Source: Ananas comosus
Taxonomy: Eukaryota > Streptophyta > Magnoliopsida > Poales > Bromeliaceae
NCBI RefSeq assembly: GCF_001540865.1
Contig: NC_033637.1
Location: 7,133,134-7,197,133 of the forward strand
DNA length: 64,000 bases
Reading direction: 5' to 3'
Shown: positions 1 to 64,000 of the stretch, one piece after another
Numbering within the stretch: the stretch's first letter is position 1
Layout of the letters: every line of letters starts with the position of its first letter
Program-made: the position numbers and the translations under genes
Notes under the pieces: model-generated
Seen by the model: only the letters and a program-made list of their open reading frames with translations
The model's database searches: none
Told to the model about the DNA's origin: nothing

Positions 1-1972
1 TAAAAGCAAGGGAGGAGCTAAGGAGAAGGCTTGGAGAAGGTGATCTTGGAGGATTAGAGGATCAAGAAGCTCTCCTACAAGTTGGAATTGGAGGAGCTTA
101 GGGCTAAGGTAGAGTTTTATGCAAGAACTCTTCTAGGGTTTGGATTTCCACCCTAAGGTTTAGTGTTTTGGACTTGTAGCAAGTTTAGAAACGTCGAACA
201 AGCCATGAACTCCATGAAAATCCATGAAAATTCAAGGTGCTCTCATGGTGATCACCTAAGGGTTGTGTTAGATGCCCTAGGGTTGGTCCAAATGACTTAG
301 TAATGGTATTAGAGAGCTTCCTAGATGATTCTAAGCTAGCAATTGCTTAGGGATGAGATCGATCTAGGAGAAAACCAAATATGACATTGTTAGGGCACCT
401 AATTTGGAGCTTTTGCCTCCGACCGTTTTCGAAGCAAATTGACCTTACAGAAACCTAATTGGGGGTATTCCCGACACGTTGGGCAACTCCGTTTGACCTT
501 ACGAAAAGGTTTAGATAAAGTTATCGAGAAAAAGCCTAATTTGGCTTCGTTTTGCCGCAGGCGAAAAGGTAAGGCTTCAAAAATCCCAAGAAATTCATCA
601 TAGCGTCCCCTCAACCATTTAAGGTGGGTGGTGCATTCCAAGGACCTCGAAATTTCTTTTATGTCTAAAATGTCACATTTGAGCATATGTATGTATTTGA
701 GCATATTGCATAGTAGGGTAATTGTAAGCTTCCTTTGCATGTTGTGGGTTCAAAATGCATGTGAAATACTTGTAAGAATGTGAGAATTTTATTTACCCTA
801 TGTATGCATGAGAAATGACAAGAACTTAGTAGTTTTAGAGAACAAAAGTGACATGTTGACATAATTGTAAAGAGTGGCATCAACGAGTCAAGATATGCTA
901 GAGTGGACACTTAGAAAATAAGTGTGGCATTAGCGAATGAGTACAAGAACAAAGTAGTGTATATGACACTAGAAAAGGGTAAAGAATGCAAGTAAATAGA
1001 GATAGCGACATTATGACATAACAACCTTAGAGTTAAGGGTCATATGTGCATTATTTTCTTATAGTTAAGGAATGAATTGGACTTGACATCCTTATAGATA
1101 AGGATGGGATCATACTCACCTGTAAGTCCTTGCTCGAGGGTGGTAGCTCCCCCTCGGGCGATGTGCTCCGGAGTTGTCATCACTGGGTCGTAGCGAGTAT
1201 CTCCCCAGAGGACGGTCCCGTCGGGTTGTAGCGGGTATCTCCCCGATATTAGGGATTTGGTGAGTGAGTCGTTGAGGGCGAAACCTACGGGTTAGCTAAG
1301 AGATTGGGTACTGAGATTGTGATATTGCATTCAACATGAGCATACAATTGAGCATCACATTTATTATTGTTCAGGCATATTAGCTGCATTTGCATAGTTT
1401 GGTTATTATCTATATCTTTTTCCTTCTATTATGCCTAATTTAGACCTAGTGGGAAAGTCGGCATGGTTGGTTGCCGAACCCATTGGGAACTTTGTTGTAG
1501 TTATCACACCCCATTTTCCACAGAGCCGGGACCGAGCGAGTGGGCGGACGACCGCGGTAAGGGCATCGTGCCCTAGATAGAGACCTCCCGAGTGGGTTTT
1601 CATTTTGTAGTTGCATACCTTTTTACGTCACCTTTTTGTGTATTTTGATGACTATAGATGTTAAAGGAAAAGAACGACAATGATGTAAAAGGTATTTTAT
1701 ATTTCAATGCAAGAACTTATATTTTGAGATTATGTGATGTAAAGAAAAGAAATGATGCAAAGATGTAACTGATTTTCTAAGTGTAGTTTATTATTTTCAC
1801 TATTGGCTGTTGCTTGCCCTCGTGCAAGCCATTGTGTATGCTTCCGCTTATGCAAATTGTTCCTCTATTGATGCTTGTTGTTGAGCCTTGGGCGGACAAG
1901 GCAGGCTCTGTTCGTTCGGCGTCTGTTCGACGCTCTCGAACCGGCCAAAAGGATCGGGCTCGGGGCGTGACA
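1..1972 (+). mobile_element. 3' part of a Tekay-type gypsy LTR (cut by window edge)
   Basis: This is LTR sequence in plus orientation, ending in CGGGGCGTGACA at 1972. The last ~100 bp (1880-1972) are the reverse complement of the start of the minus-strand Tekay LTRs at 42042 and 49648. The body (stretches rich in CTAGGG, the block at 1140-1260 with the repeated phrase CGGGTATCTCCCC, and the block around 1440-1600) also matches those LTRs in reverse. No primer-binding site follows at 1973, so this is either a 3' LTR or a solo LTR. Its start lies upstream of the window. No coding sequence is seen. Confidence 0.85.
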
Positions 1973-2143
1973 TAATTTTTTTTGTTTAAGTTATATTTTT
2001 ATTCCTTTATTTTCTATATAAGCTAAGATACTTATCCCTTCAAGAAAATGAAGTCCTTTTTAGATCATATATCAATTTAATTTTATAAACAGCTTATATC
2101 AGTTAATAAAAAGAGTCATGAAAATAGAAAAAAAAAGCATATG

Positions 2144-3083
2144 AAAAGTTATATAATAAATTTTTAAGAGACAAAAAGATATACAACCTAACACAACCAA
2201 ATACAGTAAATATAATACAGAACTTTACTTTCGAGAAAAAAAAATAAAAAACAAAGGATAGAAAAAGAAAAAATAATAAATCTTCAACATAACAAACACA
2301 TTAGTCTGAATACCATGCAAATAAAAAAAACTTAAAAAAACTGAATAAAACTATCTAAGAAATTTCAACGATACAACATAAAGAATACATTAATCTTTTA
2401 AAATAATTCCTGAAATTTGAAGGAAAGCTCGATTTGATGAAGATGGTAACGCTAAGCTCGACGATGCAGCGTGCAAACTTATACTCCATCTACATAACGT
2501 GTTTGATCTTAGCCTCGGAGCTCATGGAGGAGGAAAAGAAAATAGAGAAGAAGAGAATTGGGCTTTTCGTAGGTTTCTACGATTTACTGTTTAGATTAGG
2601 ATTAAAGTAGGTGAANNNNNNNNNNNNNNNNNAAAAGTTATATAATAAATTTTTAAGAGACAAAAAGATATACAACCTAACACAACCAAATACAGTAAAT
2701 ATAATACAGAACTTTACTTTCGGAAAAAAAAATATAAAAAACAAAGGATAGAAAAAGAAAAAACAATAAATCTTTAACATAACAAACATATTAGTTTGAA
2801 TACCATGCAAATAAAAAAAAACTTAAAAAAACTGAATAAAACTATCTAAGAAATTTCAACGATACAACATAAAGAATACATAAATCTTTTAAAATAACTC
2901 CTGAAATTTGAAGGAAAGCTCGATTTGATGAAGATGACAACGCTAAGCTTGGCGATGCAGCATGCAAACTTATACTCTATCCACATAACGTGCTTGATCT
3001 TAGCCTCGGAGCTCATGGAGGAGGAAAAGAAAGTAGAAAAGAAGAGATGATTTACTGTTTAGATTAGGATTAAAGTAGGTGAA
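2144..3083 (+). repeat. Duplicated ~460 bp block either side of a 17-N gap
   Basis: The sequence at 2144-2615 is repeated almost unchanged at 2633-3083, with the N run 2616-2632 between. Both copies start AAAAGTTATATAATAAA and end GGATTAAAGTAGGTGAA. The first copy has about 20 extra bases near its end and there are scattered substitutions. It may be a real tandem duplication with diverged copies, or two haplotypes placed side by side by the assembler. Confidence 0.85.
2616..2632. other. Assembly gap (17 N)
   Basis: A run of 17 N sits exactly at the junction of the two copies of the 2144-3083 duplication. Confidence 1.
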
Positions 3084-3340
3084 CCACTAATTAGACGTTA
3101 TGTTTGTAGGAAAGGTGAAGGGTTGGACTAAGGTGAGCGAACTATTAATTAGATGTTATAGGTGCAGGGAAGTCGACGTTATGTGTATAGGAAAGATGAA
3201 GGGTTGGGTTAAGGTTAGTGGATAGGTTAGTGGATTATTAATTAGACGTTATAGGTGAAGGGAAGGCAAAGAGTTGGTTTCGCTGAAGGAAGGAAACTCC
3301 ACCACGTGGCTTTTTTTTGGGGGAATAATGTATAGGTATA

Positions 3341-5437
3341 GATTTTGACATGCTAGAATTTATGAGAATATAATATATACATGTTATGTATAGTGAAAAA
3401 ATTATGCTCTATGTGGTAGAGGCATACATGTGGATTTGGGCACTAATGACAATAGTTTAGGTTTTCTCTCTTATGCAACCATAGAAAGCATGTTAGAGTA
3501 TGAATAAGGTTATAACCCGTTCGGGGGTACCTAGTGAATGAATAGAAAAGTAGCATTACTTACATGATGACAATAGTACACTTGTTATAGACAAGGTGAT
3601 GGAAAATTAGCATTACTTGCATGACAATATTATACTTGTTGTAGACAAGGTTGTAGTGACATTGGGACATAGAACATGATAAGGTCATTATGAAGCTAAA
3701 CTTGATATATTTAGCCTAGTGGGACAATTAGAACTTAACATGTGATACGGTAACTTGATGCATTAAATTAGAAGAACGACTAGTATTTGCCATTGTGACA
3801 TTACAATTAATCTAGGGTTCGATAGTTACATTCCATGTTTTAGACATGAGGAAAATGAGAGTGAATAGCCCTTGGGGCGAACCCTAATAGTGGTGATTGC
3901 ACATAATACTAGTGGGATTTAATTAATTGCATCATAATACTACTACTCAATATAGTGAGGATGTTAGTGGAAAGACATGTGCATAACATACATTGTGATA
4001 ATTGTCGACATAGTTCTCTTGCATATGGCATTCGTATAAATTTCTTGTGAAAATTATTGTAAATGCATGTCATGAACCTTGTTGGAGGTTTGAGTAAAAT
4101 AGTGAACTATCCTAGGTAGGATATTGTCATATGAACTATGCATGCCTTAGGCAATATATGTGTTGGTAGAGACATACCACCCAAGTTGTTGTAAACATGA
4201 CATGAATGATCTAGAATCCGACCGTTGAGTCGATGAGTGACAATTCCATATTTTAGACATGATGATTGAGTATCCCAAATTGTGGACCCTTTGCTATGAT
4301 CACGCTTGCTTGCCTTTGTGCTCATTCGCACATGCTTGTGAGGGTCGCTCCCTACAAGCCGGCACTCCGGAGTTTAGCCTTGCGATGATAGATCGCGAGT
4401 GCGGGATTGGGCGCCGAAGTGGGATGCCGCGGGTGGAGTCTCTTTTCTTGTGGGAAAAATGATGACCCCCACGGGGCCACTAAGGCACGGCACGAGCCGG
4501 GACATTACTACGGGTACGTTCCTTGTAAATTGGATATTGAGACTTAACTTGACAATGTACATCATCGTAGTTGATGCATACATAGTAGATGTTCATACAT
4601 GTGGTTTGCTACCTTATACTACTATTTGATGCATATTTAGTAGTTGGACATTTTGTGGAACATTGTGACATTGGTAACTTTAGTGGTAGTGAACCTATAT
4701 CCTTGTGGACTAGTATGTATGCATGGCTAGAATAACAATGAAAAGCACAATTTACTCTACGTAGCATCATGGACATTATGATTATGCACGTAAATGGACA
4801 TTGACATACAATTGATTATGCATGTTAATCAACATTGACATATAGTTGATCAAGTGAAAGTAGAAAATCATATTCATGATAGTTAAACTTGTAGTAGAGG
4901 CATGACTATGATTAATCTTGTTTAAATACTTGCTTTTCATACATTTGCTTAATTTTTTCCGTATAGCATGCCTATGTTAGCCTAGTGGTATATTTTCGCT
5001 GAGGTCGGCGACTTGCCCACTGGGAACTATTGTTTAATAGTTCTCACGCCCTCTATTTTTTTGTTGTTTCAGAGCCATCCGCACCAGAAGAGGCTATGAA
5101 TCGTGGCAAGGGGTTAGCGACTAGCTAGAGCCCCTACGGAGTTATTTTAGAGGGACTCAACGTCATCTTTCTTTTTGTACCTTGTGGAAAGATATATTAT
5201 GTATTTGGTTTAGAAATTATGTTAGACTTGTGGGTCTAGTTGTACACATTTGTATTTAATTATGGATCTCTTTGTGTTAGAACACTGGTGATTTTATATT
5301 ACTTGCTCTGATAGCCTTGTTAGGACTTGATCTTGCTTATTCCTGTTTGTAGACGCCTCGTGTGTATTGTAGTTGTTTGGTGTATACCGCGGGTCTGTGC
5401 ACGCATCTGGCAGCTTCCGCTGGGCCGGGGCATGATA
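3341..5437 (+). mobile_element. 5'-truncated gypsy LTR of the G2/S2 family
   Basis: Plus-orientation LTR lacking its start. The stretch at 4300-4500 (CATTCGCACATGCTTGTGAGG and what follows) recurs in the G2 LTR near 20925 and in the S2 LTR near 56550. The stretch at 4975-5060 matches 28115-28190 and 57120-57190. It ends GGGGCATGATA at 5437, a decayed GGGGCGTGACA, and is followed by a primer-binding site. The left boundary is approximate. No coding sequence is seen. Confidence 0.75.
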
Positions 5438-5445
5438 GATTATTG

Positions 5446-5458
5446 TGGTATCAGAGCC
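5446..5458 (+). other. Primer-binding site (initiator tRNA-Met)
   Basis: TGGTATCAGAGCC lies 8 nt after the LTR end at 5437. This marks 3341-5437 as a 5' LTR. Only about 20 nt of its interior remain before G1 is inserted at 5479. Confidence 0.9.
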
Positions 5459-5683
5459 TAGGGTTGAGTCTTAGAGGATGTGACATACCGAAACTTCGGT
5501 AAGCTGTATTGGACTTTAGCCAAATTGACTAAAGTATGCGAAAGAAATAGTTGGGTAAGTCCTATTTAACATTCCAACAAGGTTGAAAGGGTTAAAAATG
5601 AGTTCTAAACGGATTAGAAAGGTTTTAGCATCGATTGACGTGAAATAGAATCGAAAAAGATGCGAAATTGAAGTCTGGGCAAA

Positions 5684-5802
5684 GTGTACCGGTACAGATA
5701 CGAGGTTGTATCGGTACACTTCTGTAAAACCCGAACAGCAGCTCTCAGATTTGCCTCTGCGTGATTGTATTACCGGTGACACCATAAAGTGTACCGGTAC
5801 AC
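5684..5802. promoter_or_regulatory. GTGTACCGGTACAC palindrome cluster in the G1 U3
   Basis: There are perfect or near-perfect copies of a 14 bp palindrome around 5685, 5711 and 5788, plus a related ACCGGTGACAC near 5773. They lie 80-190 bp upstream of the TATA box at 5879. The same cluster recurs in the G1 3' LTR at 12017-12135. Position suggests a transcription-factor binding array. The palindrome contains two GTAC cores, the core bound by SBP-box (SPL) factors. That link is inference. Confidence 0.6.
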
Positions 5803-5878
5803 TTTGGGTCTTGCAGCCAAAAATTGGTCTGCTGCAATTATGGACTTTTGGGGGGGTTTTGTTGCTATTGTAGCAACC

Positions 5879-5886
5879 TATAAATA
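5879..5886 (+). promoter_or_regulatory. TATA box of the G1 5' LTR
   Basis: TATAAATA is followed by a C-rich, CT-repeat leader (CTCTCTCACTTTCTCTC near 5930). The same arrangement is conserved in the 3' LTR, with TATAAATA at 12211-12218. Confidence 0.7.
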
Positions 5887-6380
5887 ACCCAACACCCCCT
5901 CCCCTTCATAGCAGGTAACAAATACACCTCTCTCTCACTTTCTCTCTCTCTCTCTAGAAACTTTCTACCAGGGTGGAAAGGAGGAGATCAAGAGATGGAT
6001 TTGGAGGAGATTTAAGGTTTTGAAGGGTTTAGAGCTCTCCTACAAGGTGGAGCTTGGTGGGCATCTAGGCCAAGATAAGGTTTCTTGTAAGAATGATGTT
6101 AGGGTTTGATTTTATACCCTAGATCTTTGGTTTTGATCTTCTTACAAGTGTAGAAACCTAGTAGAAGTCGAAGAACACATGAAAACCATGTTTTCTTCGT
6201 AGTGCTCTTATGGTGGATTTCTAGGGTTTGTTCTAAATACCCTAAGAATGATTTAAATGGTTCTAAATGAGTTCCTAGATGTTGAACAAGCTCTCTTTTG
6301 CTTGTTTTAGAGATCAAAATAAGGTATTGAGCATATGTCATGATTAGGGCACCAAAATTAGGACTTTTGTCATAGATGGN

Positions 6381-7105
6381 ATCCAATTACGGTGAGCTAG
6401 ATGAATTGTAGGATTCACAGGTGTAGCTCCAAATATCGATGTATAAGAGTACGTGTACGAATGTTACAGTTATACATACAAGAAAGATCGTGCTAGAGTA
6501 TCGAGATTTTACGTGGATCGTAAATAAGGTGATACGTATATATAATTGTACGTTAGTACGTGAAGTAAATCGTAAAGATCAGATACAGTAATACGTTGGT
6601 AGTAAATCGTACATCAAAGTCACGTAATTATATGTCAATAGTTGATCGTACATAAATGTATTACGATTGTACGGATATAAAGGTAGACCGTGTATGTATA
6701 CGTAGTTGTTCTTAGGTATGAGATGAAACTGTACCTCCGCTGGATCAGCGAAGCCATTCGTGTTGGGTGGAGTTTAGCGAAAAGCTAACGAACATCAGTG
6801 AACGTTAGCCGGAGAGCGCCGTGGGCAACGAGCCAAGCCGGGCTTGAGCGTGAGCTGGTGGGTTGCCGGTGGTTAGGGGTTAGGCTTTTAACAAGCTAGA
6901 TATTGAACTAGGGTGTTACGAGGCCTAGACAAGAGCACTAAAAACCTGCAGCGGAGCCGGGAGGTCCGCCTTTGCTTCAAAATTACCAGGCAAAGAAGTT
7001 ATTGAAACGCATCCGAGCTGCTTAGCGGCTTGGCTGAAGTGGTTGCGCAAGCATATGGATCGTTAATCCAAACATATCCCAATTAAATGTAAATTTGGGG
7101 TGTCA
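6381..7105. other. Non-homologous segment inside the G1 5' LTR after an N
   Basis: Directly after the N at 6380 comes about 700 bp that does not align with the other G1 LTR. Its first half is rich in CGTA-containing words such as ATCGTACAT, TACGTATATA and GTACGT. Its second half is GC-richer. No reading frame of interest is seen. It may belong to a variant LTR joined in assembly, or to an unrecognised insertion. Confidence 0.5.
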
Positions 7106-7462
7106 ATGAGCATAGGTTTGATATTAACCTAGTGTTGTGAACCTAGGATGGATTGGTGTGGCATTTAACCTAGTGACATTGAACATAGGTTGAGAATGAA
7201 ACCTAGAGTTAAACAAATCTAGGTGAGTGGCATTGAACCTAGAGTCAAGTAAACCTAGATTATGAGCATAGTGATGTTGAACCTAGAGTCAAAGGAACCT
7301 AGATAGTAAAGAACAATGGACTTAGATAGGTCGATACTATAGGGTATAAGACCAACCCTAGAGATGTGAATGTGGATTCCGGAATCCCTAGAATGATGGC
7401 TGCGAGTGCAGCAGCTGCTAGTGCAGCAGATAAGACTTGCAAGCGCAAGTGAATCCGAACTG

Positions 7463-7681
7463 TGGGTATGTTGGCTCTCCTCGCCCGACAGTGATTCAAC
7501 GGGTATGTTTGTTCTCCTCGCATGGTTCTCCTCGCCCGGTATGTGTAATGGCTAATTAGAATCATAACTGCGGGTACGTTGGTTCTCCTCGCCTGACAGT
7601 GATTCAATGGGTATGTTGGTTCTCCTCGCATGGTATGCCATGAGATTGTCGACGCGGGTATGTTGGTTCTCCTCGCCCGTG
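7463..7681 (+). repeat. Minisatellite in the G1 LTR
   Basis: About five imperfect copies of GGGTATGTTGGTTCTCCTCG are spaced 40-60 bp apart, near 7463, 7500, 7569, 7609 and 7656. The 3' LTR has only two copies (19282-19343) before it is cut. The repeat creates an apparent minus-strand frame with Arg-Arg-Thr repeats. I do not regard that frame as a gene. Confidence 0.8.
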
Positions 7682-8705
7682 GGTCCATTGAGCGACTTGT
7701 GGTCTGGGGTTCGACGGCATTCCTCACCCTGTGAGTAGACCTATAGTCGAGAGGATTCAAGGCTGAGGTGCATGTGATAGTTCCTTCACCTCGAGCTTGA
7801 CAGAGCGTGGACTATCTACGGTGGATTTATTCAAGACCGAGTCGAGTGGTATAGTTGACTAAGGTAGAAGTAACCTTACGAAAGAATGGCTAATGAGTAT
7901 GTTGTGACTAAGAATAGAGAATAAAGAATAAAGAATGACTAATGTTAAAGAATAGCAAATGTTAAAGGATAGCTAATAATGAAAAGAATGATTAGCTACA
8001 AAGAATAGCTAGGACTAAAGAACGGCTAAGAGTAAAGAATGACTAAGAACATAGAGTAGAATTAATTAATCTACTTGGATAGTTGCATGAATTGCATGTT
8101 GCATATTGTGAGGTATGAACATGGTAATGTTAGTTGCATAAATTATATCTGTGAATATTTGTTGGACTAACATATTTGTAGTGCCTCCTTTGGACTTGGT
8201 GGGTCGAGCTTTTTCCTTTGGTGGCCATACCCACTGAAAACTATGGATAATAGTTCTCAACCCTGTGTTGTTTTGGGGGGTACAGGTTCACACGTGAGCG
8301 GCGCGGCGGCACAAGGAAAGGGCGTAGCTCCGTAAATAGCGCTCTACCACCGAGACCAGAGATAGCAGTACCCTGAGTCGGCTTAACTTAGGGTTGTGAA
8401 AGGAAAAGAACAAAGTTGTAGTAATTATGTTAAAATTGGATTGTATTTGGAAGCTATTAAGAGAGTTAAAAATATAATATGTAATGTAAATTGTATTTGA
8501 GTTGAATGCTTGTAATAGCATAGTAGTAATTATGTTTTCATACATTCCTTATGCAATCTTTGTTGAATGCTGTTCCTGGTTGGAACCTTGTGCATTGTAT
8601 AGATTGTGACACCTTGGACGTACATGGGAGACTCTGTCCGTTCGGCGGTCTGTTAGCGTGCCCGAATCCGACCAAAGAGACGGGCTCGGGGCGTGACAGA
8701 TAAGA

Positions 8706-8717
8706 TGGTATTAGAGC
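8706..8717 (+). other. Primer-binding site of G1 (initiator tRNA-Met)
   Basis: TGGTATTAGAGC lies 7 nt after the LTR end and differs by one base from the usual TGGTATCAGAGC. Confidence 0.85.
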
Positions 8718-9076
8718 ATAAAAAGAAAGTAAAAAGAACATAAAGAGAATAATAGAAATGGTTTAGATGGACCTAGGAGACCTTAGGATAGTAAACCATA
8801 AAAGATTAAGGCTCGTGAGAGACGAGGACTTGAGACTTGTGGCGAAAGGTTAATGATTGGGTTATGTTGTAAACCTCTAAGACAGATGTTAGAGGTAGAT
8901 TCAAGGCGTGGTTTATTCTCAGCCAAGTGTATTCATGTTGGCATATGACAACAAGAACCCGAGTGAGGAGAATATATGCCCTTGTATGACTTTCGCCCGA
9001 TTTGAGTCGATGTTAAATGTTTCGTGCTCGACCTAGAAGGTTGAGTATTAATCGAGTTGTCATGTTTCAGGAAACG

Positions 9077-10374
9077 ATGGCACCGCGTAGGCGATCTTCT
9101 ACTAGGTCGACGCAGGATGGGACAAATGGTGTCCCTGAGCAATCTGAGACGAGCGGAGACTTGGAACTTCGTGAGCAATTGGCCACACTTGTGGGTGTGG
9201 TTAGGCAACAAGCTGAGGTAGTGCAGCGACAGCAGGAGGCTACAATGCGCCAGGAGGAGCGAATTAAGAGACTCCGGGAAACGGTAAATCAACTGGTGAC
9301 CGCACTAGTTGCGGCTCGTCGAGGACGGCCGGGAGTTGCGGCGGAGATCCCTCCGCCGGGGTCGGGCGATCCGAGTCCTGAAAGTGCATTGGTGGAGGCG
9401 GAGAAGGAGCGGGCTTTGGCGGCCCTCATGACCTTCATAAAATTTGATCCGCCTATCTTCGATGGAGAGAATGTCGACCCGTGGATCATAGAAATGTGGA
9501 TCGACTCCATGAAAACGCTCTTTGAGGAGCTGTATACCCTGGAGCGGGACAAGGTGCCCCTAGCCGCGCATTGCTTGAAGCAATCGGCGAAGGTGTGGTG
9601 GAAAGGCATTCGGCGGAATCGATCGCCTAGTCTTCCTCCTATGGCATGGGAAGAGTTTCGGGGATTGGTATTTTCTACTTACTTCCCCGACAGTGAAAAG
9701 AGAAAGCTTCAGGACAGGTTCAGGAAGCTGCGGCAAGGAGACCGCTCCGTGAGGGAATACGACGGGAATTCTCCCGTATCGTGAATTGTGTCCCAGATGT
9801 GGTATGGGATGACAAAGGATATGGCCGATTGGTTCCTGCGTGGACTTCGACCAGATGTTTACGAGAAGGTGCAAATCTTAAAGCTCACGACCTTCGCGGA
9901 GGTGTTGGAATGAGCATTATGGGCAGAGCATGGTGAGGCTTTTGTGCGTGAGGAGCACGGGTCTTATGAATATGAGCGGGAAGGAGCGAGGCCACTGTCA
10001 AGTGGTTCAGGTAGTCAGTCGAGTTCTAGGCGCCACTCGAAGTCGTCCTCTGCTCGATCCTCCCCAGGATGTGTGATTTGTGGTGGTTCCCACTAGGCAC
10101 GACGTTGTGTGCAGCGGGAAGGTAGATGCACTCGATATGGACAACCGGGTCACCCGAATTACGAGTGTCCACAGAGCGATAGCCGGGCCTTGGCATTAGC
10201 GACGACCTTTTCCTCTCCGGGACAACCTGTGGGTGTGCTACCTACAGCACGGTCTGGAGAGCGAGTGAGGGTAAGGCAACTGAGGGCCTCGTGACGGGAG
10301 GCAAGTGGCCATGGATACGCGACCCAGGTTGGGGAACCTGCTGCCGACGACGTCATGGCAGGTATGATTTAATT
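9077..10374 (+). pseudogene. gag: G1 gag, frameshifted and truncated before protease
   Basis: Retrotransposon gag would form the particle that packages element RNA. The start is set at the ATG giving MAPRRRSS, which matches MAPRLRGR in the Tekay copy. A coiled-coil stretch follows (RQQAEVVQRQQEATMRQEER region), then the gag core with FDPPIFDGE and W-rich motifs, and then a zinc-knuckle region near 10130. Breaks seen: one base missing near 9760, one extra base near 9812, a TGA near 9912, a TAG near 10096, and the second cysteine of the knuckle changed to tyrosine (CTRYGQPGHPNYEC). Coding similarity stops at DDVMAGMI near 10370, just where protease starts in related elements. Confidence 0.9.
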
Positions 10375-11798
10375 GATGTGATCATGTATTTCTGCATGAT
10401 GTAAAGTTGGTGCATTGCATGCATTGAGCATATGGTCATTTACTACTACTCATACCTTAGTATAGTAGAGATCGAGTATGCGGGTAAGAATGGATACCCG
10501 GGCGTGCTCGTGTAGGGGAGCGTAACACCTGCCGGTGCAGGTAGAGAGCTAGTTGGCACTAGCGAGTCGCTAGTGAAGGTCTAAGGGTAAGACTTGTGGT
10601 AGAGATGGAAATGGTGGACCGACTCGCAAAGTAATGCGTGTAGTTGGTTGCAAGAATTGAGTCATGGCACGGGTGGACACTTGAATAGTTTGAGTGTTCC
10701 AAGTATTGTTTCAGTAGATCGAACAGTGGAAGTGGAATCACTGTGGAGGGAGTAGTTGGTTAGTAACCAAGTGGAAGCACGTAGGCCTAGTAGCACCTCA
10801 GTGTAAGGTAGGAGGGTCATGCTAGTGTAGTCAGCGTGCATATGCAAGAATTGCCTAATGCTGGATTTAATATGGAGCATTATAGAGGCGTGTGACGCCC
10901 GAGTATGGTCATTCATGGAGTGTGGATTTTGTTCAGCCGAGTGAGTGTGTTGGCAGTAGCACTTGAGCATTGCTAGGTGTGAAGCGTGCCATGGGACACT
11001 CGTAGGGCTGGTGGCTCGCATTAGGTGCATAGGAGCCGGTAGTGGTACGTGTACTCGATAGAGTGTGTAGTGTGATTAATAGTATACCGAGAGTTCGGTT
11101 GTGACCCAACCGAGGATTTGATGCGGTTTGGGGTCTTGATTGCTCCTGATTAGAGTGTGTGCGAATTTTCAAGTGAGAATTTCGCCCCAATGATGATTGG
11201 GTCTATGCTTGCTAACGAGAGGCGCTGCGCGTACGTTGAGACAGGTTTAGGCGGTAGGCCTACGTAAGATTGATGGCCTTTGGTCCACCTATGGAAACTG
11301 AGGAAAGCGATTTGGCGGATAGCCTTATTGAGAGGTTTAGCTCAAATTCACGAACGAAGCATTCGTGTGAGCTCGTTGCGAGAGTGATATGAGATTGACC
11401 GAGGCATATGGTATTAGAAGACAAGTGCTCTTTGGTGAGGCCTTGAGCTAGTAACAAGCCACGTGGAGTTTGAGGATTGGAATCGGAATGTATTCCCTGA
11501 ACGAAAGGTAAATGCAAAGAACAGTTTTTGCATACCAAGTGGTGAGTGGCGTTGGAGCGCGTAGGGTCGTCGAGTTTCGACTTGCGCTGCCACCAAGAAG
11601 GACGAAGACCGTAATGCACTTTGTGAGATACACCTTGCAAAGTTATATGAGTTTGGTATTGTACCCTCCGCGGTGGGTCTCTTGGATAGTTCCAAAGAGT
11701 GTAAAACCATTCCGGAGTGGAAAAGTGCATTGGTACCCTCAATTGCTCAAGGAGCTGAATTATGATATGGTTTGAATTTCGCGGACGAAATTCTTTTT
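10375..11798 (+). other. Conserved non-coding interior of the gag-only family
   Basis: This 1.4 kb stands where pol would be and has no credible coding capacity. Its part from about 10505 to 11265 aligns along its length with 63060-64000, which has one extra ~190 bp segment (63612-63800). Matching landmarks include AGTAGATCGAACAGTG, CACTTGAGCATTGCTAGG and GTTGTGACCCAACC. Conservation between two separate copies suggests a defined non-autonomous family rather than two independent deletions. Confidence 0.75.
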
Positions 11799-11811
11799 AA
11801 GGGGCGGAGAA
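11799..11811 (+). other. Polypurine tract of G1
   Basis: AAGGGGCGGAGAA directly precedes the 3' LTR start at 11812. The Tekay element has the equivalent AAGGGGTGGAGAA on the minus strand at 44599-44612. Confidence 0.9.
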
Positions 11812-12429
11812 TGTAACATACCGGAACTTCGGTAAGCTGTATTGGACTTTAGCCAAATTGACTAAAGTATGCGAAAGAAATAGTTAGGTAAGTCCTATTT
11901 AACATTGCAATAAGGTTGGAAGGGTTAAAAATAAGTTCCAAAAGGGTTAGGAAGGTTTTAGCATCGATCGGCGTGAAATAGAATCGAAAAAGATGCGAAA
12001 CTGAAGTCTGGGCAAAGTGTACCGGTACAGATACGAGGTTGTACCAGTACACTTCTGTAAAACCCTAACTGCAGCTCTCGGGTTTGCCTCTGTGCGATCG
12101 TGTTACCGGTGACACTATAAAGTGTACCGGTACACTTTGGGTCTGGCAGCCAAAAATTTGTCTGCTGTAATTATGGACTTTTGGGGGGTTTTGTTGCTAT
12201 TGTAGCAACCTATAAATAACCCAACACCCCCTCCCCTTCATAGCAGGTAACAAATACGCCTCTCTCTCACTTTCTCTCTCTCTCTCTCTTTAGAAACTCT
12301 TTACCAAGGTGGAAAGGAGGAGATCAAGAGGTGGATTTGGAGGAGATTTAGGATTTTGAAGGGTTTAGAGCTCTCCTACAAGGTGGAGCTTGGTGGGCAT
12401 CTAGGCCAAGGTAAAGTTTCTTGTAAGAA
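11812..12429 (+). mobile_element. G1 3' LTR, first part
   Basis: Starts TGTAACATACCGG and aligns with 5479-6100, including the palindrome cluster (12017-12135) and the TATA box (12211-12218). It is interrupted at 12429 by the M1 insertion. The interrupted bases AAGAA (12425-12429) are repeated at 17910-17914. Confidence 0.9.
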
Positions 12430-13633
12430 TGTCACGCTCCAGGGCCGATTTTAAAAGCCTTTTTAAAATCCATTACTATCTTTGAAATCAGAGTTGCGGA
12501 AACGTGCCTTTTTTTTTTCCAACTTGGCCCACATGACGTACAGATCCGTCACAAATACAAAATTCCTCTGCCTACTCTGACAGAGTCTCCTTTGTATTTC
12601 CACGACGTACTAACAGCTACATCAGGATCTCAACCACAATCTATATTTACCAATCACCAATCATCATGCCACGCATTTCCATACAGCTAGCAATCCTTAG
12701 AGATGATGCATGCCTCTAAGCACTCCTTAGGCGCTGGATGATGCAATGCACAATACAACAGTCATCCTATTAAAAGTGCTCCCCACCCGGAAGCTTTGCT
12801 TTTAAAATTCTAATTCAAACATTCACGAAAACCAATTCGAAAATCTTTTGAAAACTGTTTCTCACACAGAAACTCTATTTTGAAAATCGACTACCTCGAG
12901 GGGTAGAACACCACAATGTATAAATCAACTATCCATAAAACCAAAACCAAGAATCTGCAAATCTCTAATCTCAGATCCACAATTTCATGCATAGGAGGAA
13001 AACCAACTCATTCAAACATTCGAACATCAGTAATGATCATCTAACTGAACCAATTATTATTAAAACTACTAAGTGCTGAAATAGTAGTAACCAGGGTTAC
13101 GGTTGCTATACCAGATTAGCTAGATCATCCTCCCGTCGAGCCCAAATTCTAACTCCTCGTCCATGTCACCTGGGGGGAATGGGGGGTGAGAAACCGCAAT
13201 CATGGTTTCCCAGTGGGTACGACAGAGCCACGAAGGCAAGCCGTAATCATCGAAAACTAAAGGAGATATGGTAAATGAATATATATGCTGATATACGAAA
13301 ACGAACTACAGTAGCTATAACAGATATGATAAGAAACAATAAGTAAACTGCTACTGTATGGAAACAATACGAGAATGCCTCAATGTAAGCAAACCAAAAC
13401 TGTACCCAATCTGGTGCCTGCTATATCGATCCATAGACCTCAAGCGCTGCCTGTCACTAATCTACACTGACCTGATCCATCCTCCCCACAGGACGACCTA
13501 TCCAGAAAAGTACACCTCCGATCGGTGGCCAAATCGATCCGGTGTCATGAATACCCCCAAGTGCTGTGACTAAGTCATACCAGTATGCTCAAACAAAAAC
13601 CGGCTAAAGCCGGTGCCTAGGCCGAAGCCAGAA

Positions 13634-13693
13634 ATAAGGGCGTACAACGCCGAACCACGATAGATATAAGGGCGTACAACGCCGAGCCACGAT
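13634..13693. repeat. Two-copy short tandem repeat in M1
   Basis: A 28 bp unit, beginning ATAAGGGCGTACAACGCCGA and ending CCACGAT, occurs twice with 4 bp between. The unit contains GGCGTACAACGCC, an imperfect hairpin. Confidence 0.8.
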
Positions 13694-16056
13694 CAATCAG
13701 ATCGAAACACATGATAAGAGAGTCGATGTGTTGCCTGGACCCAAGGTCCACAGAGATGCAAAGTACAAATGCAAGCCTGCTTTACATGTCTATCCACAAT
13801 TATCCAAATGCAATCAACAAGATAAGATAACCGAACGATAAACAAACAACGACATATAGAGGCTACGATACTGAATGAAAGAATAGAGGAAGGGTGAAAC
13901 AATCTCACCGACCATCAGCTCGAAGCACACACCTGTCATGTCGTGTCGGAACACTGGGTACGCACAGAGTCTACCGAACCTAAGAAGATCCACCAGGTCA
14001 GTATCCAAACCACTAACCCAAAGCACGAGACTCACAAACCCCCCACACAAGATCCCCGTAATCGGTTTCCCAAAACCGATCACCGTAACTCACCGGAAGT
14101 CTCGAAAACCACACCAGGACGCCGTCGGGACCCACTAAGTGTCCCGAAACTCACCGACTCATACCACGAGTCACCCGCTGCCACAAAACACACCAATTTG
14201 AATGTCTTGGCAGCAAACACAAGGTAACACAACCCAACAATTATCGTCGGATAATTGTTCGGATCCGGGTTCCCGAAAGTGTCTATTTCGACACCGGAAC
14301 CCACCATCGCTCATCCGTCATCACCAAACCCACAATATGATGGTGATGACCAGCCAACAAGGCTCAACGACAATTTACAGGACAACCAAACCACGTCGGA
14401 AGAAATCCGAACCGAAACCGCGTTCTTTCGGCGAATTTCGCCGAAAAACGCACCGAAATCGACTCTTCGATTTCCGCAAAAGCTAACGGATCATGGACAA
14501 TCAGTCCAGAGGTCACCACACACGCCTACACACTGCTCACAGTAGCCACAAGGCGCACAATTGCACAAAAGCCCCTGTGTTTACATAAAATCCCAATATT
14601 TTATGTAAATCGGGCGATAATATGGCTCGTTCACGCAAACCGAGGACTCCCGAGGTCCGCCGAGACACGCACTGACAGGTCTCGACATGTCAGAGGCCGT
14701 GCTCATGGTCTGGAGCACAACGGCTCACTGTGGGAAGCGCGGGAGCAACCCGAAGGTTCTGCAAACAGCGCGCAGTCAGGGAAAATCGCGCCGAACAGGC
14801 CGATTCGACATCCGCTGATCCAAAGTAAGGTGAGCACTGTGATCAGCACTGACCAACGATCACCGTGCTCACCTCCGGAGGTATTGGAACAGCCTCGGGT
14901 CGCCAGAACAGTGCGGGCAAACCTATAATAACAGCGAAACAGGCTCTACAGGGTCGACACCGCCGAAACAGCGAAACGGAGCCTTCCTGACGGGAACTAA
15001 GGCGAGCACGATGATCAGAAATTTGCCACGATCATCGTGCTCCCTTCCACAGAGATCGGGAGGCCTCGAAAAGCTCAGAACAAGAAACCGCCAAAGAAAA
15101 GCCCTACTTCGCCGGAGCAAGCTTGCTCCGGCCGGCCTCTGGCGGCACGGCAAGGCGTGCGCGGGCCAGGGATGGGTGCGGGGAAGTGGAGGAGCAAGGT
15201 GCTCACCTCAGTTGGCAGCGAGGAGCGGCGGCGGCGACGGCGGAACCAACCAAGCCTGCACAAGATCCGGCTCGGGTTCCAATGGCTGCTGCGGCCACGA
15301 CGGCGGCCGGGGCACCTCAGGGCGGCGTTGATCAGCAGCGAGGGCCCCCCAGGAACACAAGGAGGAGGAGGGAGGCAGCGGGCGACTGCGGCGGCGGCCC
15401 GCGGCTCGAGCACGGCCGCCCGAGCTTGGCTCGGTCTGTAGACCGAGGCGGCGATGCCTAAGGCGTGCGGCGACGGCGACGACCTCTCCGGCCGAGCACG
15501 GGTTGCCGGAGGGTCTGGGGGTCGTCGCCGGTGGGGTGCTAGGCGGCGGCGGCAGCATAGCTCGGTCCCCAGCTTAGCATGGCTCGCAGGACCCCAGCGG
15601 CGTGGCGGCGGCGCTCGGGGCGGCGGCGGAGGTCCCCTGGGCTTCGGGGAAGGCGGCGGGATAATCCTCAGGCGGCGGCAGTGCACGGGGAGGGAGCTAG
15701 GGCTACCTCGGCCAGGGCTCGGCCAAGCAGGCTGCAGGCGGCTACAGCGCGACACAGCGGTGCTCGGGGGTGGCGGCAGTCGGCGAGGACATTCGCCGGA
15801 GCTCGGGGTTACGCTGGGGAAGGTGCAGGGAGGCAAAGCAGCCTCGGCCAAGGCTCCAACCCGAGAAGAGGAGAGCGGTGGAGAGAGAGATGGAGAGAGA
15901 GAGATGGAGAGGAAGGCTGCGGCTGCTGCTCGCCGGCCGGGGCTCGGTCGGCGGCGGCCGGGGGTGGCGCAGCAAGGGCAGAGCAACCAAGGAAGGTGGC
16001 TGGGGGTTTAGCTCGGGATAGGGTTAGGGTTTTCTTAGTGCAAACCCTAAAACAAG

Positions 16057-16066
16057 CATATATACA
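16057..16066 (-). promoter_or_regulatory. TATA box of M1 LTR, copy 1
   Basis: On the minus strand this reads GTATATATGC. It is followed within 50 nt by AAACCCTAACCC-type teloboxes and then the GC-rich block. That arrangement fits a transcription start reading leftward. Confidence 0.55.
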
Positions 16067-17229
16067 AGGTGCAATATGCGAGTTAGCCGACCAAACCTTA
16101 GTATTTAGTACTGAGTCCCACACAGCGCATGTACAACACGCGAATACCCCTCCACGTGCGATCTCACGCAAAACGGTACATAAAATATTATGACTTTTGC
16201 AAAATTACCGTTTTGCCAACACCGACCTCTCTACGATCAACGCATGATTTCTGCAGATCCGTCCGTCAGATTTGCGAACGGATTGCGCCAGTGCAATCAG
16301 CACGACGGAGACAACAAAGCCACGATTTTGGTTCACCTCGATCATTCACGGATTCGTGACGAAATCCGCTTTCTCTCCGAAAGGCCAAAATGACACACAA
16401 ATACATATAAACATGTATTTTCATATTTTATCAAAATCCGTGCATCAAACCCAAAATCCGTCAGCGCCAAAAGTTTCAGAATAGTTGAACTGTTCGAAAC
16501 GAGCTATTGGACTACTATGAACGGAGTCCGATACGAACCAGAAGCCACCTCTACGCATTGAGCTCTTCGGAAAACCAAGTTACTATTCACTTTAAGTGAA
16601 ACTTGGAAATCGCGTAGAATCTCCATTTTAACTCGGTTTCTTCCGNTGCGGCGACGGCGACGACCTCTCCGGCCGAGCACGGGTTGCCGGAGGGTCTGGG
16701 GGTCGTCGCCGGTGGGGTGCTAGGCGGCGGCGGCAGCATAGCTCGGTCCCCAGCTTAGCATGGCTCGCAGGACCCCAGCGGCGTGGCGGCGGCGCTCGGG
16801 GCGGCGGCGGAGGTCCCCTGGGCTTCGGGGAAGGCGGCGGGATAATCCTCAGGCGGCGGCAGTGCACGGGGAGGGAGCTAGGGCTACCTCGGCCAGGGCT
16901 CGGCCAAGCAGGCTGCAGGCGGCTACAGCGCGACACAGCGGTGCTCGGGGGTGGCGGCAGTCGGCGAGGACATTCGCCGGAGCTCGGGGTTACGCTGGGG
17001 AAGGTGCAGGGAGGCAAAGCAGCCTCGGCCAAGGCTCCAACCCGAGAAGAGGAGAGCGGTGGAGAGAGAGATGGAGAGAGAGAGATGGAGAGGAAGGCTG
17101 CGGCTGCTGCTGGCCGGCCGGGGCTGGGTCGGCAGCGGCGGCGCAGCAAGGGCAGGGTAACCAAGGGCCAAGGGTGGGGGTTTAGCTCGGGATAGGGTTA
17201 GGGTTTTCTTAGTGCAAACCCTAAAACAA

Positions 17230-17239
17230 GCATATATAC
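17230..17239 (-). promoter_or_regulatory. TATA box of M1 LTR, copy 2
   Basis: Same sequence and surroundings as the copy at 16057-16066, within the second repeat block. Confidence 0.55.
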
Positions 17240-17909
17240 AAGGTGCAATATGCGAGTTAGCCGACCAAACCTTAGTATTTAGTACTGAGTCCCACACAGC
17301 GCATGTACAACACGCGAATACCCCTCCACGTGCGATCTCACGCAAAACGGTACATAAAATATTATGACTTTTGCAAAATTACCGTTTTGCCAACACCGAC
17401 CTCTCTACGATCAACGCATGATTTCTGCAGATCCGTCCGTCAGATTTGCGAACGGATCGCGCCGGTGCGATCAGCACGACAGAGACAACAAAGCCACGAT
17501 TTTGGTTCGCCTCGATCGGTCACGGATTCACGACGAAATCCGCTTTCTCTCCAAAAGGCCAAAATGACACACAAAAACATATAAACATGTATTTTCAGAT
17601 TTTCTCGAAATCCGTGTGTCAAACCTAAAATCCGTCAGCGCTAAAAGTTCCAGAATAGCTGAACCGTTCGAAACGAGCTATTGGACTGCTATGAACAGAG
17701 TCCGATACACGCCAGAAGCCAACTTCATGCATTGGCCTCTCCGGAAAACTGAGTTACTATTCACTTTAAGTGAATACTGAAGATCACGTAAAATTTCCGT
17801 TCTAATTCATTTTCTACCGAAACTTGACGAGTGCTTTTGTAATTAAATTACACACAAAAATATCGTTAATGGAGAATCTAACTATACAGTCAAATTCTCA
17901 GTCCTTACA

Positions 17910-19364
17910 AAGAATGATGTTAGGGTTTGGTTTTATGCCCTAGATCTTTGGTCTTGATCTTTTTACAAGTATAGAAACCTTATAGAAGTCGAAGAACACA
18001 TGAAAACCATGTTTTCTTCGTAGTGCTCTCATGGTGGATTTCTAGAGTTTGTTCTAAACACCCTAAGAATGGTTTAAATAGTTCTAGATGAGTTCCTAAA
18101 TGTTGAACAAGCTCTCTTTTGCTTGTTTTAGAGATCAAAACAAGGTATTGAGCATATGGCATGATTAGGGTACCAAAATTGAAGCTTTTGTCATAGATGG
18201 GTTTAAATGTAAATTGACCCTTTGTAAACCTAATTGAAGGTATTTCCGACACGTTGGCGAAGTCGGTTCGGCGTTTCGTTGAGCCTACTCAAAGATATTA
18301 AAGAAAAGGACGTTTTGGCTTCGTTTCCACCTAGAGGGCCGAGGCGACGTCCAAAAATCACGAGAACGGATCCGGAGCATCGTGGGATCAAGTTATAGAT
18401 CGAACAATCTTCGAATTGGGGATTGGTGGACGTTGGGTGGTCGAGTGCGAGTTCGGGCCGAACCGGGCAACGGGTGCCGCGGGAGGCCGATTGCAAGTGA
18501 CTACAAGCAATCGAAAAGCGATTTGAGGTGGGTTGTGCTTACCGAAGCGACTAGGTCGCCTCCATGTCAAAGTAGAGTATGGATTCTTGTTAATGCATAT
18601 GTATGTGCCAGATGGAAATATAGGCATGTTAGCATTATGCAATTACATGCTAGTTGATAACTGCATATTAATGCATCGAAACTACATGTTAGATGATGGT
18701 TGCTTAATGACATCGACTAGAAATGCTAAATGAAGTGCATGATTGCATGTTAATATATATGCATAGTGGAATAAATGCTAGGAGCATTTTAGAGCTATGA
18801 GATCGTGCTAGAAAGAATATACATATTGACATTGTAAGCATGTGCATGAGAATATGTAGCTATAAACCTCGATGTGGACACTTTGGATGTCAAGTAGATC
18901 GGGTGGTATTAACCCAGTGTCAATGAGCATAGGTTGGGAATTAACCTAGTGTTATGAACCTAGGATGGATTGGTGTGGCATTTAACCTAGTGACATTGAT
19001 CATAGGTTGAGAATAAAACCCAGAGTTAAACAAACCTAGGTGAGTGGCATTGAATCTAGAGTCAAGTAAATCTAGGTTATGAGTATAGTGATGTTGAACC
19101 TAGAGTCAAAGGAACCTAGGTAGTAAAGAACAATGGACCTAAATAGGTCGATACTATAGGGTATAAGACCAACCTTAGAGATGTGAATGTGGATTCCGAA
19201 ATCCCTAGGAATGATGGCTGCGAGTGCAGTGGCTGCTAGTGCAGCAGATAAGACTTGCGAGCGTAAGTGAATCCGAACGTGGGTATGTTGGTTCTCCTCG
19301 CTTGACAGTGATTCAACGGGTATGTTGGTTCTCCTCGCCCGGTATGTGGAATGGCTAATTGATC
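17910..19364 (+). mobile_element. G1 3' LTR, second part
   Basis: Resumes after M1 with AAGAATGATGTTAGGG, which aligns with 6090 onwards of the 5' LTR. It carries the TAACCTAGTG-rich stretch (18900-19140, matching 7100-7320) and two copies of the LTR minisatellite. Similarity stops after GGCTAATT near 19360, where G2 begins. The 18290-18550 stretch is also related to the G3 LTR at 59220-59530. Confidence 0.85.
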
Positions 19365-21328
19365 TGTGATATGAGTTTTTCCTGGTATTCTGGAGGGTTG
19401 TAGATAGTGTTCCGACCCATAGCTCGCATCCCGAGAATCGAGGTTTAAAACTCGGCGCCAAAGTCCCACAAGTGAGGAATTTGGACTGCTCTCAGGTTTG
19501 CCTCAGCAGGCTGTTATACCGGTACAGATATCGACTTGTACCGGTACAGATACGGGTATGTACTGTTATAACCAGCAGATTTAGCCAATCCGAGGCTCGG
19601 GTTTGCGCGTACTGGGGTGTTGTACCGGTACACTTTTCTGTGTACCGGTACACTTTGCAATCTGTAGTCTGACAGCTTTTGAGGGGTGTTTTTTGAATTG
19701 TAGCAATACTACAAATAACTCCACCAAGGGGGGTGTTCCCTGAGCTTGGGACCAGTGGAGAGAAGGTAGGGGAGTTCTCCATTCCTTCCCTTTGATTTTC
19801 CTTAATTTATGAGGAGATTTTGAGGTTTAATCTCTCATTTTTGCTCTTTTTGCTTCATGGTGCCATTTCCACCATGGTTGAAGGCTTGGAGCTTGGATTG
19901 AGGCTTGTTGGAGGAGAGGTCTGCAACCCTAGTTGACCTTGAGCATTGTTTGGTACTTCCCTTGAGGTTGGTAATATGTCTCTTGTATTAGATTCATGTT
20001 TTTCATAGTTTTTGCTTAGAAACCCTAGAAATGTGAACTTAGGGTTTCTTTTGGGTATTTTGTATTTAGGGCTTTAGGAACTCAATTGGTTGGTTTAGAA
20101 CCTTCCTCTAGGTTGGATTGGAAGGGCTCTAGCCCCATTTGGACTTTGGAAAGTGCTTGCTACACTATAGGTGAGTTTTTGGCCCTTTTGTTGAGATCGG
20201 TTAATGTAGACCTTTGGGTTGTTCGTTCGATTCTTTTAACTCTTTTAGCCTAACCTTTAGGGTGCTAGGAGAGTCGAAGGCACCTTCATCGACGTAATGA
20301 AGGGTCGCGTGGAGCTCTTGGTAGGTTTGGCCTCATCAAAATGGGATAAATTTTCTCTAAGATGGTTTTCACTTATCGTAAAATGCTAATGCATGCATAT
20401 TCATGCTAGATGTAATATTTATGAAATTTAGAATGCTTAAAATAGACATGTTATGTATAATGCATATTTGGACCTCTATATAGTAGAGAGTTATTCATGT
20501 TGGGGGTATGTATAGAGATAGCATTCTTATACGTGATTTGGGATCATGTTTCATATAGTAAAAATGACAAGTGCATTGACTCTTGGACTTAGAACTCATG
20601 CTTAGCATAGGAGCAAACATAATGTCATAAAATGGCATTAGACTCGAGCAATGTGTGGTATAGTAAGCTAATGTCATAAAGCGGCATTGGGCTTGGATCG
20701 TGTATGGACTTAGTAATCCTAATGTCATAAAGTAGCATTAGTGTTGGAATGGGATTTGGACATAGTAAAATATAATGCAATAAAGGGGCATTGGACATAA
20801 TGAACGGTTAAACCTTCACCCTGGGACATTGAACTAGACCTTTGAGGTTGCTAGTGAGTATTTCCATGTTAGAGACATGATGACGGGATCTGTGAGACGA
20901 TGACTATGCTTGCTTGCCATTTGTGCTCATTCGCACATGCTTGTGAGGATCGCTTCCTACAAGTCGGCACTTCGGAGTTAGCTTTTGCGACAGCAGTTCG
21001 CTCGTGCGGGATTGAGACGCCTGTAGGGCCGCGTGGGACAGACTCATTCCTGGCGAGGGATAATGGGCTACCACAGACAGCTAGGTGGCACAAGCTAGAC
21101 TACACATGTGTAGGTCCTAAATGATATTGAACAAGGACATTAAACAGTATTATGACAATCACTACTTGATAGCATCTCGTAGTTGGATTATTGGACATTT
21201 GGACATGTAGTATACTTGATAGTATTGCGCATTGCACTATAGTATACTTGCTTGCCATGTTAGAGCATACTAGTTATGTATTGGCATATTGGATCATGAT
21301 AGAATACATTTCAAGAAAATGATTTATA

Positions 21329-21745
21329 AGTGACAGTAAAAAAATGTCACTAAAAATAAAAAAATTGTCACTAATAGTTTTAGTGACGATAAATACCGTC
21401 ACTATAAATTGTCACGGTAGGTCCCGTGGCAAATAAATTTTGCCACAGAAAAAAAAATATTGTCACTGAAAATAGTATTAATGACGAGTTAATTTTGTCA
21501 CTAAATATTACCTATTTGTCATCAAATAATATTTACAAAATGGTTGAATATTAAAAATAGTAATTTTAGGTGACAACATATGCCGTCACTAATAGTTAGT
21601 GACATCACTCTCCGTCACTAAATATTGTATTTATGACGATAATTATTCACTGCACACTAATATTTAGCGATAATAAAATTTGTCATAGAATATTGCATTT
21701 ATAACGATAATATTCATCACCGATATATTTGTCACTATATTGTCG
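21329..21745. repeat. Subterminal repeats of the CACTA element
   Basis: There are about a dozen copies of TGTCACTA / TAGTGACG and variants in both orientations, e.g. near 21354, 21370, 21379, 21396, 21462, 21498, 21586, 21598, 21621 and 21735. A few (GTGACAG, GGTGACAT) recur near the right end at 27906-27957. In this superfamily such arrays are the binding sites of the smaller transposase protein. Confidence 0.8.
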
Positions 21746-23100
21746 GTCATAAAACCAACTAGTTCCAAACAACCAACTGAAATTTATAATAAAAGCAAAT
21801 CAACGAGATTTTTAAGTTCTAATAATGAAAAGGCATTAATATTCTCATATTCGTCATACAAAATACCTCCCAATATCTCAATTTTTTTAAGTATATGGCA
21901 AATAGTCTTCAAATTCAAACTAAATGATTCAATCTAAAATAAGTACATTTGATTATATGGTCCACATCCAAAATAAAGGATTGTCGAATACTAACACTAT
22001 GTAGAAATTGCACCGCTCATCCTTACCTGCAATAAATTAAAAACAAATATAATTTAGACAATATTGAAATTTGAATTAAAGAAAGGTAAAATAAAAAAAA
22101 TATATTAATGTTAAGGATAAGTATGATTCAAGTGGAATTCCATTCTTTTTCTCAACGTATGATCTTTCCTTATCTTCTAATGATTTCTAATTTAATTTAA
22201 CAAAATACAACTAAAAACTAACTGAAAAATAAAGCTAGAAACAAGCAAAAAAATAAATAACATTCAGCAAAATAGCTAACATATGTGCTCACAAACTCAC
22301 CTAAAAATAGATGTCTAAAATGGTAAATGAAACTAGCAGGACAACAAAATAAAATTCAACAAATAACCAAAATATATGCTCATCGATCCAACTCAAATAG
22401 CATCGATTGATGACGCTACTAGATATGATAATTGACAAGGATGCGAATGAATTTCGATCAAGCCAGCCGCATCCCTGCTACTGTAAGCTATAAAGCAGGT
22501 AACATAATAAATAGACAACACAACGTTCCCAACAGAGCGCTAAATCAGTTTGTCAACAAATGCTCTTGATTATCAACTTCAAATACGAACTGCTATAATT
22601 TCACAACAAATATTTTGTAAGTACATGTTATTAGAAGAAAAGAGTGAACACCGAAGTTGTAGTGCAATGAGCAGACGAAAATTACTGAAAGAAATTTAAT
22701 TGAGAAAAAAACTTAGAGCATCGTTCCAAATCCGCATCGTTCCCAATCCATTAAACCATATCATTTAATCGATTAACAGGACCAAAAAAAGTCCAAAGCA
22801 ATTCTTGCAAGACAAAGGTCGCTAGAAACAAAGACGATGAATATTAGCAAGTACGACATCAAATGGTAACCTTTTCAAGTTACGATTCATCATCGCAACA
22901 AATCATAAGGTCTCACTCAATATTGTAAAGATTAAAAAAAAAAAGGAGGATCCATGAGTAAATTAAAACACACACACAAAAAGCAAACAAACGAACAAAC
23001 AAACATCAGCTGTCTATATTTTTTTCAAACATAGAACTAGAAGACTGGAATCACAAGCAAAAAAATTTAAAAAGGGAAAAAAATGATGTCTTGTAAATAC

Positions 23101-23615
23101 CCGAATGGCTGCTCCAGCTACTGTTTCCAATTGAAGAACTTTCACGCCAACCACTTCCTATATATAATATTTTGTCAGTATTGTTTTCCTTTTCTCATGA
23201 TGTAAAGAAAAGCTAAAATGGATAATTACCTTGGGGTTTGGAATAATCCCTATTTTCAGAGATCAGCTTCAACAGACCTCTTGAGTCTTGATGGCCTTCA
23301 AGTTCACCCATCTATTTGTTAACCAGAATTGTTTCGATCAGACCAAGATGATTAAACCCAAGATTCTATGAAATCTTAGTTAACGTACAGGTTGTTGGTG
23401 TTGAAAATCTTGAACTTCTCAATTGATTTGAATTCATTCACCTGCATCACCAGAAAATTATTCATGTCAATATTAGTCATTATTGCTCTGATTCATAGAT
23501 ATGCAGATTTTAGACATGTAGAATCTTTATTAAGACATTATATAAGTGATAAGTAAAACATAGATTTCATATCTAAACTTACATGCGCATCAGGAACTTG
23601 TGCAATCTCCAAAAG
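23101..23615 (-). pseudogene. UGP: Captured fragment of UDP-glucose pyrophosphorylase, four exons with introns
   Basis: On the minus strand, four spliceable pieces read in order as plant UGPase. Exon 23583-23615 gives LLEIAQVPDAH. Exon 23389-23441 gives VNEFKSIEKFKIFNTNN. Exon 23230-23311 starts with WVNLKAIK and ends with an IIPNPK stretch. Exon 23101-23157 gives EVVGVKVLQLETVAGAAIR. Each piece has a GT donor and AG acceptor in place, and the split leucine codon between exons two and three is in phase. Indels in exon three shift the frame and create stops. In the intact enzyme (UTP + glucose-1-phosphate to UDP-glucose, cytosolic) this is an internal part of the chain. N- and C-terminal exons are absent here, so it is a gene fragment carried inside the transposon, not a working gene. 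Confidence 0.88.
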
Positions 23616-24053
23616 CTACAAAAATTTTGTACATGCAAATGTTAGAAAAGCAACAAACAGAAGTAGTGAAGCTCTAATCAGCATATATGCAGAGAAGAAT
23701 TGGTCAACTGCAGGTGAACATTGTGTATACGGAAGTTGAATTATAAACAACAATATGCCAAGATGACTTTACATAAAATAAGAGTTCGACTATCTCATTC
23801 CTGTTGAAATGGTTTAACTCGCCAATTCTACATATATATGGCAGTATAGTTGGTCGGCAATTGCCTGAACTACATGCTTATAATCATGCAACGATGCAGA
23901 CATAAACATACAGATGCTCAAGTGGTAAGCATAAACCAACTCAATATACCATAAATAGGGGTTTGGATAATCTTTTCACCCCTTTATTCTAGTTTTCCTC
24001 ATTGTCTAAATGCAAGTCGATTTTTAATTTACGCGCAGTTTACTATAATTCTG

Positions 24054-24639
24054 AAATCATGTGATATCTATCATTAATTTCTTTCATTTTCGCTTCCCAT
24101 TTTGCCTCTACCTTTACTTCAATTTGTGCTCGCATCGCTTGAATTTCTTGCGCTCGACGTAATTTACCTCTTATATGTCCACATTGCTTTTGTCCAATTA
24201 TTTCAACAAATATCTCATTATCATCAATATTAGTAGATGCATCCTCTGCTTGACGATCATTAATCTTCTTTTCATAGTTTTCCTATATTATTCAAGTAAA
24301 ATAACTTAAAGACAGTCTTACTTTTAAGAGCTAAGTAAATAGATTAAAAATAAAAGCAAATCATCGTTACCATAATTTGTTAAAAAACTAGATAAGAAAT
24401 CAAATAGTAGAAAAAAGCAACTTAGAAAGAAAACGCTATATAAGAAACTTGAATCTTACTAGCACTACTCTGTCCTGTATCTTGTGTAGTGGAGAACTCT
24501 GTTGGATGATTAGCTTCATCTTGTATTTGGATAGGTTCTAGATTAATTTGTGAGTCATTCACATGTGTTGTGTCCGTATAGGAATAGTAACAGTAGTCTT
24601 ACGCCTTTCTTTAATCCTACTAGCCATAGTAGACTGCAT
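24054..24639 (-). pseudogene. Remnants of the CACTA transposase (Ptta/En/Spm, TNPA-like)
   Basis: Two exon-like minus-strand pieces. The first starts at ATG 24639 (MQSTMASRIKERRKTTV), is frameshifted, and runs to about 24465 in a Gln/Thr/Ser-rich stretch. The second (24282 down to about 24054) gives NDRQAEDASTN, then EIFVEIIGQKQCGHIRGKLR, then a charged helix (AQIEVKVEAKWEAKMKEI). The motif 'EIF-E--G---GH-RG' followed by a coiled coil is characteristic of the plant Transposase_24 (Ptta/En/Spm) domain. A 180 bp intron-like stretch separates the pieces. Frameshifts make it non-functional. It lies on the same strand as the UGPase fragment and upstream of it. Confidence 0.7.
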
Positions 24640-25579
24640 GCTGTATATAAAACTAACTTGATCATTAATAACAATAAATAGATATACCATTCTTGCATAT
24701 GATAAATCTAAGCTAAAAATAATAATAACTACTTTGACAATCTAAAGATATTATTTCTAAACATATGGGAGAAAACTAAGATGACAATAAAGTAAATTAC
24801 TCTTCTTGTTCAGTAATGATAAAGATCAGACACAAAACTTCTTACTATTATGTAACTGTTTACTAAAGGTTATTGAAAGTCCTATATAGTTTTTACTCTA
24901 GCGCAGCTCAACTTGTTCTTAACTTAGGTTTCATATTTTAATTAAAAAAATCTCTAAATGTTTCAAAAAGAACAGTCAATATTACCTCCAAATATTTTGA
25001 AAAACCAAAGGCATGTTTTGTGCTACTTCTACAAAGCAAGCAAATTATTACTATATTCCCATATATCAACAAGATCAAAGTATGATAACAAAGAAAAGAA
25101 AAAAGATGAATCAACAGAGGTAACTGTTGAAAATGTGGTCATCAAATTTAAACCAGAAAGGACAGCCCAGTGCTTAAAACTCCAACTAACATGGGTTTCG
25201 GGAGGAAAAAATATATGTAGAGCTATTTTTTAGGGAGTTTGTTCATGCAACTAAAACCCATAGTGCAAAAGCCCTAAATGGTCATACAATTTAATAGCTT
25301 AAAACGAAACAATGTGAACAACAAGAGAGTATTACAGTATCAATGATTAGATACCCTATTTATTAAAACCGATCTGGTAAATATAAATTGACAATGTGAG
25401 CAACTGATAATGATATAACACAGTTAATATCATGCAACTAGTGACAGCATTATTTTTAAATCGTTGCTGAAATATAAATTGATACGTCGATCTCTAGTTC
25501 AACTATTTTTCAGTGTAGAAATTTCTAGACAAGCATCTGAAGCACTGCTTAAATATGTCAAAAGCTATCTAAAGTTTAG

Positions 25580-25790
25580 AGATTGTACCATCTTCATGGT
25601 GATTTCCATTAGCATCGACTGGAGACGGCTCCAGAATATTCATTGAATTTGCTACTAAATCTTCAATACTGGAAATTTTCAGCTATTATTGCTATTTTTG
25701 TCCTCGACCCGTGGAACATAAAGCTCTTACTTAACCTGTGTCTGATGTCCTTGACTTGGAAGTGAATAGTAAGAACAGATAATCAATAGT
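25580..25790 (-). other. Possible exon-like pieces of unknown origin in the CACTA element
   Basis: On the minus strand a piece near 25760-25735 (SKSRTSDT) ends at a GTTAAG donor-like site. Another begins after an AG near 25675 and reads EDLVANSMNILEPSPVDANG before a stop at about 25576. Amino-acid composition is protein-like, but I do not recognise the family. It could be part of the transposase gene or a second captured fragment. The evidence is weak. Confidence 0.25.
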
Positions 25791-26268
25791 GTATGAAGAT
25801 ATGCATTTAGCTAGATCTTATAAGAGATAAGAGATAAGCAGTTGCAGCAACATGGACAGTTAGACATATTAAAATATTCAATTATCAAAAACTGTTGTTT
25901 TTGTACTTAAATCATGTGATAAGTTATCATGGCTGAGAATGTACATATGTAAATCAGTATTGCTTGAAACTGTAGTTTTCTATAATGTTTTCAGCATAGC
26001 TTTCTAACTAGTAGTTAATGCCAAAGAGGTGCTAACAGCGTAAATACTAAAATCCACTAAGAACTCAAGTCAATCATGTGATGCATCTTTAAGCATGCCT
26101 CAACACCATTCTTATTCAACTTTTGGCCAAGTATAGCAGTCATGGGTAAAGGAACAAACGTATTCTATGAGAACTACATTGGCAATGATAGTAGTAAATC
26201 TGACCAATAATACGACTGTCACACTAATACCAATAGAAATTATTTAGGGTCAACCAACTATACATTAT

Positions 26269-26489
26269 GCACATTTTACTTAGGATCCAATATTCACATT
26301 TCACATTTTACTTAGTTAGGATCCAGGGATCACACATATTTTACTTAGTTAGGATCCAATATTCAAATTTCACATTTTACTTAGTTAGGATTCAGGGAAC
26401 ACTCATATTTTACTTAGTTAGGATCCAGGGAACACTATGCATAGAAGTATCCACTATTCACATTCTTAGTTAGGATCACATTTTACTTT
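26269..26489. repeat. Minisatellite in the CACTA element
   Basis: About six imperfect copies of a 30-38 bp unit with the core ATTTTACTTAGTTAGGATCC. The tails alternate between ATATTCA and GGGAACACT types. The copies include ones near 26274, 26304, 26339, 26375, 26408 and 26462. Confidence 0.85.
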
Positions 26490-27419
26490 CTTTTAACTTT
26501 GAAATCCATGTGTTTCCTGATTGAATAAAGAATGTAAAATGGATACTTTCTTTTATTCAAATTTTACCATACCTGAACTATAGAATAGTTCGAAACAGGT
26601 ACCTAAAATTTTAGAAGTTTTAATTTACTACATAATTTTATAGCATTTTAAAATAGGTACAAGAAGTTCAAAAGTTTTGGTTCTCCCACCAAAACTTACA
26701 ATATTTATAACAATTTTTGATAAAATACCCCATCTCCATTAAGAGTGTTAGGTAATCAAAACCTCTAAAGTTTAGCTACCCAGTTCATAAATTAGTCAAA
26801 ACCTTTTAAAGTTTTAGATACCCTTTCCAGTAAACTCTGTACATCTTCACCAAGAACAAACTTATATACCAATTTTTTATGTTCATGTATGTAATTGTTG
26901 AATAATTTTTGTGTTATACCGATTTGGTGATTTTCCATCATAGTGTAAACCATCGTTCAATCATGCAATGGATTACAAAATACTGAAATTTAAACTAGCA
27001 CAATAGTATTTTAATGCGATCAACAGGAGGAGTAAGAAGTAACACAAAGGCGTAGAAATTCATTAAAAAACCAATAAAAATCTTATTTTTGGAGAAAGAA
27101 ACTATTCAAACCACTTAATTAACAAAAAAAAATCCAATTGAACACCAACCTACCACATAACATATGAATCATCAAAGACACCAAAATAACAGCCCAATTA
27201 ATACATGAGGATCATGAGAACCTCAACTCCTTACCAATCAACAAAATTCCCTGTAAAATTCAGTATATTATTTTCAATTTCATAGAAACCCTAGAAACTA
27301 ATCACAAATTAAGCTCATCAGCTAATTATATAAAAAAAAAACAACAACAACACGAATCACATCAATCCTAAAATAAACCAATAGATCGAAAGAGAGAAAG
27401 CTCCAAATACCTATAAATC

Positions 27420-27720
27420 TCGAGATCGGGGGTATCATCCGAGGACCTCGAGGAGCTGATGCTGGAAGCCTAAGCCGAGCTCGACGCAGACCCACCGACG
27501 CTGACGCCGCCGCCGTGCTTGAGGTGTGCGGCGACAAGGAGCGGCGAGGAGATGGACGCGGGATGGGAGAGCGGGTGCTCCTGGGTCGGTCGCTACTCGC
27601 ACTCGCCGCTGAAGCTCCGCGGCGGCTCCCGTCCCCTTCGATTCCACGAGGTGATCACCGGAGATCTCTCCGGCGGCGATCGCCGGAGATCTCGGCAGGA
27701 ACGATATGAATGGGAGGGGT
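27420..27720 (-). other. GC-rich block near the right end of the CACTA element
   Basis: A sharply GC-rich 300 bp island within AT-rich DNA includes a CCGGCGATCGCCGG inverted repeat near 27673. On the minus strand it could be the leader or first exon of the element's transcript, or a captured exon. Frames are open on both strands by composition, and none is recognised. Confidence 0.45.
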
Positions 27721-28597
27721 TTGGGAGAAAGAAAAGTCGGGGTATGTCATTAGTATTAGGTAAGGGTTGGGAACTTAAAATACAACGTGGGGGAATAAAT
27801 AAAACAAGTGTTAAGATTTTTGGAAAATCAATTCTGCTGTAGTGGTTAAGAGGGATAGAAAAGTTATAAAGGTTGCGGGTTCAAATCTTGTTACCTTATT
27901 TTTTGTGACAGTTTTTTTTATTTTTATTTTGTAACTAAAAGTTTTTTTGGTGACATACGAAATTCAAATCTGTAGCAAATGCACTACTTTTTTTTGTAGT
28001 GAATAGATGTACACCATGTTGACATCAGGTTATATTTATGACATAGTAGTTTAGCATTTTCTATACATGCTTTCGTACCTACATTTTATTACTAGCTTAT
28101 CATATCTACTTGCTTTTGGGCCTAGTGGTGTATTTTGCTAAGGTCAGTAATTGTCCACTGGGAACTATAAATTATAGTTCTCACGCCCCCTGTTTCATGT
28201 TTTCTTTCAGAGCCTTCCACTCCGGGAGAGGCTCGAAATCGCGGGAAAGGAGTCGCCTCGAGCTCGCTAGAGAGGGATTTGACAGTAGATGGTCCACATC
28301 TCTTTTGTTTCTTTTTGGAGAGATTGAGAGACTTGTACCATTTTGTAGAGACCACCCCTTATATGTATCTTGAGACATGTGATGTACTAATTTATATTTT
28401 ACTTTAGTAGTTTAGTTTCCTTTGATTCTATTTGTTGATAGAACCAAGCTGTATACTTGCTCTGATATCTCTAGATACTCTTTATTCTTGTTCATTTATC
28501 ACTATTATTGTAGACGCCTTATATGTGCAGGTATATGGCGGGTCTGGGCATGCACCGGGCGGGCCTATGCCGGGTCCCGCGGCGTGACAGATTAATT

Positions 28598-28610
28598 TGG
28601 TATCAGAGCC
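28598..28610 (+). other. Primer-binding site of G2 (initiator tRNA-Met)
   Basis: TGGTATCAGAGCC lies 8 nt after the LTR end at 28589. The following stretch resembles the one after the site at 5446. Confidence 0.92.
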
Positions 28611-28932
28611 TAGGGTTTAGTCTTAGTGAACCTAGTAAACCTTAGGCCGGTTGGATTATAGGAAATAGGCTCGTGAGAGACGAGGTCTATTTGATTTGTA
28701 AGCGAAGGTATCATGATTGGGTTTCTTTGATAACTCTAAAATGTTGGAGTTGGATGGAAGTGCATAACTTCTAACTTTGCGGAGGATTACGTTGGCGGCC
28801 GACAAAGTAACATCGGGAGTTAGTAGTAAAGGACACTTCCTTACTTTTGCAGGATTTGGGTAATAGTTATTTGAGTGGGGTTGTGATAGCGTGGGTTTTA
28901 TTAACTTATGCTTTTACGATGTTGTAGTGATA

Positions 28933-30328
28933 ATGCCGACTACACGCTCTAAGTCTGTTGGAGCGGACAACGCGGCAACTTTTGAGGAAGTAAAGACATC
29001 CGCTACCTCCGAATCCGGCGAGGTTCGTGAGTTGAGGAGCCAGCTTGCGGCCCTCACCGACTTGGTTACCCAGCAGGCGGCGGCGGCTTGACATCAGGCA
29101 GATACGGCGCGCCGGCAGGAGGTGCGGATGAATCGCCTGAAGGATCTTCTACTACAGTAGATGCTGCCAAGGAAGCTCAGGTCCCTACACCACCCGTGCC
29201 GGTGGAGGTGGTTGCACCCGGGGGGTCGTCCTCTGCACTCGACACTTCGCGGACGGCACCTGCGGTAGCACCTCGGGAGAAGGTAATTGCGGCACCACCA
29301 GCTCAGGTGCCTTTGGCGGGGGCAGTTTTTTCCGTGATGGTTAAGGGAGCAGAGCTGGAGCGGTTCATGGATCGCCTCAAAGAGTTTAGGAGGTGTAGCC
29401 CCAGGATCTTCGATGGGGAGAAGGTCGACCATTGGATCGTAGAGAAGTGGGTGATGCATATGGAGAAGCTGTTCCGCGACACTTTCGTGGAGGGGAGAGA
29501 CAGAGTTTGGCTCGCCACTCATCATCTAGACGACGAGGCCTATAGTTTGTGGTTGGATATTCAGGATAATCCCAACACCGACCTTGTAGCGATTTCTTAG
29601 AAGAGGTTCAAGGAACTTCTGTTGGAGCACTACTTCCTAGACAATGTTAAGAGGAAGATAGAGCAGGATCTGCGTGGTAAGCACCAGGAGGACCGGACCG
29701 TGGCCGAGTACGAGAGGGAGTTCTCTCGGCTTCTACATTGCGTGCCTTTTGTCGTTCGGGACGATGAGGATAAGGCCCGCATCTTCGAGCAAGGACTTCG
29801 GCCATCGATCTTTCGGTTGGTGCAATCCTCCAACCTCCAGACATACCGTGATGTGGTGAACCGCGCGCTCATCGTAGAGAGCGGCGTGGCGGATTTGCAG
29901 GAGCGTCGAGAAGGCTTGGACAAGGGTAGGGGCAAGAGGCCTGCGGCTGAGGGTGCGAGTCAGACGCACTCTGGGAGGCCGCCGAGACATCCCAGGAGCC
30001 AGAGCCAGTCACGAGGACGTGGCTCATCTGACAGCATGGAGGATCTGATCGTCGCCAGGCTCCGAGCTGCGTGATCTGCGGTGGTCGTCACTATCCACGG
30101 CAGTGCTAGCAAAGTAAGGGCAGGTGCTACTTGTGTGGCCAGGAGGGTCACTTCCAGTCGGACTGCCCGAGGGGTCCTGTTCCAGCGCCATCATCGGCAT
30201 CAGTACCAGCTTCACCGGGTCCCAGCCAGGGGACGCCTTTTGCTTACTACCAGGCCGGGTGGCCACTTGTTCAAAGACAGACGGAGGGGTCACGACAGGC
30301 CCCGAGCGGGCTCATGTATGCGGCCTAG
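28933..30328 (+). pseudogene. gag: G2 gag, broken by stops and a frameshift
   Basis: The start is set at the ATG giving MPTTRSKS. A coiled-coil stretch follows (VRELRSQLAALTDLVTQQ), then a Pro/Ala-rich linker, then the gag core from about 29340 with the conserved PRIFDGEKVDHW and a helical region to about 29900. Next come an Arg/Ser-rich stretch and two cysteine motifs: CVICGGRHYPRQC near 30072, and the zinc knuckle CYLCGQEGHFQSDC near 30127. Breaks: TGA at 29089-29091 with a frame change soon after, TAG at 29598-29600, a frame change near 30065, and TAG at 30326-30328 before protease. It is divergent from G1 and Tekay gag but collinear with them. Confidence 0.85.
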
Positions 30329-30745
30329 ACTGAGGAGGCGGCAGCAGCCGAGAATTTGGTTGCAGGTATCATTTTATTTTGTGGCATTCGAGCTCGAGCA
30401 TTATTTGATACCGGTGCATCGCATTCATTCATAGATCGGCTATTTGCCGAGTTGCATGGCATACCGTTGGTTTTCTTGTTACATCCGGGACGTGTTGTTG
30501 TCCCCAACCACTCATTGGATATTAGGGAGTTCTGCCCCAGTTGCCCTATTCAGGTAGGAAATTAGATCATGCCCGTTGATTTGCTAGTTTTGCATAAACT
30601 CGGGGAGTTTGATGTTGTCCTGGGCATGGATTGGTTGACCAAGTACTTCGCTACTATCGATTGCAAGAATAGAATGGTGACTTTTAGAGAACCGGGGCAG
30701 GAGGAGGTTGTGTACGAAGATGCCAGAGTTCGCTGTTTGCGATGA
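30329..30745 (+). pseudogene. G2 aspartic protease remnant
   Basis: Retropepsin-like protease would cut the gag-pol polyprotein. The active-site motif [12 protein letters not shown] lies near 30396-30435. It is followed by the flap and second half, including FDVVLGMDWL and a TFREP stretch that match the Tekay protease. A TAG at 30563-30565 interrupts it. It follows gag in the same frame as the zinc knuckle. The expected RT does not follow. Confidence 0.85.
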
Positions 30746-31230
30746 CGATTAGCTCCTCTCGAGCTAGGCAGTTGATTGGCGGGTTTGCTGGAGCTGGATG
30801 TGGCGACTGAGAGGGCTACTGCAGGTGGCATATTTTGCAATGCTATATGGATTTCATCATGATTGAAATGATTGCATCATTTGCATTCCTTGATCGGCTG
30901 TTCGTAGAGTCGTTAGCATGGATTCTCTTTCGATGCATGTCGGATGATGGGATGAGCAGGTGTGTCGTTTTGAACACACTACCTTGTGAGAGGGTTTTGC
31001 GCGCCAACAAATGGATTGGCCTTATTTGGTGTGGAGTGATTATGGGGTACTTTGTACCTTTGGTTGCGAGCTGACTTGACTCGCCTTGGCAATCTGAGCA
31101 CGAAATAGTGCGTTTTGAGGATTTAATTTCGCTAGTTGTGACGACTACCTCCTTACCTAAAATCGGGTAATTATTAGGGAGGATTTGGGGCCTAATAGGC
31201 CGATAGCTTCTGATGATCGAGAATCCTTGG
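30746..31230 (+). other. G2 non-coding interior, left part
   Basis: After protease, coding similarity stops and there is no RT, RNase H or integrase. The sequence is interrupted at 31230 by the S1 LTR. CTTGG (31226-31230) is the left copy of the S1 target duplication. Confidence 0.6.
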
Positions 31231-31665
31231 TGTCACGCCCCGAGCTCTGCCAATTTGGTCGGATTCGGGCCATGTCGACAGATGCCGAACGGACAGCACC
31301 TTCCCTGTCCGCCCAAGGCTCCAACAACATGTATATTCAAGCAATTCAACAAGGAGATTGCAAATAATACAAGGCTTGCTCGAGGGCAAGCAACAACTAC
31401 GATAAGTGAAAGCATTCTATCTATTACATTCACACATGTTAAGGATTTTATAGGTTGGCGAATTTCGTAAAGTTGTTTGGAGTCTTGAAGGGTTGATCGC
31501 AAAAGTTTTTGAGAAGAGATTCAAATTGGAGGACGAAGACTCATTCGGAAAGATCGACACCTAAGGTATGAAGAAAAGATCATTTGTGGTGAAGATACAT
31601 AATTAGAATAAGTTCAGAAGACTTAGATTGCTTTAAAATAAATTTTCTGAACTTTCATGTGTTCT

Positions 31666-31920
31666 GGGACCGGTCTCTGAAATGGAGAGACCGGTTCCCC
31701 TAAGGTCCTCACTGCGTAAACCATGATGCAACCGGTCCCCTGTGATGAGAGACCGGTTCCCGAACCATGGTGCTTCTGTCGTGCAGCGAGGGACCGGTCT
31801 CAAGTTTGAGAGACCGGTTCCCGAACGTTGGGTTTTTGGTCACGCAGAGAGGGACCGGTTCCTCACTTGAGAGACCGGTCTCTCACAGACCGGTCTCCTC
31901 GAGAGGACCGGTCTCTGAGG
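31666..31920. promoter_or_regulatory. GAGACCGGTCTC-type palindrome array in the copia U3
   Basis: About ten copies of GRGACCGGTYYC fall in 250 bp, many arranged as pairs 20-30 bp apart (GGGACCGGT... GAGAGACCGGTTCCC). Several are perfect palindromes (GAGACCGGTCTC). They end about 65 bp upstream of the TATA box. The same units occur in gypsy LTRs at 55060-55265 and 62484-62716. Confidence 0.75.
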
Positions 31921-31982
31921 ACGACACAGGTTTTTGAAAACGACTTTTTGCAATCCTAGTCTACTTCTAAGTCTTCTAAACA

Positions 31983-31990
31983 TATAAATA
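31983..31990 (+). promoter_or_regulatory. TATA box of the copia LTR
   Basis: TATAAATA lies just downstream of the palindrome array. Confidence 0.7.
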
Positions 31991-32651
31991 AGCTATGTGG
32001 GTCATCTAAAATTAAGGCTTTGAATATTTTACCAATTCCAAACCCTAGAAACTTGTTTTCTTCCCGTTTCAATGCTTCGATTTACATGATGAGTTTCTAG
32101 CAATCAACATCGGCTTGATTCTTCGTTTTTACTCGATACTTCTTACGAGAATCAAGTAGATGATTGATTAAAGGTGAACCCTCATAGCTTATGGTTTTCA
32201 AAAGTTAAATCACCACAAATCTTCAATTCTACAAGCTCCGGAAGGAGGTTCGGCGCGTGGATCTCGCGTGAAGCCGAGGATTCGGTGGACGCTTCGAGGA
32301 GTTGAGGCGTTGACGCTGCGAGGAGTTGCAGCAAGGTCGATTGGTGGATTCCTATCGATCGAGGACCGGCAAAGATCACCGTCAACGAGAAATCGGTAAA
32401 TTGAGTCGTGTGTTTTTGTCGAAATCACTTGTACTCAAGTTTTCTTAGTGGATTTTCTTTGCGTGATCGGTCCCGTGGGTTTTTCACTCCGAATTGGAGT
32501 TTTCCCACGTTAAATTCTCGGTGTGCTGTTTTAATTTCCGCTATTTTGTTTTGTTTGCATCGAGATTTTTCGAGTTTGCCGGATTTACACCTATTCACCC
32601 CCCTCTAGGTGTTACTTACCTTTTAGATCCTCGGGATCCATATCTCACAAG

Positions 32652-32663
32652 TGGTATCAGAGC
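32652..32663 (+). other. Primer-binding site of the copia element (initiator tRNA-Met)
   Basis: TGGTATCAGAGC lies 2 nt after the LTR end. Confidence 0.95.
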
Positions 32664-32681
32664 GGGTATAGGTTGTAATTC

Positions 32682-35477
32682 ATGGCTGAGGGCGGTAACA
32701 TCAATCGACCCCCGCTCTTCGATGGCACTAACTATGCTTATTGGAAAGTCCGTATGAGGGCGTTTCTTATTGCTATCGACGAGCGGGTTTGGCAAGCCAT
32801 TGAATTCGGATGGAAAAATCCTACCGAAGTTGTCGAGAATGTTACCGTGCCGAAACCTAGGAATAAATGGACGAAAGAGGAAAATGAACTATCTTCGTTC
32901 AACGGGAAAGGTATCAATGCTTTATTCAATGCTTTAAACCAAACTGAATTTTCTCGCGTCTCGGCGTGCGAAACCGCCAAAGAGATTTGGGACACTTTGC
33001 GAGTTACACACGAGGGTACAAGTTTGGTTAAGATTCAAAAATTGCAAATGCTTACTAGTAGATTTGATTCCATTCGTATGGAAGAACATGAATCTTTTAC
33101 CGAGTACTATACTCGTTTGCAAGACATTGTAAACACGTGTGCTAACTTGGGCGAGAAAATTCCCGATTCCAAAATTGTTCGAAAAATTTTGAGAACCCTT
33201 CCCGAACGATTCCGTCCTAAGGTTGCGGCTATCGAAACGGTTAAACATCCTGATGAACTCAAGGTAGAAGAACTAGTAGGTGCTCTTCAAACTTATGAAA
33301 TGACTTTTCCATCTAATTCATCTTCTTCCAAGTCTTTCTCTAAAGCCTCAGGGATGGCTCTAAAATCAACAAAAGGAGATGTTTCTTCAACCTCATCAGA
33401 TTCAGAGTCGGAGCAAAGCTTGGAGGACTTTGAAAAACAACTTGCACTTCTAACAAAGAAGTTTCGTCGGAACTTTAGAAAGAAGTTTCCTCCCAAGTCT
33501 ACTTCATCCAAGACAAACAAATCTAAAGGGGGTTCGTCTTCTTCTTCCTCGTCAAAATACAGAAAATCTGATAACTCTCAAAAGGACTCTACAAAAGAGA
33601 AGAAAAGCAGTGAAGGTCAAATTCAATGCTACAAGTGTAGGGGCTTTGGCCATATAGCATCTGACTGTCCTAATACAAAGTCATTGAAGAAGAAAGCTAT
33701 GCAAGCAGTGACTTGGGACGACTCCTCATCTGACGATTCTACTTCGAGTGAAGAGGATGTGAATGCCACAGCTCTAATTGCACACGATTCAACTTTCATG
33801 TGTTTAGCATCTGCTGACTTGACCTCTACTACATCTATACAAGAGAAATCATCTTCGGAGGACTCATCGGATGGAGAATCGGACGAAGATGACATGGTAG
33901 CAGCATATCAACAATTGGTTGTTGAATCGAAGAAGATGGCTAAACATAACAAGAGACTGCGGCGAAGTCTGCATGAGTTGGAACAAGAAAATTCAAAATT
34001 GGTCTCGTTAACAAAGGATCTAGAGCAAGAAAGAGACGGGTTGACCAAGGCTTACAACTCTTTGCTTGAGAAGTGTTCGTTACTTGAAAAAGAAAAGGAG
34101 ACTGAAGTGGAGAACATCAATTATCTTACTAAGCAAAATTCAGAAGTTAGAGAAGCAAATATGGAATTCACCAAGATGATCATTCAACTGAAGTCGGATT
34201 TGAACCAATTTTCATCTGGCTCGAGCAAACTAGACAAGATGCTTGGACTTGGTCAAACAAATAAACTTGGACTTGGTTATGAACGGACCTATGTTGACCA
34301 AGCAACAAAGAAAGATGGCGGACATTCATCAACTGCCGTTCCTAAGCTCTATGGTAAATTCGTCCCTCCTCAAAATAATCTGACTAACAAAGCTTGTCAT
34401 ATTTGTGGTGCTTTAGGACACATAAAGAAGTTCTGCAAACAAAAGGGAAAGAGCTCATCAACACCCTTGAATCACAGAACATTACTTTCGAAGAATGACT
34501 TTAAATCAAGAGGGAAGTCAACTTGGACTCCAAAGAAGGTTGATGCTAAGAAGAGACAAATATGGACACCAAACACTCCGGGGTCAAAGGCAAAACACGC
34601 ATGGAAATCAAAGAAGGAGGATGTGAAGAAGAATTCAATTCAAATCGTCGACAAGCCACGATCAACAAGAGCAAGCAAACTCACACAGCCCAAAACACGT
34701 AAGGTTTGGGTGCGCAAAGGTGAACTCTTCCCATGCCTAGTTATTCACACTTCGCTTCATGCTTACGATAACTCATCATGGTATCTGGATAGCGGTTGTT
34801 CCCGTCATATGACCGGAGATAAAAATTGGTTTACTTCCTTGACCAAAATCTCCAGAGGACTTGTTGTTTTTGGGGACGGTCGATCGTCAAAAATTATTGG
34901 AAAAGGAACAGTGACTATCTCAGATGGCCCTACATTGAACGATGTTTTTTATGTTGAGGGGCTCAAATCTAATCTCGTAAGCATAAGCCAACTGTGTGAT
35001 GATGGGTATTCTGTGAATTTTTCGGGTAAAGAATGCCATGTGACTCGTGATGACAATCTGTTCTTAAAGGGCATTAGATCTATGAATAATTGTTATGTAG
35101 TTCCTAGTTCGGCCACTGAACATTATAACCTAGCGTCATTAGAAACTGAAACTTTATGGCATGAACGACTAGGCCACATCAACTTTAAGGAGCTATCTAA
35201 GATAACCAAGAAGGAGGTAGTTAGAGGTGTACCTAAGATTGATTTTAAAGAGAACACTGTGTGTGGGGGTTGCCAATTAGGGAAACAAACTAGATCCACA
35301 CATAAGAACTTGAACCACTTAGGGACAACTAAACCTCTAGAGTTACTTCACATGGACTTGATGGGACTATCTAGGATTCAAAGTTTGGGTGAAAACGTTA
35401 TATTTTGCTTATTGTTGATGATTTTACTCACTATGTATGGAGTGCTTTCTTACGAGAAAAAGCTGATACTTTTAATT
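32682..35477 (+). pseudogene. gag-pol: Copia gag, protease and start of integrase
   Basis: One frame begins MAEGGNINRPPLFDGTNYAY, the usual gag start of this clade. In order it has a gag core (residues ~1-210), a Ser/Lys-rich linker, a zinc knuckle CYKCRGFGHIASDC (~residue 315), an acidic Ser-rich stretch, a coiled coil (~410-510), and a second knuckle CHICGALGHIKKFC (~570). Then come protease with WYLDSGCSRHM (~700), the pre-integrase zinc region (WHERLGHIN ... CGGCQLGK, ~825-870) and the integrase start (LLHMDLMG). A frame change near 35390 breaks integrase: the next catalytic stretch, VDDFTHYVWSAF, reads in another frame. The N at 35478 follows. The gag part alone is fully open. Confidence 0.9.
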
Positions 35478-35478
35478 N

Positions 35479-36371
35479 TTTTGTGTTTCAAATGGTATAA
35501 AACATGAATTCTCGGCTCCTTATACACCCGAACAAAATGGAGTGTAGAACACAAAAATCGGGTTGTACAAGAAATGGCACGTGTTATGCTTCATAGTAAG
35601 AAAATTGCTTTACATTTTTGGGCCGAAACAGTTAACACGACCGTCTATGTTATCAATCGGATTTATGTGCGTCCGGGTACCTTGAATACTCCGTATGAAC
35701 TTTGGCTTGGTAGGAAACCTAATATTAAATACTTTCGTGTCTTAGGGAGTAAATGTTTTATCCTTCAGGATCGTGAAAATCTTGAAAAATTTGACTCTCG
35801 AAGTGACGAGGGGATCTTTCTTGGTTATTCTACTACAAGTTGTGCTTATCGTGCGTACAATTTACGATCTAAGACGGTGATAGAATCTATCAATATAAAA
35901 GTAGATGAAGTTTCGTCTGCAAGTTCTTCTGTGAATGGTTCTTCTAATTCTTTGGTGAATGATGATGATAATGACTCTCCATTTGTATTGCCTGTGAATG
36001 ATGATGTTTCTGCTTTTGATAATTCCATTGCATCTTCTGAAAATATTGCATCAAATGAGTCATCTGAGCCTCAAAGTATCTCATCTGAAATACCTAATAC
36101 ATCATCTGAGACTGCACTCCTGTTAGAGTCAAGAGATCATCCGTTATCGAATGTTATTGGAGATCCAAGTGTTGGTGTGCGAACTAGAAGTCAACTTCAA
36201 TGTGAATTTGCATATTATGTTTCTCTAATTGAGCCAAAGAATATTGACGAAGCTCTTCTGGGTGAATATTGGATAAATGTCATGCAAGAAAAACTTGGGC
36301 AATTCATCCGCAATGATGTATGGGAATTAGTGCCACGCCCTGAGCAACAAAATGTTATTGGTACTAAATAG
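35479..36371 (+). pseudogene. Copia integrase, C-terminal part
   Basis: Resumes after the N within the integrase core (GIKHEFSAPYTPEQNG), with an indel in the following codons. From 35574 an open frame runs through the core end and the integrase C-terminal domain (LGRKPNIKYFRVLGSKCFI ... GIFLGYS). A Ser/Asn/Glu-rich linker follows. The second catalytic aspartate region of integrase is missing at the N. The frame ends at TAG 36369-36371, where the conserved tryptophan codon at the start of RT is expected. Confidence 0.85.
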
Positions 36372-37760
36372 ATTTTTAAAAATAAGAAAAATAAGGATGG
36401 TACAATTGTTCGAAACAAAGCTAGACTTGTTGCTCAAGGTTATTCACAAATTGAAGGGATTGATTTTGATGAAACCTTCGCCCCGGTTGCCCGTCTCGAA
36501 TCTATTCGTATTTTGTTCGCGATAGCTTGTCATTTGAAAATTACTCTTTATCAAATGGATGTAAAAAGTGCATTTCTGAATGGTTTTCTAAAAGAGGAAG
36601 TTTATGTGGAACAACCAAAAGGTTTTGTAGATTCTAAATTTCCAAATCATATTTTTCGTCTTAAGAAAGCACTTTATGGACTCGAACAAGCATCGCGAGC
36701 ATGGTATGAACGATTAACAAAATATCTTTTAGAAAAGAGATACAACTGAGGGGAAGCGGATAGAACTTTTTTTGTAAAACACAATAAAAATGATTTTGTT
36801 GTCGCACAAATCTATGTGGATGACATTGTCTTCGGGGCAACTAAAGATACAGTTGCCACTGAATTTGCTAAGTTGATGACTAGTGAGTTCGAGATGTCTA
36901 TGATGGGTGAGCTCTCATATTTCCTTAGTCTTCAAGTTAAACAATCAAATGAAGGAATTCATTTGTCTCAAACCAAGTATGCAAAGGAATTGGTTAAAAA
37001 ATTTGGTTTGGATGGAGCAAAGAACTTTGATACACCGATGGGAACAAGTAATAAAGGACTTGGAGTGAATGTTGAAGGACAAAGTGTGGATGAGAAACAG
37101 TACAGGAGCATAATCGGCAGTTTACTGTATTTGACCGCGAGTAGACCGGATATTGCTTTTAGTGTGGGAATTTGTGCTCGCTATCAAGCTAATCCAAAAG
37201 AAGTTCATTTGAAAGCGGTTAAGAGAATCATACGATATGTTAAATGTACAACCGCTTATGGTCTATGGTATCCTATAGGGACATCTTTGGACTTAATCGG
37301 ATACTCGGATGCTGACTGGGCTGGTTCTGCAGATGATCGGAAAAGCACTAGTGGAGCTTGTTTTTACCTTGGACATTGTCTTGTTGCGTGGCATAGTAAA
37401 AAACAAAATTGTATTGCACTCTCCACTGCTGAGGCGGAATACATTGCGGCCGGTAGTTGCTCTACACAATTACTATGGATGAAAAGCTTATTGAGTGATT
37501 ATCGGATCTCCTCCACCACTTTTACAATTCTATGCGACAACACGAGTGCCATAAATATTTCAAAAAACCATGTTTTACATTCACGAACAAAGCATATTGA
37601 ACTAAGATATCACCTTTTAAGAGAATTGGTTGAATCAACTATTCTTCAACTTGAATATGTTTCAACTGAAAATCAACTTGCGGATATTTTAACTAAGCCT
37701 TTGGATCAAAAACGTTTTCTACATTTAAGAAAGGCTATTGGTATGAATCCTTCAAACTAG
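36372..37760 (+). pseudogene. Copia reverse transcriptase and RNase H
   Basis: Same frame as the upstream part after the TAG at 36369. RT motifs are present: [22 protein letters not shown] with the first catalytic Asp, [13 protein letters not shown], and the YVDDI box near 36810. A TGA at 36747-36749 falls between these motifs. From 36816 to 37760 the frame is open and covers the rest of RT and RNase H (GYSDADWAGS, ALSTAEAEYIA, CDNTSAI), ending DILTKPL...MNPSN. Both stops are consistent with single transitions. Confidence 0.92.
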
Positions 37761-39432
37761 ATACATTCTATTGGGGCATAGATCATGTGCATGTTGCATT
37801 TTGTTTCTGTGCATATTTTTGTTTGGTTTTTCCTGATTATTCTTGAGAGATGATTGAATTTCATGAATGTTGTCGCTGTTTTTGGGAGATAAATTGGTTT
37901 TTGTTAGCTCTATCATATGACTTTAATTGTTTCATATTATGTTTTGATTGATCACTGTCATTGTTATTCTCTATTGTCATAATTTTTGAACGATCAAATC
38001 GTTGAAATTCTGTTTAGTATTTTGAATTAAATTCAACACCTCATGTTTCGAACTTTGAACGTTGCAATTGTTTATTTGATTATTAGGTGTGAGATGAATA
38101 ACTCTTTCTCTATTTTTGAAATTGCAATAATATTTTTGATTTGAGGGTTGCACTAATTTAGGGGGAGTCTTTCGGACTATGGTTATGGAAATATCTTAAA
38201 TTCAAAAGATATGGAAAGAGTTACATCCCTGCTGGGAGTGTGAAAACTACCACCACATGAAGGAAAGAGCTACCACCCCGGTTGTCCGGTCAGTGTGTGC
38301 AGCTACCACATGATGATCAATATATCTCTATGAGTTAACAGCCAATAAAGAATAAATAAATATGAGATGTTGTGGAGATGGTAAAATTCTAATACTATGT
38401 TTAATACATCTCCTAGGCGATATAAGGTGGTTTGTTAAAAGATGCTCAAAGAGTCACTCCTATCTCGAATTATGTGCATAACTCAAATTGAGAATATTCT
38501 TTTAATTTCATGATTATGTGATTTATTTATTCAATTTCTTAACAAATATGATGATAAAATGATACAATTAATCCTTAGATCTTGCATGATGTGTGGAATT
38601 TTATTTGATACTTATCAAGAATTTTATTTGATTTTCGGATCAACAATATTTGACGAATTGAATATCTTTGAGATTGTTTTTCAAAATTTATTTATGAAAT
38701 TTTATTGGAAGTCTTTGGGGATGGATATTTTGTATTTTTGATGTTGGATATGTTGAGGATATTACTTAAAATTTTTGAAAATTTTGGACGAAAAATAAAT
38801 TTTTTGGTTTTGGCTCTGGGACCGGTCCCAGACTTGGAGAGACCGGTCCCTCCGCCCAGACCGATATAAGGGTTTTGCGATCCGTTTCTTCTCACTTTAC
38901 CAACTTCGTTCAAATTTCTCTCCAGAGCCTCTGATATCCCTAGGGTGCTTTTGCTTCCATTCTTCATCAATTTACACTTGATTTTGATATGATTCTCGGA
39001 TTTTATTTCGTTGTTGTCTTATAATCCGAATTTATGCTTTATTTTCAATTTTTTGGGGATTTGATCTTATTATGTTGTTATATCTCTTCATTTTTGCCCT
39101 GATCTTACCTCTAGACATGTTAGTTAGCATTTTCATGCATTACTCCATACTTTGTTACAATTGTTTGGGTGTTTTTGCTATGTTTTCCTCATCTAAACCT
39201 ATTTTTTTTTAATTTTTTCGAAAATGGGACTTTCTTCATTTTTGATGCTTGATTTGTCCATGATTTTCATGGTTATGTGGCCCTAGAATTATCTAGTACA
39301 TTACATATAAATTTTCTAAAGTTTTTTTTTAATCACAAATCAATTATTTTTATGTTCAATATGTATAAATTATTGTGTTTAACAGGGGTTTCTTCGAAAA
39401 TGTACTCGTGGCTACTTGTTCTTTTGGTTCTT
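37761..39432 (+). other. Spacer between copia pol and the extra ORF
   Basis: AT-rich and mostly non-coding. Two items stand out. One is the purine run AGGGGGAG at 38160-38167, which looks like a polypurine tract but lies 1.8 kb before the 3' LTR. The other is an ACCGGT pair followed by a TATA-like sequence at 38818-38880. An acceptor-like TTGTGTTTAACAG lies near 39373-39385, about 50 bp before the ATG of the extra ORF. Confidence 0.6.
38818..38880 (+). promoter_or_regulatory. Candidate internal promoter: ACCGGT pair plus GATATAAG
   Basis: GGGACCGGTCCC and GAGACCGGTCCC lie 24 bp apart, followed by CAGACCGATATAAG. The spacing and order imitate the array-plus-TATA arrangement of the copia LTR. 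It sits 550 bp upstream of the extra ORF and could drive it. This is inferred from resemblance only. Confidence 0.4.
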
Positions 39433-39925
39433 ATGGCTGGCGGTGGTCGTGGAAGTAAGCGACAGCGCTCAAAAGCTAAAAGGCCAATTAAGTATCAACC
39501 GGAGGATGAAGAGAGCGAATATGCTCCTGGCGATGAACCTGAGGAGGACGAGCCGGATTGGGAGACTTTTGTTCCCGAGGTATTGGCTAAGGATAAGGAT
39601 ACTGGGAAAGGCAAAGGAAAAGGAAAAGCCGTGGATAAAGGCAAAGGAAAGGCAACTGAGCGTCCCAGTCGTCGTAAGTCCGGGGGTGTTGAAATTCGAG
39701 AACCGGGCTCTGAACCACCACGTCACAGTCTACAGGATGTTCCATCTAATCGACGGTCGATGTACTCGTCGAAACACTGCATTGGTGAGCGAGATGTTGG
39801 GGTGGCCAGTATCATTAGTTGTGTGCCGGGTTTTCAGGATTTATTTGAACAGGGGAATCTTCATCAGATTTGTGATTTCCCGGAGCAAACCGGTTATTGT
39901 TTGGAGTTGATCAGAGAATTTTACA
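39433..39925 (+). pseudogene. Third ORF of the copia element, truncated at an N
   Basis: The start is set at the ATG giving MAGGGRGSKRQRSKAKR. An in-frame upstream ATG would add a hydrophobic MYSWLLVLLVL stretch. The protein has a basic N-terminus, an acidic Glu/Asp-rich stretch, and a Gly-Lys repeat (GKGKGKGKAVDKGKGK). It then has a folded-looking part ending in ICDFPEQ ... LIREFY, which resembles the start of the plant-transposon-protein domain found after pol in SIRE-like elements. The frame is cut at N 39926, where LTR sequence follows directly. Its function is unknown. In this clade it is sometimes called env-like. Confidence 0.6.
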
Positions 39926-39926
39926 N

Positions 39927-39991
39927 TTACACCTATTCACCCCCCTCTAGGTGTTATTTACCTTTTAGATCCTCGGGATCCATATTTAACA
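39927..39991 (+). mobile_element. Copia 3' LTR, last 65 bp only
   Basis: Matches 32585-32649 with few changes, ends TTTAACA, and is followed by the target duplication ACACA. The rest of the 3' LTR, the polypurine tract and the end of the third ORF are missing at N 39926. Confidence 0.9.
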
Positions 39992-39996
39992 ACACA

Positions 39997-42041
39997 TTGT
40001 AACTTGATCACTTTCAATCAAATACAAAGCTTGTACATTTACTTTACATTCATTCTTCCAATTTACGTAACCATCTCCCAAATGAATTAATTACATTTCA
40101 TATACATTTTACATTCATCGACATAATAGATGAAATATACATAGGGTGGCTCTATACACATCGGTAGTCCGCTACCTAGAGCACGATAATCATGCCACGA
40201 GCCATGATCACCCCGCTTGCGCTAGAACCTGCATGGTTAGTGGGATGAGAACTACAACAAAGTTTCTAGTGGGTTCGGCAACAGACCTCGCCGACTTACC
40301 TACTAGGTCTATTTAGGCATATGTATTTCAAGAAAGGAAGATAGCCAACCAACTAATGCTACTACTAATACAATGCCTACAAGAAAACTGGTCAATAAAC
40401 AGATAATCATATGTATGATAAATGCATGCATGTTTTTTCCATAACTTTAACTTGGCTTTTACCCAATCTTACCGGTTAACCTTGTTAACCCCAATAACTC
40501 ATAACCCGAAATTCCTTAATAACGGGAGACTCGAACCTCTCTAGGGACCGTCCTCTGGGGGGATTTTACCACGCCCATTGGTGACCAACTCCGGAGCGCA
40601 CCGCCCGAGGGGGAGCTATCTCCCTCAAGCCAAGACTTATCGTGAGTATCAATCAAATCCTCAACTTGAGAATACATAGCCACTAGTCACAATGCCACTG
40701 TCATAATAGGTTTCTGCCTATTTATTCGTGCCACTTTCTAGTTCACTCTTGCCATAATGCCACTATGCCACTATATCAATGATAGGTCTCTACCTTATCA
40801 TTTATGTGCCATAATGCCATAATTGGTTAAACCATGTTTAACAATTCATCTCTCAATGCCAATCTTGTCTCTATTGTCAATGTCACCTTCGTTTACTATT
40901 GTCAAGTCCAATTCTCGCATTCATACAATCGTTAGGGTTCTACCATACATGTCCATTATGGTTCTATCATTCTCTATATTCAACTACGTTAGAAGCATAT
41001 AAATGAAGTCAAACCAAGGTTCACATGTAAACTACCCTGTCATGCATGAATGATACTATACATAGATATGTTCAACAAAGGCGAAATAGATATAAAGGGG
41101 AATCCAACGATTCCGGTGTGCACCCCCCACCATTTTATAGTTACAAGGAACCCACGGTTTAATTCTTGGAATTTTTAAGCTCTTATCCTGCATGTTGTGG
41201 CTATCTGTACGAAAAATGATGTTTTGGTCAATATCTTCGCGTACACTCGTCGGATTGTCAAACCGAGCGCATCAACGCGTTCGTTATACGCCCAATTAGA
41301 TTTCTAAGAGGTCAATTTACATCGGAAACGGCCTAGGGCAAAAGCCCCAAAATTCATGCCCTGACAATGCCATTTAGGGTTTCTTCCTAGATTGATCTTG
41401 TTCCTAAGCGAATGATAGCTTAGAATCAACTAGGAAGCATTCTAATACCATTTTCATACCCTTTGAACCATTCCTAGGGCATCTAGTGTGAACCCTAATA
41501 ATCCACCATGGGAGCACCTTGAGAAAACCATGGATTTCATGGGTTCAAGGTCTCAAGAGGGTTTCTAAGCTTGCAAGGAGGTCAAAACACTAATTCTTGG
41601 GGTATAAATCCAAACCCTAGAACTCTACTTGTAAGAAGACTCACCTTAGCCCAAGCTCTATCAAGTCCTCCTTGTGGGAGAGCTTCAAGAACCACCAAAA
41701 CCTCCAAAATCTCCTTCTCCAAGCTTTCTCCCAAGCTCCTCCCTTGCCCTAGATGAGTTTTCTAGAGAGAGAAATAGAGAAATATGAGGGAGAGGGTGTG
41801 TGTGTGTGTGGCTGTGAAGGGGAGAAGAGATGGGGTATATATGGTGTGCTACAATTGCAACTAGGCCCCCCAAACTATTATAATTGCAGCAGACTTAATC
41901 TTGCTGTCGGGTCCAAAGTGTACCGGTACACTTTGGGCTGTCACTGGTTACACGATCGCGTATGACCAAACCAGAGAGCAGTTTTCTCAGTTCGCACCAT
42001 TTGTACCGGTACACTTTCAATTTGTACCGGTACACTTTCAG
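39997..42041 (-). mobile_element. S1 solo LTR, middle part
   Basis: Continues the minus LTR after the copia insertion. The stretch 40230-40330 (TGAGAACTACAACAAAGTTT and after) matches 42505-42600 of the Tekay LTR. On the minus strand a TATA-like ATATATA lies at 41836-41842. The GTGTACCGGTACAC palindromes at about 41915, 42002 and 42025 are upstream of it in that direction. The piece ends with TTCAG (42037-42041), the target duplicated by the Tekay insertion. Confidence 0.85.
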
Positions 42042-44598
42042 TGTCACGCCCCGAGCCCGATCCTTTTGGCCGGTTCGAGTGCGTCGAACAGACGTTGAAC
42101 GGACAGAGCCTCCCCTGTCCGCCCAAGGCTCAACAACAGGTACAAATAGAGTATAGAAATTGCATAAGCGGAAGCATACACAATGGCTTGCACGAGGGCA
42201 AGCAATAGCCAAGAGTGAAGGTAAACAACTACACTTATGAACGGATTACAATCTTTGCATCATTTCTTTTCTTTTACATTACAGGATCTCAAAATATCAT
42301 TCTCGCATTTAAATATAAGGATCTTTTACATCATACATGTTCTTTCCTTTAACAACTAAATCAACGAAGTACAAAAGATGATATAATAAAAGGGGGTATG
42401 CAACTAAAGTAAATAAGAATCTCGGGCGGTCTCTACCTAGGGCGCGATGCCCTTACCGCGATCGTCCGCCGGCTCGTTGGGTCCCGGCTCTGTGGAAATA
42501 GGGGTGTGAGAACTACAACAAAGTTTTCGGTGGGTTCAGCAACCAACCACGCCGACTATCCCACTAGATCTAATCAGGCATAATAGAATAAAGGAAAGTA
42601 AGTAACCAGCTAGCAACTGCAGCTAATATGCCTGAACAATATAAAATGATATGCACAATGTAATACTCATGATGAATGCAAGGTCATAGTGCCAATACCC
42701 AATCTCTTCGCTAACCCGTAGGTTTCGCCCTCAACAAACTCACAAACTCAAAATCTGAATAATCGGGGAGATACTCGCTACAACCCGATGGGACCGTCCT
42801 CTGGGGAGATACTCGCTACAACCCAGTGATGTCGACTCCGGAGCACATCGCTCGAGGGAGAGCTACCACAACCGCAAGCAAGGGCTAAAAGTGAGTACGA
42901 TCAATCCTACATTTGAGTATTCTAAGTTCAATCCATTCCTTAACTTTAAGGAAGACCATACTCAAATGACCCTTACACTAAGGTTGAAATGTCATATTAC
43001 CTCAATCATTCTTTCCTTTGCATTCTTTACTATCACTAATGTCATATACACTATCAAGTTCTTGTACTCATGCCACACTTGTTCTCTAAGTACTAGATTC
43101 TTGTCCTCATGCCAAATGTCACACTTATTTACTAAGGGTTCTAGACTTGTCGATGTTACTTGCTAGATCTATGTCAAAGTGTCACTTTTCGTTTACTAAC
43201 CCTTCTAGGTTCTTGTCACAATTATGCATACATAGGGATCATCTTTCTCACATTCTTACAAACATTTAACATGCATTTGAATTTACATTATGCTATAAAA
43301 AGCTCACAATTAACCTTATTATGCAAGATGCTCAAAAATGCACATATGCTCAAAATATGACACTTAGACATAAAGAGATTTTCGATGTTCTTGGAATGCA
43401 CCACCCACCTTAGATGGTAGCAAAGATGCTACGGTGAATTTCTTGGAATTTTTTGAAGCCCTAGTCCGCGTGCTGCGGCTATCTGTATGGAAAATGACAT
43501 TTTTGTCTATAACTTTGCGTACATTCGTCGGATTGCCGAACCGAGCGTTCCAACGCGTTTAAAATACCCTCAATTAGGTTTTTACATGATCAAAATAGAT
43601 CAAAATCCATCTTGGGCAAAACCCCTCTTTGGGATGCCCTAACATATCATTTTTGCATTTCTCCGAGGTTGATCTCATTCCTAAGCAAAAGATAGCTTAG
43701 ATTCACTTGGGAAGCTCTCTAATAAGGTTTCTAAGCTTTTAGAACCAACCCTAGGGCATCTACTTTGAGCCCTAGTGATCCACCATGAGAGTTCTTCAAG
43801 AAAACCATGTTTTTTATGGAGTCATGGTCTTTAGAGGATCTCTAGGTTAATTAGAGGATCAAAACTCTAAATTCCAAGGTTTAAAACCAAACCCTAGACT
43901 CTCTTGTGCAATAAACTCACCTTGGCCACGAGCTCACAAAGGTCCACCTTGTTGGAGAGCCACCAAAGCCTTCAAACCCACCGAAATCTCCTCTCCAAGC
44001 TTCTTCTCCACTTTCTCCTTGCCCTAGACCAAGCTTTCTAGAGAGAGAAAGAGAGGAAAATGAGAGGAAAAGAGAGGAGGGGTGTGTGCTGCTGTGAGGA
44101 GAGGGCTAGGGTCAAATAACATATTGTGACAATTGCATTTAGGCCATTCAACTTTCTATTCTGCAGCAGACTTATCCCTGCTGCCAGAGGATTCGCGTAC
44201 CGGTACACGGGTTGGTATCATTGGTACATGACCTGCGCAGAAGCAAACCCGAAAGCAAACTCTCTCGGTTTCGCAGGGTGTGTACCGGTACACGGGGTCC
44301 CGTACCGGTACACCACCCAGGCTGCCCAAACCCAAGAGCAGCCTGTGCTCGGGTCGCTTGCTGTACCGGTACAACCACCATGGTGTACCGGTACACAATG
44401 CTCCAGAATGCTGTTTTGGCTTCGACTCGACTCTACTTCGCGTCGTTCGATGCGAAAACCATTCCAACACTTCTTTAACTCATTTTTGCCATTCCAAACC
44501 TGCTGGAATGCAAAAATCACTCACCAATCCATTTCTCTCGATACTTTAACCAATTTGATTAAAGTTCGATTATCGTTTTCGAGTTTCGTTATGTTACA
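42042..44598 (-). mobile_element. Tekay 3' LTR
   Basis: On the plus strand it runs from TGTCACGCCCCGAG to CGTTATGTTACA. Five perfect GTACCGGTAC palindromes lie at 44197-44394, near the LTR's own 5' end. The block 42745-42870 contains a repeated GGGGAGATACTCGCTACAAC phrase also seen at 50390-50440. There is no protein-coding gene. Frames in the palindrome region are shadows. Confidence 0.93.
44197..44394. promoter_or_regulatory. GTACCGGTAC palindromes, Tekay 3' LTR
   Basis: Copies at 44197, 44282, 44302, 44363 and 44385, plus a decayed one near 44213. The paired LTR has the same array at 51802-51998. Confidence 0.65.
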
Positions 44599-44612
44599 TT
44601 CTCCACCCCTTA
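44599..44612 (-). other. Polypurine tract of the Tekay element
   Basis: AAGGGGTGGAGAA on the minus strand, directly before the 3' LTR start. Confidence 0.92.
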
Positions 44613-44667
44613 AATTTAGTTTCGTCCGCGAAACTAGCTTAATTTAAGCCCGAACTCGACTCGTACC

Positions 44668-47600
44668 TTAGTTCAGCTCGTCGAAGAGATGAGGGTAATG
44701 CTCCCGCATTGCGCTCTCGAGCTCCCAAGTAGCTTTCCGGTCGTCGTGATTGCACCAACGAATTTTAACATACGGAATCTCGCGATTTCGTAGTTTCCTT
44801 ACTTCTCGATCGATGATGTATGCCGGGAACTCCTCATAGGTCATGTCCTCTTGAATCTCGGACGGTTCAAACGAGAGAACATGATCGGGGTCGTGAACAT
44901 ATTTGCGGAGATTCGACACGTGGAACGCATAGTACAGTCCCGCAAGTCTTTGTGGTAATGCTACTCGGTATGCCACCGCGTCGACCCGTTCCAGTATTTC
45001 GAACGGTCCAAGGTACCGGGGACTTAGCTTCCCACGGATTCCAAACCGCTTAATCCCTCGCATCGGCGAAATCTTTAGAAACACGTGGTCTCCAACGGCA
45101 AACTCTATATCTTTCCTCCGTTTGTCGGCATAACTCCTTTGCCGAGATTGCGCCGTAGCAAGTCGTTGGCGAGCAAGATGAACCTTCTCCTCCGCCTCCC
45201 GCACTACATCGGGCCCAAGAGCCGCCCTCTCGCCCACATCGCTCCAATGAATTGGGGAGCGATACTTCTTTCCATAGAGGGCCTCGAATGGCGCCATCGC
45301 AATACTTTCTTGATAACTGTTATTGTACGCGAACTCCGCCATCGGAAGATGATCATGCCAATTGCCCTTATAATCCAGTATACACGCTCGAAGCATATCC
45401 TCAAGTATTTGTATTGTCCTCTCCGATTGATCATCACTTTGAGGATGAAATGCCGTGCTAAAGTCGAGCCGCGTGCCCAAAGCCTCCTGTAGGCTCCTCC
45501 AAAAGTGAGAGGTGAACCTCGGGTCCCGATCCGACACGATAGACACGGGCACCCCATGAAGTCTCACAATCTCGTCGATATATACTTGAGCCAATTTGTC
45601 CCCCGACCATGTAATATGAATCGGTAGGAAATGCGCCGACTTCGTCAACCGGTCCACTATAACCCAAATTGCATCGTGCCCACCTTGATATCGTGGCAAT
45701 CCGGTCACAAAGTCCATAGCGATATTCTCCCATTTTCAAACGGGTATAGGCAAGCTTTGTAATTTTTCCGCCGGAAAACGCCGCTCCGCTTTTACTTGTT
45801 GGCAAGTAAGGCATTGCGCAACAAACTCCCCAATATCTTTCTTCATGCCCGGCCACCAATAGTGCAACTTCAAATCTTGATACATTTTGGTGCCGCCCGG
45901 GTGTATACTATAAGGGGATTGGTGCGCTTCTTGCATGATCGCCCTGCGGATATCCTTATTCTTAGGGGCACATCAACGGTTTCTAAACCGGAGTGCGCCG
46001 TCGGTCCCAATGCCAAAGTCATTGGCACTACCGCTCTCAACTTCCCCGTGCACCCTTTGGAGATATTCATCTGAAGCCTGCAACTCTTTAATCCTCTCCA
46101 ATAAAGTCGGTTGAACAACCAATGCCGCAAGCGTCGCCGGCACTCCCGGCGCTACTACTTCCAATCCAAGCCGTTGCATCTCCTTTTGCAATAGTGGTTG
46201 GGGTGTAATTGCCGAAGCCAGATTTTCTCCCGATTTCCTACTAAGTGCATCGGCCACGACATTCGCCTTCCCGGGGTGGTATAGAATAGTAACATCATAG
46301 TCTTTTAACAATTCCAACCACCGCCGTTGTCGCATATTTAACTCCCTTTGGGTGAATAAGTACTTAAGACTTTTGTGATCCGTATAGATCTCACAATGTT
46401 CCCCGTATAGGTAATGTCTCCATAGCTTTAGCGCGAAAATAACTGCCGCTAGCTCAAGATCGTGAATCGGGTAGTTCTTCTCATAAGTCTTCAATTGGCG
46501 TGAAGCATAAGCTATAACCTGCCCGTTTTGCATCAAGACACACCCGAGTCCCACGTAGGAAGCATCACTATATACCACAAAGGTCTCCCCCGGCGTCGGT
46601 AGAGCAAGCACCGGGGTCGTGGTCAACCTTTCCTTTAACTCCTCGAAGCTCCGCTCGCATTCGGGGCTCCAAACATACTTCACCCCTTTGTGTGTAAGGC
46701 GCGTTAGTGGAGTAGTTATTTTAGCAAACCCCTCCATGAACCGCCAGTAGTAGCCTGCTAACCCAAGAAAACTGCGGACCTTCGATACACTCGTCGGGCG
46801 AGGCGAATCCTTAATTGCCTCCACCTTCCTCGGATCCACCGAGATACCATCACCCAAAATTACATGACCAAGGAAAGTGACCTCCGATAGCCAAAAGTCG
46901 CATTTCTTCAACTTGGCATATAACTTCTCTTTTCGGAGTATTTCCAACACGGTCCTCAAGTGCTCCTCGTGTTCTTCCTCGGTCCGAGAATATACCAATA
47001 CGTCGTCAATGAATACCACGACGCACCGGTCCAATAGCGGACGGAAGACTCTATTCATTAAGTCCATGAACGCCGCCGGGGCGTTAGTAAGCCCAAACGG
47101 CATCACCGTGAACTCATAATGGCCATACCGCGTACGGTACGCCGTCTTGTGCACATCTTCGGGCCGTATCTTCAACTGATGATACCCCGATTGGAGATTA
47201 ATCTTTGAATATACCCTTGACCCCTGCAGCTGGTCAAATAAGTCATCAATCCTCGGCAACGGGTACTTATTCTTCACTGTGACCTTGTTCAACTCGCGGT
47301 AATCCACGCAGAGTCGAAGTGTGCCGTCCTTCTTCTTAACGAATAGCACCGGAGCTCCCCAAGGTGACACACTCGGCCTCACAAAGCCTTTGTCGAGCAA
47401 GTCTTGCAATTGTGCCTTAAGCTCTTTTAGCTCCGCCGGTGCCATTCTATACGGGGCCTTCGAGATTGGCGCCGCCCCCGGGACCAAGTCAATAACGAAC
47501 TCGATCTCCCGGTCCGGTGGCAATCCCGGTAACTCCGCCGGAAATACATCCGGGAATTCGCACACCACCCGAATGCCTCCCAAATCCGGGTGCTCTTTTT

Positions 47601-49308
47601 GGGCTTCCACCATTGTCGCCAAGTAGGCCACACAACCACCTTTTATCATTTTCCTCGCCCGTGCCGCCGACACGGTCGCCGCGAAAAGCGAGCTTTTAGC
47701 TGCCTGATACACTAGCTCCTCTCGATCAGGCTCGCGAAACGTGATCACCTTACTTTCGCAATCTATCACGGCATAATACTTGGAGAGCCAGTTGGTCCCC
47801 AAGATCACGTCGAAACCCCACATTCGGTTTAGCACCAACAGATCAATCGGCATGACCCAGTCACCTATCTGCACTGGGCACGCTACACATTCTTCGTGAA
47901 CATGAAAAGTATGCTTGACCGAATTTACCGTCCAATAGTCATAATGGTGCACGATCTTAATGCCATGAGTCCTAGCGAATGATGCATCTATGAATGAATG
48001 CGATGCACCTGTGTCGAATAAAGCTCTAGCTCTGGTGCCTCTGATCGAAATAATACCTGCCACGATGTCGTCGGGAACAGGAATCGGCTCCTCCTGCACC
48101 TGAGTGGCAAAAACCCGCCCACTCGGTGCCCTCGATGCCTCCGGCTGACGCGATGAAGACGAACGTCCAGCCGACATAGCCGGTGGTAACCCCGCCTGCT
48201 GTCTCGGGGTATATGGAACTGATGCCGAGGTCGGTGCAGATGAACCCCAGCTCGGGCACTCCCGAATCATGTGCCCCGCCTGGCCGCACTTGAAGCACTT
48301 TCTTTCGCGCTGTGGGCACGTCGGCGGTTGATGGTTACCGCCGCAAATAACGCAACGGGAGGGTCTCCAACCCTTCGGCTGCTGTCGGGGATACCGAGGG
48401 GGTTTCTTCGCACTCGGCCGGCCCCCGGTGCCACCCGCCGCCCGCTTCTTGCTCTTATCTCTTGCCTCAGCTGCGGCTTCGCGTTCCTCACACTCGTGGG
48501 CATAGCCTTGCCCTGCCCACAGTGCTCGATCAAAGGCCTCGGCGAAGGTCGGAAGCTTGAGGATTTGCACGGCCCGATGAATCCCCGGTCGAAGCCCACG
48601 CACGAACCAATCGGCTCGGTCCCGATCATCACGAACTACATCTGAGACGCAGTCGATGATGTGGGAGAACTCTTGCTCGTACTTCCCCACCGATCGGTCG
48701 CCCTGCTTCAACTTGCGAAATTTTTCTTGCAACTTCCGCTTCTCCGTGTCAGGAAAGTAGTTGGCGAACAGCGCCCTCTTAAACTCCTCCCAAAGCATAG
48801 GCGGAAGGTCAGAAGATCGATCCCGCTTCACCCGCTTCCACCACACCTTGGCCGCCTTCTCAAGGCAGTGTGTGGCGAGAGGTACTTTGTCTTTCTCCAA
48901 GGAATAGATGTCCTCCTCTAACGCGCGCTCCCGCTCAGCTTCCACCGCTGCACTATCGGGATTTGAGGTTCCCGATCCGTCCGGTATCGCCGTCACTGGT
49001 ACGGCCGCAACCGGCGTCGCCGCCGCCGCCACTCCCTCAGCCACCGTCGGCACCACAATGGGGGGCGCAGGGGGTTCGACCCCTGCCTGAGCCGTCGTCG
49101 TTTGCTGCCGCTCCAATGCCTCTTGGAGCCTTTGGATTTGCTCCCCTAAGCGCTGGACCGACTCCGCCTGTTGCCGCACCACGCCAATGAGCGCGGCCAA
49201 CTGCTCCCGAAGCTCCCCGTCGCCTTCCGCTCCGGGCTGCACGGCAGCCGCACTCGGCTCCTCGGCCATCGACCTTGTTCGCGGTCGTCCACGAAGTCGA
49301 GGTGCCAT
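44668..49308 (-). pseudogene. gag-pol: Tekay gag-pol polyprotein, disabled
   Basis: One frame runs from [10 protein letters not shown] (start chosen by match with G1 gag; an upstream in-frame Met is at 49320) to about 1,550 codons. Gag has a coiled coil, a core, and cysteine motifs [13 protein letters not shown] and [14 protein letters not shown] (~48300). Protease has [12 protein letters not shown] (~48010). RT has the FIDD box (~47008). RNase H starts at VVYSDAS (~46570). Integrase has an HHCC zinc region (45936-45790), a core with MDFVTG, SDRDPRF and QSERTIQ, and a chromodomain-like C-terminus (IPYVKIRW ... ATWELE). Damage: TGA at 45973-45975 and TGA at 45736-45738, both in frame; the RT motif A aspartate is Asn ([10 protein letters not shown]); gag lacks about 35 residues at ~48920 that G1 and G2 both have. 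Downstream frame is intact throughout. Confidence 0.95.
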
Positions 49309-49629
49309 TACCCCCTGCAACGAAGCAATTTACGTTAGTTACCTAACCAATATACTCGTACTTGCCCAATCCGGCGAAAGCAATAAGTGTATTTATTCTC
49401 CTTCCAAAGCATCATGTCGTCGGCCGCCGATCACAACACAAGGGAAAGAAAACAAATAACAACTTTAAGTTAGCCCCTAACCACATTAGAGACTTATTAG
49501 CACTAACCCAATCATAAGCTTTCGCTATACTTTGTTCAACGTCACTCACGTTTCCTAAGTCCTTAAGGTCTTCCCAATCCTAAAGGTCTCTAGGTCCATC
49601 CTAAACTTTCACTCTTTTTGGCTTCTACT
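49309..49629 (-). other. Leader between primer-binding site and gag of the Tekay element
   Basis: About 320 bp of untranslated leader in transcript orientation. I see no further features in it. Confidence 0.7.
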
Positions 49630-49640
49630 CTCTGATACCA
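49630..49640 (-). other. Primer-binding site of the Tekay element (initiator tRNA-Met)
   Basis: On the minus strand it reads TGGTATCAGAG, 7 nt after the 5' LTR end. Confidence 0.93.
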
Positions 49641-49647
49641 TCTTATC

Positions 49648-52203
49648 TATCACGGCCCGAGCCCGATCCTTTTGGCCTATTCGAGTGCGTCGAACAGACG
49701 CCGAACGGACAGAGCCTTCCCTGTCTGCCCAAGGCTCAACAACAGGTACAGATAGAGTATAGAAATTGTATAAACGGAAGCATACACAATGGCTTGCACG
49801 GGGGCAAGCAATAGCCAAGAGTGAAAGTAAACAACTACACTTATGAACGGATACAATCTTTGCATCATTTCTTTTCTTTTACATCACAGGATCTCAAAAT
49901 ATCATTCTCGCATTTAAATATAAGGATCCTTTACATCATACATGTTCTTTCCTTTAACAATTAAATCATCGAAGTACAAAAGATGATATAATAAAAGGGG
50001 GTATGCAACTAGAGTAAATAAGCATCTCGGGCGGTCTCTACCTAGGGCGCGATGCCCTTACCGCGATCGTCCGCTGGCTCGCTGGGTCCCGACTCTGTGG
50101 AAATAGGGGTGTGAGAACTACAACAAAGTTTCCGGTCGGTTCGGCAACCAACCACGCCGACTATCCCACTAGGTCTAATCAGGCATAATAGAATAAAGAA
50201 AAGTAAGTAACCAGCTAGCAAATGCAGCTAATATGCCTGAACAATATAAAATGATATGCACAATGTAATGCTCATAATGAATGCAAGGTCATAGTGCAAA
50301 TACCCAATCTCTTGGCTAACCCGTCGGTTTCGCCCTCAACAAACTCACAAACTCAAAATCCCAATAATCGGGGAGATACTCGTTACAACCCGATGGGACC
50401 GTCCTCTGGGGAGATACTCGCTACAACCCAGTGATGTCGACTCCGGAGCACATCGCCCGAGGGAGAGCTACCACAATCTCGAGCAAGGACTAAAAGTGAG
50501 TACGATCAATCCTACATTTGAGGATTCTAAGTTCAATCCATTCCTTAACTTTAATGACGACCATGCTCAAATGACCCTTACACTAAGGTTGAAATGTCAT
50601 ATTACCTCAATCATTCTTTCCTTTGCATTCTTTACTATCACTAATGTCATATACACTATCAAGTTCTTGTACTCATACCACACTTGTTCTCTAAGTGCTA
50701 GATTCTTGTCCTCATGCCAAATGCCACACTTGTTTACTAAGGGTTCTAGACTCGTCGATGTCACTTGCTAGATCTATGTCAAAATGTCACTTTTCGTTTA
50801 CTAACCCTTCTAGGTTCTTGTCACAATCATGCATACATAGGGATCATCATTCTCACATTCTTACAAACATTTAACATGCATTTGAATTTACATTAGGCTA
50901 TAAAAAACTAACAATTAACCCTATTATGCAAGATGCTCAAAAATGCACATATGCTCAAAATATGACACTTAGACATAAAGAGATTTTCCATATCCTTGGA
51001 ATGCACCACCCACCTTAGATGGTAGCAAGGATGCTACGGTGAATTTCTTGGAATTTTTTTGAAGCCCTAGTCCGCGTGCTGCGGCTATCTGTACAGAAAA
51101 TGACGTTTTTGTAAATAACTTTGCGTACATTCATCGGATTGCCGAACCGAGCATTCCAACGCGTTTAAAATACCCTCAATTAGGTTTCTACATGATCAAA
51201 ATAGATCAAAACCCATCTTGGGCAAAACCCCTCTTTGGGATGCCCTAACATATCACTTTTGCATTTCTCCGAGATTGATCTCATTCCTAAGCAAAAGATA
51301 GCTTAGATTCACTTGGAAAGCTCTCTAATAAGGTTTCTAAGCTTTTAGAACCATCCCTAGGGCATCTACTTTGAGCCCTAGTGATCCACCATGAGAGTTC
51401 TTTAAGAAAACCATGTTTTTCATGGAGTCATGGTCTTTAGAGGATCTCTAGGTTAATTAGAGGATCAAAACTGTAATCCCAAGGTTTAAAACCAAACCCT
51501 AGACTCTCTTGTGCAATAAACTCACCTTGGCCACGAGCTCACAAAGGTCCACCTTGTTGGAGAGCCACCAAAGCCTTCAAACCCACCGAAATCTCCTCTC
51601 CAAGCTTCTTCTCCACTTTCTCCTTGCCCTAGACCAAGCTTTCTAGAGAGAGAAAGGGAGGAAAATGAGAGGGAAAGAGAGGAGGGGTGTGTGCTGCTGT
51701 GAGGAGAGGGCTAGGGTCAAATAACATATTGTGACAATTGCATTTAGGCCCTTCAACTTTCTATTCTGCAGCAGACTTATCCCTGCTGCCAGAGGCTTCG
51801 CGTACCGGTACACGGGTTGGTATCACCGGTACACGACCTGCGCAGAAGCAAACCTGAGAGCAAACTCTCTCGGTTTTGCAAGTTGTGTACCGGTACACGA
51901 GGTCCCGCACCGGTACACCACCCAGGCTGCCCAAACCCGAGAGCAGCCTATGCTCGGGTCGCTTGCTGTACCGGTACAACCACCACGGTGTACCGGTACA
52001 CAATGCTCCAGAAAGCTGTTTTGGCTTCGACTTGACTCTACTTCGCATCGTTCGATGCGAAAACCATTCCAACACTTCTTTAACTCATTTTTGCCCTTCC
52101 AAACCTGCTGGAATGCAAAAATCACTCACCAATCCATTTCTCTCGATACTTTAACCGATTTGATTAAAGTTCGATTATCGTTTTCGAGTTTCGTTATGTT
52201 ACA
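49648..52203 (-). mobile_element. Tekay 5' LTR
   Basis: Aligns end to end with the 3' LTR. Its downstream end is decayed (TATCACGG where the partner has TGTCACGC). Palindromes lie at 51802-51998. It is followed by TTCAG (52204-52208). Confidence 0.93.
51802..51998. promoter_or_regulatory. ACCGGT palindromes, Tekay 5' LTR
   Basis: Six ACCGGTAC-containing sites are spaced as in the partner LTR. Two are partly decayed in one LTR but not the other (CATTGGTACATG at 44218 versus CACCGGTACACG near 51824). Confidence 0.65.
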
Positions 52204-52208
52204 TTCAG

Positions 52209-52473
52209 CTCAGCTCTACTCCTCGGCCTGCTTGCTGTACCGGTACAACGATCAACGTTGTACCGGTACACTTTGCTCCAGAATGCTGTTGGCTTCGACT
52301 CGACTATACTTCGCACCGGTCGATGCTACAATCTTTCTAACTCTTCTAAATTCATGTCTAACCCTTCCAACATTGTTGGAAAGCTAATTGAAACCTGTCC
52401 CACCATTTCTCTTGGCACTTTAACTAATTTGGGTAAAGTTCGATAATCGCTATCGAGTTTTCGATATGTTACA
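52209..52473 (-). mobile_element. S1 solo LTR, last part
   Basis: The U3 end of S1, with two more ACCGGTAC palindromes at about 52237 and 52260. It ends GATATGTTACA at 52473 and is followed by CTCGG. Confidence 0.85.
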
Positions 52474-52478
52474 CTCGG

Positions 52479-52969
52479 AATGAAGGATATTTTTTGAATT
52501 TTTGTTGTTTTCCCGATTGAGTCACAAATCGTGAGCTCGATTGGCGGGGAGGTTTTTGGTATCAAGTGTTCCGCTTCGTGGAGAAGCACCCTCACTTGTT
52601 GTGGGACCGGTTGGGTCATTTTGACTGTATGTCGGCTATCGTGATCTAAATTGAACCACGATTAGGCATTTGGACCGATGTAGAGGCTCGCTGATCTTTT
52701 CAATTACCCTTGAGTTGTAGGTGTACTCGATAAGATTGAAATACAATCTGAGTATTACCATTTTGTGTTGGAGTTTGAGGTTGCACCTGAAACAGATTTT
52801 GATGCTGGGTTGGGATATCACGAGGACTATTGTGATGTTGCCTAAGCCTGAAGTACTCCACCAGTGTTAGGGACTTGCTGAATGATAATTCCAAGCCCTC
52901 TGGATGGATTTGTGGAACCGGTCGCGGATGGCCATGAGTATCCTGATGAAGATTTGCGAAGATTGACTG
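52479..52969 (+). other. Probable G2 interior, right part
   Basis: About 490 bp between the S1 and M2 LTR ends. No coding or family match is recognised. By the logic of nesting it continues the sequence at 30746-31230. Confidence 0.4.
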
Positions 52970-55059
52970 TGTCACGCCCCGGGACCCAGCATAGGCTCGC
53001 CCGGTGCGTGCCTAGACCCACCATATGCCTGCACATATAAGGCATCTACCACAAAAGTAATAAATAAACCTGTGATACAAGTATCTAGAGATATCAGAGC
53101 GAGTATATAACTAAGTTCTATCAACAAGTAGAATCAGAAGAAACTAAAAACTAAAGTAAGAAGTAAAATAATACAACATAGATCTCCAGATACAAATAAT
53201 GGGTGGTCTCAACAAAATAGTACAAGTCCCTCAACCTCTCCGAAAAGAAACAAAAGAGAGGTGGACCACCTATTGACAAGTCCCTTGCTAGCTAGCCCGA
53301 GGCGACACCTTTCCCGCTATCCCGAGCCTCTCCCGGCGTGGAAGGCTCTGAAAGAAAAATATGAAGCAGGGGGCGTGAGAACTATAATTTATAGTTCCCA
53401 ATGGGCAATTACTGACCTGAGTAAAATGCACCACTAGGCCCAAAACATGAGCAGATATGAACTGAAAATAACTGTGGAAATAAAAGCATATAATGCAGTG
53501 CTATTCTACTATGCCACAATACACATGCTGTCAACATGGAGTACAACTACTCTATCATGATCCAATATGCCAAAACATGTCAGTATGCTCTATTATGGCA
53601 ACCAAGTATGCTAAAATGTGATAAGCAGTACTAGCAGGTATACTACATGTCCAAGTGTCCAATACATACCTAGTATGCACTATCATGGCAACCGAGTATA
53701 TTAAATGTCCCAATATCCACTGAATCCAACTACTATATCCTATCAAGTAGTGATTGCCATTTGTTGTCTAATGGTCTGGTTCCATCTCATTTAGGACCTA
53801 CACATGTGTAGTCCAGCTTGTGCCGCCTAGCTACCTGTGGTAGCTCCAACAATCCCCCTTGAGGAATGAGTCTATCCCACACGGCCCTACAGGCACCTCG
53901 CCGCCTAGTTGCCCGTGGTAGCTCATCATCCTACGTTGAGAATGAGGCTGTCCCACGCGACCCTACAGGCGTCTCAATCCCGCACGCGTGAATTGCGTCG
54001 GAAAGGCCAACTCTGGAGTGTCGGCTTGTAGGGAGCGACTCTCACAAGCATATGCGAATGAGCACAAATGGCAAGTAAGCAAAGTCATCATCTCACAGAC
54101 CCGATCATTATGTCTCTAACAAGGAAATACTCACTAGCAACCCCAAGGGTCTAGTCTAATGTCTCAAGTGAAGGTTTACTAAGTTCACTATGTCCAATGC
54201 CCCTTTTGGCATTATATCTCACTATGTCCAAAACTATTCCAACACTAATGCCACTTTATGACATTAGGTCTACCAAGTCTATTCATATACTAAGTTCAAT
54301 GCCGTTTTATGACATTAGCTAACTAAGTCTATACATATCCCAAACTCAATGCTGCTTTATGACATTAGCTGACTATAACATGCATCACTCAATGCTAATG
54401 TCCCTTTATGACATTAAATGATCAACTATGCCAAGCATACGTTCTAGGTCTAAGAGTGTATCATACATGTCATATGCACTACATGCAACATGATCCCAAC
54501 CAAGTGTAAAAATGCTAACCATATGCAGGGTTCAAACACGAATAGTTCTTTACTACATAGAGGTCCGATGTATATTACACATAGCATGTGCATATTAAGC
54601 ATTCTAAAATCCTCAAATATTCTATCTAGCATGAATATGTATGCATTTTTATTTTACGATAAGTAAAAACCATCATAGGGATGATTTATCCCATTTTGGT
54701 GAGGCCAAACCCACTAAGTCTCCTCGAACCCTTCGTTCGCGCCGACGAAGGTGCCTTCGACTCTCCTAGCACCCTAAAGGTTAGGCTAAATGGATTAGAA
54801 GAATCGAACGAACAACGAATAGGTTAAACATTAACCAACTCAACAAAAGGGTCAAAACTTACCTATAGTGTAGCAACCCATTCCATGCTCCAAATGGAAG
54901 CTAGTGTAGTACACTGGACCTGTGCAAATTGTGAGGTTCGAGTGATTGGATGTGTTCCGAGCTTTTTCATACTTGGTGGAGGGTCGTAGAATGTTTTCCG
55001 ACCTAAAAAGTTTGAAAATCTGAGTTCTGGACGAGTCCTGAGAGTTTTTACTCTCGGGG

Positions 55060-55265
55060 ACGGGTTCCTGGCTGGGAGTGACTGGTCCCCCGGGAACAGT
55101 ATTGCGGCAGCCTTAAGGCAACCGGTTCCTGGCGGATGAGACCGGTCCCCGAGCGCGTCCACACGGGGAGAGACCGGTCGTATGCGGGGAGAGACCGGTT
55201 CCCGAACGTTGGATTTTTGGGGCAGGCCGAGAGACCGGTCCCAGGTCGGGGAGACCGGTCCCTCA
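55060..55265. promoter_or_regulatory. GAGACCGGTCCC palindrome array in the S2 U3
   Basis: About seven copies of RGACCGGTYCC in pairs. 55189-55220 is identical, except for one base, to 31808-31839 in the copia LTR. The matching stretch extends well beyond the palindrome itself. Confidence 0.75.
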
Positions 55266-55407
55266 GTCCGAAAACTGCCCAGTTTGGGCTGTTGCAATAT
55301 TGAGAAATTGAGGGGCCTCTTTGGATTTTGTTGCATTTGATGGCCTATATGGCTATTTCACCTTCTCCCTTTTCTCATTTCTCTTTCTCTTATTCTCCCA
55401 ACACCCT

Positions 55408-55466
55408 AGAGAGAAGAAGGAGAAGAAGGAAGAGAAGAAGAAGAAGGAGAAGAAGAGGAGGAGGAT
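55408..55466 (+). repeat. GAAGAAGGA purine-only tract
   Basis: About 57 purines without interruption, built on GAAGAAG and AGGAGG. It lies in the leader part of the LTR, downstream of the array. A similar interrupted tract occurs at 62870-62922 at the same relative place. It opens a Lys/Arg-rich frame by composition only. Confidence 0.85.
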
Positions 55467-58142
55467 CTAGCATGAGGACTTGGAGCATTTTCCTCTCTTT
55501 CTTTTCCCACCTTGTTGGTGCTTGGAGGCTTGGTCTTGGAGCTTGTAAGAGAGGAGATCTTCACCCTTGGAGCTTGGATTGGAGCTTCTAAGGAGGTTAG
55601 TTGCTCATTTTTTCCCTCTAGACCATGTTTTGTTGGTTTTTAGGAGATGAAACCCTAGAATGAGGTTTTAGGGTTGATTTTGGGCATTTTGATTTTAGGG
55701 CTTTTGGAGCTCAATTTCTTGGATTAGAACCTTTCTCTAGGTTCCGTTGGAAGGGCCCTATCTTTCTTTTGAAGCTTGAAAAGAGATTTTTCTCTATAGG
55801 TGAGATTTTGGCCCTTTTGCTTGATAGGTTAATGTTTGAGCTAGTAGTTGTTCGTTTACTTCTTGTAGCTCACTTTTTGATGCTTTTAGGGTGCTAGGAG
55901 ATTAGTGGACATCTTCGTTGGAGCAAACGAAGGGTTGCGCGAAGTTCGGTGGGTTTGACCTAGCCTAGCATATGAGAAATTTTCATATCCTATGTTTTAT
56001 GCTTTGTAGAGTAAAAATTCATGCATTTTCATGATAAATGTAATTATTGTGAATTTTAGGATGCTTAACATGCTTATGTTATGTGTGATGATTTTCGGAC
56101 CTCTATGTAGTAGAGAACTAGCATGTGTAACTTGCACATAATTGGCATCCTATTGAGACTTGGAATCATAATTCCTATTGTGAAAATGAGCATTACTTGC
56201 ATGCATTTAAAGCTATTCCTACTTGAGACTTAAAGGATCTTAGTAAGCCATAAAGAGGCTCGGAGACTTGTTCTACTTGTGAATAATTAGGCTAATGTCA
56301 TAAAGGGGCATTGAGCTTGGATTAAATCAGAACCTAGTACTAATGTCATGAATGGAACATAAATTATGAAACGTGTTAACTTATAACAAGCTTAAGTGCC
56401 ATAAAGAGGCACTAAGCATAGTGAGTGTTGGAACATCACTTTGAGACATAGAACTAGATCTTTGAGATGCTAGTGACTTTTACCATGTTAGAGACATGAT
56501 GATTGGGTATTTGAGACGTTGACTATGCTTGCTTGCCATTTGTGCTCATTCGCACATGCTTGTGAGGGTCGCTCCCTACAAGCCGGCACTCCGGAGTTGG
56601 CCTACGCGACTTATACTCGCTCGTGCGGTATCGAGAAACCTACGGGGTCGGGAGGCATAGACTCATTCCTAGAGTGAGAATGCTGGAGCTACCACCGACA
56701 CTTAGGTGGCACAAACTGGACTACATTTATGTAGGTCCTAGAACATGATTAAACAATGACATTTAATCGGGAGATAACAATCACTACCAGATAGGATTAG
56801 TAGTTGGATTACTTTGATATGCTTGTAGCGTAGTGTTGAGACATGTTGTATACTTAATAATTTGCCGGTTGCATCTTAGTATACTTGGTTGCCATGATAG
56901 AGCATAATCATCATTTATTGTTAGAACAGATCATGTTATCTATTTGCTTGCCACGTTGGGACATAGTAGACATGCAGGGGGTATACCACATCTTGATAGA
57001 ATATATGTTCAATACATTGACATCTTATGGTTTCTGGCATAGTAAATTTAGCAAACAATACTTGCTCTTACATTTACTGTTTATTATTATTATTGTTGCT
57101 TATCGTGCTTACCCTTTTCTTTTGGGGCCTAGTGGTGCATTGAGCTGAGGTCAGTAATTGCCCACTGGGAACTATAAATTATAGTTCTCACACTCTCTTT
57201 TTCTTGATGTTATTTCAGAGCCTTCCACGCTGGGAGAGGCTAGGGACCGCGGAAAGGGTATCGCCTCGAGTTAGCTTGGCTTCGAGGGACGCGTTGATAG
57301 GTGGTCTACCTCTCGTTGTTTTTTTTTTGGAGAGGTTGAGAGTTGTACCAGTGTAATAGAGACCACCCATTTTATGTACTTTTGAGATGGTTATTGTAGA
57401 ACTTTATGTTTCCTCTTTATTATTTAGTTTGTTCCAACTTCTCTTATCATAGATTATAGATGTGTACTTGCTCTGATATCTCTAGTTGTAAATCATCTCT
57501 TGCTTTATTTCCGCTGTTGTTGTAGACGCCTTATATGTGTAGACATATGGCGGGTCTGGGCACGCTACCGGGAGGGCCTCTGCCGGTCCCGGGGCGTGAC
57601 AGCTAGAACCCTTCCAATCCAACCTAGGGGAAGGTTCTAAACCAACCAATTAAGCTCCATAAGTCCTAGGTCAAAAATCCCCAAATCAAACCCTAATTTC
57701 ACAAATCTAGGGTTTCATTTCATGAACCAACAAAATCACGAATCAAATAAGGTAAATAAGCCACTAACCTCTTTAGAAGCTTTAAACCAAGCTAGAATCC
57801 AGCTAGGGTTAGAAACCCTTCCTCTACCAAGCTCCAAACACGAGCTCACGGCTTCTCCAATGGTGGGAATTGCACCAAGAAGCAAAAGAGGGCAAAAAGG
57901 AGATGGTTAATCCTCAAAATCCAAGAAAAATGGGAAGAAATACAAAGGGGAGGAAAAGAGAGCTCCCAACATGTTCTTCCCACTGTTTCCCATCTCAGGG
58001 AAGCTCTAAGGGCGTGAGGGATATTTGTAGTGTTGCTACAATTGCAAAAACACCCTCCAAACCCGAGCAGACTGAAATCTGCATTGTGTACCGGTACACT
58101 GAAAAGTGTACCGGTACAAACTCAGCTAGACAGCAAACCTGA

Positions 58143-61100
58143 TGTAACATACCAGATTTTGGTATAAAAATAAAAATAAATAAAAATAGTGTGAGAAACT
58201 ATTTTTATTGGATTTATAGAAGTAAAATATAAGTCAGAAGTGACTTGTGCTGAAATCGGAATGAAAACAGAAGATCTAGGATTTTCTGTTGGAAACGGGA
58301 CAGATAAATTAGCAGAAAATGCACAGTCTCAGAAAATTATGAAAATTGGCGGATAAGTCAGAAATATTTTTATGAGGCTAGATTTAAAGTTTCATATTTT
58401 TCTGACACCCGTAGAGTGAGAAATAAAATCCGAGAGTTATCTGATAAAGATTACAGTTCGGCACAGTTTTCAGTGACCAAACGGGGTCGAAACTGAACCA
58501 GCACTCGTCAGCTTGTTAAGTTAAGTAAAACCGAACATGACTGTCAAGTTTGAGCTCAAACGGACATTCAGGGAGCTCCGGCGAAAGTTATCAGATTTCA
58601 AGCTGCCCGGGAGTGAATAGTGTCTTGGGGGTATTATTAAGAAGCTGCTGCTTCTTCTTCTCCTTCGGCTGCACACCACACGCGCACACGCCACACACAC
58701 ACACACGCATACATGGAGGGAGAGAGAGATCTCCCTTTCTCTCTCTAAATCTCTCCCAAAAAGAGAGGGTTTTGGTGGAGATTGAAGCTCAAGGATGGAT
58801 TTTCATCTTCTCTATCTTCTTCCTCTCCATTAGAGCAAGCTTTGAAGGTAAGCTTCAAACCCTTTAATGGCATTTCTCTCTAGTTTGGTTTTTAAGCTCT
58901 AAGAATGGATTTAGAGGTATTCTAGCATGCTAATTAGAGGTTTGATGCTTGAAATCAAGGCTCTAATGGTGGATTTTTACCTATTGAAACCTAGAGCTCC
59001 AAAATGAGGGCTTTAATGGTAGATCTCTAAAGATAGGTCTAAATGCTTTGGAAATGGTTTTAGTGGAACCCATTGATGCCTAATAGATGATTAATGCTTG
59101 AATCATAGAGCAATTTAATGATTTCTTGCATAGTTGTAAACCTAGGGCTCAAAATGCAAACTTTCAAAATATGAGGGTTTGATCTCATTTGACCCTCCGT
59201 AAACCAAATTGCTAGGTAAACGAACGCGTTGGCGAAGACGGTTCGGCAATCCGACGAGCCGTTACAAAGTTATTAAAGAAATGGACGTTTAGGCTTCGGG
59301 TCCGCCGGGAGGGCCGAGGCGATATCGTAAATTCATGAAAATGGATTTGAAGCATCGTGGCACATAACCGAAGACCTTTAATTTTCGGATCGTGAATTGG
59401 AGGCCGTTCGGGTGGTCGCGCGAGAGATCGGGCCAAACCGGGTGCCGGGTGCCGCGGGAGGCCGATTGCAAGTGTCGACAAGCAATCGGAATGCGAAATG
59501 AGGTGGGTTGTGCTTACCGAAGCGACTAGGTCGCCCTTTATGTCTAAGAAATGAGATTTCATATTGATGCATGTTGACATATAATGTGAGATGCTAGAGA
59601 ATGTATTTGACATAATATAAGAATGTGAAAAGAATGCATGTTAACATATTATAGAAATGCATGTGATTAATGCTTTGAATGCATAAGATAAAGGGCATAT
59701 GAATGTTAACATTATAAGTTTACATGATAAGCATGCATGTGGATAATGCTAAGTAATGGTATGATAAGCATGATGTAGAAATAATAAATGCAAGCATGTG
59801 GCTAATACTAAGTTATACTTAATGATCATGTTGCAGAAATACTAATGTTAAGAAATGGAAATGTGCATATGGACAAATCTATATACATTAGATCGAGTGG
59901 CATTGAACCTAGAGTCATGGACATAGGTTGAACATGGAGGATATGAACCTAGTGTATTGAACCTAGCTGACACTTGTAGCATTGAGCATATATTTGTATC
60001 ATTCATACATAATAGGGCTAACTACATGTGAACCTTGGTTACTTTCAATGACATGTTTCTAACGTAGTTGAACATAGAGAAAGATAGAACCATAATGAAC
60101 TTGTATGTTAGAACCCTATTATTAGGTGAATGTGAGAGTTGGACTTGGACATTAGTAAACAAAGACGACATTGACAATAGAGACATTGATATGCATAGAG
60201 GATATAGTTGTTAAACATAGTTTAACCAAGAGTGGCATTGGACCAATTTGACATAGAGTAGCATTGGACCAAGTTGACATAGAGTGGCATGATTAAATAG
60301 GTAGAAACCTATTGTGACATTGGCATTGTGACTAGTGGCTATATATCCTCAAGTTGAGGATTGGATCGACACTCACAATAAGTCTTGGCTTGAGGGAGGT
60401 AGCTCCCCCTCGGGCGGTGCGCTCCGGAGTTGGTCACCACTGGGCGTGGTAAAGTCCCACCAGTTGACGGTCCCTAGGGAGGTTCGAGTCCCCCGTTATT
60501 AAGGGATTTGGTTGTGAGTTATTGGGGTTAACATGGTTAACCGGTAAGATTGGGTGAAAGCCAAGTGAATGTACAGCATTATGTGTTACGGGTTTAGTAT
60601 CCCAGTTGAGAGGATTTAGGGCTGAGGTGTATGTGAGACGTCCATCACCTCGAGCCTAGTTTTGGTGCGGTATTCCGCAGTTGATTGACTCGAGACCGAG
60701 TCGGGTGGTTAGCTTGGCTAGGGTAGAGGAAAACCTTAGGAGCAAATAACCAATGATGTAAAGTGATAAGATGTATAAATTATGAAAAAGCTATGGATAG
60801 CATGATACAAAATAAAATCATTTCTTCTACTTGTATAGTTGCATGATTCGCATATAGCATGGCATTATTGCATTCGTGAGGCAAAGAATGGTTTTATTAG
60901 TTGCATAATAAAGATATATATCTATCTGTTTATTGAACTAACTTGCAGTTGCCTCCCTTGGACCTATTGGTCGAACTTTTCCCTTGGGTGGCCGTACCCA
61001 CTGGGAACCATGGAGTTGGTTCTCACCCCATGTGGTTTTGGGGTGTTTACAGGTTCGCACGTGAGCGGCGCGGCGGCGCGAGGCGAGGGCGTAGTTCCAT

Positions 61101-61497
61101 AGTTAGCGCCCTACCACCGAGACCAGAGATAGCGGTACCCTGAGTCGGCCTTACTTAGGGATGCAAGAAAATGAAAAGGAATAAGATTGTATTAATCGTG
61201 TTAAATCGGATTGTATTTGGAAGCTAAAAAGAATGTATTATGTAATTGTGATGTAGAATGAATCTAATGTGAATGAATGTAATAATCTAGGATGTGTTTA
61301 TGTTGTTTGATACCTTCCATTATGCAATCTTGATTGAAATGTGTTCCTGGTTGGAACTTCGTACATTGTATTGGTTGCTATGCCTTGAACGTACAGGGGA
61401 GACTCTGTCCGTAGCACAGGGAAAACCCTGTCCGTTCGGCGATCTGTCTGCGGCGCCGCGACCCGGCCAAATAGGCGGGCGGTCGCGGGGCGTGACA
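58143..61497 (+). mobile_element. G3 5' LTR
   Basis: Runs from TGTAACATACCAG to GGGGCGTGACA, 3355 bp, followed by a primer-binding site. The start is preceded by CCTGA (58138-58142). It has a CA-rich microsatellite (58676-58712). A stretch at 59220-59530 is related to the G1 3' LTR (18240-18550), and a block at 61020-61150 is related to 8280-8390. The far side of the insertion is outside the window. Confidence 0.85.
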
Positions 61498-61504
61498 GGT
61501 AAGA

Positions 61505-61516
61505 TGGTATCAGAGC
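61505..61516 (+). other. Primer-binding site of G3 (initiator tRNA-Met)
   Basis: TGGTATCAGAGC lies 7 nt after the LTR end. The following leader matches the G1 leader (8718-9060). Confidence 0.93.
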
Positions 61517-61866
61517 ATAAAAAGAACATAAAAAGAATAATAGAAAATGGTTTAGTTGGACCTAGGAGATCCTAGGATAGTAAACCATAGGAGATTAAGG
61601 CTCGTGAGAGACGAGGACTTGTTTCTTTTGGCGAAAGGTTAATTGATTGGGTTATGTCACAAACCTCTAAAACGGATGTTAGAGGTAGACTCAAGGTGAG
61701 GTTTATTCTCAACAGAGGGTGTTCATGTTGGGTGCACACAACATGAAACCGCGTAATGAGAATAGACGCCTTTGCGTGACTTTCGCCCGATTTGAGTTGG
61801 TATTAAGTGTTTCGTGTTCGACCTAGAAGGTCGAGGATTAATAAGGTTGTCGCATTTTAGGAAGCG

Positions 61867-62005
61867 ATAGTAACGCGTAGGCGATCTTCTTTTAGATCGG
61901 CGCGAGATGGGCCAAGTGGTGTCCCTGGGCAATTTGAGGCGAGCGGAGACTTGGAACTTCGCGAGTTTTGGCGGCCTTTGTGACCTTTGAGAAATTAACA
62001 GAATC
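61867..62005 (+). pseudogene. gag: G3 gag remnant with lost start and internal deletion
   Basis: Aligns with the beginning of G1 gag (9077 on), but the start codon is ATA. After about 100 bp the sequence jumps from the region equivalent to 9175 to that equivalent to 9418 (TTTGGCGGCCTT...GACCTT). It stops being alignable at about 62005. Nothing functional remains. Confidence 0.8.
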
Positions 62006-62307
62006 CTCGTCGTGTTAGATCACTTTTGGTCAAATTGACCAAAGTGCGTCGAGAGAAGTAGTTGGACAAAGTCCAATTGACATTCCAATAATGTTGGAAG
62101 GGTTAGAATTGAGTTCTAAAAGAGTTGGAATAGTTTTAGCGTTGCTTGGCGTGAATTGGAGTCGAAGCGATACAAAACTGAAATTCTGGAATATGTGTTA
62201 CCAGTTTAACACCAGGGGTGTACTGGTACAGTATGGTTGTAACGAAGTGAATTCCCGAGAGCCGAGAGTTGGACTTCGTCCGGGATCGGCTAGTTATCGA
62301 GTGGGTA
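62006..62307 (+). mobile_element. Gypsy LTR start fragment
   Basis: About 300 bp aligning with the first 250-300 bp of the G1 LTR: TTGGTCAAATTGACC, then AACATTCC-like and GGTTAG phrases, then a decayed palindrome near 62195-62225. It ends where a second LTR start follows at 62308. Confidence 0.65.
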
Positions 62308-63044
62308 TGTAATATACCGAAATTTCGGTAACCAAGTATCGAACCTTGGTCAAATTGACCAAAGAGCGAGGTTGGTACGCTTTGGAAAGGCCGAAGGCGT
62401 CAAATAATGCAAAAGTGCATTACTGGGGATCTTCGAGAGCCTTGGAAATGAAAATCTGCAAACTGCAGGTTTTCTGTTCTCGGAGACCGGTCCCTGTGGG
62501 GAGAGACCGGTCCCCGAACGCGCAGGCAGCAGGAGGAGAGAAAAATCGGCTAAGTCCTTGGTGGACAGCTCTCGGAGACCGGTCCCTGCTGGAGAGACCG
62601 GTCCCTGAGAGACCGGTCCCCCAAAGAGAGATACCGGATGCATCGGGCGTGAGCTCTGCTGACTGCGGGGAGAAGCTCTCGGAGACCGGTCCCTCGTCGA
62701 GCAGACCGGTCCCCGAACCCGAGAGTGGCCCAGTGAGGGCAATGTAAAAGAATAAAAGTTGAGGGGCTTGTTTGCACTTATGCAACATGTGGGGCTATGT
62801 GAGGGGTATGAGAGCTCTTTTCTCTTATTTCTCACCTACACACCCTCTCATATCTCTCTTTCTCTCTCTAGAAGACAAGAAGAGGAAGAAGAAAGAAAAG
62901 GAAAGAAAGAGAAGGAGAATGAGGTCTACCTCATTTTCTTCATCTTCTCCTTGGTTGGAGCTTCTTGGAGAGGTAAGCTTCTAAGCTCTCTCTCATGGTG
63001 GATTTCTAGAGATAGATTTGATTGCTCTAGAAATAAAGTTTTGT
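62308..63044 (+). mobile_element. Second LTR start fragment with ACCGGT array
   Basis: Starts TGTAATATACCGAAATTTCGG and includes the array 62484-62716 and a purine-rich tract near 62870. It runs to GATTTCTAGAGATAG near 63010 and then switches to internal non-coding sequence at about 63045. The switch suggests a deletion or template jump between LTR and interior. Confidence 0.65.
62484..62716. promoter_or_regulatory. GAGACCGGTCCC palindrome array, third LTR
   Basis: Seven copies of AGACCGGTCCC, in pairs such as GAGACCGGTCCCTGTGGGG followed by GAGACCGGTCCCCG. Layout as in S2 and the copia LTR. Confidence 0.75.
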
Positions 63045-64000
63045 ATTATCTGAGGACGTAGTACCTGCCAGTACAGGTATAGAGCCAAATGGCACTAGTG
63101 AAGTGCTAGAAGTAATCTATGGCGAGAAGTGAGACTCGCGGTAGAGATAGAAGTGTCGAAATGACTCTCAGAGCAATATGAGTAGTAAATTGCGGGAGTC
63201 GAGCCATAATGCCTATGGGCACCCGAATAGTCCGAAAATTTCGGATGTCATTCCGGTAGATCGAACAGTGAATGTAGCATCACTGTTGAGAGAACGGTCG
63301 ATTAGTGGCCAAGTTTGAGCACGTGGGCCTAGTAGTACCTCAAGGTGAGGTAGGCGATTGTGCTCGTGCGGTCGGTGTGCATAGGCAAGATTGCCTAATG
63401 CTGGACTTACTGTGGAACGCTGTAGAGGCGTAGAGCGATCGAGTGTAGATACCCGTAGAGTGCGGATGTGAATTCAGCCGAGAGAGTGTATTGGCAGTAG
63501 CACTTGAGCATTGCTAGGTGTGAAGCGTGCCATCGATCACTCGTGGGACTGGTGACTCGCACTAGGTGCATAGGAACCGATATTGGTACGTGTGACTCGG
63601 TAGAGTATGTCGTGTAGGACGACGACGGCGGGTAGTGCTTGGGGACGACCCGTGCCTGGACCATTTGTGGACTGTGGAGCCTGGGCCCATTGGGCAGGCG
63701 CAATCAGCTATGAGTGACAGCGGCCCAGTACCTATGGGTAGGGCAGAGTTCTGGTCAGGACGGTAGTTCGAGCTTAGACCCGGGAGCGTGGACTGCCACG
63801 TGATAGATTGTGTGACTAATGGTACACCGAGTATGGTTGTGACCCAACCCGAGGACTTGACGTGGTTTGGGATCTTAGTTGCTCCTGGTTGGAGTGTGTG
63901 CGAATTCCGAAGTGAGAATTTCGCCCGATCATGATTGGGTCTGCATTTGCGAGCGAGAGACGCTGCGTATTGAGACAGGTTTAAGCTATAGGCCTACGTA
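63045..64000 (+). other. Second copy of the gag-only family non-coding interior
   Basis: Aligns with 10505-11265 of G1 from the phrase TACCTGCC to the window end (AGGCCTACGTA). It has an additional segment at about 63612-63800 that G1 lacks. Non-coding on both strands. Confidence 0.8.

Follow-up and report, generated by a model that had tools for sequence, protein, structure and literature searches.

Sireviruses, which belong to Ty1/copia, carry in their LTRs short palindromes ahead of the TATA box, the RM boxes, which were called Sirevirus-specific and for which a common binding factor was not found, according to the portions of the description drawn on here (Bousios et al. 2010, PMC2829016). 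By that account, RM boxes number at least eight per LTR and lie in its upper half, before TATA, and their sequence varies by family with a CGG-CCG signature. They resemble in these traits the palindromic arrays that we analysed in a 64-kb window of pineapple DNA (the window being the whole stretch under analysis), and their CGGTC..GACCG and CGGTA..TACCG forms agree with the pineapple dialects in the two flank bases (PMC2829016). Nevertheless, the halves of RM boxes point outward (CGGTC-n-GACCG), whereas those of the window arrays overlap as ACCGGT; neither fixed pairing nor helical phase is reported in those portions of the paper (PMC2829016); and boxes that are called Sirevirus-specific there are shared by gypsy LTRs in the window.

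The target arrays of VANC in VANDAL elements also consist of short motifs in non-coding element DNA, which have changed together within an array and are common to an unrelated element (PMC5735166, PMC10398659). However, VANDALs are DNA transposons that themselves encode the known binder, and their motifs have one orientation, with no palindromic twins described in the relevant parts of these papers (PMC5735166, PMC10398659). LacI-family operators, e.g. TGAAACCGGTTTCA of PtxS, have an ACCGGT core as well, with specificity residing in the flanks (PMC5902321). A bacterial twin of GAGACCGGTCTC shares both the core and the spacing: among the matches listed (at least 117 loci, L003-L119, mostly from Rhizobiales), 99 of 119 pairs are 21-22 bp apart. 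A LacI-family gene adjoins the twin in five of the seven loci scanned, a transporter frame alone being given for the other two, and genes for family-3 solute-binding proteins also lie beside twins in the loci scanned. The Rhizobiales twin is likely a twin operator, and since LacI-family genes lie beside it, it is plausible that dimers recognise this grammar in those bacteria. These operators are bacterial, and we take the resemblance as a convergence of grammar rather than a relationship; a bacterial source of the arrays was rejected on that reading of the prokaryote loci. A viral source was rejected as well, as twins of the GAG dialect occur in viral contigs at two loci only, both with the same coding repeat, and those of the TGT dialect at none. 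The two viral contigs (L001, 7979-8011; L002, 26-58) have in common a short, seemingly coding repeat with GAGACCGGTCTC. Lastly, the Su(Hw) array of Drosophila gypsy likewise places repeated protein sites in a retrotransposon control region, but it belongs to a single element family, represents an insulator in the untranslated region and is not made of palindromic twins.

The preliminary description of the pineapple locus had reported arrays of GAGACCGGTCYC in one copia and two gypsy LTRs. We found them at 31666-31915, 55138-55262 (with an extra core at 55121) and 62483-62713, and GAGACCGGTCYC is matched 56 times when both strands and at most two mismatches are allowed, far above the mean of 4.85 in 100 shuffles, none of which reached 56. 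Our analyses added a fourth array (38818-38850), a second dialect, a two-turn spacing and the parallel with known Sirevirus boxes. GAGACCGGTCYC is one flank dialect of a common ACCGGT core and is replaced with TGTACCGGTACA in other gypsy LTRs of the window. There are thus two main dialects, GRG-ACCGGT-YYC and TGT-ACCGGT-ACA, and a third, roughly RGT-ACCGGT-AYY, was seen in another locus (L145). In the whole window, ACCGGT is the most over-represented 6-base palindrome, with 62 occurrences versus 9.4 by a dinucleotide expectation; a higher-order expectation gives 39.2, an estimate that itself contains the excess. Twelve arrays hold 54 of the 62 cores, and the remaining eight are about the number expected by chance. 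Erosion of the sites by methyl-CpG decay was considered and rejected: ACTGGT and ACCAGT are at 0.56 and 0.55 of expectation in the window, and because they are not over-represented we make no claim of abundant decayed sites. In several pairs of the GAG dialect the second site is followed by CCCGAACG or a near-match (31690-31839, 55141-55220, 62506-62725), a possible extension of the box common to copia and gypsy LTRs. A tandem repeat with a 69-bp unit and 93% matches is present at 26276-26435.

The copia array (31666-31915, plus strand) comprises 10 cores in the GRG/CYC dialect, the first eight of which form four pairs at 20-21 bp. By position and number it is of the RM-box kind, with a different half-site order. 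The LTR closes with a Sirevirus-type junction (32648-32663, +) in which LTR end, spacer and primer-binding site read CA/AGTGG/TATCAGAGC, the expected form being CA/ATTGG (or AGTGG) followed by TATCAGAGC. A CCCCCC stretch at 32598 is a candidate for the C-rich integrase signal that Sireviruses have near the LTR end. The 10 cores compare with the at least eight palindromic boxes that Sireviruses have upstream of TATA. The polypurine tract AGGGGGAG, which in Sireviruses is multiple with AT/TG after the last copy, occurs once within 37701-39300, at 38160, with no AT/TG next to it. Downstream of the LTR, an interrupted coding region (32679-37760, +) comprises gag, zinc knuckle, gag-pre-integrase, SH3-like and partial RT (RVT_2) domains in broken frames. 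The copia element looks like a Sirevirus. A second copia-type LTR, which ends near 39992, harbours a core pair 21 bp apart (38818-38850, +). It resembles the 31-kb LTR nowhere but in the array and the final 66 bp (95%). The two copia-type LTRs (31394-39992) are therefore not a twin pair from a single insertion, and the element appears to be recombinant or composite.

The ACCGGT core is not confined to Sireviruses, as several gypsy LTRs of the window carry it. Gypsy element A (42044-52206, minus strand) has LTRs that are 96% identical (42044-44601 and 49650-52206), arrays at 44196-44395 and 51801-52000, and gag-pol frames. Its pol domains follow the Ty3-type order, with RVT_1 and RT_RNaseH at 45973-49329 and SH3_Tf2-1 and a weak rve at 44668-45735; a C-terminal Chromo match (E 5e-5) scores 23.5 bits, below the curated cut-off of 25.1. 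Three further cores (52236-52323, -) belong to a partial duplicate of the start of the element A LTR. Arrays of the TGT/ACA dialect are found in LTR B (5685-5801, +; cores at 5688, 5772 and 5793, and a decayed one at 5710), with a twin copy at 12018-12134; in the 19-kb LTR, a relative of the 55-kb LTR (19515-19652, +; four cores); and in the 42-kb LTR (41919-42034, -; three cores). Another gypsy LTR, a relative of the 19-kb LTR, holds a TGT/ACA pair 20 bp apart (58087-58118, -). The 55-kb LTR array (55057-55262, +) has six perfect cores (55121-55254) and two decayed ones (55060 and 55081), and the 62-kb array (62483-62713, +) has seven cores of the GAG/CCC dialect in an LTR related to the 5-kb one. 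A tandem duplication of ~1.18 kb with 94% identity (15466-17819) lies within the sequence that interrupts the second LTR of element B.

Cores in the window pair at 20-21 bp, i.e. two helical turns, and the 101 core pairs at most 130 bp apart include none at 24-31, 36-39, 42-51, 54-59 or 65-71 bp. The 13 long gaps of the window, counted after dropping the LTR-twin arrays at 12021 and 44199, favour a period of 10.5 bp (R=0.85, Rayleigh p ~7e-5). R is still 0.85 at 10.5 bp when the decayed cores at 5710, 55060 and 55081 are added, and none of 20,000 random sets had a value as high. These three come from 17 decayed candidates listed in the window, five of them at most 130 bp from a perfect core; those at 12043 (in an LTR twin) and 52393 (off phase) were omitted. 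When 52393 is added too, R is 0.73 (3/20,000), or 0.68 for distinct gaps (54/20,000). Short gaps of the window alone single out no period, off-phase gaps of 15, 18, 34 and 76 bp occur, and the gaps are not independent because the LTRs share ancestry. Among the matches listed outside the window, R is 0.67 for 54 gaps and 0.58 for 24 distinct ones in the TGT dialect, and 0.45 for 54 gaps and 0.41 for 28 distinct ones in the GAG dialect. The phase preference thus extends beyond the window, but it is weaker for the GAG dialect.

The arrays had been described as always lying upstream of a TATA box or a leader region. The leader half of this statement stands, since the arrays precede the leader region; in contrast, a strict TATA[AT]A, sought up to 130 bp downstream of the array in nine window LTRs, was present in three. 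These are the 31-kb copia LTR (31983-31988, +, 76 bp past the last core), LTR B (TATAAA at 5879, 86 bp) and the 42-kb LTR (TATATA, 86 bp). Another genomic copy of the copia LTR (L124) also has a strict TATA 76 bp past the array, and the 38-kb LTR has a looser TATAAG 23 bp past it. The strict pattern was not found within 130 bp downstream in the 19-, 52-, 55-, 58- and 62-kb LTRs.

Across the genome (382 Mb in 3128 contigs), GAGACCGGTCYC occurs 10,220 and 10,124 times on the two strands, versus 214 and 236 for its backwards control, and TGTACCGGTACA 17,162 times versus 384. ACCGGT twins at 20-21 bp number 19,774 versus 397, so that TGTACCGGTACA sites and twins exceed the backwards control 45-50 times. 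Twenty stretches of 10 kb, hand-chosen at round coordinates, contain 28 cores, with three arrays accounting for 15, and ACCGGT is outside the ten most enriched palindromes there. A search with the integrase piece gave an Ananas hit at 72% among the best 120 of 7989 matches. Other genomic copies resembling the 55-kb LTR (L120), the copia LTR (L124) and the 62-kb LTR (L122 and L125) carry arrays too; all were retrieved with the motif, so that no share of copies follows. Among the matches listed on one contig, 96 plus-strand rows gave 86 distinct twins with 81 different mid-spacers. The base adjoining the core agrees between both sites in 72 of these 86 twins, against a shuffle mean of 36.8 and a maximum of 53. 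Compared with within-class shuffles, the mirror identity of their outer flanks is not raised at positions 3-4 and is reduced at positions 2, 5 and 6. With outer flanks no more complementary than chance would give, the twins are better described as two separate sites than as one hairpin.

Copia and gypsy LTRs have nothing clear in common outside the arrays. The 32-base block at 31808-31839 (copia) agrees with that at 55189-55220 (gypsy) at 31 positions, and the block includes 18 bases beyond the palindrome, with one mismatch. In the 20 bases after the 12-mer, copia and the 55-kb gypsy array agree at 17, a value never reached when the copia flanks were shuffled 20,000 times. After masking the 12-mers, only pieces of 18 bases (E 0.07) and 21 bases (E 0.6) are left. 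In 33 comparisons between copia and gypsy LTRs, made for start, promoter and body segments, z never exceeded 2.7; two promoter pairs (19-kb/38-kb and 58-kb/31-kb) beat all 100 shuffles despite z values of at most 2.7. The earlier statement that these LTRs have no common ancestry at this level holds only as an absence of detectable similarity.

Among the gypsy LTRs, the 55-kb one (54951-57602) is a mosaic. It matches the 19-kb LTR in start and body (z 6.7 and 27), and its promoter matches the 62-kb LTR (z 19 with and 8.8 without the leader; 0/300 shuffles) but not the 19-kb LTR (z 1.7; 29/300 shuffles). Its array is of the GAG dialect, whereas that of the 19-kb LTR is TGT. The simplest reading of these sequences would be a promoter exchange together with a dialect switch, with either dialect possibly ancestral. 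The 62-kb LTR matches LTR B at its start (z 10.8) and weakly in its body (z 2.7). In pairs of LTRs with 70-75% identity beyond the sites, cores are conserved in 3/3, 2/3, 3/6 and 2/2 cases (3/6, 2/3, 3/3 and 2/2 when counted from the other LTR), compared with 12-31% for other aligned hexamers; seen from LTR A, three of six cores are not kept in LTR B.

The occurrence of the same palindrome in two unrelated kinds of retrotransposons suggests that both may be read by one family of DNA-binding proteins. The explanation that we favour, and regard as reasonably probable from sequence comparisons, is that the arrays are promoter-proximal control sequences of the LTRs, with putative sites for a family of dimeric proteins. 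Each 12-bp palindrome with its ACCGGT core would be the site of a symmetric, presumably dimeric protein, possibly from the host. Two dimers would occupy the same face of the DNA, separated by two helical turns, with more pairs added in phase. The TGT/ACA, GRG/CYC and RGT/AYY dialects would most simply represent the preferences of different members of that family, which both superfamilies would use, most likely for switching on LTR transcription rather than for repressing it. Arrays may grow by local duplication, recombine from one LTR lineage into another and, once inserted, decay. We know of no TCP, ARF, EIL, MYB or ERF plant factor that would seem to fit both dialects.

Several other explanations were weighed against this one. 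That copia and gypsy arrays arose separately and converged on one host factor, without exchange of DNA, is a serious contender to which we give somewhat less than an even chance, and as to function it is compatible with the favoured explanation. It agrees with the lack of clear copia-gypsy similarity outside the arrays and with the independent appearance of the same twin in bacteria, and Sireviruses of many plants have their own palindromic boxes (PMC2829016, in the portions considered). The 31 common bases out of 32, including those beyond the palindrome, and the 17/20 flank match argue against it. Along with the mosaic LTR, the 31/32 identity supports some exchange between families, as had been proposed. 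The proposal of a shared regulatory module is also supported in so far as a shared promoter-proximal module is present in LTRs that are unrelated by the 33 comparisons. The alternative then put forward, a self-spreading palindrome, taken here together with a satellite able to enter LTRs on its own, would account for the high copy number and the presence in unrelated elements; with nearly as many mid-spacers as twins, no constant unit, dialects that agree within twins, and no insertion footprint noticed in a non-systematic inspection, we consider it highly improbable.

Silencing is another unlikely possibility, in which the palindromes form hairpin RNA or draw siRNA-guided methylation and the conflict between host and element shapes the arrays. 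In five of six array stretches, RNA folding is clearly stronger than in shuffles (z -3.1 to -6.1; -1.6 for the sixth), and maize Sirevirus LTR palindromes are reportedly siRNA hotspots. Nevertheless, good folding is expected of any tandem palindromes, the flanks of the 86 twins show no stem-like covariation, and helical phase has no reason in a hairpin or siRNA model. The hairpin as a selected feature was set aside, though retained as a rival: the arrays fold well, yet their flanks do not covary. Less likely still, a transposon-encoded anti-silencing protein might bind the arrays, like VANC of Arabidopsis VANDAL elements, whose motifs are short, tandem, family-specific by a base or two and common to the unrelated AT9TSD1 (PMC5735166). 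However, these motifs are not reported as palindromic or phased in the parts of that work considered (PMC5735166), six frames that overlap or adjoin the pineapple arrays match nothing in Pfam at E up to 0.1, and the domains seen in element A are those of gag-pol alone.

Returning to a dimeric protein family as the reader of the arrays, a bolder version would be that this one family controls the promoters of both superfamilies through tens of thousands of phased twins, and that elements repeatedly switch the dialect of a whole array, racing diverging paralogues, partly by cassette swaps, even across superfamilies. We regard it as speculative and, taken as a whole, rather doubtful. In the literature searched we found no earlier description of gypsy arrays, two-turn twins or dialect agreement; as far as that literature goes, the sharing of the boxes with gypsy, the two-turn twin grammar, and dialect agreement and switching are new. 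If our explanation is true, many retrotransposon promoters of this genome would respond to a single protein family that one DNA probe could retrieve, and the dialects would offer a natural series for testing whether elements follow a host regulator or evade it. The mosaic LTR would suggest that promoters travel as cassettes. The palindromic boxes of Sireviruses would then extend to Ty3/gypsy and gain a testable grammar.
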